Assembly (NCBI RefSeq): GCF_038502225.1
Contig: NC_091301.1
Span: forward strand, 19,192,347-19,256,346
Length of the DNA stretch: 64,000 bases
Reading direction: 5' to 3'
From: Cherax quadricarinatus
Taxonomy: Eukaryota > Arthropoda > Malacostraca > Decapoda > Parastacidae
The translations under genes and the position numbers were made by a program. Shown piece by piece: positions 1-64,000 of the stretch. Within the stretch, counting starts at the first letter, position 1. Each line of letters starts with the position of its first letter. Below the pieces are notes generated by a model that searched no databases, was not told where the DNA came from, and saw only the letters and a list, made by a program, of their open reading frames with translations.

Positions 1-255
1 ATCGACTAACGCCAAATTCGTCTAATGGTGCTCTTTGGCGTCAAAAAATTGGCTCTACCAACGGCGAAAAACTCATCTAACAGCTTTCGTCCCGAACGTG
101 TCCATGCAGCCGGAGCGTGGCCTGATTTGGCCCAGCCACTCCAAGACTCAGTGTGCCATTGTTTACAAGCTGTTGCGGTCGATTCCACGTGTACCTGTGA
201 TATATTTTGTATTATTCCAGTGTTTTTAGTGCTTGTAACTGCTAAATAAGCCACC

Positions 256-3065
256 ATGGGCCCCAAGAAAGCTTCTAGTGCCAAGCCTGTGGTAAAAAGG
301 GTGAGAATTACAATGGAAATGAAGAAAGAGATCATTAACCCTTTGACTGTCACGGCCGTATATTTACGTCTTACGAGGTACCGTGTTTGACGTATATATA
401 CTCATAAATTCTAGCGGCTTCAAATCAAGCAGGAGAAAGCTGGTAGGCCCACATGTGAGAGAATGGGTCTGTGTGGTCAGTGTGCACCATAAAAAAAATC
501 CTGGAGCACACAGTGCATAATGAGAAAAAAAAAACTCTGACCGTTTTTTTTTTAATTAAAATGCCGACTTTGTGGTCTATTTTCGTATAGTATTTATGGT
601 TGTATTCTCGTTTTCTTGGTCTCATTTGATAGAATGGAAAACATATTATAGAAATAGAGGTGATTTTGATTGATTTTACTATAAAAAGAACCTAGAAATG
701 GAGCTCAAAGTAGGGGAAATGTTTGATTTTTGCCAATGTTCAAAAGTAAACAAATGATGCCATTGTCCAATAAATGTCCAACTAGCCATTCTAATATGCA
801 GTCATGAATGGATTGATGTTATTTATACAATTATTACAGTATTGCAGTAGTCTGCATAATAGTAAGTCTTCTATTTTTTGTTTGAATAAAAATTCAAAAT
901 AGAAAGCAAGAGTAATATCAGAGGGGCCTGGAGACATGACTGATGAGCAAAGAAAAATGTTATTTTAGAGCCAGGAATGTCTGCATTGTTCATTCTGGAC
1001 CTTATTTTGAAATTGTCATTTTTTTAGTTTTCGTGAAATTGGCCAAATTGCAAATTTCTGACCACATTATTAGGTTGAAATCGGTAAATGGGCAGTTTCT
1101 TGTACTCAATCGATAGAAAAAATGGAGTTCTAAAGAAATAGCTATGAGTTTGGGCGACTGGAACAATGGAATTAGCCGAAAATAGGGCTCAAAGTGCGCG
1201 AAATCGCCGATTTGTAAACAGCGCCGAGGTCGCTAACTTCGCGAGAACATAATTCCGTCAGTTTTCCATCAAATTTCGTTTTTTTGGTGTCATTACAATC
1301 GGGAAAAGATTCTCTATCATTTCATAAGAAAAAATAATTTTTTTTTTTTAAATTTTGCGACACCAGGAGACACCTCAGGATTGGGGGTTGCGACAGTCAA
1401 AGGGTTAAAAAATATGAAAGTGGAGTTCGTATGTCTGAGTTGGAAAGGCTATATAACAAACCCCATTCAACCATCACTACTATCTTGGCGAACAGAAAGG
1501 CAATCAAGGAAGCTGTTGTTGCGAAAGGTGCAAGTATGTTTTCAAAACGGAGATCGCCAATAATTGAAGAGGTGGAAAGACTGTTGTTGGTGTGGATAAA
1601 CGAAAAACAATTATTAGGAGATAGTGTGTCTCATTCAGTAATATGTGAAAAGGCAAAATATTGATGATATTGATGAATTTAAGGCCAGCAAAGGTTGGCT
1701 TGAGAGATTTAAGAATCGTAGTGGCATACACAGTGTGGTAAGGCATGGTGAGGCTGCCAGTTCGGACAAAAAAGTGGCTGAAAAATATATGCAGGACTTT
1801 AAGGAGTACATAGACACTGAAAACTTAAAACCTAAACAAGTGTTTAATTGTGATGAAACAGGCCTGTTTTGGAAGAAAATGCCAAATAGGACCTACATTA
1901 CTCAGGAGGAAAAGGCACTCCAAGGACATAAGCCTATGTTGTGTAGTAATGCTAGTGGTGATTGCAAAGTGAAGCCTTTATTGGGGTATCACTCTGAAAC
2001 TCCCAGAGTGTTCAAGAAAAACAGTATCGTCAAGGGTAATTTATGTGTGCTGTGGAGATCAAACACTAAGGCATGGGTCACTAGGGAAATTTTCATGGAC
2101 CGGTTTTATGGTGTGTTTCACCCCACTGTGAAAAATTATCTCCTGGAAAAGAAATTGTCACTCAAGTGCCTCCTGGTAATGGACAATGCTCCTGCTCATC
2201 CTTACGGCTTGTAAGAGCAAATTGCAGGGGAGTTTAGCTTCATTAAAGTGAAGTTTTTGCCTCCTAATACAACTCCTCTCCTCCCAGCCCATGGACCAGC
2301 AGGTCATTTCAAACATCAAAAAACTCTACACAAAAGTGTTTCAAAAGTGCTTTGAAGTGACCTCAGACACTGAATTGACCCTAAGAGAGTTTTGGAAAGA
2401 TCACTTCAATATCCTCAGTTGCATAAACCTTATAGGTAAGGCTTGGGAGGGAGTGACTTGCTGGACTTTAAACTCTGCTTGGAGGAAACTGTGGCCACAA
2501 TGTGTACAAGAGAGGGATTTTAAAGGGTTTGGGGCTAACCCTCAGGAGCCTGTGCCAGTTGTGGAAGCTATTGTGTCATTGGGGAAGTCCATGGGGTTGG
2601 AGGTTTGTGGCGAGGATGTGGAAGAGTTGGTGCAGAATGACGACGAAGAACTAACCACTGGAGAGCTGCAAGAGCTTGAGGTGCAACCTCAACAGATCAC
2701 AGCTCAGGAATGTGCTTCAGAGCAGGAGGAAGAGAGACAGAGGAAGTTGCCTTTGTCAAGGATTAAGGAAATGTGTACAATGTTCACAAAGGTGCAAGCA
2801 TTTATGGATAAATTTTATCCTGTCACAGCTGTTGCAAGCCATATTGGCAACATGTACAATGACAAGCCTGTGTCTCATTTTAGGGAAATCCTAAGGGCAC
2901 GTGAGAAACAGAGCTCTCTGGACAGATACGTATTTTGTGCGACAGGGGCCCAGTGACTCTCAAGCTGGTTCTAGTGGCATTAAAAAACCAAGAAGAGAGG
3001 TAACCCCACCAAAAGACTTGGTACCTGAAGTCTTTATGGAATGGGATTCCCCTTCCAAACAATAG
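256..3065 (+). pseudogene. Tigger (TIGD/jerky-like) transposase pseudogene
   Basis: The start is the ATG in CCACCATGG at 256, a good eukaryotic context. The N-terminus (PKKASSAKPVVKR, then KKYESGVRMSELERLYNKPH) is the CENP-B/pogo helix-turn-helix DNA-binding region. A CENP-B-type second domain follows (FKASKGWLERFKNRSGIHSV, near 1680-1735). The DDE nuclease shows CDETGLFW (about 1850), MDNAPAH (about 2180) and PMDQQV (about 2290), the three acidic positions of the Tigger family. The C-terminal tail ends DSPSKQ. Breaks: the MITE after codon 27, a frameshift near 1650 with apparent loss of some sequence, a TAA at 2212-2214, a one-base insertion in the C-run near 2288 just before PMDQ, and a frameshift near 2930. 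Removing the MITE with one TTAA restores the frame across that point, so the MITE is not the only disabling event. No function is expected now. Confidence 0.88.
339..1404 (+). mobile_element. piggyBac-type MITE, copy 1 (1066 bp)
   Basis: Flanked by TTAA at 335-338 and 1405-1408. The terminal inverted repeats are a perfect 13 bp (CCCTTTGACTGTC at 339-351 and its complement at 1392-1404). Two near-palindromes lie at 358-367 (GTATATTTAC) and 392-401 (GTATATATAC). There is no transposase frame. The interior is A/T-rich and matches the other ~1.07-kb copies (CTCATTTGATAGAATGGAA near 625). It sits inside the Tigger reading frame. TTAA duplication and CCC ends are the piggyBac signature. Confidence 0.93.
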
Positions 3066-3964
3066 AAAACCTGAATCTTCCCTGCTGCTGGTGCATCACT
3101 CATCAACAACTCCACAATAAAGGTAAGCGGCATTTAATTATTGTTTATTTTGCATGTACCATTCGTTTCTGTGTAGGGAAATGTATATTTCATGTAAAAA
3201 AAAATTATTTGTTTAATACTTTTGGGTGTCTGGAACAGATTAATTCTATTTCCATTATTTCTTATGGCGAAAATTTATTTGACTAACGGCTAATTCGACT
3301 AAAGGCTAGTTTTCTGGAATGGATTAAAGCCATTGGTCAAGGGTCCACTGTATATACATATATATATACAGTGTAACCTCCACTTATGAGTGCACCCACG
3401 TGAGAGTTCTTCCAGATATACAAGCAGTTGCTCGACTGATTTTTTGCTTCTAGATGCGAGCGAAATTTCCAGATGTGAGTGGGCCTCAAGGGAGGTTCCT
3501 TGATGCTGGTGAGGGGCTCCTGCTCTTGATCTAGGGAACTGGATCTCAGTTGTTTGTTGAACTATCTTATTGAAACTTGGGCAATGTATGATGGAAAGAT
3601 GCTACTTAACAGACACCAAAAATGAAAGAAATCGGACCATAAATAACGGAGTTCACTTCTCAGCCATTAGTTTCCCCTTAGCGGTATATTTTCGTATGTT
3701 TTTTATAGTTGTATTCTCATTTTTTTTTGGTCTCATTTGATAGACTGGAAGTCATACTACAGAGATAGATATGATTTTGATTGGTTTCACGATGAAAAGT
3801 ACTTTGAAATTGAGCTCAAAGTAGCAGAAATGTTCGATTCTTTGGCGATGTTCAAGAGTAAACAAATGATGTCACCTTCCAGTACCTGTCCGATTGGCAC
3901 TGCCCCTCAACCTTCACATATTGGAGAGCTCTTCAACTCGCTAGCAAAAGTGGGAGCAGACATC

Positions 3965-4165
3965 ATGAGGTAGCAGTGACAGACATGAAGTAGCAGTGGC
4001 AGACATCATGAGGTAGCAGTGACAGACAACATGAAGCAGCAGTGGCAGACATCATGAGGTAGCAGTGGCAGACAACATGAAGCAGCAGTGGTAGACAACA
4101 TGAAGCAGCAATGGCGGACATCATGAATCAGCAATGGCAGACAACTTAAAACAGCAGTGGCAAAC
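3965..4165. repeat. 23-bp minisatellite, about 8 degenerate copies
   Basis: Tandem units of the form GCAGCAGTGGCAGACAACAT followed by GAA repeat every 23 bp, with substitutions such as CAACATGAA/CATCATGAG. The unit length is not a multiple of three, so no coding role is implied. Confidence 0.85.
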
Positions 4166-4324
4166 CTTGTTGTACCCTATACTATAAGCGAGTTTCCGAA
4201 TGCTACCACGAGATGTCAGTATGTGTCAAAACTACGCTCAGTCCACTCCACTCGTGGTGGAGGGAATTCTCGTGTTTTCCTTACGTTTTGTGCAGTTATT
4301 TTGCAAAATTTCTTGTTTCTAACC

Positions 4325-4495
4325 ATGAGTCCTAAGAAAGCAAATGCAAAGGACAGTGCTGAGAAGAAAAAGAGGATGATTTCCATGGAATTAAAGCAGG
4401 AAATCATAGTTAAACAAACTAGGTGGAGGGTTAAGGATTTGGCCAGGCAGTACCAGCATACCACTTCTAGGATATGTACAATACCAAAGCAGTAG
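4325..4495 (+). pseudogene. Tigger-type transposase N-terminal remnant
   Basis: ATG at 4325 opens MSPKKANAKDSAEKKKRM and continues through a helix-turn-helix-like stretch (ELKQEIIVK, RVKDLARQYQHTTSRICTI) before TAG at 4493-4495. This corresponds to the CENP-B/pogo N-terminal DNA-binding domain only. No nuclease domain follows within this element, and the expected continuation is replaced by non-coding sequence. It differs at many positions from the transposase beginning at 256, consistent with the different terminal repeats of its element. It could in principle encode a 57-residue DNA-binding peptide, but nothing in the sequence shows expression. Confidence 0.6.
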
Positions 4496-4989
4496 TAGTC
4501 AATGACAAAGTGTAACAATTAAGTGTAGCACTAAGAGTGTAGTAATTATAAGTCACTCTGTCTGGGTTTTTTGGGTTATCCTAGGTTCTCTACACATGTA
4601 GTCAGGAGCAGAAATGGCCACTGTGGTGGCTCTTTAAACCCCAACAACAACAATGGCCGGTGCCACGACCACTAGCCACATATGTAATGACATGTATTTT
4701 ATTCATTCTAGTGTATACGTATATCATGTTTCTATGTTATTAATATTGTTTATTATGTCATATTAGATGAATTGTGATAGATAAATAAGCTGTAGAGTTG
4801 ATATTAGGGAAATTATTGAAGTATTTTGTTGTGCCTGGAATTCCACTGGAATGAGTTAATTCCATTTCAGTTAATTTAAAGGAGGAAAATTGACTCTGCA
4901 AACGAGCAAATCCAGATGTGAGCAAGGTCATGGAATGGATTAAACTCGTAAGTAGAGGTTCCACTGTATATATATATAATCCTTAAAAA

Positions 4990-5016
4990 CAAACACACAC
5001 ACACACACACACACAC
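4990..5016. repeat. (AC)n microsatellite
   Basis: Uninterrupted alternating A and C for about 26 bases, next to a TATATA tract. Confidence 0.95.
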
Positions 5017-5040
5017 GTACGTCTGTTCCGAAACTGCTTT

Positions 5041-5400
5041 ATAGCCACATCAGGAGGAAGACAACAGTCAAGGACCAGGTAATCAGGCTGAGGAAAGAAG
5101 GTGGGGAGCTCACAAGATTTCAGGAAGCATTTACAGTGGAGGCAGAAGGGACACTAGGAAGACAAAACAAAGAGGTACACCAACAAGGGATATACCAATG
5201 AGTGTTGGATGAATTACACACAACCTAGGAGGAGGTGAAGAAGCTAAGTGACCTTGATACCTCAAAGGCGGTGGGACCGGACAACATCTCTCCGTGGGTT
5301 CTTAGAGAGGGAGCAGAGACAGTGTGTGTGCCACTAACCACAGTCTTCAACACATTCCTTGAAAGTGAGCAACCTACCTGACATATGGAAGACGGTAAAT
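5041..5400 (+). pseudogene. CR1/Jockey-like LINE reverse transcriptase fragment
   Basis: Plus-strand reading around 5235-5400 gives KKLSDLDTSKAVGPDNISPW, then VLREGAE and a leucine-rich stretch. That is the conserved start of the LINE reverse transcriptase domain (the 'KAxGPDxIxPxxLK' block). The frame is broken soon afterwards (stop before HMEDGK), and the palm motifs (YADD-type) are absent. Sequence upstream to 5041 (QVKDQVIRLRKEG-like reading) is compatible with the region just N-terminal of this block. It is truncated on its 3' side at the junction with a Tigger end near 5400. Which LINE clade is uncertain; CR1 or Jockey are the closest by motif. Confidence 0.6.
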
Positions 5401-5573
5401 GTATACAGTATTTCATGTAAAAAAAATATTTTTTTTTAATACTTTTGGGTGTCTGGAATGAATTAATTGGATTTACATTATTTCTTATGGGGAAAATGAA
5501 TTTGGATATCGTCAAATTTGGCTTTAGTCACACTTTCTAGAACGTGTTAATTACGATAACCGGGGGTCCACTG
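5401..5573 (+). mobile_element. Tigger 3'-end fragment
   Basis: Contains the Tigger tail block TACTTTTGGGTGTCTGGAA near 5440 and ends with CGGGGGTCCACTG at 5573, followed by TA. The left part is missing, so this is a 5'-truncated remnant. Confidence 0.75.
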
Positions 5574-5575
5574 TA

Positions 5576-5901
5576 TAGGCTTCTGGCCATCTTCTTGTCA
5601 TCAGTATCAAAGTTGGGAAACTACTCTCTCCCATCTTCAGCCACACTCATCTTACTCACGGGTATCTCATGGAGAGGTACCCTGTTCCATTGTGAAAATT
5701 ATCAGGCACCAGTTTCTGTTAGCCATATTCTGTTGGACTGCCCACTCTGTCAATGAGCATGCAGAATTTACCTCCAACGTTGTCACCGCTCTACTGCCCT
5801 TACTTTACCTTCCCTTCTTGCTGATGGACCCTCCTTTAACCCAGACTCTCTCATTGACTTTTTGACAGCAACTGATTTACTGCACAAACTGTGATGATGA
5901 T
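5576..5901 (+). pseudogene. I-group LINE ORF2 3' end fragment
   Basis: Matches the last ~105 codons of the LINE ORF2 at 29307-33009, read on the plus strand with interruptions: a region equivalent to HGYLMERHPV, then VSVSHILLDCPL and a terminal stop TGA at 5892-5894. It is 5' truncated at a Tigger terminus. The 3' untranslated part is displaced to 7293-7505 by an insertion after TGATGATGA. Frame breaks (for example where the zinc-knuckle cysteines should be) make it non-functional. Confidence 0.8.
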
Positions 5902-7292
5902 GAATTAGACACACGTGCAACGCTTGGGTATCTTTAATGAGAAAACGTTTCGCCACACAGTGGCTTCATCAGTCCATACAAAGGAGAATGGTGAAGAACA
6001 GGAGGAGTTTGAGGTAATCAGTCCCTCAGCTTTGAGTCGATGTAGTCAGTCCATCAATCTTGAAAAGTTAATAAATTAGACACATGTGCAACACTTGGGT
6101 ATCTTTAATAACTTATGAAGCCACTGTGTGGCGAAATGTTTCTTCATTAACCCTTTCAGGGTTTCGGCCGTACTAGTACGGCTTACGTGCCAGGTTCCTT
6201 GATGTACTAGTGCTCATAAATTCTAGCGCCTTCAAATCTAATGAGAGAAAGCTGGTAGGCCTACATATGAAAGAATGGGTCTACATGGTCAGTGTGCGCA
6301 GTATAAAAAAAATCCTGCAGCACACAGTGCGTAACGAGAAAAAAAACTTTGACCGTATTTTTGGATTAAAACAGCGACTTTGCACTGTATTTTCATATGG
6401 TATTTATTGTTGTATTCTAGTTTTCCTGGTCTCACTTGATAGAATGGAAGACATATTACAGAAATTGAGATGATTTTGACTGGTTTTACAATGAAAAGTA
6501 CCTTGAAATTGAGCTCAAAGTAGCAGAAATGTTCGATTTTTACCAAAGCTCAAAAGTAAACAAATCATGCTAAGCATCCAATACACATCAACTGGTGACT
6601 AATATTCTTTCACAAGTGCGCCGATATTATTTATACCATTTCTACACTAATGCAGTAGTCTGCATAACAGTAAATCATCTATTTTTTGTGAGAATAAAAA
6701 TTCAAAATGGAAAGCAAAAGAATGTAAGAGGGGCGTGGGGATGTGACTAATGAACAGAGGAAATGTTATTTTAGTGCCAGGAATGTCTTTCTTGTTTATT
6801 CTGGACCCTATTTGGAAATTGGCATCTTTTGAAATTTGTGTGAAATTGGCAAAATTGCTAAATTCTGACCACTGTATTGGATAGTTGAAATCGGTAAATA
6901 GGTGGTTTCTTGTACTCATTCGATAGAAAAAAATGTAGTTCTAGCGAAATAGGTATGATTTTTGTTGACTAGTACACTGGAATTGGCTGAAAATAGGGCT
7001 CAAAGTGGGCAAAATCGCCAATGCGTAAACATCGTCGAGACCACTAAATTCGTGAGAGCATAATTCCTTAAGTTTTCCATCAAATTTCGTACTTTTGGTG
7101 TCATTATGATCGGGAAAAGATTCTCTATCTTTTCATAAGAAAAATAATTTTTTTTTTTTAGAAATTTGGGGGACCCTGAGAACAAGTCTCTGAGAGGACC
7201 TGTGGACCCTGAAAGGGTTAAAGATATCCAAGTGTTGCATGTGTGTCTAATTTATCAACTTGTCGGTTCTGTGAACTATTCATCTACATATC
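5902..7292 (+). mobile_element. Element with ~70-bp terminal inverted repeats, split by a MITE
   Basis: Starts ATTAGACACACGTGCAACGC and, after removal of the MITE at 6151-7217, ends near its inverted complement (GTTGCATGTGTGTCTAAT at about 7237), plus a short tail to 7292. The terminal repeats include TGAAGCCACTGTGTGGCGAA. A direct internal copy of the same terminal sequence lies at about 6076-6145. It sits inside a LINE 3'UTR between TGATGATGA and TGATGATAA, a likely target duplication. I do not recognise a coding frame. Penelope-like elements can carry direct or inverted terminal repeats, but this is only a suggestion. Confidence 0.55.
6151..7217 (+). mobile_element. piggyBac-type MITE, copy 2 (1067 bp)
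   Basis: TTAA at 6147-6150 and 7218-7221. The inverted repeats CCCTTTCAGGGT (6151) and ACCCTGAAAGGG (7206-7217) are perfect over 12 bp. Palindromes GTACTAGTAC lie at 6170-6179 and, with one change, at 6204-6213. No coding capacity. Confidence 0.93.
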
Positions 7293-7505
7293 TGATGATA
7301 ATGCCTCTAGCACTCCTCACAGCCCTTTCTACCACAATCTCTTGCTACCCTCTACCCCTGCACTATCCACTGCCCTGCTGCACTCCATGACCTAATAATA
7401 GTCTCTCTCCCTCTTGCTACCCAATACTCTTGCACCCTTTCCTGCCCTGCTGTGCTGTATGACCCTTGTAGGTTTAGCACTTCATTTTTTATTATACTAA
7501 TAATA
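7293..7505 (+). mobile_element. I-group LINE 3'UTR, continuation of 5576-5901
   Basis: Matches the 3'UTR after the LINE stop codons at 33009 and about 47145 (CCTCACAGCCCTTTCTACC, the CTGTATG(A/G)CCCTTGTAGG block, GTTTAGC, then an AT tail). It is separated from its coding part by the element at 5902-7292. Confidence 0.8.
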
Positions 7506-7617
7506 TAGAAAAGTCCCTTGTTATGCAAGACATTTTGGGCAGCCTTAAAACTAACTTATAATTACTAGATAATGAGACATATGGTACATGAGAATAAGAA
7601 TACATACTTAGTTTATA

Positions 7618-8604
7618 CAGTGGACCCCTGCCTTACGATGGCATTACGTTACGTTAAATCCGCCATACGATACATTTTAACGCAAAAATTTTTGCCTCGC
7701 CTCACGCTAAAAAACTCGCCTCACACGATTCGTTTGGGACGCGTCCCATGTGTGGCCTCAGCGCCAGTGTTTACAAGCCAGCCAGTGCAGTCGCATCCAT
7801 GCATACATTTGGTACATTTCACCTTATCCCAGTGTTTTTTGTGCTTGTAAATGCAAAATAAGTCACCATGGGCCCCAAGTAAGCTTCTAGTGCCAACCTT
7901 GTGGTAAAAAGGGTGAGAACTAGTATGGAAATTAAGAAAGATTTTGAAGGGTTTGGGGCTAACCCTGAGAAGCCTATGCCAGTTCTGGAATCCATTGTGC
8001 CTACTTCAAAGATTAAGGAAATGTGTGCAAAGTGGGTTGAACTGCAAACCTTTATGGATGAAAAGCACCCTAACACAGCTATTGCAAGCCGTGCTGGTGA
8101 CTATTACACTGACAATGTTGTGGCCCATTTTAGGCAAATCTTAAAGGAACGGGAGGTACAGAGCTCTATGGACAGATTTGTTGTGCAACAGAGGTCCAGT
8201 GACTCTCAAGCTGGTCCTAGTGGCATTAAAAGAAGAAGGGAAGTAACCCCGGAAAAGGACTTGATACCTCAAGTCATAATGGAAGGGGATTCCCCTTCTA
8301 AACAATAACAACTTCCACACTCTCCCCTCTTCCCATCCCATCAGTCATCACTAGATCTTCAATAAAGGTGTCATGTATTCTATTCTTAGTAGAGTATTAA
8401 TTGTGCATGTCTTCTTAAGTTTGTGTGTATTAAAATTAATATTTCATGTGGTAAAAAAAAAAAAATTTCAGACTTTTGGGTGTCTTGCACTGATTAATTT
8501 GATTTCCATTATTTCTTATGGGGAAAATTAATTCGCCTTACGATAATTTTGGCTCACAATGAGCTCTCAGGAATGGATTAATATCGTAAGGCGGGGGTCC
8601 ACTG
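7618..8604 (+). mobile_element. Internally deleted Tigger element, copy 2
   Basis: Ends CAGTGGACCCCTGCCTTACG (7618) and CGTAAGGCGGGGGTCCACTG (8604), one mismatch between the inverted repeats, flanked by TA at 7616-7617 and 8605-8606. The catalytic part of the transposase is deleted, leaving N- and C-terminal coding segments fused. Confidence 0.92.
7868..8308 (+). pseudogene. Tigger transposase, N- and C-terminal segments fused by deletion
   Basis: The ATG at 7868 (CACCATGGG context) is followed after four codons by TAA where related copies have a lysine codon. After that the frame runs open from about 7883 to the TAA at 8306-8308. The first part (VVKRVRTSMEIKK) is the start of the DNA-binding domain. 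It passes directly into the C-terminal region (FEGFGANPEKPMPVLESIVP, then IKEMCAKWVELQTFMDEKHP) and ends DSPSKQ. Both the helix-turn-helix recognition part and the whole DDE nuclease are missing. The deletion is in frame, so the tail remains an open frame of about 135 codons, but with the early stop it has no evident start. Confidence 0.7.
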
Positions 8605-8820
8605 TACTGTATTGAAGGACAAGGATTTGGTAAAGAATTGTAGATTTAATATTTACTCTTGTTGCAGTCTCCCACCCCGACGTCTGGAACACATTCTGTA
8701 CCGTCTCCCTCCCTTCCTCACATTCATCTCCATTATTATATTCATGGGGAAGTGCTAAACCCTTAGGGATTATACAGCACCAGTGGGTGGGAGGGTATAA
8801 AAGGAATTCAGACTTAATTC

Positions 8821-8906
8821 GGGGAATTGGAACACAGATCCAATTCCCCAGATCAAGAGCCCCTCACCAGCATCAAGGAACCTCCCTTGATGCTGGTGAG
8901 GGGCTC
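8821..8906. repeat. Two consecutive perfect hairpins
   Basis: GGGGAATTGG (8821-8830) pairs with CCAATTCCCC (8840-8849). GAGCCCCTCACCAGCATCAA plus GG (8857-8878) pairs perfectly with 8885-8906 across a 6-base loop. The second arm's sequence also occurs near 3500-3520 inside the second Tigger-like element. Confidence 0.85.
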
Positions 8907-9073
8907 TATTTAAAATCTTTTCATCATCCTGTCTTGTCTCCAGGCTGAGGCCCAACCACATTCACCGACCATTGTACGTGTACTGTTTTCAAAATTTTTT
9001 TGCAACTCATAACTAAATTCCTGTATGAGAGTAAATTGTAACTCAAGACCATTTGTAATTCAAGGGACCACTG
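8907..9073 (+). mobile_element. Tigger-like right-end remnant
   Basis: Ends TTCAAGGGACCACTG at 9073 followed by TA, the complement of a CAGTGGTCCCTTGAA-type terminus. No matching left terminus is found upstream, so the left boundary is uncertain. Confidence 0.45.
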
Positions 9074-9076
9074 TAT

Positions 9077-9440
9077 TATTATTACTGTTATTATTTATAT
9101 AGATTGTGGAATTGAATGCAGCTCCTTACAGATTTTTGTTTGTAAAACAAAACTAGATATCATGTTGAAAGTACAAACTACAATACTGTATATGAAAGTC
9201 ATACAGTTCATTATTGTATATATTTTGGAGTTTACTGTAGTTATGTTCTGCAGCTTTGTTTATTTGATATAGTACCTGTGTAATCACATGAAACTATAGA
9301 GATTTCCCAAGAACACAGAGAAGAATTTATAGTATGAAATCACTTAACTACTCTGTTAATTACAATGAATGAAGTATTGACGGTAAATGAAGATTATCTT
9401 GCGAATGATTTGAATGCTTATACAGTATATTAATCCATAA
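9077..9440. other. AT-rich stretch with no recognisable feature
   Basis: No reading frame of interest, no inverted termini and no clear match to the repeat families of this window. Confidence 0.5.
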
Positions 9441-9545
9441 GCTATTTACAGTGTGCACAGGGGACCAGTTTGTGTATGATATAAATAGGAAACCAATTTA
9501 TGTACAGTATTATGTACTTGTATGCAGTGGACCACTTTCTTTATG
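9441..9545. repeat. Degenerate ~45-bp tandem repeat, left part
   Basis: Units resembling GTACTTATGCAGGGACCAGT with TTTGCATA-type ends occur here and continue at 10337-10440. The RTE fragment 9558-10324 was inserted between the two parts. Confidence 0.5.
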
Positions 9546-9557
9546 ATGTACTAATAT

Positions 9558-10324
9558 TTTTTTTTATTTTTTTATTATCACACTGGCTGATTCCCACCAA
9601 GGCAGGGTGGCCCGAAAAAGAAAAACTTTCACCATCATTCACTCCATCACTGTCTTGCCAGAAGGGTGCTTTACACTACTGTTTTTTAAACTGCAACATT
9701 AACACCCCTCCTTCAGAGTGCAGGCACTGCACTTCCCATCTCCAGGACTCAAGTCCGGCCTGCTGGTTTCCCTGAACCCCTTCATAAATGTTACTTTGCT
9801 CACACTCCAACAGCACGTCAAGTATTAAAAACCATTTGTCTCCATTCACTCCTATCAAACATGCTCACGCATGCCTGCTGGAAGTCCAAGCCCCTCGCAC
9901 ACAAAACCTCCTTTACCCCCTCCCTCCAACCTTTCCTAGGCCGACCCCTACCCCGCCTTCCTTCCACTACAGACTGATACACTCTTGAAGTTATTCTGTT
10001 TCGCTCCATTCTCTCCACATGTCCGAACCACCTCAACAACCCTTCCTCAGCCCTCTGGACAACAGTTTTGGTAATCCCGCACCTCCTCCTAACTTCCAAA
10101 CTACAAATTCTCTGCATTATATTCACACCACACATTGCTCTCAGACATGACATCTCCACTACCTCCAGCCTTCTCCTCGCTGCAACATTCATCACCCATG
10201 CTTCACACCCATATAAGAGCGTTGGTAAAACTATACTCTCATACATTCCTCTCTCTGCCTCCAAGGACAAAGTTCTTTGTCTCCAGAGACTCCTAAGTGC
10301 ACCACTCACCCTTTTCCCCTCATC
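9558..10324 (-). mobile_element. RTE-clade LINE, 5'-truncated copy with 12-bp target duplication
   Basis: Flanked by ATGTACTAATAT at 9546-9557 and 10325-10336. The T-rich left end (the poly(A) side on the minus strand) and the missing 5' part are typical of target-primed reverse transcription. It matches the left half of the longer RTE copy at 47842-52886. Confidence 0.9.
9818..10324 (-). pseudogene. RTE ORF2 C-terminal fragment
   Basis: The minus-strand frame reads GALRSLWRQRTLSLEAERGM, then YESIVLPTLLYGCEAW, RAMCGVN and a basic C-terminus (WFGHVERMERNR, RGRGRPRKGWREGV). This is the thumb and C-terminal region that follows the reverse transcriptase palm in RTE elements, including the HVxRM and GRPxxxW blocks. 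The catalytic palm (motifs A to C) is absent through 5' truncation. The surviving frame is open up to the stop at 9818-9820. The same region occurs at 34951-35536 and at the start of the minus-strand gene near 49840-50100. Confidence 0.8.
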
Positions 10325-10336
10325 ATGTACTAATAT

Positions 10337-10600
10337 GTAGGTGACTATTTGGAATATGATGTACCCTTATGCAGGTCACCAGTTTGCATACTTTGTACTA
10401 GTATCCACGGGACCAATTTGCATACTGTTTACTTGTGTGCCTGCTTATATTATAGGCTTCAGCTCATCTGATTGGGTCTTGTACCAGCTCCTCATGCCTG
10501 GGAAGAAAATCTAAAACTAGGTAGCCCCACAGAGGGCATCATGGGTAACAGTAGAGGTACAACATCCCTCTCTACTCATACATCAGCAACCAGAATTTAA
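10337..10600. other. Remainder of degenerate tandem repeat, then unassigned sequence
   Basis: 10337-10440 continues the repeat seen at 9441-9545. From about 10441 to 10600 I recognise nothing. Confidence 0.45.
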
Positions 10601-11613
10601 CCCTTTCACTGTTCAGATTCTCAAAATTATTATTGCTCTCAGTGTCTACTTAAAAAAAAAATATGAATTGGTATAGAATCTTTTTCTGAAGCCAATGACA
10701 CCAAAAATACAAAATTTAATGGAAAAGTTACAGAAGTACACAGGTGCAGAGCTAGTGGTCAGGGTGCAATTTGCACATCGGTGATTCTGCAGACTTTGAA
10801 TCCTATTTTAAGTCAATTCCATTGCTCCTTTCGACCAAATCCTTAGCTACTTTGCTAGTATGCCTTCTGTTTTATCGATTGAGCACAAGAAACTGCCCAT
10901 TCAAATATCACAACTACCCAATAAAGTGCATAGAAATTTGTAACTCATCCAGTTTTACACAAAAATATGTACTTACTTAAAAATATAACACAAGCTAAAC
11001 AGTGCAGACATTACTGCCACTAAAACTTTTTTGCTATTCATCAATCAGGTTCCAGGCCTTTCCTTATATGTAGTATATTTGCCTCCCATTTTGAATTCAT
11101 AATCACACAAAAATAGGTCTACTCTATTCCTACATAATAAAATATTAGCAGAAATGAATCAAACCTATTAAAACCCCCATAAAACAGACCAGGGGGTGTA
11201 GGAGGGCCTTCCCATAATCAGGAAAATTGGCAAAAAATTAATATTTCCGCTATTTTCAGCCAAATTTCCAGCTACTTCCAGTCGTGAGACCAACCAAAAT
11301 CATCTGTTTCAGTAGTATGTCTTCCACTCTATCAAATGATGCCAAGAAACAGCCAATAAAAACCATCCTAAAAAACACCTCAAAGTCGCTATTTTAAACG
11401 GAACGTGTGGTTGGAGTTTTGCTTTTCCCATGATGCATCACATGGAGCAGGATTTTTTTTACACTGTGCACACTCACTGTGTAGGCTCATTCTCTCATAT
11501 CTAGGCCAAAATTTACCACTTACAGTTTATCTGAGTGAGCTAAGCTTATGACATTGAACTATGTGGGGGGCCTTTGCCTCAATAACAGTTCTACTTGATG
11601 GGCACTGAAAGGG
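10601..11613 (-). mobile_element. piggyBac-type MITE, copy 3, reversed
   Basis: TTAA at 10597-10600 and a decayed TTAG at 11614-11617. Inverted repeats CCCTTTCA(C/G)TG. The interior matches the other MITEs in reverse orientation (the A-rich run lies near the left end at about 10650). The subterminal palindromes seen in other copies are degenerate here (GTAGAACTGT on the minus strand at 11585-11594). Confidence 0.85.
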
Positions 11614-11652
11614 TTAGGGTAAGAAATATTATTTATGTAACCTTTGTAGTTA

Positions 11653-12591
11653 CAGTGGAACCTCAAAAATCGAACTTAATCCATTCCAGGAGCTAGTTCT
11701 AATTTCGAAGTCTGAAATTCGAAGCAATATTTCCCATAAGAAATAATGGAAATACAATTAATCCGTTCCAGAAACCCAAAAATATTCACACAAAAAATAC
11801 ATTTTATAGAGATTAATTACAGTTTTACATACAACAAATAATATAGTTTTTAATTATGTATAGTAATACATATAAATAAAATTTTTACTTACCTTTATTG
11901 AAGATTGGTGATGGCATCTGGAAGATAGGGAGGAGGAGAGAGGGAGTTGGGGGTTAGTGTTTGGAAGGAGAATCCCCCTCCATGAGGATTTCAGGTAAAG
12001 CCCTCTCTGGGGTTACTTCCCTTCTCTGTCTTTTAATGTCACTAGGACCAGCTTGAGAGTCATTGGACCCCTGTCTCACAAAATAACTATCCACAGTCCC
12101 CTGTTTCTGGCGCCTCTTTAACATTTCCCTTGATTTGTTCTTTCTTTGCCAGGATAGAACCGATGGTCGACTTGTTTTTCCCATACATCCTGGCAAGCTC
12201 AACAAGTCTCACACCACTCTCATACTTCTGTATTATTTCCTTCTTCACATCTATGGTGTTTCTCACTTTCTTTACCACAGGGGTACCACTAGCAAGTTTC
12301 TTTGGGCCCATGGCAGCTTATTTCACAGTCCCACAAGCACTAAACACAACAAAATAATCGTAAAATGTGTGAATGAGAGCGCAGGTTAGTGTTCACTCAA
12401 GCATAAACAAAGCTAGACTGCTCACGGCGCCTGAGCGGGGACGCGGACAGAGCAGGCCGGCAGACAGGTCTCGTACCCGGTGGTCCGAAATTAGGGGCGG
12501 GTTTGATAATAGGGACACAGTCTGTCCGAAAAAATGGTCTTATTTTCGAAACGTTCGATATTTGATACGTTCTATTTTTGAAGTTCCACTG
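11653..12591 (-). mobile_element. Internally deleted Tigger element, copy 3
   Basis: Ends CAGTGGAACCTCAAAAATCG (11653) and its near complement (…TTTTTGAAGTTCCACTG, 12591), with TA at 11651-11652 and 12592-12593. It carries a fused N- and C-terminal remnant of the transposase on the minus strand. Confidence 0.92.
11954..12311 (-). pseudogene. Tigger transposase remnant: helix-turn-helix plus C-terminal tail
   Basis: Starts at the ATG at 12311 (MGPKKLASGTPVVKKVR). The complete N-terminal DNA-binding segment follows (KKEIIQKYESGVRLVELARM, then YGKNKSTIGSILAKKEQIK). The frame then stops at 12087-12089. The C-terminal tail (GTVDSYFVRQG, SDIKRQRREVTPE, ending GDSPSKH at 11954) continues in another frame, so the fusion is out of frame. 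The nuclease domain is missing. A 74-residue protein with an apparently whole helix-turn-helix could be made from this copy. Such peptides can compete with transposase for termini in other systems, but nothing here shows expression. Confidence 0.75.
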
Positions 12592-14769
12592 TATAAGTAT
12601 TGTATTAACTACAATAAATCATTACATTGACCAACAGTTACATTATTATCATTGTTTTTTACAATCTCAAGACAAAAAAAAGTTTGGTTGGCATTTTTGG
12701 AAGGTTTTAACCCTTTGACTGTGGCAAGCCCATTTCTGAAACTGTCATTTTGTCGAAAAATATTCGAAAAAAAAAATTCTTACCAAAGTGTTAGGATTAT
12801 TTTACTGAGTGTTTTACACCTAAAAAAAAATTTTGCCATCAGTGCTTACCGAGATATAGAGGCACAAAGTTGGCAGAAAATGAGCTGCATATGGTAACAG
12901 CGGTGAATGCCACTCACCCAGTATTCTTTTATTCACTCCAATTTGAAGGTTTCTTATATTTTCCAATATTTTTCTTTTCTAAGTAACTTATGTGGCCTGT
13001 GAGACCAAAGTAAGGTGCATTGTTCAGATACACACTCATTGTAAACAACACAATAACTGCACAAACATTATCATTATTATATTGTTTACAAAACTTGTTT
13101 ACACACACCAACAATACGAAACATTGTTTATTACTATTGTTCTATAATATATATACACACATGTGTACAGTCACTGAACACTTTCCTAGAACTGCTGCAG
13201 CTTGTGGAAGTCCTTGAAACATGGGTATATGCAGAGTAGTACTTCACACTCCTCACACATACAACAAGTGTCTCTGCGTTGTTGTGGGCGCTTTGTGGTA
13301 TTTGCACAGACAAAACACCTCTTCTGAGCACTTTTTTTGAAAGCAGTAGGAGGCACTTGTATGGGGTAGTGATCACCAGGCCTTAGACGAGATGGCATGT
13401 GTTGGTAATTTCATGGACGCTGGTCTATTGCAGGTGTTGCTCCTTGGTACTTGAATGTTATTTGTCTGATGACTGACAAACAAAATTCACCATATTTTGG
13501 TTTGTTGTTGGTCTTCAACTTGTATATGTTATAAGCATTCAGCATGGAAATATCAAGAAGATGGGAAAAAGGTTTTATGTACCACTTATAACTCTTGCAA
13601 ACACAATTGGCAAACCCAATCTGCATGTCACATTTGTCCACTAAGTGCATATTGAGGTTGTAGTCCATCACAGCTGCAGGTTTTAGAATGGATTCATTGG
13701 CGTCTCTATTCTGCCTGCCACTGTCTTCCATTTCGTTTCGGTGAACTGATGCCAACAATGTGACATCGTGTTTGTCATGCCACTGAAATGCCATGATGTC
13801 ATTGGCAGCAGAGGCCTGCACTTCACTTCTGTGAGTGCCTGTGTTGAACCTAGGCATATGCTTACGATTACCACGCACTGTGCCACACGTCTGTAATGTT
13901 CACTCGCAAGAAATCACTGAGTAGAGCGTTTTGAATGCTTTTTTGACAATCTTCATTTTGTAGCTAAAATTCATAGATTTTCACACTTTTAAATCAAAAT
14001 TACCACTGCAATTGAATTTTATACTAAAAGTAAGCAGTTATCACTATATAATATATGCCCCTTACCAAGATATGGTTCCATCATTGTTCTAACCACATCA
14101 CCAGAGATACCCAATAACTTCCTGGTATCTCTCAATGTATTACTGCCTGTGTACACAATTATTTCCAAAACCAGACCACTTTTGCAATCACACAGTACAT
14201 ATAACTTTATACCAAAGCATTTCCTGTTGCTTGGTATATACTGCTTGAATGACAGTCTGCCTTTGAACAAAATCAAAGACTCATCAATAACAAGCTTCCT
14301 GAAGGGATAAAAATACATACAGCACTTTTGTTTCAGGTACATAAACACATTCCTGATCTTATATAACCTGCCGTTTCTGTCAGGCCTTGTTTTGTCTGAG
14401 AAGTGTAGCATGCGTAACAGTATCAAAAAACGATTCACTGGTATAATATCACTAAAACCTGGGGTTGAAATCAGGCGTTCTGTCGACCAGTATGTGGTGA
14501 CAGTGTGCTTATACACATGGCATAAGCATTATTTTGGCAAAGAACAGGTACATCTCTGCCACAGTTGTATCCTTCCACTGGTGTAGCTGTGACCTTGGTG
14601 AAAGAATTGTATTTGCCATGGTGTACTTATAGTATGTGTTGCTTTCCCTGACAATAATTTCCATCAAGGGTTCATCAAAAAATAACTGAAAGCATTCCAG
14701 TTCCGTGGCATTGTTCCCAAGTGTACACAATGACCGTATTCCACTTTGTGTTTCATCAAAGTCATGGGG

Positions 14770-16852
14770 TGTGAGGGAAAAGTTCAGTAGATAGGAGTAG
14801 CGAGGGAGTATATAGTAACAATAGTTTCATTGCTGGCTACTTGTTAACCCTTTCAGGGTCCGTCCCGTAGATCTACGGCTTTACGTTCAGGGTCCAAACC
14901 GTAGATCTACGCCATGAGCTCAGCTCACTCTGATAAACTGTGAGTGGTACATTTGGGCCTAGATATGAGAGAATACATCTATGTGGTATGTGTGCACCAC
15001 ATAAAACAGATCCTGCAGCACACTGTGTATAATGAGAGAAAAAAAATGAAATCATGATTTTTCGATTAAAACAACAACTTTGCAGTGTTTTTTCGTATGT
15101 TTTTTATAGTTGTATTTGCGATTTCTTGGTCTCATTTGATAGAATGGAAGACATATTACAGAAATAGAGATGATTTTGATTGGTTTTAGCACTGGAAATG
15201 GCTTGAAACTGAGCTCAAAGTAGCAGAAATGTTAAATTTTTGCCGATATTCAAGAGTAAACAAACGACCTCACACGTCTAATACACGTCAGCTGGTGGGT
15301 CTAATATACATTCACAAATATGGTGATGATATTTATACAATTATTACAGTATTGCATAACAGTAAATCTTCTATTTTTTGGTGTGAATAAAAATTCATTA
15401 TGTGAATAAAAAATCAAAATGGAATTTATTTGTAAAGCCTCAAAACATAACTAATGAACAGAGGAAATGTTAGTTTAGTGCCAGGAATGCCTACATTGTT
15501 CATTCTGGACCCTATTTTGAAATTGGAATATTTTGAACTTTGTGTTAAATTGGCCAAATTAACAATTTCCGATCACTTTATTTTGTAGTTGAAACAGTTG
15601 ACTTGGCGATTTCTTGTGCTCAATCGATAGAATAGAAGTAATACTAGTGAAATAGCTAAGAATTTGGTTGATTGGAATAATGTAATTGGCCTAAAATGGG
15701 AGTCAAAGTCGGCAAAATCGCCGCTTCGTAAATATCGCTGACACATCAAAATTCGCGAGAGCATAATTTCGTCAATTTTCCACCAAATTTCGTACTTTTT
15801 GTTTTATTACCTTCACAAAAAGATTCTCTACGATTTCATAAGAAAAAATAACAATTTTTTTTTTTTTTGAAAATTCTTGGACGCTGGTGCGTGACTCCAG
15901 ATTTGGGCCTTGGACCCTGAAAGGGTTAAGGTAGGGTAAGTCCAGCTCCCGCTATTTCCCCCCTTTTTCCCCCTCCCCGAAAGTGATAGTTTGATTGCTG
16001 GCTGCTTGTTAAGGTAGGGTCAGTCTAGCTCCCGCTATCCCTTCCCCTCCCTCTTCCCCCTCCCCCCCGAAAGGTGACGTGTGGGGCTCCGGCCAAACAG
16101 TAATCACTTGACTCACAGCTCCCATCACTACTGTAAGTACATGCCTGCTCATATTCTAGTGGACTTATTGGTTGAAAGCTTCACTTTTGACCAATAATAA
16201 ACTTAGTCCTTTCAGTCTTGCTCTATGTTAAATGTCTTAATAATCACCACGTCTTTTAGGTATTGTACTTATGGAGAGTGATTTCTTAAGCAGTGTGTAA
16301 CCTGTCTCTCTTTCCAGCTTGGAATGACAGAATGGGTCACCTGCCAACCAACGAGTAGAATTGAAGGAGACTGACTAACGTCCTGAGACGTCCCATGTTT
16401 TATCTACTTGCCTGTGCACATGTATGAAGAATCAGGACGTAACCCCTCATCATTGCAGCGGTAAAGAACCTGATTTCCTGTCATCTGGATAGATTATTTA
16501 CGGCTATAGACTCTGTGAAGAACGAGCCGGTGGGTTGTCACAAACACCTGCGACCCCCCCCCCCACATCATCAGCAACGGCTACCATTTCAACAACACGC
16601 AGTGTCACCAACACCAGACACCCAAGTTTTATATATATTAGCGTTGAATTCAGATATTTATATTTTTCATTTTCTTTAATGTAGGATCAATATTTCATAT
16701 TTAAGTGTTTTATATTTTATATTTCCTAAATAATAAAGTGTTTATGTTTGTCAGTTTTTGTTCTTTTTCTGTGCATTAATTTTCCTGAGGAGGAGCCAGC
16801 CTTAGTAATACGTACTGACTGAAGTTGTTACAGGGCTGAGTAAGCCTTCACG
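14770..16852. mobile_element. Probable solo LTR (about 1 kb without the nested MITE)
   Basis: Comparison with piggyBac copy 2 places the inserted sequence between two TGGGG pentamers (14765-14769 and 16853-16857). It starts TGTGAGGG and ends TTCACG, roughly the TG...CA form with a doubtful last pair. It contains AATAAA near 16731 and a ~70-bp tandem duplication around 15926-16070. There is no coding frame, consistent with recombination between two LTRs. The retrotransposon family is unknown; it does not resemble the BEL/Pao LTRs here. Orientation is uncertain, though the AATAAA favours plus. Confidence 0.5.
14848..15925 (+). mobile_element. piggyBac-type MITE, copy 4 (1078 bp)
   Basis: TTAA at 14844-14847 and 15926-15929. 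Perfect 14-bp inverted repeats CCCTTTCAGGGTCC and GGACCCTGAAAGGG. Palindromes GTAGATCTAC at 14867-14876 and 14901-14910, each preceded by CAGGGTCC, so the terminus is effectively a 34-bp direct repeat. It is nested in the solo LTR. Confidence 0.94.
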
Positions 16853-17904
16853 TGGGGATTGGGAACAAAATTGGCAACTTGCTGCCAGTCCCAGATGCAG
16901 TCTGCTGGTGGGTTCTGGATATTGAAACGTGATTGTGGTTGTGCAGGTTGTGGATGTGGATGTTGTGGGAGTGTGGGGGGTAGTTGAGGGTGGTTTTGGC
17001 ATGGCCCACTGCTGGTGCCACATGACTTGTGCCACTGCCATCACCACCACCACCAGCACCTGCTGCCCCATGCACATTACACATCCCCATTGTAACAATA
17101 TCATCATCTTCACTCTCAAGTCATGGTGTAGGGCCACGGGATGTACTCCGAGGTATACTCTTTTGCCTTGGAAAGGCATATGGCACACTACCAGAATGCA
17201 TGCTGTGTCGTACATACTGCCGTTTCACTGGTGAATATTCCCTCTCACTGTCGCAACTTGAGCTGCTTTCAATAACTTGGAAATCACTCTCATTATCACT
17301 TTCACTGCTCAGATCTGAGTCCTGTAGACGGGGAAATAGTTTCCGTTTTCGTCCTGGTACAGGTGAATGTGAATGAGATGGCCCAGCACCAGAGGCAGAA
17401 GGTTGAGGGTCATCTGGGTTTTCATCACTAATTACGTTATCCTGGGCACTGCTTTCACTCATACTCTCTTGAAAACCATGGAATTCACTTTCACTGGCAC
17501 TTCCACCGCTGTTAGAACTATCACTTGGGAACAGAAGCCCTCCAATTCGGTGAGGAGTGAGGTACTTCTTACCACGAGGCATGGTGAACAAGGACTACCA
17601 AGATGGCATTCCCACAGTGCACCACTGGGTCCCCAATTTTTTTCACAGGGCGCACACCCACCATACAGGACCATTCTCTTACATACAGGCTTACCAGCTT
17701 TCTCCCACTTAATTTGAAACTACTTGAATTTACGCGTATTAATACGTCGGAAACATTGGCTCGTAAGACGTATATATACAACCGAAACGGTCAAAGGGTT
17801 AAGGAATGCAACCCTAATTCTTCCATACATTCTTTATTTCATTTACACAATTTCTTATTCCAAGCCATTTTCAGGAACGTAACTACCACGTTAACCAATC
17901 AACT

Positions 17905-18195
17905 GTAAGATAAGATAAGATTTTGTTCGGATTTTTAACCCCGGAGGGTTAGCCACCCAAGAAAGTCAGTGCGTCATCGAGGACTGTCTAACTTATTTCC
18001 ATTGGGGTCCTTAATCTTGTCCCCCAGGATGCGACCCACACCAGTCGACTAACACCCAGGTACCTATTTGCTGCTAGGTGAACAGGACAATAGGTGTAAG
18101 GAAACGTGTCGGAATTTCCACCCGCCGGGAATCGAACCCGGGCCCTCCGTGTGTGAAGCGGGAGTTTTAGCCACCAGACAGAAGGTACACTACGT
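17905..18195 (-). mobile_element. tRNA-derived SINE
   Basis: On the minus strand an A-box-like GGTGGCTAAAACTCC (near 18165-18180) is followed by a B box GGTTCGATTCC (complement of 18128-18138), the internal RNA polymerase III promoter of tRNA genes. A tRNA-unrelated body of about 200 bp follows and a short (TCTTA)n tail ends near 17905. The body contains GGACCCCAATGGAAATAAGT, also found at 43991-44010 beside an AT-rich tail, suggesting a LINE-shared 3' segment. No target duplication is clear. It is not a functional tRNA gene: no cloverleaf extends beyond the promoter region. Confidence 0.8.
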
Positions 18196-18307
18196 AGATT
18201 TAACCTAGGATAATTCAATAAAGTCAAACAACTTTGACTTATTTCTATGTTTCAAGGCATACTGTAGTTCGAAGCAATTGTAATACTATAAGATTTCCTT
18301 GTACAAA

Positions 18308-18332
18308 TAGGTTAGGTTAGGTTAAGGTTAGT
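18308..18332. repeat. Short (GGTTA)n tract
   Basis: ATAGGTTAGGTTAGGTTAAG and adjoining bases contain three to four GGTTA units, the arthropod telomere repeat TTAGG in one permutation. It is too short to be a telomere. Confidence 0.8.
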
Positions 18333-18407
18333 CAGGAAACAGAACAAGTGTTTCCTGATGCGGGTCTTAGTCGTATGATGACCCGCCGTTGGAGCTTTTG
18401 GTCATCT

Positions 18408-18925
18408 ACCTCTTCAAGGGGGGCTCCTTGGCGTGGTGAAGAGGCTCTTGGTCTGAGGAATTAGACCTGTCAGTCTTCTTCCTCAGACCGAACCTAATTA
18501 CCCCCCAATCTCCCCTCCCCTATCCCATCCTCCCCATCCTCCCTTTTTTCCTTTCCTCCTCCTCCTCCCCACCCCTCCCTTTTGGCCTTTGGGATTTCTC
18601 CCACAGGCGCGCTAGTTCCTAGGTAGGGGAAAGGATACCGGGGTCCATCCCATTCCGTTGAGGTTCTTGGCAGTGGCGTAGTTTGCCGTGGAATCTGGAT
18701 CGCCTGGGGATGTCCTGATCCCTCTCCGGTATCCCGGAGTAGCTTTGGGTGTCTTTCGGGCGACGGGTGTATCTCTGGAAGCCACCTTTCGGATTCCGGG
18801 GGTGGTGGCTGAAGGAGGTATGCTTTGTGGCGGATATCCGGCCGCCCTCTCTTTTGTCCACCGAGGTAGCTCGGCAGATGTGAGGTTGCTATCCCGGATT
18901 GCTGGTTTATTGGCATGAAGGGTAG
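18408..18925 (+). promoter_or_regulatory. LINE 5'UTR, proximal part, with structured 5' end
   Basis: The first 100 bases hold three complementary pairs: CCTCTTCA (18409-18416) with TGAAGAGG (18437-18444), GGGGGG (18418-18423) with CCCCCC (18501-18506), and GGTCTGAGGAA (18450-18460) with TTCCTCAGACC (18479-18489). Their order is that of a double pseudoknot. The rest is C/T-rich (18500-18590) and then without evident frame. Internal promoters of such LINEs normally lie in this region, but I see no certain promoter motif. The UTR resumes at 27111. Confidence 0.6.
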
Positions 18926-19954
18926 TGTGGAGAAATTTTCTCCAGGAGGGGGGTATCAGCCCCCTTCAGCCCCTTTCAGCCCTGAGGGGCCACTCAAAAG
19001 GGGCGAGCGTCTTGTTTACTGCTAGAGTGAGTAATTGATCACAGATGCTATGCCACGTAGTCAAGTGACCTCTGCTCCTTGCAGGGGTGTTGCAACGTGT
19101 ATTTTTATAAGAGACAATACATTCTTACTTTAGCAGGACAATTAAGGAAAATCCTGCTCCCACTTTATTACCATAGTAAAGATAGTGTACATTGTTGTCT
19201 ATGATTAAGACAGCAAGAAACAAACATTCTGCTTTGCTTCATCGAGGAGGTGACAAGGATGCAAGGTACTAGGTCAGCGTTTTTTTTTTTGTGCTGGGGG
19301 CAGTGACGGCATGGAGCGCTGTGGCGTCTGGCAGACTATCTTTGACTCTAGGGAGAGTGACACTGACGCCAGGAGATCTGTGCGTTAGTGTGAACAAAGT
19401 GTCTCTAACACAAACACTTCAGAGAAGTGTGATCAGCTTCTCTTGTGATACATTGTGAACAATAAAGACAAATCTTGTGGAACATAGTGTACCAGTGTGC
19501 GTTTCCTAGACAATGGAAGACGTGGACATCCAAGGACACTTCAGCTTCTATCAAGTCACCGATATCTGTCGAAGGTGTTGAGAACACCATAGCTCACGTT
19601 ACAAAGAGCAAGGTATGTTACGAATTTCTTGTAGATCGGGGGATTGCGCAATTCTTGAGTCACAAGGAGTTTGTAATCAACCTATAATCGGCAGTAAGGT
19701 GTGGACTTTTGAGTCCAAACAAGTAGGTATTTCGTCAGCCATCATCGAATGAAATATGCTGACATAACACCCCCTAGGGGTAATTTATACTTACAAATTG
19801 TATCTCTTGACAGCCCAATGTTGTGATGGTTTCGACAGCATCTAGACCTCGTCTGCAGGGGCGGCTGTGTAGACGATTTGCTGTCATTTATCAGCTAAGT
19901 GTTCATTATATATAGTTATAATAAACACAGCAGGTAAGGCCAAAATTCTCAACA
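18926..19954 (+). repeat. BEL/Pao copy 1, 5' LTR
   Basis: Begins TGTGGAGAAATTTTCTCC (a palindrome-like start) and ends TTCTCAACA. It includes AATAAA at 19461-19466 and a 70-codon open frame (19475-19687) that also occurs in the 3' LTR and in the LTR at 60425-61461. Confidence 0.95.
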
Positions 19955-20762
19955 GAGTTTTGGTCGTGCTCGAACCGGATAAAGACCACACTGTGGTCCA
20001 AATATGTTGTACTACAGTGTACAAATAACCTATGAGCCAAGGTCCTTCGAAAAAAGCTGTAAAACTAGTGTTTTACAATATAAATCAGTATAAATGAGTC
20101 CCTCCAGACTCAATCACAGAGAATGGGCAGCCAAAAGAAAACGGGCGCTCACCCAGCGTTCACCCAACGAAACGGGAGCTGGGTGACTCACCCAACAAGA
20201 AGACGGGGGATGGTATCCTGCACCCTCCATCAACTGCTCCATTCTCGAAATCGCTGATTAAGACAACACCAAGTGATGTTGTTTGTCTGAGTGTATATAT
20301 ATACACAGTGTTTATAATGTTTATAGACAGAAATTAAGAGACAAGATTGTGTTAAAGTTTGTTTCTTATAGATCTACCTGTTATATTAAAGGAACTTATA
20401 TATAAAGTGTAAGCTTTCAAATATATATTAACAGTGAAATTTATATATGTGTAAGTAATATTCACGTGTGATTACAGTTATACAGTGACATTTATAGTGT
20501 ATAGTGAATGAAGTGTATAACATCGTTATTTACGATTAATCATCATGGGCAGGCTGACACAGCAAACTCTAAGCCATAAACACCAGACACATGTACCCTG
20601 TACCCTTCATGGTCATTGACCCTGAGGTTAAGCTTAGTGGGTCAGTAGTGTCTGACTCGATTATTGCTGACTTAAGCATAACAAAAACTCAGCTGTCTAT
20701 AGCAGTACAGTGTTTTTTAAACACTCTAAGTGTGGTGCTAGAATTTTCAGTATACCATTAAA
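19955..20762 (+). promoter_or_regulatory. BEL/Pao leader with candidate primer-binding site
   Basis: Six bases after the LTR, TGGTCGTGCTCGAACCGGAT (19961-19980) begins with TGG as a tRNA primer-binding site should. The tRNA cannot be named with confidence. The remaining ~780 bases hold no long reading frame. AT-rich stretches lie near 20290-20460, and CAACGAAAC-type short repeats of GGGAGCTGGGTGACTCACCC near 20165. Confidence 0.55.
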
Positions 20763-23700
20763 ATGGCTTGTTTGAAAACTCAGTTTCAGTCTTTACAGAC
20801 TAAGATTACACAATTAGAAAATCTAATTTCAGTCTGTCTAGGATTAACTCAAGATACAAACATAGATTTTGATGATCTTGAGGTCAAGTTTGGATTATTT
20901 ACACAACGTATGAAAATAATTAATTCAGACTATACACATTATGAAAATAAATTTCTTGAATCAGATCCATCTGAGGATGAAATTAAAAATGTTTTGGATA
21001 CTTTTAGTGATCAACAATTAAGGTGGACAGGAGTACAGGCTATCTGCCGTAAAACTCTGTCACAGAGACCTACTGTAACTAGTGGGCAACCACCTGTTAC
21101 ACCTGTAACAACAACAAGTGTCCCATTACCAAGCTTACCTACATTGTCATTACCTATTTTCCAAGGTCATAATTATGAAGAATTCATTAGTGGTTTTCAA
21201 TCCATAGTAAATTCACGAACTGACATAGATGAGATTGCTAAGTTCAATTATCTTAAATGTCTTGTGAAGGGAGAACCCTATGAACTGATTAAGTCATTTC
21301 CGGTGGTTAAAGGTAATTATCAAATAGCCTTACGTGTCTTAGCAGACAATTACTTCGATGCTGACAAGGCCAGAGTTAGACATGCAGTCTTAATATCAAG
21401 CTTGAAGCCACCCAAACATTGTTATTCAGACTTACAGGCATTTAGAATCACATTAGACAATAGTCTCATATCTCTAGGTGCTAAATATGACCTAAGACAA
21501 TGTGATTGGTTTATCAGTGGTATTGTACAAGATAAGTTGTCACCACAAACTATTGAACGATTAAATATTATGTTCAATAAACGCTATTTCACTTGTGAAG
21601 AAATTAGCAATGGTTTACAAACAATAGTTTCATGCATGCAAGCAACGAGACAAGATGAAAAATCCTCAAATCCAGTGGATAATAAACCTTCAACTCAGTA
21701 TAAAAAGAGTATACCTACTCCCACTAAACCACATAATGGGAAATCCCATATAGGCATTTATCAAGCTGTGAATACAACAGACAGTAAACAAACTGTCACA
21801 CATAAACATACTCCAAAATGTGTACTTTGTGATGGAACACATTGGGCACAGTATTGTAGTCAATACACATCAATGGAGGCACGTAAACAATGTGTTCATC
21901 AGCTGAAAAGGTGCAACAAGTGTTTAGGTGAACACAAGGGAGGAAAATGCTCACTGAAGAAGTGTTTTAAATGCAAGGGTATGCATCATACAGCATTATG
22001 CCCAAATACTTTAGCTGAACAGCAGCAGACTTCCACAGAATCAGGAAGTCAACAAGCAACAGCATTAAATGTGAGAGATAAGTTTAAAGCAACTGCTCTC
22101 CCGATAGCTCGAGTTGAGTTATCTAATAAATTACACAAAACCAATGTGCTAACACTATTTGATCAAGGCTCACAAAGGTCCTTCATAAGAAGAACAGTGC
22201 TGCAGAAACTGAATAAACAACCCTATGCCAAAATACAGTTAGATATAGCTGGTTTTTTCCACAATTCTGGTAAACAGACATATGACCTAGCCAGAATCAC
22301 TGTTGGTCTAGGAAAAAGGAAAAAGACAGTAGAAGCTGTGGTAGTAGATGATTTGCCTAAGTCTGTGCAGATCCAGGGATTAAAAGAAACAGTTGCAGCA
22401 CTGAAAGCAGCTAAGGTCAAGTTAGCCTGTCCTGACATACAGACGGACACAATTAGTCTAATTGATTTAATCATTGGAAGTGATTATTATCACTGTTTTG
22501 TGCAAAATATAGTAAGTAAACATGATGTTCACTTGCTGAAAACAGCAGGAGGCCACATGATATGTGGTCCCATTCCCTCTCAAAGTGGGAAAGAAGCTGA
22601 TATTGATTCAGTGGAAAATGTACTAGTTACGAGAATAACCGCTGATCATGTACCACAGCAAAAATTATCATTACTGGAAGAAATGAATGAACCAGTTGAT
22701 AAGTTGTGGGATTTAGATGCGATAGGTATTGATGTAAATAAACCAAGCCCACAAGAGTCTCGGACTTATAACCAATATTTGGACACTGTCAAATATAAAG
22801 ATGGACAGTATTGGGTTAGGTTACCATGGAAATTAAATCCACCACATCTGCCTAGCAATTATCGCATGGCTTTCGGACAGATGAAAGCACAAATACATGA
22901 GCTCAGGAAGAATCCAGAGCTACTGACTGTCTATGATAATATCATACAAGAACAGTTGGACAATAAATTCATTGAGGAAATAGTCGAAGATAAGTTGAAG
23001 ACAAACGCTCATTATCTCCCGCACCATGGAGTCAGAAAAGATTCTGAAACCACTCCACTATGTGTTGTATATAATTGCAGCGCACGTGCAAATAAAGATG
23101 TAGCAAGTCTTAATGACTGTCTGATGACTGGACCCTCACTAACTGAGAAGCTTGGAGACGTGCTTATGAAATTTCGCACAAACCCATATGCCTACACGGC
23201 TGATATTTCCAAGGCTTTCTTAAGAGTAGGACTACAAGAAATAGATAGAGATTATACTCGATTCTTGTGGCCTGAAAATCCACATGATCCTCAAAGTCCT
23301 GTGAAAACTTATCGTTTCAAATCAGTATTATTTGGTGCAACATCCTCTCCATTCTTACTAGAAGCTACTCTAAATACACATTTGAAGAAATCTGAAAGTC
23401 CCTTCAAAGAAGTCTTAAAGAAAAGTTTCTATGTGGACAATCTTCAAGGTACTGTGAATAAAGAGGAGGATTTGAAATCCTTATACAGAGAAGCTAACAA
23501 GGAGATGAAAGAAGCAAATATGCCTCTAAGGATGTGGAATACAAATTCAAAGCAATTAAGGGAACTTATCAAAGAAGATTTCCCTGAAACTGAAATTCCT
23601 GATTGCAACAATATGCTGGGACTTAATTGGAACACACAGGAAGATACTTTGAGTCTCAAAAGGATAAACAATAAATCATGCAGTACACTCACTAAACGTA

Positions 23701-26048
23701 GTTTACTGTCAGAGGTATCACAATGTTTTGATCCTCTAGGACTCGTCTCACCAATTACCATAAAAGGTAAAATGCTTATGCAAGATGCATGGAAACTCAA
23801 AATTGGATGGGATGAGAACTTGCCTCTAGAAATGAGTCAAGCATGGGATGAAATATCCAGGGAGTTTAAGCAACTTCATCAAATTAAATTTCCCAGACAA
23901 ATAGGTCAAGAGGGAAACAATTACACATTACACGTGTTCTGTGATGCGTCAACCAGAGGTTATGGCGCTGTAGCTTACATGAGTAATGCTGAAGGAAGTA
24001 CACTAATTACTTCAAAGGCCAGGGTAGCACCCTTGAAGGTCAGAACAGTACCACAATTGGAACTGACAGCACTCTATGTAGGTACAAAATTAGCTGTCTA
24101 TCTCAACAAAGTACTTGATCATCTCATTATTGAAAAAACCGTGATCTGGAGTGATAATGAAGCAGTTCTCCAGTGGTTAAGAAATAATAAGAGTAAGTTG
24201 GTCTATGTACAGAACAGAGTAGCAGAAATAAAAGAGATGCAGAGAGATTATCTCTTTCTTCACGTCTCTACCCAAGAGAATCCAGCTAACATGTTGTCAC
24301 GTGGTGTCCCACTCAAGAAATTTGTGGATAATAAATTATGGCTCCACGGACCGAACTGGCTCTCTAATGAAAATAACTGGCCTCAGCAAAAAGCTCACAT
24401 TATGCCAGAAGAAACAGTCTGCTTGAACACAGCAGAAATAAGTTGTGTAAATACTGCAGACACAACAGAAATAGTCATTGATGGATCTAATTACTCATCT
24501 TTGGGTAAACTCTTAAGAGTTACAGCTCTTGTCTTTAAATTCATTAAAAGAATAAAACCTGATTATGAATGTCTTGAACCCATTAAATACTGGGTGAAAC
24601 TAATACAGAAAGACGTTTTCTCTACAGAATATAAATTTCTAGAAACACAAGATAAATCCCCAAAGAAACCTGTTATGATTAATTCTTTAGGACTTTATCT
24701 CGACTCAGAAAAGATTATAAGATGTTGAGGAAGAATTCATAATTCTTCACTACCTAAAGAAGCCATACATCCAATATTGATCCCCAAGAATCATTGGCTA
24801 ACAAAACTGATTGTGCAAAACGCCCACAGTAACGTGTTACATGGTGGGGTAGCTGACACACTTTGTCATATACGACAATCCTACTGGATACCTCAAGGTC
24901 GACAAAGTGTGAAAAAACAAATAAAGGACTGTATTACTTGTCGTCACTACGATATGCGAGTATGTCAGTATCCAGGTCCACCTCCATATCCCTCTGAAAG
25001 AGTTTGTCATATCACTCCATTTGAGGTGACAGGTGTAGATTATACTGGACCAATAATTTTAACCAACACTGTTGACAAAGTTCCCATCAAGGTGTACATC
25101 TGTTTGTTTTGTGCTACAACTAGAGCAGTACATCTAGAAGTAGCCACTGACATGTCTGCTGAAACTTTTATCAAATTATTCAGAAGGTTTGCAGCCAGAA
25201 GGGCATGTCCCAGACTGATGATTTCAGATAATGCAACGAACTTTGTTGCTGGTGCTGCTTATATAAGCAAGATCTTTGATCAGCCAGAAGTACAACAGAT
25301 GCTGAATCAACGCAGATGTCGTTGCAGATACATTCCTCCTAAATCTCCATGGCACGGCGGATTTTATGAAAGAATGATCGGCATTGTAAAACGTTGTTTA
25401 AGGAAGACTCTTCATCGTCAGAGAATAGACTTAGAAGAATTCCATACAGTTGTGACTGAAATAGAAAATAGAGTCAACAACAGACCTCTAACTTATGTTA
25501 CCGATGATCTGGACAATTTAAAAGTGTTAAGTCCATCTCATTTACTCCATGGCAGAAGGCTCGAACCTGTTCCTCCCATGAATGATAAAGAAATCATAGA
25601 GGAACCTACTTATTTCGAACCTGAGCAACTCAGACGTAAATTCAAACACCTTAATAAAGTGATTGAACGTTGGGAGAAAATTTGGCGAGAAGACTATCTC
25701 ACCTCATTGAGAGAACACTTCTATGGAGCTGGTGTTCCTGAAAATCATAAGTCCTTAAGACCTGGTGACATAGTGATTATCGACAATGATGGTCCGAGGT
25801 CCCAATGGCCACTTGGAAAAATTGTGACCATATATCCTGATGCAAATGGAATCATCAGGACAGTTGATGTTTTGAGCAAAGGTGTAGTGAATAAGCGGAC
25901 AATAAATAAACTAGTGCCGTTAGAATTACACAGTGTTAAAAACAAAATTAGTGATTCTCCAGACACCATACAGACTAAAGCTGTTCAGAAAAGACAAGCA
26001 GCAGTGGTGGCGAGTGAGAAAATCAAATTAATGTTAAGTGATGAATAG
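20763..26048 (+). pseudogene. BEL/Pao gag-pol polyprotein, one premature stop
   Basis: Starts at ATG 20763 (MACLKTQFQSL). In order: a coiled-coil-like N-terminus; the gag domain around residues 120-260 (LPIFQGHNYEEF); cysteine/histidine knuckles around 355-420 (CVLCDGTHWAQYC, CNKCLGEHKGGKC, CFKCKGMHH); an aspartic protease with FDQGSQRSFI around 465; reverse transcriptase with TADISKAFLRV, LFGATSSPFLL and FYVDN; RNase H with FCDASTRGYGAVAY; an integrase zinc finger (HGGVADTLCHIRQSY); the integrase core (GVDYTGP, ISDNATNF, HGGFYERMIG); and a C-terminal GDIVIIDNDGPRSQWPLGKI domain. The frame is open except for TGA at 24726-24728, between RNase H and integrase, where the copy at 60425-64000 has CGA. 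It also lacks one codon near 25110 (LFCATT, against LFTCATT in the other copy). The product would act in virus-like particles. Without read-through, integrase is lost. Confidence 0.93.
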
Positions 26049-26080
26049 TTCACCTGCAGCGAACCTCCGCCGCCCCCCAG

Positions 26081-27110
26081 TGTGGAGAAATTTTCTCCAG
26101 GAGGGGGGTATCAGCCCCCTTCAGCCCCTTTCAGCCCTGAGGGGCCACTCAGAAGGGGCGAGCGTCTTGTTTACTGCTAGAGTGAGTAATTGATCACAGA
26201 TGCTATGCCACGTAGTCAAGTGACCTCTGCTCCTTGCAGGGGTGTTGCAACGTGTATTTTTATAAGAGACAATACATTCTTACTTTAGCAGGACAATTAA
26301 GGAAAATCCTGCTCCCACTTTATTACCATAGTAAAGATAGTGTACATTGTTGTCTATGATTAAGACAGCAAGAAACAAACATTCTGCTTTGCTTCATCGA
26401 GGAGGTGACAAGGATGCAAGGTACTAGGTCAGCGTTTTTTTTTTTTGTGCTGGGGGCAGTGACGGCATGGAGCGCTGTGGCGTCTGGCAGACTATCTTTG
26501 ACTCTAGGGAGAGTGACACTGACGCCAGGAGATCTGTGCGTTAGTGTGAACAAAGTGTCTCTAACACAAACACTTCAGAGAAGTGTGATCAGCTTCTCTT
26601 GTGATACATTGTGAACAATAAAGACAAATCTTGTGGAACATAGTGTACCAGTGTGCGTTTCCTAGACAATGGAAGACGTGGACATCCAAGGACACTTCAG
26701 CTTCTATCAAGTCACCGATATCTGTCGAAGGTGTTGAGAACACCATAGCTCACGTTACAAAGAGCAAGGTATGTTACGAATTTCTTGTAGATCGGGGGAT
26801 TGCGCAATTCTTGAGTCACAAGGAGTTTGTAATCAACCTATAATCGGCAGTAAGGTGTGGACTTTTGAGTCCAAACAAGTAGGTATTTCGTCAGCCATCA
26901 TCGAATGAAATATGCTGACATAACACCCCCTAGGGGTAATTTATACTTACAAATTGTATCTCTTGACAGCCCAATGTTGTGATGGTTTCGACAGCATCTA
27001 GACCTCGTCTGCAGGGGCGGCTGTGTAGACGATTTGCTGTCATTTATCAGCTAAGTGTTCATTATATATAGTTATAATAAACACAGCAGGTAAGGCCAAA
27101 ATTCTCAACA
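26081..27110 (+). repeat. BEL/Pao copy 1, 3' LTR
   Basis: Same sequence as 18926-19954 apart from one substitution and one extra T in the T-run. The bases just before it (CCTCCGCCGCCCCCCAG) are pyrimidine-rich, not a normal polypurine tract. Confidence 0.95.
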
Positions 27111-27322
27111 GGTAGGGTATGGCACGGGTTCCATGCTGCATCTGCGCTACTTGCGGTGCTGAGGTCCTCTTGGGCACGGAGGGAGATTTCCGGCCCTTTC
27201 ATTCCTCCTGGGAACTATTCCTCCCCGCTCCCCCCCTTTTTTTATTCTTTTTTTTTATTTTTATTTTCTTTTCTTCTTTCTTTTTTTTTCTTAAAAACAA
27301 AAAGCAAAGGAGTAACCTAACC

Positions 27323-29262
27323 ATGGAGAACCCAATCCATGAACCCACTACCCCCAGGCCCCTTCTTGATACCGCACCCCATTCTGACCCTGCCTTGTTT
27401 TTAGACCACTCTTCGGACACTCCTGATGCCCCTGTACCTCTTGCTGGTGCTGTTTCCTCACCCATTTCAGGTACAGGGGCTTCGACTGACTCCTTCGATT
27501 TTTCTGAACTCCACTCTCCTTTGACTATGCTTCCGGCTTCTCCCTCTATGGTACGGCAATTTTCGAATCGCCCGCCCATTTCACGCCGGACCAACTCCGG
27601 TCCTACTCCTAAATGCCAACGTCAATCTCCTGATGATGCTCCTTCGTTACCTTCCCATTCTACTCGGAAAAGACCGACACGTCATGCACTCCCTCTCCAC
27701 GCTCAGTTTCCAACCACACAATGGACTAAATTCTTTACTTTAAGACCGACTTCTTCTTCTGCCTACCTTTCTGACCATAGTATTGGCAAAGCACTCCTGC
27801 GTCATGTTGGTAGAGATATTTCATTTCATGTTCTCAAGAGCGGTACGCGCATCGTCACTGTCCAGAATGCTACCCAAGCTCATGATCTTTCTCTCCTTTC
27901 GCATATAGATGATACTACTATCACTATTGAAAAACATCTTTCTCTCAATTCTTGTAGTGGTACTGTCATTCTGCCCCATACCATAGTCCAACAGAATTTC
28001 CAGTCATGTGGCAATGACATTCTTGGACAGCTGGAACTCCAGGATCTCCCAATCCTCACAGTAGACACTTATGTCCTTCCTGCCCGTGGGCGGAGACGTT
28101 ACCCTTGCAATGTAGCTCATTTAACTTTTGACAGCCGAGAACTCCCATCCTCTGTATATGTTGTGGGACATCGGTTACAAGTTTGAAAGGTGATACCTAC
28201 ACCGCAACAGTGTAGAAATTGCTGGCGTTTTGGTCACCCAGCGAAATATTGCAGATCTATGGCCAAATGCCCAGTCTGTGGTGCTGACGACCATTCTAAT
28301 ACATCTTGCAGTCAACCTCCATCTTGCCTTAATTGTAATGAAGCTCACCCTTCGTACTCCCGCCGTTGCCAGGTCTACTTAAATGAACGTGAAATCCGTT
28401 GCCTCAAAGAGGCAGAAGGTCTCCCTTATGCTATGGCAGTTACTCATCTCCGCCTCCAAGGGAGACTACCCCGTGTTTCTTATTCTCGTGTTTCAAAACA
28501 TCCCCCCACTTCTGGGGTCCCATCTTCTGCAGCCTCCTCTGTTGTTACCCCTCCCATAGCCACTCCGGAATCTAATCCTTTTGCTGTCCTTGGCTCTGAC
28601 GTCCCGACTACAACTCAGTCTGTTCTCACATCTTAGCGTCCTTCCTCACAAGCCCCAGTATCGACAAGACCTCGTACGACACCTAATACCAATCGCCCCT
28701 CTACTTCTCAGAAGTCCAAAAAATCCACATTGCTCAAATCTTCTTTGCCCCTTCCTTCCCTTCTTCCACCTCCACACTTTACCTTTCCAGTCTCTGGGCC
28801 TAGTTCTTCCCCTTTCTCTGGCTCTATTACAAGTGTGGAGATTCACCCTCCTCCTCGTACTATGCCTTCCACCCCCGTCCCCTCCCAAGTTTCTCCCTCT
28901 TCTGCCACCTCCCAGGTTTCTGCCTCTTCTTTCCCCCCCTCCACACTTCATCTCCAGTCCCTTACACTCTTTCCTCCCCCTCTACTTTGGTACAGTCCAT
29001 TACTGTCCCAATCTTTACTCACCCTCCCCCTTCTATCTCCAATATGGTCTCCCATACATCTTTGAATTCAGAAACACTTGAAGCCATTTCAGAATATATT
29101 GCAGAGACTAAACCTTCAATGGACACTGATTCCTTTCCTGTTCCTTCTCTTCCCTCTCCTCCATCTTCACAACCCCATTCTTCGCAACGCTCGCTTCCTT
29201 CGCTGCTTGAACGTCTTCCAATGCCACCACACGTTGACTTTTCTAGCCCCTCTAGTCCGTAG
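27323..29262 (+). pseudogene. I-group LINE ORF1 (gag-like), three breaks
   Basis: The start chosen is ATG 27323 in CCATGG (MENPIHEPTTPRPLLDTA). An upstream in-frame ATG at 27119 would add a poly-Phe segment encoded by the T-rich 5'UTR and is unlikely. The central part (about residues 130-285) resembles an RNA-binding fold. Three zinc knuckles follow near 28205-28370: CRNCWRFGHPAKYC, CPVCGADDHSNTSC and CLNCNEAHPSYSRRC, as in ORF1 of Jockey/I/R1 LINEs, where they bind the element RNA. The tail is Ser/Pro-rich. Breaks: TGA at 28184-28186 (probably from CGA) just before the knuckles, TAG at 28634-28636, and a frameshift near 28930-28980, probably in the C-run. ORF2 follows 44 bases after the stop at 29260-29262. 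Confidence 0.85.
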
Positions 29263-29306
29263 GTGCCTTTCCCAATGGATTCCTGGTATTTTCTTCATCG
29301 CCAATC

Positions 29307-32300
29307 ATGGCCTATTTACAGTGGAATATCCGCGGCCTCAGGGGTAATCGGGGTGAGCTTCAGATGTTGCTTTCCAGGTTTTTCCCTGTTGGTGCTTGCT
29401 TACAAGAACCAAAATTACACTCGGCTGTTTTCCAACCTATCTCAGGCTATAATTTATTGTATTCTTCGGATCCTTTCTCAGATGGGACCTTTAATGAAAG
29501 TGCCCTTCTTCTACGCAATGATATTCCGTACTGTCAACTATTTGTTCATACCTCGCTGCATTACACTGCAGCCCGTATCCACTTGAATAAGTGGTTTACA
29601 ATATGTTCTTTATATCTCTCTCCTTCTCGAGCATTTTCTATCCCAGACTTTACCTTTCTTGTTTCATCCTTACCACCACCATTTCTGTTACTTGGTGATT
29701 TTAACGCCCACCATTTCCTCTGGGGGGGGGTCTCATTGTGACTCACGTGGCATCCAGTTGGAGGCTTTTCTCGCTTCTCACCCCCTCCATGTTTTAAATA
29801 CAGGTACTCCCACCCATTTTGATCCTCGTACTCATACTCTCTCTTGCATCGATCTGTCAGTCTGCTCTTCCTCCACTGCACTAGACTTCACCTGGTCTGT
29901 ACTACCGGACTTACATGACAGCGATCATTTTCCAATCATTCTTACTTCTCCTTCCTATTCACCACCTTTCCGTAGCCCTCGCTGGCAGTTTGATCGGGCA
30001 AATTGGGATCTTTACTCGCAACTAACTGCATTTAGTGAGGTTCCTTCTTCATCCTCCATTGATGAGCTCCTACACCTCTTCTCGACGTCAGTTTATACCA
30101 CAGCTTCTCATTCTATACCCCAAACCTCAGGCAGGCATTCTCAGAAGTGCATGCCTTGGTGGTCTCCTGCTTGTGCTCGTGCAGTACATTTGAAACGCGC
30201 TGCATGGGGCAGGTACCGATACAATAGAACCACTGAGAGACTTCTTGATTTTAAGCAGAAGCATGCGATCGCTTGCCATGTCATCCTTGAAGCTAAACGC
30301 ACTTGCTGGCGAGACTATGTTTCCACCATCACCTCTGCTTCTTCTATGAGTGCAGTCTGGAAAAAAGTGAGGAAATTGAGTGGTAAATACATGTACTCTC
30401 CTGACCCGGCTCCTGTTCTACAGGTCGCTGGTGTTGATGTAGCAAACCCTCTCGACGTTGCCATTGAACTTGGCACATATCTGGTCCGTATTTCCCGGGG
30501 GCTCCATCTATGCCCCTCGTTTCTTTCTTCAAAGTCTGCCAGAGAGTTAGTACCCTTGGACTTTTCTTCTCTCAGAGAACAGTATAATGTGCCTTTTACA
30601 CTTCAAGAACTGGAGGCAACGCTCTCAGCTTGCCGATCATCGGCAGCTGGGCCTGATGACATTCATATTTGTATGTTACAACATTTACATCGGTCAGCCC
30701 TTGTAGTCCTCTTACACCTATTCAATCTTATTTGGGCACAAGGAGTTCTTCCCCAGCTGTGGAAATCTGCCATTGTTCTCCCTTTCCGCAAACTGGGTAC
30801 TACAGGACATGATGCCTCCCACTATCGTCCCATCGCTCTTACTAGTGCAGTTTGCAAAGTGATGGAACGTCTCGTAAATCGACGTTTAATGTGGTATTTA
30901 GAGACACACAACAGTCTCTCCACTAGTCAGTATGGCTTTCGTAAGGGACGTTCTACCATAGACCCCTTACTATGCTTGGATACGTATGTTTGTAATGCCT
31001 TTGCGAATAATCACTCAGTTATTGCCATATTTTTTGACCTTGAGAAGGCATATGACACAACTTGGAGGTATAATATTTTGGCCCAGGCCCACTCCTTAGG
31101 CCTCCGAGGCAATCTACCATCCTTCCTTAAGAACTTTTTAACTGACAGACATTTCCGTGTTCGAGTCAATAATGTTCTTTCCCCGGACTTCGTCCAAGCT
31201 GAAGGTGTCCCTCAGGGATGTGTTCTAAGCACAACACTTTTTCTCCTTGCTATAAATGATTTGACCTCTGTTCTTCCACCCAATATTTGGTCATCACTCT
31301 ATGTTGATGACTTCGCTATTGCTTGTGCAGGCGCTGACTGTCATCTCATTGCAGTTTCTCTCCAGCATGCGGTCGACCGTGTTTCCACTTGGGCCACCAC
31401 GCATGGGTTTAAATTTTCAAGTACCAAAACTCACCAAATTACTTTCACTAGACGCTCTGTCATCTCCGATCATCCTTTGTATCTCTATGGCTCCCGTATC
31501 CCCGAACGTGATACAGTCAGGTTTCTAGGCCTTCTCTTTGACCGTAGGTTATCCTGGAAACCTCACATTACCTCTCTGAAGGCAACTTGTCACAGCCGGC
31601 TAAACCTTCTTAAAACCCTTGCTCATCTTTCCTGGGGAGCTGATCGTCAAACTCTGCTTCGCCTACATTCAGCCCTCGTTTTATCGAAACTCGATTATGG
31701 TGACCAGATTTATTCAGCAGCCTCTCCTTCTACTCTCTCTAGCCTTAACCCTATCCATCACCAAGGATTACGTTTGTGCCTTGGTGCTTTTCGCTCTTCC
31801 CCTGTTGAGAGCCTCTATGCAGAAGCGAATGTTCCATCCTTGTCTGATCGCCGTGATACCCATAGCCTTCACTACTATGTACGCTCTCACGATCTCCACA
31901 TTCCTTCCATTTATAGAATGGTCACCGATATTAGTAGACATTCTTTATTCGTTCGCCGCCCCTGTTTGCTCCGTCCCTTTTCTCTTCGCCTACATTCACT
32001 CTTGTCTTCCCTTCAGTTACCACCTTTATATGTTCATGTAGCATTTCACTTTTCCCTACCCCCCTGGGAAGTTCCAGCTGTTCGGGTCTGTTCTTTCTCA
32101 CTCCCATGCTCGAAAGCTCAACTGCCTACGGTGGCTTCCCGCTTTCTTTTTCTTGATCACTTCCACTCCCATTCTCATGCCATTGCTGTGTACACAGATG
32201 GCTCTAAGTCTTTAGACGGCGTCGGATTCGCAGCAGTGTTTCCGGACAGCATCGTGCGGGGGCATTTACTATCTTCGGCTAGCATTTTTACTGCTGAATT

Positions 32301-33009
32301 GTATGCCATTCTTGCAGCACTTATTTGTATCGCATCTATGCCTGTGTCATCATTTGTGGTAGTCTCAGACTCCCTTAGTGCTCTACAGGCTATACAAAAA
32401 TTTGATACATCTCACCCCCTAGCTCTCCGTATCCAACTTTGGCTACGCCGTATCTCTACGAAGCATAAAGATATTATTTTTTGTTGGGTCCCTGGTCATG
32501 TTGATGTACAGGGCAATGAACAGGCAGACACTGCTGCGTGGTCAGCAGTACATGACCTACCAATTTCCTATAGAGGTGTTCCATTTCTGGACTATTTTGC
32601 TGCAATAGCTACCCACCTTCACGCCCGTTGGCAACAACGTTGGTCAACTCTGCTTGGTAACAAACTTCATTCTATTAAACCGAGCATAGGTTACTGGCCG
32701 TCTTCTTGTCATCAGTGCCGTGGTTGGGAGACCACTCTCTCCCGTCTTCGCATTGGCCACACTCGTCTTACTCACGGGTATCTCATGGAGAGGCACCCTG
32801 TACCTCTCTGTGAGCAGTGTCAAGTTCCTGTATCGATTAGCCACATTCTGTTAGACTGCCCTCTCTATCAACGAGCACGCAGAATTTACCTTCAACGCCG
32901 TGTTCGTTCTACTACTCTCTCTTTACCTTCCCTTCTTGCTGATGGACCCTCCTTTAATCCTGACTCTCTCATTGCCTTCTTGACGACTGATTTACTCCAC
33001 AAACTCTGA
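29307..33009 (+). pseudogene. I-group LINE ORF2: endonuclease, reverse transcriptase, RNase H
   Basis: Starts MAYLQWNIRGLRGNRGEL at 29307. The apurinic-type endonuclease shows CLQEPKL, LLGDFNAHH and DSDHFPIIL. Reverse transcriptase motifs: YRPIALTS, FFDLEKAYDT (A), GVPQGCVLSTTLF (B) and YVDDFAI (C, about 31300). RNase H shows YTDGSKS, ELYAIL, VSDSLSAL and NEQADTAAW (32180-32550). A C-terminal knuckle CEQCQVPVSISHILLDC closes the protein before TGA at 33007-33009. The catalytic residues are present. The only break found is a one-base frameshift at the G-run near 29722-29729 inside the endonuclease. About 1230 codons, normal for this group. The protein would nick target DNA and copy the element RNA in the nucleus. 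Confidence 0.92.
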
Positions 33010-33214
33010 TGATGATACCTTACGCACTCCCCTCAGCCCTTTCTAGCTCAGTCTCTTGCTGCCCTTTTCCCTTTCACCATCCACTTCTCCGCTGTTATCC
33101 GTAACCTATTACTTATCCACCTCCCTTTTGCCACCTGATGCCCTCGCTTCCTTCCTGCCCTGCAGCGCTGTATAGCCCTTGTGGCTTAGCGCTTCTTTTT
33201 GATTATAATAATTA
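33010..33214 (+). promoter_or_regulatory. I-group LINE 3'UTR and AT-rich tail
   Basis: C/T-rich sequence ending GCTTAGCGCTTCTTTTTG and an ATTATAATAATTA tail. It is similar to 7293-7505 and 47146-47350, and is the probable recognition end for reverse transcription. Confidence 0.75.
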
Positions 33215-33266
33215 TTTTGGTCATCTGAATGAGGCCTCCTGCTGGCTTACTGGTCTACCTCTTTAA

Positions 33267-34349
33267 CCCTTTCAGGATCCACAGGCCCTCTCAGAGACTT
33301 GTTCTCAGGATCCACCAAATTTGAAAAAAAAAAAAATTATTTTTTCTTGTGAAAAAAATAGAGAATCTTTTCCTGATCATAATGACACCAAAAGTATGAA
33401 ATTTGATGGAAAACTTAAGGAATTATGCTCTCACGAAGTTAGCGGTCTCGACGATGTTTACGCATTGGCGATTTTGCCCATGTTGAGCCCTATTTTCGGC
33501 CAATTCCAATGTACTAGTCGACAAAAATCATAACTATTTCACTAGAACTCCATTTTTTCTATCGAATGAGTACAAGAAACCACCAATTTACCAATTTCAA
33601 CTATCCAATACAGTGGTCAGAATTTAGCAATTTTGCCAATTTCACACAAATTTCAAAAGATGCCAATTTCCAAATAGGGTCCAGAATAAACAAGAAAGAC
33701 ATTACTGGCACTAAAATAACATTTCGTCTGTTCATTAGTCATGTCCCCACGCCCCTCTTACATTCTTTTGCTATCCATTTTGAATTTTTATTCTCACAAA
33801 AAATATAAGATTTACTGCTATGCAGACTACTGCATTAGTGTAGAAATGGTATAAATAATATTGGCACACTTGTGGAAGAATATTAGACTAGAATATTGGA
33901 CTCACCAGTTGACGTGTATTGGACGATTAGCATGATTTGTTTACTTTTGAACTTTGGTAAAAATCGAACATTTCTGCTACTTTGAGCTCAATTTCAAGGT
34001 ACTTTTCAGCGTAAAACCAATCAAAATCATCTCAATTTCTGTAATATGTCTTCCATTCTATACAATGAGACCAGGAAAACTAGAATACAACAATAAATAC
34101 CATACGAAAATACAGTGCAAAGTCACTGTTTTAATCCAAAAACACGGTCTAAGTTTTTTTTTTTCTCGTTACGCACTGTGTGCTGCAGGATTTTTTTATA
34201 CTGTGCACACTGACCACATAGACCCATTCTTTCATATGTAGGCCTACCAGCTTTCTCTCTGGATTTGAAGGCGCTAGAATTTATGAGTACTAGTACATCA
34301 AGGACCCTGGTGCGTAAGCCATACTAGTACGGCCGAAACCCTGAAAGGG
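33267..34349 (-). mobile_element. piggyBac-type MITE, copy 5, reversed (1083 bp)
   Basis: TTAA at 33263-33266 and 34350-34353. Inverted repeats CCCTTTCAGGAT and ACCCTGAAAGGG. Palindromes at 34321-34330 and 34287-34296 (GTACTAGTAC type) at the right end, so the element is reversed relative to copies 1, 2 and 4. Confidence 0.93.
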
Positions 34350-34353
34350 TTAA

Positions 34354-34723
34354 AAATTATGGTCATAGTTATAACCATTTTTGTACAAGTATTTTTTACA
34401 ATGGTCTTGATGGTATACAGGTGTTGTGGGCACATAAAAATTGCATTATGATCTAACCCAGAATATTCTCTCATGGGAGGTTCCTTAATTCTGGTGCAAG
34501 GCTCTTGATCCCATGAATTGGACATGTCATTCCCCTTCCTTGGATCAAACCAGATTCCTTCCAGTTCCCCATACACTGCATGACCCATGCGGGTTTATTG
34601 CTTCACCTACCTTGGTGAGAGATGCCCAGTGTGTTTAAAATAACCTAGGATTACTCAAGAAAGTCAAACAATTTCCATTTACATAGTGTTAAAAGGCCAA
34701 TGCAGTGAAAAATAAGAAAAACT
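34354..34723. other. Unassigned stretch with hairpin-family fragment
   Basis: Around 34475-34520 it resembles the 8821-8906 region in degraded form (GGTTCCTTAATTCTGGTGCA). Near 34640-34665 AACCTAGGATTACTCAAGAA resembles sequence beside the SINE (about 18200). No reading frame of interest. Confidence 0.4.
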
Positions 34724-35561
34724 TTTTTTTTTTTATTAGCACATCAGCCTTTTCCCACCAAGGCAGGTGTCTTGCCAGAAGCTTGCCTGTGCTACAGTTA
34801 AAAAAACTGCAACATATTAACACCCCTTCTTCAGAGTGCAGGCACTGTACTTCCCATCTCCAGGACTTAAGTCCGACTAACCGATTTCCCTGAATCCCTT
34901 CATAATTGTTCCTTTTTCCCACACTCCAACAGCACATCAAGTCATAAAAACTATTTGTCTCCACTCCTATCTAACATGCTCATGCTTGCTTCCTGGAAGT
35001 CCAAGCCCCTTGCACACAAAACCTGCTTTACCCCCTTCCTCCAACCTTTTCTAGGACAACCCCTACCCTCCCTCCCTCCCACTACAGATTTATATGCCCT
35101 CCAAGTCATTCGTATAGTTTGTTCCATCCTATCTAAGTGTCCAAACCGCCTCAACAAACCTTCCTCTGCCCTCTGGATAATACTTTTAGAAACTCTGCAC
35201 CTCCTCCTAATCTCCAAGCTACAGATTCTCTGCATTATATTCAAACATCATATTGCCCTCAAGACATATCCACTGCCTCCAGCCTTCTCCTTGTTGCAAC
35301 ATTCACCACCCATGCTTCACAACTTATAAGTGTGTTGGTAACACTATACTATCATACCTTCCCCTCTTTGCTTTCATGGATAACGTTCTCTGTCTCCACA
35401 GACTCCTCAGAGCACCACTCGCCTTTTTCCCCTCATCAGTTATTTGATTCACCTCACCTTTCATAGACCCACCTGCTGACACATCCACTCCCAAATATCT
35501 GAATGCATTCACCTCCTCCATACTTTCTCCCTCCAATCTGATATCCAGTCCAATCTTTCGT
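34724..35561 (-). mobile_element. RTE-clade LINE fragment, copy 2
   Basis: A T-run at the left end (the poly(A) side) followed by the same 3' region as 9558-10324. It reads on the minus strand and is truncated on its 5' side near 35561. Confidence 0.8.
34951..35536 (-). pseudogene. RTE ORF2 C-terminal fragment, copy 2
   Basis: Minus-strand pieces read GESMEEVNAFRYLGVDVSAG, ASGALRSLWRQRTLSMKAKR and, in another frame, NIMQRICSLEIRRRCRVSK, LLRRFGHLDRMEQ, KGWRKGVKQVLCARG. They correspond to the region after the palm domain and the C-terminus of RTE reverse transcriptase. At least one frameshift (about 35250-35330) separates the pieces. No catalytic motif remains. Confidence 0.75.
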
Positions 35562-35569
35562 TATTGAAT

Positions 35570-35881
35570 AGCGGTACCCTTCACTTAACGACCTACCTGT
35601 TTAACGACTGCTCAGACTTACAACCAACTCTCCAACCAGTATGCAAACCTAAGTAATGTATATTTACAGCTGATTTCCTCTATTCTTTTTATTACAGTAT
35701 ACAGTTCAGTTTAGCGCTTTCTTTGATTATGTATGTAATAATAATACAGTATACAATACACTACCATACAAACATTTAAAAATATACTAAAAATTTTATA
35801 AATGGTGCAAAGGAGATATTAAAACAATACCCAAAGATGGTTGACACAAACCCATTACCAGTACAGTATGCTTCTCTCTTA
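35570..35881 (+). mobile_element. TA-flanked MITE of the CAGCCTCTCC family, copy A, split by piggyBac copy 2
   Basis: Matches, in opposite orientation, the complete copy at 38867-39191 (CAAAGG(A/T)G and GGTTGACACAAACCCA blocks). It breaks at the TTA where piggyBac copy 2 inserted and resumes at 38832-38866 (ACTAATTCGCTTACCGACC). The left terminus is degenerate. Confidence 0.65.
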
Positions 35882-35885
35882 ATAA

Positions 35886-38827
35886 CCCTTTGAGGGTTTT
35901 CGTCGTACTAGTACGTCTTAGGCGTAGGGGTTTTTGACGTACTAGTACGCATAAATTCTAGCGGCCTCAAATCTCGCGCGAAAAGGCTGGTAGGCCTAGG
36001 TGTGAGAGAATGGGTCTGCGTGGTCGGTGTGCGCGGTAGAAAAAAAATCTGGGACCCAGTGGTGCATTGTGGGAATGCCCTCTTAGTAAACAATGTCCAC
36101 CATGCCTCGCGGTAAGAAGCTCCTCACTCCTCGGCGAATTGGGACACTTTTGTTCCCCAGTGACAGTTCTAATAGTGATGGAAGTGCCAGTGAAGATGAG
36201 TTTCGTGGTTTTAGTGAGGTTTTGACCGAAACTAATGACCATAATATCGGTAATAGTGAAGAAAACCCAGACGACCCTCAGCCTTCCACCTCTGGTGCTG
36301 GGCCCTCGTGTTCACGTTCAGTTGTTCCAGAACCCAAGAGGAAACTTCTATTTTCCCAAATCCCAGACTCAGATGAGAGCATGGGTGATGATAGTGATAG
36401 TGAATATGAACTACAAGCTCTTCAAACTAGTTCTAGTAGTGATAGTGAAGTGCAGTATTCCCCAGTGAAGCGTCAGTATATATGACGATATATGCGCTCT
36501 GGAAGTGTGCCATATGCTATTCCAAGGGGAAGGAGTGTATCTCGGAGTACATCCCGTGGCTGTGCAACAGGAACAGACAGTGAAAATTACGAAGATACTG
36601 TTGCAATTGGGATGGAAAATGTGCGTGGTGGTAGTGGTGCCGGCGGTGAGGCACCAGCAGTGGGCCATGCTGCCACCCACGCTGCCACCCACGCCGCTGC
36701 CTCAGCTGATCTAGAACAAAGCCCACCATCCCCCACTCCCCCACCACACCAGCCTCCACAACCACAACCTCCACAACCACAACCACCTGTCATTGTCCAG
36801 TACCCACCAGCAGACCGCACCTGGGATTGGCAGGAAGCTGTCAATTTTGTTCCAAATCCCCACCAGTTTGATGGCAGCCAAAGTGGAATATGGCCATCTT
36901 GTGCACTTGGGAACAATGCCACTGAACTGGAATGTTTCGAGTTATTCTTTGACGAACCACTGATGAAAAGTATTGTCATGGAAAGCAACACATACTACGA
37001 GTACACCATGGCAAACACATTACTTTCACCAAAATCACGTCTACACCAGTGGAAGGAGGCAACTGTGGCTGAGATGTATCTTTTCTTTGCCACAATAATG
37101 CTTATGCCACATGTGTATAAGCACAAAGTGAAATCATACTGGTCAACAGACCCCCTGATTGCAACACCAGGTTTCAGTGATATAATGCCAGTGAATCGAT
37201 TTGTGCTAATGTTACGTATGCTTCACTTCTCAGATAAAACCAGGCCTGACAGAACTGACAGGTTATATAAGATTAGGAATGTGTTTGTGTATCTGAAACA
37301 GAAATTCAGTACGCATTTTTATCCCTTCAGGAAGCTTGTAATTGACGAGTCTTTGATTCTGTTAAAAGGAAGACTCTCTTTCAAGCAGTACATACCAAGC
37401 AAGAGGAAACGCTTTGGTATAAAGTTGTTTGTGCTTTGTGATTGTTACAGTGGTCTGGTATTGGATATTATTGTGTACACTGGAAGTTATACATTGCAAA
37501 ATACCAGGAAGTTATTGGGCATCTCAGGTGATGTGGTTCGAACAATGATAGAACCATACCTTGGTAAAGGGCATATATTATATACAGATAACTGGTACAC
37601 AAGCCCCTCACTCAGTGATTTTTTGCGAGTGAACATGACAGATGTGTGTGGCACAGTGCATGCAAATCGAAAACATATGCCCAGGTTTGACGCTGGCACT
37701 CGTAGAGGTGAGGTGCAGGCGCTTGCTGCCAATGACATCATGGCATTTCGGTGGCATGACAAACGAGATGTCACACTGTTGTCATCAATTCACCCTAATG
37801 AAATGGCAAACAGTGGCAGGCAGCATAGAGAGAGAAATGAACCCATTCTAAAACCTGCAGCTGTGATTGATTACACCTTCAACATGCGTTCAGTGGACAA
37901 ATGTGACATGCAGATTGGGTTTGCTGATTGTGTTCGCAAGAGTTATAAGTGGTACATCAAACTGTTTTTCCATCTTTTGGACATTTCCATGCTCAATGCT
38001 TATAATATGTATACGATGAGCACCAGAAACAAACCACAGTACGGCGAATTCTGTTTGTCTGTCATCAGACAAATAGTATTCAAGTACCAAGGAACAGCAC
38101 CTGCAATTGACCGCCCACCAAATTATCAACAACTACCTGCTCGTCTGAAGCATGGTAATCACTTCCTGGTAAAACTGCCTGCTACTGCTTTGAAGAAAAA
38201 GGCTCAGAAGAGGTGTTACGTCTGTGCACATACAAGAAAACGCACACAACAACGCAGACACTCGTTTTATGTGTGAGGAGTGCAAAACTCCACTGTGCAT
38301 GACACCATGTTTCAAAGACTTCCACAGGCTGCAGAACTTCTAGAAACATTCCCTGTGACTGTATATGTGTATATAAAATATAGAAAAATAGTAATAAACA
38401 GCATTTCATATCGTTTGTTTGTGTAAATATTTTCTGTAAACAAAATAATGACAACAGTGTTTACGCCCTTATTGTGTAGTATTGAAAAAGAAATAACTTA
38501 CAAAATACTGATCATGTTGGCCTCAGAGGCCATAAAAGTTACTCAGAAAAAGAAAAATTGAAAAATAATTGAAAATAGTACATAAAAAAGTAAATAGAAA
38601 AATACCGGGTGACGGCAGTCGGCGATGTTACCATATGTTGTTCAATTTTGGCAAATTTCACACCTCCATATCTCGGTAAGTATTGACGTTAAAATTTTTT
38701 TGTTTAGCCTATAATGTTTAGAAAAAAATACTCTATTTTTTCATAAGAAAAAATAATTTTTTTTTTTTTTGAAATTTGGCCGACCCTGAGAACGAGTTTC
38801 GGAGAGGGCCTGTCGACCCTCAAAGGG
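35886..38827 (+). mobile_element. piggyBac element, copy 2, nearly whole
   Basis: Right TTAA at 38828-38831; the left duplicate has decayed to ATAA (35882-35885). Termini CCCTTTGAGGG and CCCTCAAAGGG are perfect inverted repeats over 11 bp. Palindromes GTACTAGTAC lie at 35905-35914 and 35939-35948. The first ~150 bases closely match MITE copy 7 at 59738, making this the best candidate source of that MITE type. Confidence 0.93.
36093..38343 (+). pseudogene. piggyBac transposase, two small breaks
   Basis: ATG at 36093 (MSTMPRGKKLLTPRRIGT). The N-terminal third is acidic and Ser-rich with a Pro/Gln-rich linker (PPHQPPQPQPPQPQPP). The nuclease core carries the DDD-type positions in KLVIDESLILLKG (about 37340), LYTDNWYTSP (about 37580) and SVDKCDMQIGF (about 37890). 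The C-terminal cysteine-rich zinc domain starts QKRCYVCAHTRKR. Breaks: TGA at 36483-36485, where copy 1 has CGA in the aligned codon, and a 2-bp deletion near 38257 relative to copy 1, which shifts the frame inside the zinc domain before the family stop at 38341-38343. About 750 codons. It would cut at TTAA and paste elements without a footprint. With these breaks it is probably inactive, though the core from 36492 is a long open frame. Confidence 0.92.
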
Positions 38828-38866
38828 TTAACAACTAATTCGCTTACCGACCTACTCGTGTCAATA

Positions 38867-39191
38867 CAGCCTCTCCTCATGTGACAGAGTTATGTTCCTA
38901 AGAGCAAATCAGTAAATGAATTTGTCGCTAAGTGAGGAACATACTATAATGGTAGTGGGTTTGTGTCAACCATCTTGGATATTGTCTTAATTTCACCTTT
39001 GCCCCATTTATAACATTTCTGGTATACATGTATTTTTAAATATTTATACAGTAGTGTACTGTATATTGTAATAAACAGAATAGATAAAATCAGCTCTAAT
39101 ATACATTATTTAGGTACAAATACTGATCAGAGAGCCTGTCATAAGTCTGAGTCGTCGGCGAACGAGTACGTCACTAAGTGAGGAGAGGTTG
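38867..39191 (-). mobile_element. TA-flanked MITE of the CAGCCTCTCC family, copy B
   Basis: Ends CAGCCTCTCCTCATGTGAC and TAAGTGAGGAGAGGTTG are imperfect inverted repeats, flanked by TA at 38865-38866 and 39192-39193. It is reversed relative to copy A and has no coding frame. The size and TA duplication fit a mariner/pogo-type MITE. Confidence 0.75.
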
Positions 39192-39272
39192 TATACATAT
39201 TGACATGCAGTTGAATCTCGTGCATATTTCATTCACTCATTGAAATGTAACTTTGGAAAATGTTATTGTTAA

Positions 39273-40138
39273 CCTTTTCAGAGTCAGTGTCGTACTTGTA
39301 CGGCTTGAGAGCCAAGGTCAGTGCTGTACTTGTATGTGGAAATTCTAGTGCCTTCAAATCTAGCAAGAGAAAGCTGGTCGGCCTACATATGAAAGAATGG
39401 GTCTGCATGGTCAGTGTGTGCAGTATAAAAAAATTCCTGCTGCACACAGTGCATAACGAGAAAAAAAACTCCGACTGTGTTTTTGGTTTAAAACAGTGAC
39501 TTTGCAGTGTATTTTTGTATGGTATTTATGGTTGGATTTTTGTTTTCTTCGTCTCATTTGATAGACATTCCACAAGTCCAATACATGTCAACTGGTGAGT
39601 CTAATATTCTTTCACAAGTGCGCTGATATTATACCATTTTTACAATAATGCAGTAGTCTCCATAACAGTAAATTTTCTATTTTTTTGTGAGGATAAAAAT
39701 TCAAAATGGAAAGCTAGAGTGATATACGAGGGGTCTGGAGACATGACTAATAAACAGAGAAACTGTTATTTTAGTGCCAGGAATGTCTGTCTTGTTTATT
39801 CTGGACCCTATTGTGAAACTGGCATCGTTTGAAATTTGTGTGAAATTGGCCATATTGCCAATTTTTTACCACTTTAATGGGTAGTTGAAATCAGTAAATG
39901 GGTGGTTTCTTGTACTCAATTGATAAAACAAATGGAGTTCTAGCGAAATAGTTATGATTTTAGTCGACTGGAACACTGGAATGGGCCAAAAATAGGGCTC
40001 AAAGTGGGCAAAATCACCGATGCTATACATCATCGAGACCACTAACTTTGAGAGAGCATAATTCCGTAAGTTATCCATCAAATTTCATACTTTTGGTGTC
40101 ATTACAATCGGGAAAAGATTCTCTTATCATTTCATAAG

Positions 40139-40187
<49 letters not shown>

Positions 40188-40234
40188 CAACCTTGAGAAC
40201 GAGTTCCGGACCGGGGGTCTCAATGCTGAAAGGG
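39273..40234 (+). mobile_element. piggyBac-type MITE, copy 6, with a long T-run
   Basis: TTAA at 39269-39272 and 40235-40238. Ends CCTTTTCAGAG and GCTGAAAGGG have diverged. GTACTTGTAC at 39292-39301 and GTACTTGTAT at 39326-39335 occupy the palindrome positions. A run of 46 T at 40142-40187 replaces the shorter T-run of the other copies. Confidence 0.9.
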
Positions 40235-40250
40235 TTAATGAAGTAATATA

Positions 40251-41247
40251 CAGGTGGCTCTCCACATTCGCGAGTTCCACTTTCATGGCTTTGAACATTC
40301 ATGACTCCCCAGCAGCCCAGTCATATTTATGCTTCCTCACCCTTGAAAAACTAGGGCAAGCAATGAGAATGACAGCACAGCTCAAACAATCTTTTTAAGA
40401 CACAGACTCATCGATGCTGAGGGCTTTGAAGGTGATGAACGACATTAATAGGAGCATAATTCTCTACAAAACTCTGTAGACATGAAGAAACAGTCTCAGT
40501 TGCCCATCACAATTTTCTTCACAAGGAAGCCTGCCACTACTCCCGTTGCTATCTCTGACTCTATTATAGAGATGTCAATGATCCAACGCCTATTATCAGC
40601 AGTGACGCTGGCAGTGAAAAGCTAGAATCCACACACAAGACTCATCATGCCATGCAGTTACACTCCAAATAATCACCTCCATTCAACTGTCATCAGTAAC
40701 TGTGTGGATAATTATCATCACCATCATCGTCATTGTCATCATCATCACAAGTCATCAGAGTTCGTCTGCTTAACTTTACGAGTGGCAAGTGTTTTGTTTG
40801 TTCATTATTTGTTTATGTATTTTACGATGTTTTCATGTGTTTTATGATTGTTCATGGTTCAGTAGGTTAAGGAAGCAGTATTGTTAGGCTAAGTAAATTC
40901 TATTATTATATTACCCTGCAATACATTTGTGCACCAAACATTTGCAAATTTTCAACATTCATGAGGTTCTTGATCCCCTAACCCTCGTGAATGAGGTTCT
41001 TGATCCCCTAACCCTCGTGAATGAGGTTCTTGATCCCCTAACCCTCGTGAATGAGGTTCTTGATCCCCTAACCCTCGTGAATGAGGTTCTTGATCCCCTA
41101 ACCCTCGTGAATGAGGTTCTTGATCCCCTAACCCTCGTGAATGAGGTTCTTGATCCCCTAACCCTCGTGAATGAGGTTCTTGATCCCCTAACCCTCGTGA
41201 ATGAGGTTCTTGATCCCCTAACCCTCGTGAATGTGGAGGGCCACCTG
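40251..41247 (+). mobile_element. Tigger-like element with expanded 30-bp repeat
   Basis: Starts CAGGTGGCTCTCCACATTCG (40251) and ends GAATGTGGAGGGCCACCTG (41247), flanked by TA. A weak C-terminal transposase echo is readable near 40530-40630 (KPATTPVAISDSIIEMSMIQ). Nine exact 30-bp units lie next to the right terminus. Confidence 0.85.
40961..41232. repeat. 30-bp minisatellite, nine perfect copies
   Basis: ATGAGGTTCTTGATCCCCTA followed by ACCCTCGTGA repeats without a single change. The last 14 bases of the unit (CTAACCCTCGTGAA) equal the start of the right terminal repeat region, so the array grew from the subterminal sequence. The plus strand has no stop because 30 is a multiple of three, but this is not evidence of a gene. 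Confidence 0.97.
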
Positions 41248-42024
41248 TAGATTTTTTATATGAATGAGGGTGAGTGTCTCTTGAAGACTGTGCGGTGAAT
41301 GTAGCACACACACAAAACATTCATATACATTTTGTGGCAATATATTTATGAAGAATGTACTTGTCCATTATTTGATTTTTTTGTTTTGCTTTGCTGTTGC
41401 TTAGCAATCTTAATATAGCAGATATAATTCCAACATAATACAGTATTGGTTAAAACTTAGGGGTGAAGAATCTGCAGATTTTATGTAATAATGTTTTCTT
41501 CTTTACAATTGGCCCTAAAGTTTAAAACTTAAGTGTATTGCAGTGTGTGGGTTCATGGCAAAATGACGATTTGAACAGTGCCAGAAGCAACGGAAAAAAA
41601 AATCTATCCTCAGTAGCCTGTGGCCTCCTTGGAGGAACTTTCTTCCTAACAGAAAATGTTTCTTCACCTCTGGTATAACTTTTTAATAATTAGAATAATA
41701 TCTGTGTTTTTAGTTTACTGTTTTGTACAATTGTTTTTCTTACCTGTGATAAAATGAATTAATCGCTGAAAAATTACCACCAATGGTAAGTCCTAGGTAT
41801 GCCAGTAATGAAATGATCAGTTGAAAATTTCCTGCACTATTTAATGATGTATTATACTTGCTCTTCAGTAAGTCATTTGAATACAAAACTGAATAAATAT
41901 TATTTTGTATTTTACTATTTTGTCACTAATATCCCCACAGTTTAATATAGTGTGCCATTAAAATGTACCATAGAATAGTCTTTATTTGTCACAGCTCATC
42001 TTGTACTTTTATAGAATTCTAGTA
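41248..42024. other. AT-rich stretch without recognised feature
   Basis: No frame, no terminal repeats and no match to the other repeat families. It is possibly the longest piece of unique host sequence in the window. Confidence 0.5.
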
Positions 42025-42110
42025 CAGCCTCTCCTCACTTAGCGACGTACTTGTTTGATGACCACTTTGGCTTATGACCAGCTCTCCAACCAGTGTGCAA
42101 ACCTATGGCA
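42025..42110 (+). mobile_element. CAGCCTCTCC-family MITE fragment, copy C
   Basis: Starts CAGCCTCTCCTCACTTAGCG after TA and runs on through CTCTCCAACCAGT, as in copy A. No right terminus is found; the following ~400 bases are unassigned. Confidence 0.6.
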
Positions 42111-42534
42111 TTTTTGCCTTATGGTGTTCTGCTAATACGGCGATTTCAGATTATGACCAAGCTCGCTATATGGCAGCCCATCTTTCTAACACAACGCGCC
42201 CCACCCGGTTTATTTACATTCTCCGTGAGCACATCTCTCTATTATGTCTGGAAACTTTCCAAAATTTCAAGTGTTTTAAAGTTATTGCATATTTTATATG
42301 TACTCTGATAATAATACTTATGTGTATCTGTACCTAAATATATTTACACACTGTGCTGGCATACAGGTACACATTAAAACCACTAAGAGTGTCCCTCTAG
42401 TCTTAACTCCATAGTAATACTAAAAGTACATAATAATCACTCTTGGCACATTAAATGTCTTACTTTACATTAATACTATAGACATTTCCATTAATCTATG
42501 ATATTTTATTCAAAATTATGTAAGAAACACGTTA

Positions 42535-42569
42535 CATAGCATATAAACATGCTGTGTTTATATGCTATG
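42535..42569. repeat. Perfect 15-bp hairpin
   Basis: CATAGCATATAAACA (42535-42549) and TGTTTATATGCTATG (42555-42569) with a 5-base loop. No following T-run, so not a terminator. Confidence 0.85.
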
Positions 42570-42723
42570 GAGGTGTTGTAGCCGGGTGGAGGGAAAACAT
42601 TACGTTTTCTCTGGTCCAGCACCAGAGAAAACTTGTATGATTCTGCGATGGCGAAGTCAGTCCCCTTCACAGGTAACACTTTTGTATACAATTCTTGGCA
42701 TGAATTATTCATTACTTCTCCCT

Positions 42724-42929
42724 CCTCTTCAAGGGGGGCTCCTTGGCATGGTGAAGAGGCTCTTGGTCTGAGGAATAAGACTTTTTGGTCTCCGTCCTCA
42801 GACCGAATCTAATTACCCCCCAATCCCCCCTTCCCTATCCCATCCTCCCTTTTTCCCTTTCCTCCTCCTCCCCACCCTTTCCCTATTCCCTTCCTATTTT
42901 CAGCTTTTGGGATTCTTCCCACAGGCACT
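42724..42929 (+). mobile_element. I-group LINE 5' end fragment
   Basis: Matches 18409-18610 of the full LINE, including the three complementary segments at the 5' end and the C/T-rich tract. It ends at the junction with a Tigger C-terminal segment. A 3' part of the same LINE lies in the same orientation at 45644-47350, so these may be one copy whose middle was lost. Confidence 0.8.
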
Positions 42930-43285
42930 CTTTCCAGAAACAGAGCACTCTGGACAGTTTTGTGCGACAAGGGTCCAGTGACTCTCAAGCTGGTCCTAGT
43001 GGCATTAAAAGACAAAGAAGGGAAGTAACCCCAGAGATGGACTAGTTAACTGAAGTCTTTATGGAGGGAGATTCCCCTTCCAAACAATAACCCCAACTCC
43101 CTGTCTCCTCCTCCCTATCTTCCATAAGGCATCAAGAGTCTTCAATAAAGGTATGTAATAGTGATTGAATTGTTTATGTATTTATTTTATTTAGTTCTCA
43201 TTTTTTGTGTATGTAAAACTATAATTAATCTTCAAAAAATGTGTTTTTTGTTAATATTTTTGGGTGTCTGGAACGGATTAATTGT
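42930..43285 (+). mobile_element. Tigger X, left portion of a 5'-truncated copy
   Basis: Carries the transposase C-terminal tail (QSTLDSFVRQGSSDSQAGPS, then VFMEGDSPSKQ, with an internal TAG at about 43045) and the family tail block up to GGATTAATTG, then TA. It resumes at 45556-45643 after Tigger Y. Right terminus TGAGGGTCCACTG at 45643. Confidence 0.8.
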
Positions 43286-44104
43286 ACAGTGGACTCCTCA
43301 GTTAACAATGCTATCGGATAGCAATAAAATCGGATACCTATGCGTTTTTGCGTCAAAATATTGGCTTGGCTACCGATGAAAAACTCGGTTAAGGACATTA
43401 GTCCCGAACGTGTCCGCGTGACCCGAGCCTATGTAAAGCTAGTCTGCCATTGTTTACAAGCCAGGAAGGATGATTCCATGCTTACATGTGATATATTTTG
43501 TATTATTCCATTGTTTTTAGTGCTTATAACTCCCAAATAAGCCACCATGTGCCCAAAGAAAGGTTTTAGTGCCAGCCTTGTGATAAAGAAGGAAAGAAAC
43601 ACAATAAAATTCAAGAAAAACTCATAGCAAAGTACCAAAGTGGAGGAGGAAGAGAGAGGGGAGAATGTGCCTTCTGCAGTGATTCAGTGATTCTACGATA
43701 TGTACGATACTAACGCAGCAGGTATTGATAAAGGCTATAATGCCAGCCAGCGATAAAGTGTAGAATTAACAGTGTAGCAAGCAAGTTAAGTGAGTAAGCA
43801 ATAGAAAAACGACACGAAAGTAACTCTCCAATGTTGTTGGATGTGCTAGTGAACATATGCCGCTCTGCTACATATCTTCCACCACCCTAAACTTCTGCCA
43901 GCATCTCCTCCATTAAACTAACATCTCCTCTAAGATAAGTGTAAATATAAAAGTGTAAGTATAAAAGTAAATATAAGTGTAAATATAAAAGGACCCCAAT
44001 GGAAATAGGTAACTCTGACTTTTTTGGGTTATCCTAGGTGCTTTACACATATGCTGCTATGTATGATAATCTATGTATGTAACTGTATTTGTGTATACCT
44101 GAAT

Positions 44105-44208
44105 AAACTTATTTATAAATTAAAATGTAAATATTTCTTAATTATAAATTAAAATGTAAATATTTCTTATTTATAAATTAAAATGTAAATATTTCTTATT
44201 TATAAATT
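44105..44208. repeat. ~29-bp AT-rich tandem repeat, about 3.5 copies
   Basis: Units of TATAAATTAAAATGTAAATA plus TTTCTTATT, with one A/T variant. Confidence 0.9.
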
Positions 44209-44732
44209 ATGTACATATGTTGTTTGTGGATAGTGGTGGTGGCAGAAGCCTCGTCCACCACTAATATGTACGGCTTCTATCAGTGGCCATTATAAACCCA
44301 ACAACAACACTTCAGCACTTATCCTCACATACATTATGACACATTTTATTCATTCTAGAGTATATATCATGTTTCTATGTTATTAATATTGTTTATGTCA
44401 TATTAAACTAATTGTGATAGATAAATAAACCGTAGATTTGAGAATAGTGTCATATTGAAGTACAGTGGTCCCTCGCTTTTCGTAGTTCTCGGCAATCGTA
44501 AATTTCGCCAATCATAGGGGTATTTTCGTATAAACATGGACTCGCTTTTCATAGGTTGACTCGTGAATAGTAGTTCGTCCGGGACGCGTATGCACGGTGT
44601 GAGCCGGGGCGGCCTCCCTACCCAGCCAGTCTGGCATTGTTTACCAGTGAGTGTAGGTCCCCTCAAGTGCTCCTATGAAATATTTCATAATATTCCACTC
44701 ATTTTAGTGCTTGCAAGTATTAAATAAGCTGC

Positions 44733-44997
44733 CATGGCTCCAAAGAAAGCTCCTAGTGCCAAGCCTGTGGTAAAGAAGGTGAGAAATATGTACAGTGACA
44801 AAGTCTTGGGCCATTTTAGGGAAGTGTTAAAGAGACGCCAGAAACAGAGCTCTCTCCACAGTTACTTTGCGAGACAGGACTAGAGTGACTCTCAAGGTGG
44901 TCCTAGTGGCATTAAGAAACAGAGAAGAGAAGCAACCCCAGAGAAGCAATTGGTACCTGAGGTGTTGCTGGAAGGGGATTCCCCTTCCAAACTGTAA
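44733..44997 (+). pseudogene. Tigger Z transposase remnant, N- and C-ends fused
   Basis: ATG at 44733 (MAPKKAPSAKPVVKKVRN) joins directly to the C-terminal region (MYSDKVLGHFREVLKRRQKQ, then SSLHSYFARQD). TAG at about 44881 interrupts it, after which the tail continues in the same frame (GGPSGIKKQRREATPEKQL) to GDSPSKL and TAA near 44997. The DNA-binding recognition part and the nuclease are missing. The fusion itself keeps the frame, as in the copy at 7868-8308 but at a different junction. Confidence 0.75.
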
Positions 44998-45159
44998 ACA
45001 ATCCAATCTCTCTCCTCCTCCAGTCTCCTATACACTAAGAAGAATCTCCAATAAAGGTAAGTGTTACGCTGTTAATGTTTCATTCATCATTTCCTATTGT
45101 ATTGTTTATGTACTACATGTATATTTCATGTAAAAAAATTTTTTGTTTTAATACTTCTG

Positions 45160-45307
45160 AAGGAGGGGTGTTAATGTTGCAGTTTAAAAACTGTAGTGTA
45201 AAGCACCCTTCTGGCAAGACAGTGATGGAGTGAATGATGGTGAAAGTTTTTCTTTTTCGGGCCACCCTGCCTTGGTGGGAATCGGCCGGTGTGGTAATAA
45301 AAAATAA
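45160..45307 (+). mobile_element. RTE LINE 3' tail, 148-bp insertion with 10-bp target duplication
   Basis: AATACTTCTG at 45150-45159 and 45308-45317. The insert matches the complement of the RTE 3' end at about 47850-47995 and ends in an A-rich AATAAAAAATAA tail. It lies on the plus strand inside Tigger Z. Confidence 0.93.
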
Positions 45308-45555
45308 AATACTTCTGGGTGTCAGGAACGGATTAATTGTATTTACATTATTTCTTATGGGGAAAATTGATTCGCAAATCGTAAATTTCGTTTATAGTAA
45401 CAGCTCCAGGAACGGATTAATTATGAAAAACGAGGGACCACTGTACTATTCTGTCATGCCTCCTGACAGCAGGAATGGATTAATTGGATTTCCATTATTT
45501 CTTATGGGGACAAGCTCTCTGGAACGGATTAATATCGTTAACTGAGGGTCCACTA

Positions 45556-45643
45556 TATTTACATTAATTCTCATGGGAAATATTGTTTTGGTTTTCGGCC
45601 AACCTTCTGGAACAGATTACAGCCGACAACTGAGGGTCCACTG
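45556..45643 (+). mobile_element. Tigger X, right portion
   Basis: Continuation of 42930-43285: TTTACATTAATTCTCATGGG, then the terminus GGGTCCACTG at 45643, followed by TA. Confidence 0.75.
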
Positions 45644-47145
45644 TATATGGCTCGTGTATCCCAGAACATGATACGGTCAGGTTTCTTGGCCTTCTATTTG
45701 ACCATAGGTTATCCTGGAAACCTCACATTACCTCTCTGAAGGCAATGTGTCATAGTCGGCTTAACCTCCTTAAAACACTTACTCATCTTTCATGGGGGGC
45801 TGATTGTAAAACTCTCCTTTGACTGCATTCAGCCCTAATTATATTGAAACTTGATTATGGTGACCAGATATATTCAGTGGTCTCTCCTGCAACTCTCTCT
45901 AGCCTTAATCCCATCCATCACCAGGGATTACATTTATGCCTCAGTGCTTTTTGCTCTTCACTGGTTGAGAGCCTCTATGCAGAGGCTCCCATCCTTGTCC
46001 AATCGCCATGGTGCTCATTGCCTTCGCTATTATGTTTGCTCTCATGACCACAATCCTTCCATATATGGGATAATCACTGATGTTAGTAGACGTTCTTTAT
46101 TTGTCCGTTGCCCGTTTACTCCGTCCCTTTTCTCTTCGCCTACATTTGCTCTTGTCTTCTCTTCAGATACCACCTTTCTATGTTCATGTAGCATTTCACT
46201 TTTCCTTACCCCGTTGGGAAGTTCCGGCGGTTTGTGTCTGTTCTTTCCCACTGCTATGCATGAAAGCCCAACTGCCTACAGTGGCTTCTTGCTCTCTTTT
46301 TCTTAACCGTTTCTGATTTCATTCTCATGCCATCGCAGTGTACAATAATGGTTCCAAGTCTTCTGATGGCGTCAGATTTGCAGCAGTGTTTCCGGACAGC
46401 ATTGTGCAAGGGCAGTTATTATCTCTGGCTAGCATTTTATGGCTGAATTGTATGCTATTCTCATAGCACTTATCCATATTGCATCTATGCCTGTGTCACC
46501 ATTTGTGGTCATTTCAGACTCTCTTAGTGCTTTACAGGCTATATGAAAGCTGATACACCTCATCCCCTGGTTCTTTGTATCCAATTTTGGTTATGTCATA
46601 TCTCTAGCAAGCATAAAGATATTGTTTTTTGTTGGGTCCCCGGTCATGTTGACATACAGGACAATGAACAGGCAGACACTGCTACACAGTCAGCAATACA
46701 TGACCTCCCAGTTTCTTATAGAGGTGTTCCATTCACTGACTATTTTACTGTAATTGCTACCCGCCTTCGCACCTGTTGGCAATAACGTTGGTCTGATCTA
46801 CCCCATTATAAACTACATTCTATTAAACTGAGTATAGGGTTCTGGCAGTCTCCTTATCAGTGTCAAGGCTGGGAGACTACTCTCTCCTGTCTTCGCATCG
46901 GCCACACTTGCCTTACTCATGGAGAGGCGCCCTGTTCCACTCTGTGAGAATTGTTAGGTTCCAGTTTCTGTTAGCCACATTCTGTTGGACTGCCCACTCT
47001 ATCAACGAGCATGCAGAATTTACTTTCAATGTCTTCACCGCTCTACTGCCCTTACTATACCTTCCCTTCTTGCTGATGGACCCTCCTTTAACCCAGACTC
47101 TCTCATTGACTTTTTGACAGCAGCTGATTTACTGCACAAGCTCTG
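45644..47145 (+). pseudogene. I-group LINE ORF2 3' half, degraded copy
   Basis: Matches ORF2 of the full LINE from just after the reverse transcriptase palm (YGSRIPEHDTVRFLGLLFD-like reading at about 45650) through RNase H (NEQADTATQSAIHDLPVSYR near 46660) to the C-terminus and TGA near 47144. Frame breaks are many: stops near 45823 and 46545, shifts near 46435 and 46785, and loss of the C-terminal knuckle cysteines near 46945. The YVDD-bearing part is missing. It directly follows the right end of Tigger X. Confidence 0.85.
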
Positions 47146-47350
47146 ATGATGATGATGCCTCTAGTACTCCTCACAGCCCTTTCTACCTCAATCTCTTGCT
47201 ACCCTGTACCCCTGCACTATCCACTGCCCCGCTGCACTCCATGACCTAATAATCATCCCTCTCCCTCTTGCTACCCAATACCCCTGTATCCTTCCCTGGT
47301 TGGCGGCGCTGTATGGCCCTTGTAGGTTTAGCGCTTTTTTTTATTTTAAT
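47146..47350 (+). mobile_element. I-group LINE 3'UTR, copy 3
   Basis: Same C/T-rich 3'UTR as 7293-7505, ending GTTTAGCGC, a T-run and TTTTAATAAATA. Confidence 0.8.
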
Positions 47351-47656
47351 AAATATTTCTCCTTTCGTTTATGATGGCATCTAAAGGTATTGTTAGAACC
47401 GATTAATCTCAGTGAACATGGTATGTCGATGGTAATATATGGCTCTGGGCCACACTAAATATTGTGTAGGTAGGTAGTTGCAACTGTGTAGCCAGACAGA
47501 CTACATAACTACATCTACCAGCTACCTACATCTGACTTCTTACAAATAAATACTACTCAACTCTCATCCTACATTAAGACTACACATATTTTAAGGTAGA
47601 TAATAAGTGTACTGTATGTGTATTTTATCTCTCTGGACTGCTTTAAATATCATATA
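47351..47656. other. Unassigned stretch
   Basis: Contains short inverted pieces (GTAGGTAGGTAG and CTACCAGCTACCTAC) but no recognisable element. Confidence 0.45.
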
Positions 47657-47841
47657 CAGTGGACCCTCGGTTAACGCCTTTAATCCGTTCCAGAGAGCTA
47701 GCCTTTAACCTAATTAATTTTCCCCATAAGAAATAATGGAAATCCAATTAATCCGCTCCAGACACCCAAAAGTATTAAACAAAATATTTTTTTTACATGA
47801 AATATACATTTCGCTACACATAAAACAATGATATATGAAGA
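47657..47841 (-). mobile_element. Tigger 3' end (minus), split by the RTE copy
   Basis: CAGTGGACCCTCGGTTAACG at 47657 after TA, then the Tigger tail block in reverse. It breaks at TATGAAGA (47834-47841) and continues at 52895-53032. Confidence 0.85.
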
Positions 47842-48356
47842 TTATTTTTTTTATTATCACACTCGCCGATTCCCACCAAGGCAGGGTGGCCCGAAAAAGA
47901 AAAACTTTCACCATCATTCACTCCATCACTGTCTTGCCAGAAGGGTGCTTTACACTACAGTTTTTAAACTGCAACATTAACACCCCTCCTTCAGAGTGCA
48001 GGCACTGTACTTCCCATCTCCAGGACTCAAGTCCAGCCTGCCGGTTTCCCTGAACCCCTTCATAAATGTTACTTTGCTCACACTCCAACAGCACGTCAGG
48101 TATTAAAAACCATTTGTCTCCATGCACTCCTATCAAACACGCTCACGCATGCCTGCTGGAAGTCCAAGCCCCTCACACACGAAACCTCCTTTACCCCCTC
48201 CCTCCAACCTTTCCTAGGCTGACCCCTACCCTGCCTTCCTTCCACTACAGACTGATACACTCTTGAAGTCATTCTGTTTCACTCCATTCTCTCTACATGT
48301 CCGAACCACCTCAACAACCCTTGCTCAGCCCTCTGGACAAAAGTTTTGGTAATCCC

Positions 48357-49808
48357 CCACTCCACAAAGGGGGCAGTAAAGCAACAGCAAAGAACTACAG
48401 ACCGATAGCACTAACATCCCATATCATAAAAATCTTTGAAAGGGTCCTAAGAAGCAAGATCACCACCCATCTAGAAACCCATCAGTTACACAACCCAGGG
48501 CAACATGGGATTAGAACAGGTCGCTCCTGTCTGTCTCAACTATTGGATCACTACGACAAGGTCCTAGATGCACTAGAAGACAAAAAGAATGCAGATGTAA
48601 TATATACAGACTTTGCAAAAGCCTTCGACAAGTGTGACCATGGCGTAATAGCGCACAAAATGCGTGCTAAAGGAATAACAGGAAGAGTCGGTCGATGGAT
48701 CTATAATTTCCTCACTAACAGAACACAGAGAGTAGTCGTCAACAGAGTAAAGTCCGAGGCAGCTACGGTGAAAAGCTCTGTTCCACAAGGCACAGTACTC
48801 GCTCCCATCTTGTTCCTCATCCTCATATCCGACATAGACAAGGATGTCAGCCACAGCACCGTGTCTTCCTTTGCAGATGACACCCGAATCTGCATGACAG
48901 TGTCTTCCATTGCAGACACTGCAAGGCTCCAGGCGGACATCAACCAAATCTTTCAGTGGGCTGCAGAAAACAATATGAAGTTCAACGATGAGAAATTTCA
49001 ATTACTCAGATATGGTAAACACGAGGAAATTGAATCTTCATCAGAGTACAAAACAAATTCTGGCCACAAAATAGAGCGAAACACCAACGTCAAAGACCTG
49101 GGAGTGATCATGTCGGAGGATCTCACCTTCAAGGACCATAACATTGTATCAATCGCATCTGCTAGAAAAATGACAGGATGGATAATGAGAACCTTCAAAA
49201 CTAGTGAGGCCAAGCCCATGATGACACTCTTCAGGTCACTTGTTCTATATAGGCTGGAATATTGCTGCACACTAACAGCACCTTTCAAAGCAGGTGAAAT
49301 TGCTGACCTAGAAAATGTACAGAGAACCTTCACGGCACGCATAACGGAGATAAAACACCTCAATTACTGGGAGCGCTTGAGGTTCCTGAACCTGTATTCC
49401 CTGGAACGCAGGCGGGAGAGATACATGATTATATACACCTGGAAAATCCTAGAGGGACTATTACCGAACTTGCACACAAAAATCACTCACTACGAAAACA
49501 AAAGACTTGCCAGACGATGCAACATCCCCCCAATGAAAAGCAGGGGTGTCACTAGCACATTAAGAGATCATACAATAAGTGTCAGGGGCCCAAGACTGTT
49601 CAACTGCCTCCCAGCATACATACGGGGGATTACCAACAGACCCCTGGCAGTCTTCAAGCTGGCACTGGACAAGCACCTAAAGTCGGTTCCTGACCAGCCG
49701 GGCTGTGGCTCGTACGTTGGTTTGCGTGCAGCCAGCAGCAACAGCCTGGTTGATCAGGCTCTGATCCACCAGGAGGCCTGGTCACAGACCGGGCTGCGGG
49801 GGCGTTGA
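48357..49808 (+). CDS. CR1/L2-like LINE reverse transcriptase, 5'-truncated open frame
   Basis: About 483 codons are open without a break, ending at TGA 49806-49808. Visible motifs: NYRPIALTSHIIKIFERVL (fingers), YTDFAKAFDKCDHG (motif A), SVPQGTVLAPILFLI (motif B) and SSFADDTRI (motif C, the catalytic pair DD, about 48866-48892). After the palm comes KDLGVIMSEDLTFKDH and a long thumb and C-terminal region (LNYWERLRFLNLYSLERRRE) typical of Jockey, CR1 and L2 LINEs. There is no RNase H. Endonuclease and any ORF1 are missing, and no start codon belongs to the element itself. The unbroken frame points to a fairly recent insertion. It cannot retrotranspose alone. Confidence 0.85.
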   Translation, partial: PLHKGGSKATAKNYRPIALTSHIIKIFERVLRSKITTHLETHQLHNPGQHGIRTGRSCLSQLLDHYDKVLDALEDKKNADVIYTDFAKAFDKCDHGVIAHKMRAKGITGRVGRWIYNFLTNRTQRVVVNRVKSEAATVKSSVPQGTVLAPILFLILISDIDKDVSHSTVSSFADDTRICMTVSSIADTARLQADINQIFQWAAENNMKFNDEKFQLLRYGKHEEIESSSEYKTNSGHKIERNTNVKDLGVIMSEDLTFKDHNIVSIASARKMTGWIMRTFKTSEAKPMMTLFRSLVLYRLEYCCTLTAPFKAGEIADLENVQRTFTARITEIKHLNYWERLRFLNLYSLERRRERYMIIYTWKILEGLLPNLHTKITHYENKRLARRCNIPPMKSRGVTSTLRDHTISVRGPRLFNCLPAYIRGITNRPLAVFKLALDKHLKSVPDQPGCGSYVGLRAASSNSLVDQALIHQEAWSQTGLRGR

Positions 49809-49828
49809 CCGCCAGAACTCTCTCCAGG
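48357..49828 (+). mobile_element. CR1/L2-like LINE, 5'-truncated, inserted in the RTE
   Basis: The RTE reads continuously from GGTAATCCC (about 48355) to CTCCTCCTAACTTCC (about 49835) when compared with the copy at 10070-10090. The insert ends with TCTCTCCAGGTAAA, a short 3' repeat-type end. Truncation at the 5' side removes the endonuclease. Confidence 0.85.
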
Positions 49829-52464
49829 TAAACTCCTCCTCCTAACTTCCAAACTACGAATTCTCTGCATTATATTCACACCACACATTGCCCTCAAACA
49901 TGACATCTCCACTGCCTCCAGCCTTCTCCTCGCTGCAACATTCATCACCCATGCTTCACACCCATGTAAGAGTGTTGGTAAAACTATACTCTCATACATT
50001 CCCCTCTTTGCCTCCAAGGACAAAGTTCTTTGTCTCCACAGACTCCTAAGTGCACCACTCACCCTTTTCCCCTCATCAATTCTATGATTCACCTCATCTT
50101 TCATAGACCCATCCGCTGACACGTCCACTCCCAAATATCTGAAAACATTCACCTCCTCCATGCTCTCTCCCTCCAATCTGATATTCAATCTTTCATCACC
50201 TAATCTTTTTGTTATCCTCATAACCTTACTCTTTCCTGTATTCACTTTTAATTTTCTTCTTTTGCTTACTCTACCAAATTCATCCACCAATCTCTGCAAC
50301 TTCTCTTCAGAATCTCCCAAGAGCACAGTGTCATCAGCAAAGAGCAACTGTGACAACTCCCACTTTATGTGTGATTCTTTATCTTTTAACTCCACGCCTC
50401 TTGCCAAGACCCTCGCATTTACTTCTCTTACAACCCCATCTATAAATATACTAAACAACCACGGTGACATCACACATCCTTGTCTAAGGCCTACTTTTAC
50501 TGGGAAATAATTTCCCTCTTTCCTGCATACTCTAACTTGAGCCTCACTATCCTCGTAAAAACTCTTCACTGCTTTCAGTAACCTACCTCCTACACCATAC
50601 ACCTGCAACATCTGCCACATTGCCCCCCTATCCACCCTTTCATACGCCTTTTCCAAATCCATAAATGCCACAAAGACCTCTTTAGCCTTATCTAAATACT
50701 GTTCACTTATGTGTTTCACTGTAAACACCTGGTCCACACACCCCCTACCTTTCCTAAAGCCTCCTTGTTCATCTGCTATCCTATTCTCCGTCTTACTCTT
50801 AATTCTTTCAATAATAACTCTACCATACACTTTACGAGGTATACTCAACAGACTTATCCCCCTATAATTTTTGCACTCTCTTTTGTCCCCTTTGCCTTTA
50901 TACAAAGGAACTATGCATGCTCTCTGCCAATCCCTAGGTACCTTACCTTCTTCCATACATTTATTAAATAATTGCACCAACCACTCCAAAACTATATCCC
51001 CACCTGCTTTTAACATTTCTATCTTATCCCATCAATCCCTGCTGCCTTACCCCCTTTCATTTTACCTACTGCCTCATGAACTTCCCCCACACTCACAACT
51101 GGCTCTTCCTCACTCCTACAAGCTGTTATTCCTCCTTGCCCTATACACGAAATCACAGCTTCCCTATCTTTATCAACATTTAACAATTCCTCGAAATATT
51201 CCCTCCATCTTCCCAATACCTCTAACTCTCCATTTAATAACTCTCCTCTCCTATTTTTAACTGACAAATCCATTTGTTCTCTAGGCTTCCTTAACTTGTT
51301 AATCTCACTCCAAAACTTTTTCTTATTTTCAACAAAATTTGTTGATAACATCTCACCCACTCTCTCATTTGCTCTCTTTTTACATTGCTTCACCACTCTC
51401 TTAACCTCTCTCTTTTTCTCCATATACTCTTCCCTCCTTGCATCACTTCTACTTTGTAAAAACTTCTCATATGCTAACTTTTTCTCCCTTACTACTCTCT
51501 TTACATCATCATTCCACCAATCGCTCCTCTTCCTTCCCGCACCCACCTTCCTGTAACCACAAACTTCTGCTGAACACTCCAACACTACATTTTTAAACCT
51601 ATCCCATACCTCTTCGACCTCATTGCCTATGCTCTCATTAGCTGTTTATATCTTACCCTAACTGCCTCCTCTTTTAGTTTATAAACCTTAACCTCTCTCT
51701 CTTCCCTGATGCTTCTATTCTCCTTGTATCCCATCTACCTTTTACTCTCAGTGTAGCTACAACTAGAAAGTGATCTGATATATCTGTGGCCCCTCTATAA
51801 ACATGTACATTCTAAGTCTACTCAACAGTCTTTTATCTACCAGTACATAATCCAACAAACTACTGTCATTTTGCCCTACATCATATCTTGTATACTTATT
51901 TATCCTCTTTTCCTTAAAATATGTATTACCTATAACTAAACCCCTTTCTATACAAAGTTCAATCAAAGGGCTCCCATTTTCATTTACACCTGGCACCCCA
52001 AACTTACCTACCACACCCTCTCTAAAAGTTTCTCCTACTTTAGCATTCAGGTCCCCTACCACAATTACTCTCTCACTTGGTTCAAAGGTTCCTATACATT
52101 CACTTAACATCTCCCAAAATCTCTCTCTCTCCTCTACATTCCTCTCTTCTCCAGGTGCATACACGCTTATTATGACCCACTTTTCGCATCCAACCTTTAC
52201 TTTAATCCACATAATTCTTGAATTTACACATTCATATTCTCTTTTCTCCTTCCATAACTGATCCTTCAACATTACTGCTACCCCTTCCTTTGCTCTAACT
52301 CTCTCAGATACTTCAGATTTAATCCCATTTATTTCCCCCCACCGAAACTCCCCTACCCCCTTCAGCTTTGTTTCGCTTAGGGCCAGGACATCCAACTTCT
52401 TTTCATTCATAACATCAGCAATCATCTGTTTCTTGTCATCCGCGCTACATCCACGCACATTCAA
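49829..52464 (-). pseudogene. RTE ORF2: endonuclease and reverse transcriptase, frameshifted
   Basis: From 52464 the minus strand reads MNVRGCSADDKKQMIADV, the endonuclease start (NVRG), then LALSETKLKG, VYAPGEERNVEERERFWEML, VVGDLNAKVG and, after a frameshift in a G-run near 51795, SDHFLVV. The reverse transcriptase shows KNYRGISLLS, FMDLEKAYERVDRG (A), LRQGCVMSPWLFSIFIDG (B) and LLFADDTVL (C, about 50330). The C-terminal region (VFRYLGVDVSADGSMKDEVN, SCLRAMCGVN) is cut at about 49837 by the CR1-like insertion and continues at 47860-48356. Further breaks: an interruption near 51590-51760 and a frameshift near 51017. The catalytic residues are present. About 1000 codons, normal for RTE. Confidence 0.88.
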
Positions 52465-52886
52465 GCATCCCAGTTTTATAAAGTTTTTCTTCTTCTCTTT
52501 TTTAGTAAATGTCTACAGGAGAAGGGGTTACTAGCCCATTGCTCCCTGCATTTTAGTCACCTCATACGACACGCATGGCTTACGGAGGAAAGATTCTTTT
52601 CCACTTCCCCATGGACAATAGAAGAAATAAAGAAGAACAAGAGCTATTTAGAAAAAGGAGAAAAACCTAGATGTATGTATATATATATGCATGTGCGTGT
52701 CTGTGAAGTGTGACCAAAGTGTAAGTAGGAGTAGCAAGATATCCCTGTTATCTAGCGTGTTTATGAGACAGAAAAAGAAACCAGCAATCCTACCATCATG
52801 CAAAACAGTTACAGGTTTCTGTTTCACAGTCATCTGGCAGGACGGTAGTACTTCCCTGGGTGGTTGCTGTCTACCAACCTACTATC
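52465..52886 (-). promoter_or_regulatory. RTE 5' region
   Basis: The minus strand begins GATAGTAGGTTGGTAGACAG at 52886. GGTTG pairs with a following CAACC, and GGTAG with a later CTACC, giving a pseudoknot order. The rest up to the endonuclease start contains a TATATA tract (about 52678-52690) and no further frame. Confidence 0.5.
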
Positions 52887-52894
52887 TATGAAGA

Positions 52895-53032
52895 ATAAAA
52901 CAATAATAACATCATACTTACCTTTATTGTGGACTTGTTGATGAGTGATGAGACAGGAGGAGGGCAGAGGATGAAGGTGTTCTATTGTTTGGAAGGGGAA
53001 TCCCCTTTCATAAAGACTTCAGTTAACAAGTA
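52895..53032 (-). mobile_element. Tigger (minus), continuation of 47657-47841
   Basis: Contains the ACCTTTATTG block and the coding end of the transposase on the minus strand (VFMKGDSPSKQ). It ends at TA (53031-53032), where another Tigger begins. Confidence 0.8.
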
Positions 53033-53433
53033 CAGTGGACCCTCAACCAACGGCATTAATCCGTTCCAGAGGGCTTGTCGTTGGCCGAGTTAATTTTCCC
53101 TATTAGAAATAATGGAAATAGAATTAATCCGTTCCTGACAACCCAAAGTCTGATTTTTTTTTTTTTTTTTTTTTTACATAAAATATACATTTCCTTGTAT
53201 GGAAAGGAATGGGACATGCAAAATAAACAATAATTAAATGCCACTTACCTTTATTGTGGAGTTATTGATGAGTGATGTGCCAGCAGCAAGGGAGATTCAG
53301 GATTGTCTATTGCTTGGAAGGAGAATCCCCTTCCATAAAGACTTCAGGTACCAAGTTTTTTGGTGGGGTTGCCTCCCTGCTTGGTTTTTTAATGCCACTA
53401 GGACCAGCTTGAGAATCACTGGACCACTCTCTA
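53033..53433 (-). mobile_element. Tigger W (minus), truncated
   Basis: CAGTGGACCCTCAACCAACG at 53033, the Tigger tail block, a T-run (about 53154-53175) and the C-terminal coding end on the minus strand (SDSQAGPSGIKKPSREATPP, DSPSKQ). It is cut off by the tandem repeat at about 53434. Confidence 0.85.
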
Positions 53434-53581
53434 CCACCATCACTACCACCCTCTACCAACATCACAACCAGTACCACCATCACAACCAGTACTACCCTCT
53501 ACCACCATCACAACCACTACCACCCTCTACCACCATCACAACCAGTACCACCCTCTACCACCATCACTACCACCCTCTACC
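53434..53581. repeat. Degenerate tandem repeat of ACCACC/CATCAC units
   Basis: Units like CTACCACCATCACAACCAGT repeat with variation up to the LTR at 53582. The pentamer CTACC just before the LTR may be its target duplication, but it is also part of the repeat. Confidence 0.85.
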
Positions 53582-54770
53582 TGTGGAAAATTTTATACTG
53601 GTGATTACTTCTACATACCTCAACATTACATGCATACGAGTAATCTCCTTGGGAGACAACAACTATATTGTTTACTGTAGTCACCCATGTAGACATGTGA
53701 GAAAACTTAACCACCTCTGGTCACTGCAGGTGGCCCCTTGACCCTCACAATCTTATCCATATCTATCCGAGACCAGTATAAATTGGGTAGCACCCTCAAG
53801 TACGGCGCTACTAATTAATTGTGGACTGTATAGATTATATTAGTTTAACTGAATAAAGGGGGGGGGGTAGGTTACACATGGATATATCCATCAAGGAAAA
53901 ACACTTGTACATAATCCCACCACTTACCAGATATTCTCTGGTGGTCACTTGATGTGGCTGGATCACCCATAACCTATCCAATTAAAACATACCTAACTGG
54001 CCAGTATCAGTCTGCTATAACTAGAAAGGTTACTTAACTGTGGGTGATTGATGCTCCTTATTTCCTCCATTCACCATCTCATTTCGATGTCCTGCTACAC
54101 CGACACGGTTCTTATTCCAGCAGGACGAGGTATCCGTTGGTTTGTCCCGGTTTAGAAGTCGTGATTCCATAAAACTTCGCTATCCTCGGGACAAGAACCA
54201 CACGTTCACTCGGAGCAGGGCGATTTATTTCACTTTCCGCATTCTCTTAACTTAATGTTATTATCACTGATCACATTACCATTCACAAGACGAATTAACG
54301 TCTCATAATTATTATACACATTAGAGGTCACTCCATAAAGATCTGAGACTGATGAGTGAGGATTAACTCACAGGTAATTTCCCCTGGACACATTCCATGG
54401 CGGCGCACCCGTCACCCCCGGTCCTACTATTATCCACTCATTTTACCACTTTATTACGGTGGTCACGTAAATCACGTTCCCTCACTCTTCACCAGGAACA
54501 GTTATGACACTTCTTATTAGGAAGTGAGGCCTATATTAATCCTTAGGCCGCTGTGAACGCCAATTTCCTGATCCCATGTTTCACAGCTTCCTCACTACAT
54601 TCAAAACACTGCCGCCTCCTCGTGCCCCAGCTCGACCTATACCCCCACACATCTGCGCAGGCGCAGCGGGAACCCAGTTGGTTCCATTCAAAATACAAAT
54701 ACATTTTGACCCAAATCAACACATTAAACACTTATTAGGCACTATAGCTTTGGAAATTAAATAATTTCCA
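53582..54770 (-). repeat. BEL/Pao copy 2, 3' LTR (minus-strand element)
   Basis: On the plus strand it runs TGTGGAAAATTTTATACTGG (53582) to AAATAATTTCCA (54770), so the minus-strand LTR starts TGGAAATTATTTAATTTCC and ends TTTTCCACA. It lies directly after the end of the minus-strand gag-pol pseudogene. The 5' LTR is not in the window. Boundaries are inferred from these ends and from analogy with copy 1. Confidence 0.65.
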
Positions 54771-54804
54771 TACTGCGGCCTTGTGGAAGTCGTTGTTAGA
54801 TGAC

Positions 54805-57800
54805 TTAAATTGCGTCTTCCTCCAGGAGATGATTCCAGCCCTCTCTAGATTGCGCTGCTGTTTTCCTAGTGGGTCTTACTACAATTTCTTCTTGCATTGC
54901 TCGGTCAGTGTCTTCAATATCACTCGTGTCACTTTCCCTTAGATTTCCATCTGCACTGGATTGAACACCATTTAATTCTAAGGGAATTAATTTATTAATG
55001 GTACGCAAACTTTCCTGACCACGACACAACACTTTGACGTTTCTGACAACACCTTGTGCATCTGGGTATAATGTAACTACCTTGCCCAGAGGCCACAATG
55101 TTCAATGTTTTTCAGTATCAATTAACACAATGTCACCTGGTTGAATGTTCTGTCGGTTTACTGCCTCTGGCACACCATAAGTGTTCACGTAGTGTAAGAA
55201 GATATTCTTTATGCCACACATCGGACCAATGAGTAATTACCTTATTTAACATCTTGAACTTATCACTCAACACGGTCACGTTATTGTAATCCTCATCACT
55301 TCCCTCGGGATTATCTCTATAGATAGGTGCAGCTTCTAACCTTCGTCCGCATATTAGGTGAGAGGGAGTCAGGATCTCTGCATCAGGAGTGTCGCTCATG
55401 TATGACAGAGGGCGATTGTTTACCCGATTCTCTGCCTCCACCAACACTGCACGGAATTCCTCCAAATTAATTCTCCTCCTGTGTGGCACCTTACGAAGAC
55501 ATCTTTTCACTGTACCTATCATTCTTTCGTACAGTCCTCCCTGCTAAGGGGCTCTGGGAGTAATAAATTTCCAGACACACCCTCGCTGGGTCAACAAAGA
55601 CTGTATATCATCACTCTTATTTAATTCCATCAAGTGTTGAGCACCCGCTACAAAATTGGTGGCATTATCTGAGATCATCAATCTTGGACAGGATCTCCTA
55701 GCTGCAAATTTCCGGAACAGTTGTATGAACTGTTCTGCAATCAAGTCCTGAGCCACTTCTAGATGAACAGCCCTAGTAGCTGTACAAGTAAATAGACATA
55801 CATACACCTTCAAGGGAACACCATCTGAAGTACCTGTTTAAATGATTGGCCCACTATAGTCCACTCCGGTCACATCAAATGGTTTTACCAATTGCTCGCA
55901 TTCCTTGGGCAATGGTGGAGGACCTGGGTACATGTAGGTTCTGGCAGTCTCCCGGCGACATATTACACACGACTTGATAACCCTTTTTACACTTTGCCGT
56001 CCTTGTGGAATCCAGAAGGTTTCTTGAATACAGTTTAAGGTATCCTGTACCCCACCGTGCATCACGTTATTATGGGCATTAAAGACAATCAAGGTTGTCA
56101 GGTGATGAGTTTTGGGCAGCAAGATAGGGTGCTTAGCATATTCCCCCAATTCAGCATTTTGTAACCTACCTCTGCACCTAATTACATCATCCTCTAAATA
56201 CAGCCCCAGCTTTTCTATTATTGAGCCTTTCACAATTTTTCCGTCCATCATTAATTTAATCTCATCCCTGTAGGTTTCTTCTTGTACCCTCTGTAGCCAG
56301 TATTTCAGGGGATGGGGAAAATTATATGAGACATTCATCTTACTTATAAATTTAAACACTAACCTTGTCACGCTAATCAGCTTGGGTAAGGAAGAATACC
56401 TATTCATGTCAGTGGCTAAGGAGGGACTACTGACTGGAGCGGTGCTCACCGTAATTTCGACAGGAGCAATATGTGCCTTTTGCACCGGCCAGTTAATTTT
56501 GTCCACCAGCCAACTTGGCCCTTTAAACCACGATAAAGCACTCGCAAATTTTTCATAAGTCAAGCCTCGAGACAAGAAGTCAGCCGGATTCTCGTCACCA
56601 GGAATGTGATTAAAGGTTAACATATGCTGACCCAAACTGTTATATTTCTCCTGCATTTGATTGATTTCAGCGACTCTGTTTTGTACATACACAATCTTAC
56701 TGTTACCATTACGAATCCATTGTAAGGATACCTCATTATCAGACCAAATTACGGTGTCTCTAATATTTATCTCTCGCAATTTATTTCTTATATAATTGGC
56801 TAATTTGACACCTACATAAATGGCCGTTAATTCCAACTGAGGTAAGGTACGTGATTTGATTGGAGCCACCTTAGCCTTAGACATAACAAGAGAAATGGCA
56901 CTATTACATTGAAGGTAAGCGACTGCTCCATATGCTAATTTCGAAGCATCGCAAAAAATGTGGAGTACATTTTCTCCATCTTGACTGGCCACATTACGTG
57001 GGAACTCCAACATTGGTAATTTTACATATTCACCTATTAGTTCTTCCCACCTTTCAACAAATTCCTCAGGTAGGGTTTCATCCCAAGCACACTTAAGCTT
57101 CCATGCTTCTTGTATCAACAATTTTCCTCTTATGGTAAGTGGGGACACTAAGCCTAGTGGATCGAAGCATTTTGAAACTTCCGCAAATAAGACTCTCTTG
57201 GTTAATTTATTGGGCATGCTGTAGTTATTAGACTTTAATGATAACAAGTCTCTCTCTGTGTCCCAAGTCAGTCCCAGCACATTACTATATTTAGACACTT
57301 CAACTCCAGGGTTGTCTTTATTTATTTGAGCCCTTAAACTGGACGAATTACTGTTCCATTCCCTCAGGGGCATATTTGCACCTTGCATTATTTCATTAGC
57401 CCCTTCATATATGCTCATTAGTTCCTCTTCAGTAGATGTCACCCCCAGGAAATTGTCCACATAAAATTGTTTACCCATTACTCCACTCAGTGGACCACCC
57501 GTACGCTTAAGGTGTGCATTTATCGTTGCCTGGAGTAGGAACGGACTGGAGGTAGCACCAAACAATACACTCCTGAAGCGAAAAGTCTTCAGGGGACTAA
57601 GTGGGTCACTAGGATTCTTGGACCATAAGAACCTAGTGCAATCCCGGTCAGCCTCCTGCAGACCCACTCTCAGGAAAGCTTTACTTATGTCTGCCATAAA
57701 GGCATAATTCTTAACCCTGAAGTTTAATAATATGTCTCCCAATTTTTCCGTCAACAACGGACCTGTCATCAAACAGTCATTCAAACTAGGTACATTTTTG

Positions 57801-59737
57801 TTACTCCTGGCACTACAATTAAACACAATCCTCAGAGGAGTGGTCTTAGAATCCTTCTTCACTCCGTGATGTGGCAAATAGTGACCATAAATCTGGGCTT
57901 GCTCGGGAGGTACCTCCTCTATGAATTTATTATTTAACTGCTCATTAATTATATCATCGTAAGCAGTCAACAGTTCTGGTGTCTTGCTCAGTTCGTGGAG
58001 CTGAGCCTTTAATTGTCCATACGCCATCCGGTAATTAGTTGGTAGGTCTGGATGATTCAGCTTCCACGGAAGTCTCACCCAGTATTGTCCAGATTCAAAT
58101 TTAACATCCTTCTGGTATTGTTCTTGAGTAAAGGAATCATCTGGACTTTCTTCATTTACATTGATCCCTATGCTGTTCAATTCCCATAATTTATACACAG
58201 GTTCAACTTCATCCTCTATTGAAGTATATATATACTGGGGTGACATTTCATGAGTAAGACACACCATAACTGTATTTATGGCTTCCTCCAGTCATTCATT
58301 ATCAGTACGAGGAAGCCTGCCATACATCATGTGACCTCCTGCGGTCCTTAGAAGGGTGACTCCGCATTTCTTTGTCATACCCTTTACAAAGGTGGCATAA
58401 TGGTCACTACCTATCAAAATATCTATTGGCCCCACAGAATCATTATTTACACCAGAAGGTGCCAAATTTACCTTACTTGAAATCCTTTCAGTAGCGTTAC
58501 CAAGCCCTATTGTAGATATTTTCTCTGGGAGCCTATCCACAATTATGGCATTAATACGTTTTCTCTCATTGCCCAGCCTGACAGTTACATAAACAGTGTC
58601 GTATGACTGGGCCTTCTTATTCGAGAGAAAGCCAGATAACTTGAGTATAGCAGGATCTCCCATTTGTACCTTCATCCCATTAAGGCAATTACGTTTTATG
58701 AAGGTACGTTGTGATTCCTGATCCAGTAATGCTGTTACAGTTTTGGATTTACGCCGTTTATCATTAATCACCACATCCAACACAGGTAAAGCTGCCTCAG
58801 CTAGGCCATCATTACCGACATTAGCTGCAATCTTTACGTTGGCTACTGTTGTGTCCGGGTTATTATCACTATCAGTACTATTGTTACCATCATTACGATT
58901 AGATCCGCCCTTACACATAGCTGTGTGGTGTCTTCCCTTGTTACACTGATAACAATGGTGCAAGTTAGAATGGCAATCCCTTACATTATGATTTCCTAGA
59001 CACCTGATACATCTAGCAAGCTCTTCCAATCTTTCCACTTTAACATCCCATGAATTATAGGCATTACAGTTCTTAGAGAAATGAGTACCGTTGCAGAAGA
59101 TACAATCTCTCCTTTCTTTGCCTGACCTCTTATCAACTGGGCTACCCTTATTGTGGTACTTCCTCCTCTTGCTTTGATGTGGAGAACCACTATTACTGGC
59201 CCCTGTCACTTGATATGTGCCTACATAACCTCGTTTAGTAGGTGACTTATGATTATTGATATTGAGATAAAGTTTCCTTTTGTGGAACTTGACAGGTGCA
59301 CTGGGGTCTGTAGACATGGTATTCCTAGAGGTAATGGGTTGGCTGGTCTGCAGTTGGACAATTAGCTCTTGCAGGCCCACTCTTATTTCTTCCAACCCGA
59401 AGTAGCCCTTGTGATATCTGTTAGATAGCCACTCTACTGTCTTGTGGTTCAATTTATTCTGAATCAAGGCACTCAACAACCACTCTGCTCCCTCCAGATC
59501 ATATTTATTACTCAAGGTCTTAAGAGTGCTTTCTAGTTTGATCCTAAATTGCTGTAAGCTGTTGCGGTTGTGATCTGGAGTCTTCAAACTAGCCAAATTA
59601 GCTACTAGATCCAGCCTACTTTGCTCCAAGTTACCATAAGTGGCCTCCAACAAGTCAACTGCCTCACTATAGGAGTCATCTACATTTGGGAATGCTTGTA
59701 TGAGAACATGCGCATCTCCCCTTACTTGTCCCTTTAA
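54805..59737 (-). pseudogene. BEL/Pao copy 2 gag-pol, second family, degenerate and split
   Basis: The frame is already open at the MITE boundary (59737; reading LKGQVRGDAHVLIQAFP), so the gag N-terminus is lost from view. Then gag (YDLEGAEWLLSALIQNKL), knuckles (CIFCNGTHFSKNC, CIRCLGNHNVRDC, CYQCNKGRHH near 58920-59110), protease (LLDQESQRTFIKR), reverse transcriptase (MADISKAFLRVGLQE, LFGATSSPFLL, FYVDNF near 57450), RNase H (FCDASKLAYGAVAY), integrase (GVDYSGP, MISDNATNF, YERMIGTVKRC) and a C-terminal WPLGKVVTLYPD domain. Breaks, all against a single parent frame: TGA at 58292, TAA at 55838, TAG at 55544, a frameshift near 55190, and a TGA near 55100. It differs throughout from copies 1 and 3, so it is a separate and older family. 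Confidence 0.88.
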
Positions 59738-60424
59738 CCCTTTGAGGGTTTTGGTCGTACTAGTACGTCTTACGCGTAGGGGTTTTTGATGTACTAGTAC
59801 GCATAAATTCTAGCGGCCTCAAATCTAGTGGGAGAAAGCTGGTAGGCCTTCATATGAAAGAATGGGTCTATGTGGTCAGTGTGCACAGTCTAAAAAAAAT
59901 CCTGCAGCACACAGTGCATAATGAGAAAAAAAAACTGACCATTTTTTTGGAATAAATCAGCGACTTTGCAGTGTATTTTCATATGGTATTTATTGTTGTA
60001 TTCTAGTTTTCTTGGTCTCATTTTATAGAATGGAAGACATATTACAGAAATTGAGATGATTTTGACTGGTTTTACAATGAAAGGTGCCTTGAAATTGAGC
60101 TCAAAGTAGCAGAAATGTTCGATTTTTACCAAACTTCAAAAGTAAACAAATCGTGCCAACGTGCAATACACGTCAACTGGTGAGTCTAATATTCTTTCAC
60201 AAGTGCACCAATAATATTTATACCATTTTTTACACTAATGCAGTAGTCTGCATAACAGTAAATCTTATATTTTTTGTGAGAATAAAAATTCAAAGTGGAA
60301 AGCAAAAGAATATAAGAGGGGCCTTGAGACGTGACTAATGACTAGAGGAAATGTCATTTTAGTGCCAGGAATGTCTTTCCTGTTTATTCTGGACCCTATT
60401 CGGAAATTGGCATCTTTTGAAATT
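59738..60424 (+). mobile_element. piggyBac-type MITE, copy 7, left part
   Basis: TTAA at 59734-59737, then CCCTTTGAGGGTTTTGGTCG. Palindromes GTACTAGTAC at 59757-59766 and 59791-59800. It breaks after GAAATTTG at 60424, where BEL/Pao copy 3 begins; the right part lies beyond the window. It is inserted in the gag region of BEL/Pao copy 2. Confidence 0.9.
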
Positions 60425-61461
60425 TGTTGAGAATTTTGGCCTTACCTGCTGTGTTTATTATAACTATATATAATGAACACTTAGCTGATAAATGACAGCA
60501 AATCGTCTACACAGCCGCCCCTGCAGACGAGGTCTAGAAGCTGTCGAAACCATCACAACAGTGGGCTGTCAAGAGATACAATTTGTAAGTATAAATTACC
60601 CCTAGGGGGTGTTATGTCAGCATATTTCATTCGATGATGGCTGACGAAATACTTACTTGTTTGGACTCAAAAGTCCACACCTTACTGCCGATTATAGGTT
60701 GATTACAAACTCCTTGTGACTCAAGAATTGCGCAATCCCCCGATCTACAAGAAATTCGTAACATACCTTGCTCTTTGTAACGTGAGCTATGGTGTTCTCA
60801 ACACCTTCGACAGATATCGGTGACTTGATAGAAGCTGAAGTGTCCTTGGATGTCCACGTCTTCCATTGTCTAGGAAACGCACACTGGTACACTATGTTCC
60901 ACAAGATTTGTCTTTATTGTTCACAATGTATCACAAGAGAAGCTGATCACACTTTTCTTATGTTTATCGTGTTTTGTGAGACACTTTATTCACACTAACG
61001 CACAGATCAGTGTTCTTTGTTGGTTATCCTGGCGTCAGTGTCACTCGTAGTAGAGTCAAAGATAGTCTGGCCGACGCTACAGCACTCCATGCCGTCACTG
61101 CCCCCAGCACAAAAAAACGCTGACCTAGTACCTTGCATCCTTGTCACCTCCTCGATGAAGCAAAGCAGAATGTTTGTTTCTTGCTGTCTTAAGCGTAGAC
61201 AACAATGTACACTATTTTTACTATGGTAATAAAGTGGGAGCAGGATTTTCCTTAATTGTCCTGCTAAGTAAGAGATGTACTGTCTCTTATCAAAATACAC
61301 GTTGCAACACCGCTGCAAGGAGCAGAGGTCACTTGATTACGTGGCATAGCATCTGTGATCAATTACTCACTCTAGCAGTAAACAAGACGCTCGCCCCTTC
61401 TGAGTGGCCCCTCAGGGCTGAAGGGGGCTGATACCCCCCTCCTGGAGAAAATTTCTCCACA
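60425..61461 (-). repeat. BEL/Pao copy 3, 3' LTR
   Basis: Plus-strand start TGTTGAGAATTTTGGCC, end ATTTCTCCACA. Same family as 18926-19954 but with a replaced segment at about 60950-61010 (CACAAAACACGATAAACATA on the minus strand, absent from copy 1) and scattered changes to about 61320. Confidence 0.92.
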
Positions 61462-61544
61462 CTGGGGGGCGGCGGAGGTTCGCTGCAGGTGAACTATTCA
61501 TCACTTAACATTAATTTAATTTTCTCACTCGCCACCACTGCTGC

Positions 61545-64000
61545 TTATCTTTTCTGAACAGCTTTAGTCTGTGTGGTTTCTGGAGAATCACTAATTTTGT
61601 TTTCAACACTGTGTAATTCTAACGGCACTAGTTTATTTATTGTCCGCTTATTCACTACACCTTTGCTCAAAACATCAACTGTCCTGATGATTCCATTTGC
61701 ATCAGGATATATGGTCACAATTTTTCCAAGTGGCCATTGGGACCTCGGACCATCATTGTCGATAATCACTATGTCACCAGGTCTTAAGGACTTATGATTT
61801 TCAGGAACACCAGCTCCATAGAAGTGTTCTCTCAATGAGGTGAGATAGTCTTCTCGCCAAATTTTCTCCCAACGTTCAATCACTTTATAAAGGTGTTTGA
61901 ATTTACGTCTGAGTTGCTCAGGTTCGAAATAAGTAGGATCCTCTATGATTTCTTTATCATTCATGGGAGGAACAGGTTCGAGCCTTCTGCCATGGAGTAA
62001 ATGAGATGGACATAACACTTCTAAATTGTCCAGATCATCGGTAACATAAGTTAGAGGTCCGTTGTTGACTCTATTTTCTATTTCAGTCACAACTGTACAG
62101 AATTCTTCTAAGTCTATTCTCTGACGATGAAGAGTCTTCCTTAAACAACGTTTTACAATGCCGATCATTCTTTCATAAAATCCGCCGTGCCATGGAGATT
62201 TAGGAGGAATGTATCTGCAACGACATCTGCGTTGATTCAGCATCTGTTGTACTTCTGGTTGATCAAAGATCTTGCTTATATAAGCAGCACCAGCAACAAA
62301 GTTCGTTGCATTATCTGAAATCATCAGTCTGGGACATGCCCTTCTGGCTGCAAACCTTCTGAATAATTTGATAAAAGTTTCAGCAGACATGTCAGTGGCT
62401 ACTTCTAGATGTACTGCTCTAGTTGTAGCACAAGTGAACAAACAGATGTACACCTTGATGGGAACTTTGTCAACTGTTTTGGTTAAAATTATTGGTCCAG
62501 TATAATCTACACCTGTCACCTCAAATGGAGTGATATGACAAACTCTTTCAGAGGGATATGGAGGTGGACCTGGATACTGACATACTCGCATATCGTAGTG
62601 ACGACAAGTAATACAGTCCTTTATTTGTTTTTTCACACTTTGTCGACCTTGAGGTATCCAGTAGGATTGTCGTATATGACAAAGTGTGTCAGCTACCCCA
62701 CCATGTAACACGTTACTGTGGGCGTTTTGCACAATCAGTTTTGTTAGCCAATGATTCTTGGGGATCAATATTGGATGTATGGCTTCTTTAGGTAGTGAAG
62801 AATTATGAATTCTTCCTCGACATCTTATAATCTTTTCTGAGTCGAGATAAAGTCCTAAAGAATTAATCATGACAGGTTTCTTTGGGGATTTATCTTGTGT
62901 TTCTAGAAATTTATATTCTGTAGAGAAAACATCTTTCTGTATTAGTTTCACCCAGTATTTAATGGGTTCAAGATATTCATAATCAGGTTTTATTCCTTTA
63001 ATGAATTTAAAGACAAGAGCTGTAACTCTTAAGAGTTTACCCAAAGATGAGTATTTAGATCCATCAATGACTATTTCTGTTGTGTCTGCAGTATTTACAC
63101 AACTTATTTCTGCTGTGTTCAAGCAGACTGTTTCTTCTGGCATAATGTGAGCTTTTTGTTGAGGCCAGTTATTTTCATCAGAGAGCCAGTTCGGTCCGTG
63201 GAGCCATAATTTATTATCCACAAATTTCTTGAGTGGGACACCACGTGACAACATGTCAGCTGGATTCTCTTGGTTAGAGACGTGAAGAAAGAGATAATCT
63301 CTCTGCATCTCTTTTATTTCTGCTACTCTGTTCTGTACATAGACCAACTTACTCTTATTATTTCTTAACCACTGGAGAACTGCCTCATTATCACTCCAGA
63401 TCACGGTTTTCTCAATAGTGAGATGATCAAGTACTTTGTTGAGATAGACAGCTAATTTTGTACCTACATAGAGTGCTGTCAGTTCCAATTGTGGTACTGT
63501 TCTGACCTTCAAGGGTGCTACCCTGGCCTTTGAAGTAATTAGTGTACTTCCTTCAGCATTACTCATGTAAGCTACAGCGCCATAACCTCTGGTTGACGCA
63601 TCACAGAACACATGTAATGTGTAATTGTTTCCCTCTTGACCTATTTGTCTGGGAAATTTAATTTGATGAAGTTGTTTAAACTCCTTGGATATTTCATCCC
63701 ATGCTTGACTCATTTCTAGAGGCAAGTTCTCATCCCATCCAATTTTGAGTTTCCATGCATCTTGCATAAGTATTTTACCCTTTATGGTAATTGGTGAGAC
63801 AAGTCCTAGAGGATCAAAACATTGTGATACCTCTGACAGTAAACTACGTTTAGTGAGTGTACTGCATGATTTATTATTTATCCTTTTGAGACTCAGAGTA
63901 TCTTCCTGTGTGTTCCAATTAAGTCCCAGCATATTGTTGCAATCAGGAATTTCAGTTTCAGGGAAATCTTCTTTGATAAGTTCCCTTAATTGCTTTGAAT
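61545..64000 (-). CDS. BEL/Pao copy 3 pol, partial: reverse transcriptase end, RNase H, integrase
   Basis: The minus-strand frame is open from the window edge to TAA at 61545-61547. It begins inside the region after the reverse transcriptase palm (KEDFPETEIPDCNNMLGLNW). RNase H (FCDASTRGYGAVAYM, near 63600), the integrase zinc finger (HGGVADTLCHIRQSY, HYDMRVC) and core (GVDYTGP near 62500, LMISDNATNF near 62310, GFYERMIGIVKRC near 62170), and the WPLGKIVTIYPDANGI domain follow. Codon CGA stands at the place of the stop in copy 1. The final stop replaces CAA of copy 1 (which reads on for 17 more codons), so the C-terminus is slightly short. Within the window this frame is otherwise undamaged, and it may belong to a functional element. 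Confidence 0.9.
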   Translation of the reverse strand, partial: SKQLRELIKEDFPETEIPDCNNMLGLNWNTQEDTLSLKRINNKSCSTLTKRSLLSEVSQCFDPLGLVSPITIKGKILMQDAWKLKIGWDENLPLEMSQAWDEISKEFKQLHQIKFPRQIGQEGNNYTLHVFCDASTRGYGAVAYMSNAEGSTLITSKARVAPLKVRTVPQLELTALYVGTKLAVYLNKVLDHLTIEKTVIWSDNEAVLQWLRNNKSKLVYVQNRVAEIKEMQRDYLFLHVSNQENPADMLSRGVPLKKFVDNKLWLHGPNWLSDENNWPQQKAHIMPEETVCLNTAEISCVNTADTTEIVIDGSKYSSLGKLLRVTALVFKFIKGIKPDYEYLEPIKYWVKLIQKDVFSTEYKFLETQDKSPKKPVMINSLGLYLDSEKIIRCRGRIHNSSLPKEAIHPILIPKNHWLTKLIVQNAHSNVLHGGVADTLCHIRQSYWIPQGRQSVKKQIKDCITCRHYDMRVCQYPGPPPYPSERVCHITPFEVTGVDYTGPIILTKTVDKVPIKVYICLFTCATTRAVHLEVATDMSAETFIKLFRRFAARRACPRLMISDNATNFVAGAAYISKIFDQPEVQQMLNQRRCRCRYIPPKSPWHGGFYERMIGIVKRCLRKTLHRQRIDLEEFCTVVTEIENRVNNGPLTYVTDDLDNLEVLCPSHLLHGRRLEPVPPMNDKEIIEDPTYFEPEQLRRKFKHLYKVIERWEKIWREDYLTSLREHFYGAGVPENHKSLRPGDIVIIDNDGPRSQWPLGKIVTIYPDANGIIRTVDVLSKGVVNKRTINKLVPLELHSVENKISDSPETTQTKAVQKR

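What the first reader, a model, noticed from the sequence alone, without database searches (positions are those of the whole stretch)
339..60424. Paired 10-bp palindromes at fixed subterminal positions, with cores that usually change together
In eight of nine piggyBac-type elements a 10-mer of the form GTA-NNNN-TAC (a few sites with one outer base changed) lies exactly 20-29 and again 54-63 bases from the 5' terminus. Cores (first/second site): 339 TATT/TATA; 6151 CTAG/CTAG; 14848 GATC/GATC; 34349 (reversed) CTAG/CTAG; 35886 CTAG/CTAG; 39273 CTTG/CTTG; 59738 CTAG/CTAG; 17798 (reversed) TATA/TTAA. The spacing never varies although the DNA between the sites does. Constant position plus covarying core suggests a dimeric binding site whose specificity has shifted between subfamilies, possibly with the two transposase lineages present (copy 1 with TATA/TTAA, copy 2 with CTAG). 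A site read by host chromatin or by the transposase zinc domain is equally open. The copy at 10601-11613 is degenerate.
Basis: seen in the sequence. Interest (0 to 1): 0.78.

Follow-up and report, generated by a model that had tools for sequence, protein, structure and literature searches.

The report
Jumping-gene docking code written four times
In a crayfish genome, related jumping genes carry two small mirror-symmetric DNA sites at fixed places near one end, and the one letter that differs between families is usually the same in all four half-sites, as expected if the gene's own enzyme reads it there.

Summary
The ninth element was read from its right end (RE); its LE is at 11613, minus strand.

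In 57 distinct LE the rule is CGTA-X-WW-X'-TACG: arms nearly fixed, centre A/T (225 of 228 letters), and X (C, G or T) the same in all four half-sites in 51 of 57. Outside the window it is 45 of 50, against a shuffled mean of 1.8 and maximum of 8. Genome-wide, first sites ending AG are followed by second sites beginning CT 7291 times and beginning with a letter other than C 220 times. Independent evolution on the window's tree, at the observed diversity, never gave the match.

The architecture is that of bat piggyBat ends, where the palindromes bind C-terminal zinc-domain dimers (PMC11707139, PMC13405395, passages). I read these sites as the same, with three specificity classes. Binding is inferred; the responsible residue is unknown.

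The parts
339..1404 (+). Non-autonomous element; LE at 339, RE at 1404; P1 358-367 (TATT), P2 392-401 (TATA); T class
6151..7217 (+). Non-autonomous element; P1 6170-6179 (CTAG), P2 6204-6213 (CTAG, one outer base changed); C class
10601..11613 (-). Old non-autonomous element in reverse; LE at 11613; decayed P1 11585-11594 (GAAC), P2 near 11551-11561 (GTTC, shifted by about one base)
   Evidence: P2 by eye
12711..17798 (-). Transposase-bearing copy 1 (broken; interrupted by the 14848 element); P1 17770-17779 (TATA), P2 17736-17745 (TTAA); T class
14848..15925 (+). Non-autonomous element nested in copy 1; P1 14867-14876 (GATC), P2 14901-14910 (GATC); G class
33267..34349 (-). Non-autonomous element in reverse; P1 34321-34330 (CTAG, one outer base changed), P2 34287-34296 (CTAG); C class
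35886..38827 (+). Transposase-bearing copy 2; P1 35905-35914 (CTAG), P2 35939-35948 (CTAG); C class; RE boxes near 38814-38821 and 38781-38788
36492..38276 (+). Copy 2 transposase ORF (DDE_Tnp_1_7); an in-frame stop lies upstream and the frame shifts inside the C-terminal zinc domain
39273..40234 (+). Non-autonomous element; P1 39292-39301 (CTTG), P2 39326-39335 (CTTG, one outer base changed); C class with non-palindromic centre
59738..60444 (+). Non-autonomous element without RE; P1 59757-59766 (CTAG), P2 59791-59800 (CTAG); C class

Best explanation
P1 and P2 are the two LE binding sites of the C-terminal zinc (CRD) domains of a piggyBat-type piggyBac transposase. Each palindrome takes a CRD dimer, one CRD per half-site (5'-CGTA-X-W towards the dyad). 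The outer CG is read by an R-x-D pair equivalent to piggyBat R543/E545, and the A/T centre lets the DNA bend. X is the base that sets the class (C, G or T). A tetramer places four CRDs of one protein on four half-sites, so a change in CRD preference selects the same change of X in all four. The upstream box is the equivalent of the piggyBat G motif and stands on both ends. Shown here: geometry, arms, X-WW-X' rule, matching beyond the tree, homology of transposase and CRD. Inferred: binding, tetramer, X as a read base, co-evolution as the cause.
For: Of 57 distinct LE (7 from the window), 51 have one X in all four half-sites (21 C, 15 G, 15 T); 45 of 50 outside the window, shuffled mean 1.8, maximum 8. 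Genome counts, lower bounds by the tool's own note: P1 ..AG with P2 CT.. 7291 (control 2) against P2 not C 220 (control 38) (P2 beginning CA, CC or CG not counted). Core columns 23-26 change identically in both sites in 17 of 17, 10 of 15, 12 of 16 and 11 of 18 element pairs; spacer columns 15-19, 29 and 31 in 5 of 20, 0 of 17, 0 of 7, 0 of 16, 0 of 7, 0 of 7 and 0 of 16; box columns 9, 10, 13 and 14 in 5 of 12, 0 of 18, 6 of 15 and 7 of 17 (pairs are not independent). Arms are 94% identical between elements, cores 43%, box 59%, rest 59%. Independent evolution on the tree: 0 of 291,106 runs with at least the observed diversity reach 29 of 32 matches, best 23. With P1 GTTC the P2 is GTTC 8, GTAC 4, GATC 3, GAAC 3, GATG 1, GTAT 1 of 20 (20 places that I chose from the 100 listed of 201; letters 57-58 were fixed by the search, 59-60 free): 11 of 20 are the same duplex word in either orientation. 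piggyBat: palindrome from bp 19, LE only, contacts at C19/G20, bends at bp 25 and 69; its printed LE has T at all four X places. P0003 aligns to piggyBat through the CRD, and R-x-D is present in P0002, P0003, P0005, P0012 and copy 1.
Against: No binding data. The three main classes coincide largely with subfamilies, so independent switches are few (at least two, perhaps four or more; inference). Both window transposases are broken, and the two lineages' CRDs are nearly alike around the contact loop, so no residue explains X. Box variants match within an end more than between ends, which protein selection alone does not predict. Inner flanks of P1 and P2 are often complementary, which I do not explain. 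The LE spacing is 34, not 44 as in piggyBat, and there are two P sites, not three. Without the diversity filter, slow rates give 29 or more matches in up to 7% of runs (rate 0.5), but then the cores hardly vary.
Confidence: 0.74

Rival explanations
1. Concerted evolution: the two units on one end copy each other by slippage or short conversion, so cores match without selection by a reader.
For: In 4 of 6 elements scanned the two LE units are reported as 18-26 base direct repeats, 86-91% alike. Box variants match within an end (RE1-RE2 0.71 against 0.52; LE1-LE2 0.61 against 0.47) but weakly between ends apart from the tip-overlapping LE1-RE1 pair (0.62 against 0.49). 34349r has the same box change in both RE copies and not in the LE.
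Against: Each site keeps its own flanks while the core switches. L067 and L058 share 44 of 45 flank bases (columns 27-56 and 61-75) although X differs in both sites; both are partly decayed. Dyad symmetry inside each site and GTTC/GAAC pairs (3 of 20) are not made by direct copying.
Confidence: 0.12
2. Base-paired hairpin: P1 and P2 pair with each other in RNA or single-stranded DNA, and their covariation is compensatory.
For: The LE stretches fold at about -11 to -28 kcal/mol, largely by P1-P2 pairing. Inner flanks 30-32 and 51-53 are complementary in 43, 43 and 39 of 57. TAAA/TTTA and GAAC/GTTC are complementary pairs. piggyBat P1 and P2 with flanks are also better matched inverted (20 of 23 at 15-37) than direct (14 of 23).
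Against: Non-palindromic direct pairs do not pair at the centre: GTTC/GTTC 8 of 20 against GAAC 3 of 20, and CTTG/CTTG at 39273. Pairing does not require each site to be its own palindrome, yet 47 P1 and 48 P2 of 57 are.
Confidence: 0.06
3. The palindromes are read by a host DNA-binding or chromatin protein, not by the transposase.
For: Nothing here excludes a host reader of a 12-base palindrome; no call tests it.
Against: LE-only placement, register with the tip, two units with boxes, and the piggyBat CRD site at the same position. A host protein would not be expected to give three element-specific letter classes in one genome (inference).
Confidence: 0.04
4. Plain ancestry: a few subfamilies fixed matching cores by chance and amplified.
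For: Three letter classes cover most copies and, by eye, follow box types.
Against: At the observed diversity the tree simulation never reaches the match. Several core types inside the classes (CTAG, CTTG; GATC, GTTC/GAAC, GTAC; TATA, TAAA/TTTA, TTAA) keep X, though CTTG, GTAC and TTAA were read on one to a few, partly decayed, copies. X differs between near-identical ends.
Confidence: 0.04

Closest known systems
piggyBat (Myotis lucifugus piggyBac-family transposon), PMC11707139 and PMC13405395 (passages and one section each)
   Same: LE carries box plus palindrome units, RE has boxes only; palindrome starts at bp 19 with C19-G20; second RE box about 33 bp in (G1RE 12-15, G3RE 44-48); CRD alignable with the R-x-E/D contact pair; T at all four X places of its LE.
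   Different: LE repeat 34 bp here against 44; two P sites against three; box GGGTCC-like against GCGGGA; CRD loop four residues longer in the alignment; three X classes in one genome.
piggyBac (Trichoplusia ni), PMC7351741 (passages)
   Same: TTAA target, DDE transposase, CRD dimer on a palindromic internal repeat at bp 17-33 of the LE.
   Different: Identical 19-bp palindromes on both ends; [quoted passage not shown] the model aligned to 6x67 only up to residue 557, short of the CRD.
MITE families of piggyBac type (for example Pokey mPok in Daphnia; search listing only)
   Same: Short non-autonomous copies related to an autonomous element.
   Different: Not read; whether they carry such paired palindromes was not checked.

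Membership tests
piggyBac superfamily | TTAA target duplication | tested here: met
   TTAA on both sides in 6 of 8 elements with two ends; 10601 and 35886 have one side changed by one base.
piggyBac superfamily | DDE_Tnp_1_7 transposase | tested here: met
   E 2.6e-80 for the copy 2 ORF; two of three copy 1 pieces also match, one has no match.
piggyBat-type ends | palindrome on LE only, motif box on both ends | tested here: met
   strict palindrome at column 54 in 47 of 60 LE and at column 20 in 43 of 60; among 83 other tips at column 20 in 4, at 53 in 1 and at 69 in 1, the four at column 20 apparently LE with P2 shifted or lost; box repeat at 34 (LE) and 33 (RE).
piggyBat-type ends | LE unit spacing 44 bp, three units | tested here: not met
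   spacing 34, two units.
piggyBat-type CRD | C-terminal zinc domain alignable to piggyBat with DNA-contact R/E | tested here: met
   contact residues are mapped by alignment with a numbering offset that I inferred, and E is D here.
piggyBat-type CRD | CRD dimer binds the palindrome | not testable with these tools
   No binding assay; no protein-DNA modelling tool.
T. ni piggyBac-type ends | same palindromic repeat on both ends | tested here: not met
   the palindrome is absent from nearly all RE tips (see the row above).

The most novel reading that the evidence does not exclude
One base per half-site (X = C, G or T), repeated in all four half-sites, is an address that splits one genome's piggyBac-type elements (about 34,000 if the 69,144 tips come in pairs) into groups served by different transposases. 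The lineage has re-coded its CRD recognition several times by matched four-fold changes, giving a natural series from which the CRD's one-letter DNA code can be read.
Probability: 0.35. Interest if true: 0.72.

Novelty: new variant of a known kind. Interest (0 to 1): 0.52.

Why it matters
piggyBac and piggyBat are gene-delivery tools, and, in the papers seen here, zinc-domain recognition of the palindrome is described from two structurally unrelated domains. A single crayfish genome with thousands of ends in three matched letter classes is a natural mutational scan of that site. It makes the question of which residues set CRD specificity directly testable and could give orthogonal transposon ends. 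It also shows that non-autonomous copies keep the palindromes and their four-fold match.

Tried and rejected
Viral contigs was scanned for both-site and first-site patterns and for the transposase: two pattern hits without a second site, no relatives. An RNA hairpin was tested by pairing counts and folding and kept only as a rival. A window-by-window body comparison failed in part (one search stopped with an error after three tables; it is not used). One search stopped with an error and was repeated. The 57-LE set leaves out three LE scoring 9 of 12 and five tips with P1 but a shifted or lost P2. The diagonal counts for G-class (..TC with G) and T-class (..TA with T) could not be obtained, so 116 (13 of the 100 listed places are a C44 tandem satellite) and 278 have no denominator. 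Of 60 such mismatched LE read (places that I chose from the lists), one (L108, TATA/CATG in a TA/CA run) has two full different classes (tally); by eye the others are mostly point changes, repeat slippage, insertions or other members of the same class. Prior art: searches, whose lists are capped, showed no title or abstract on matched palindrome classes in piggyBac ends; three papers were read in passages, two of them with one section each. Fold search 'viral' and Rfam were not run.
Full report
The window. It is a transposon-rich stretch of a 3.95 Gb genome (G000, contig C10:19192347-19256346). The copy 2 transposase (36492-38276) has its best match, 89% identity, in Cherax quadricarinatus, so the host is probably that crayfish or a close relative. 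The genome has 69,144 TTAACCCTTTSA tips against 564 for the reversed control, so of the order of 34,000 elements if each has two tips.

Observation. The window has 30 strict GTA-NNNN-TAC against 13.6 expected; 13 are LE sites and 17 lie elsewhere. The ninth element was read from the wrong end: 10601 is an RE and its LE is at 11613 on the minus strand, decayed. Elements run 339-1404, 6151-7217, 12711-17798 (reverse, with 14848-15925 nested in it), 33267-34349 (reverse), 35886-38827, 39273-40234 and 59738-60444 (RE missing). A body fragment lies at 3677-3891.

Anatomy. The palindrome is part of a unit: a box (GGGTCC-like, columns 9-14), then CGTA-NNNN-TACG at 19-30, and the same again 34 bases in. 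The box recurs on the RE at a spacing of 33 in 7 of 8 window elements; over 83 tips not scored as LE the mean box identity is 0.63 at 33 against 0.13-0.30 at 29-37 otherwise, and over 60 LE 0.65 at 34 against 0.17-0.41. Those 83 tips hold a strict palindrome at column 20 in 4, at 53 in 1 and at 69 in 1; the four look like LE with a shifted or lost P2. Across the eight window LE the palindrome arms are 94% identical between elements, the cores 43%, the box 59% and the remainder 59%. Inside the sites, columns 23 and 26 are complementary in 15 of 16 sites with three pair types, and 24 and 25 in 14 of 16 with two: the dyad is kept while the letters change.

Is the matching real? In the window, core columns change identically in both sites in most element pairs (17 of 17, 10 of 15, 12 of 16, 11 of 18), the spacer columns on either side almost never (5 of 90 over columns 15-19, 29 and 31), and box columns sometimes. 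On a tree built from other parts of the elements, independent evolution from identical sites gave 29 or more of 32 matches in 0 of 291,106 runs with at least the observed diversity (best 23). The tree is rough, because autonomous and non-autonomous copies share little alignable DNA, but eight rates from 0.5 to 10 were scanned. In the genome, loci fetched around listed tips on contig C1 together with the window gave 57 distinct LE with at least 10 of 12 arm bases. The letter next to the arm, X, is the same in all four half-sites in 51 of 57 (21 C, 15 G, 15 T). Outside the window it is 45 of 50 against a shuffled mean of 1.8 and maximum of 8. The two central letters of each site are A or T in 225 of 228. 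The core is therefore best described as X-WW-X'. Whole-genome counts agree as far as they go: P1 ..AG with P2 CT.. 7291 (control 2), P2 not C 220 (control 38); P1 ..TC with P2 not G 116 (control 7) and P1 ..TA with P2 not T 278 (control 16), the last two without a denominator because the search machine was busy. Of 60 mismatched LE read letter by letter one, L108 in a TA/CA run, has two complete different classes. These places were chosen by me from the listed ones.

Why it matches. Local copying would carry the flanks along; they are not carried. L067 (TTAG/TTAA) and L058 (GTAC/GTAT) share 44 of 45 flank bases in columns 27-56 and 61-75; both are partly decayed, and L067 was found by a search that fixed two core letters. 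A hairpin between P1 and P2 would require complementary non-palindromic cores. Among 20 LE with P1 GTTC, P2 is GTTC in 8, GAAC in 3, GTAC in 4, GATC in 3 and other in 2 (letters 57-58 were fixed as G and A/T by the search, so letters 59-60 are the test). In 11 of 20 the sites match as duplex DNA in one orientation or the other, and half-words GT and GA are used freely. That is what a symmetric protein dimer reading one letter per half-site would produce. TAAA/TTTA and GAAC/GTTC (mirror) and CTTG/CTTG (direct) fit the same rule. The inner flanks 30-32 and 51-53 are nevertheless complementary in 43, 43 and 39 of 57, which I cannot explain.

What stays open. No binding was measured. Both window transposases are broken: copy 1 by frame breaks, stops and the nested element, copy 2 by an upstream stop and a frame shift within the CRD. 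The two lineages' CRDs differ little near the contact loop, so the X-reading residue is unknown. The box behaves differently from the palindrome: it matches within an end (RE1-RE2 0.71 against 0.52 between elements; LE1-LE2 0.61 against 0.47) and, apart from the tip-overlapping LE1-RE1 pair (0.62 against 0.49), weakly between ends. A single core-domain reader does not predict this, and local copying may act there.

Verdict. The feature is real, is probably the CRD site pair of a piggyBat-type element, and carries a natural series of specificity classes. It is a new variant of a known kind.

Noticed in passing
window 36492-38276 and protein P0001: The copy 2 transposase and its 89% relative in Cherax quadricarinatus both stop at HSFYV inside the zinc domain, as if a CRD-truncating frame shift were shared by several copies.
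   Followed up: partly
L103, L107, L114: In 3 of 20 mismatched LE read, P2 breaks off after GTA into CAGTGGAMC, which looks like another element inserted in the palindrome.
   Followed up: no
window 6255-6264 and 34238-34247: A third palindrome GTAGGCCTAC lies about 105 bases from the LE tip; it is not in the 34-base register.
   Followed up: no
piggyBat LE85, positions 15-37 and 56-78: piggyBat P1 and P2 with their flanks match each other better inverted (20 of 23) than direct (14 of 23).
   Followed up: partly
window 33267-34349 and 6151-7217: Between these close copies (93% body identity) both RE boxes carry the same G to A difference (GGATCC) while the LE boxes do not.
   Followed up: no
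window 3677-3891: Internal fragment of the non-autonomous body without either end.
   Followed up: partly
G000 C44:7424535-7425985: A tandem array with units near 42 bases gives 13 of the 100 listed matches of one search pattern.
   Followed up: no
window 20763-26048, 55838-59653, 61545-63932: Long retroelement-like ORFs (by eye); not examined.
   Followed up: no
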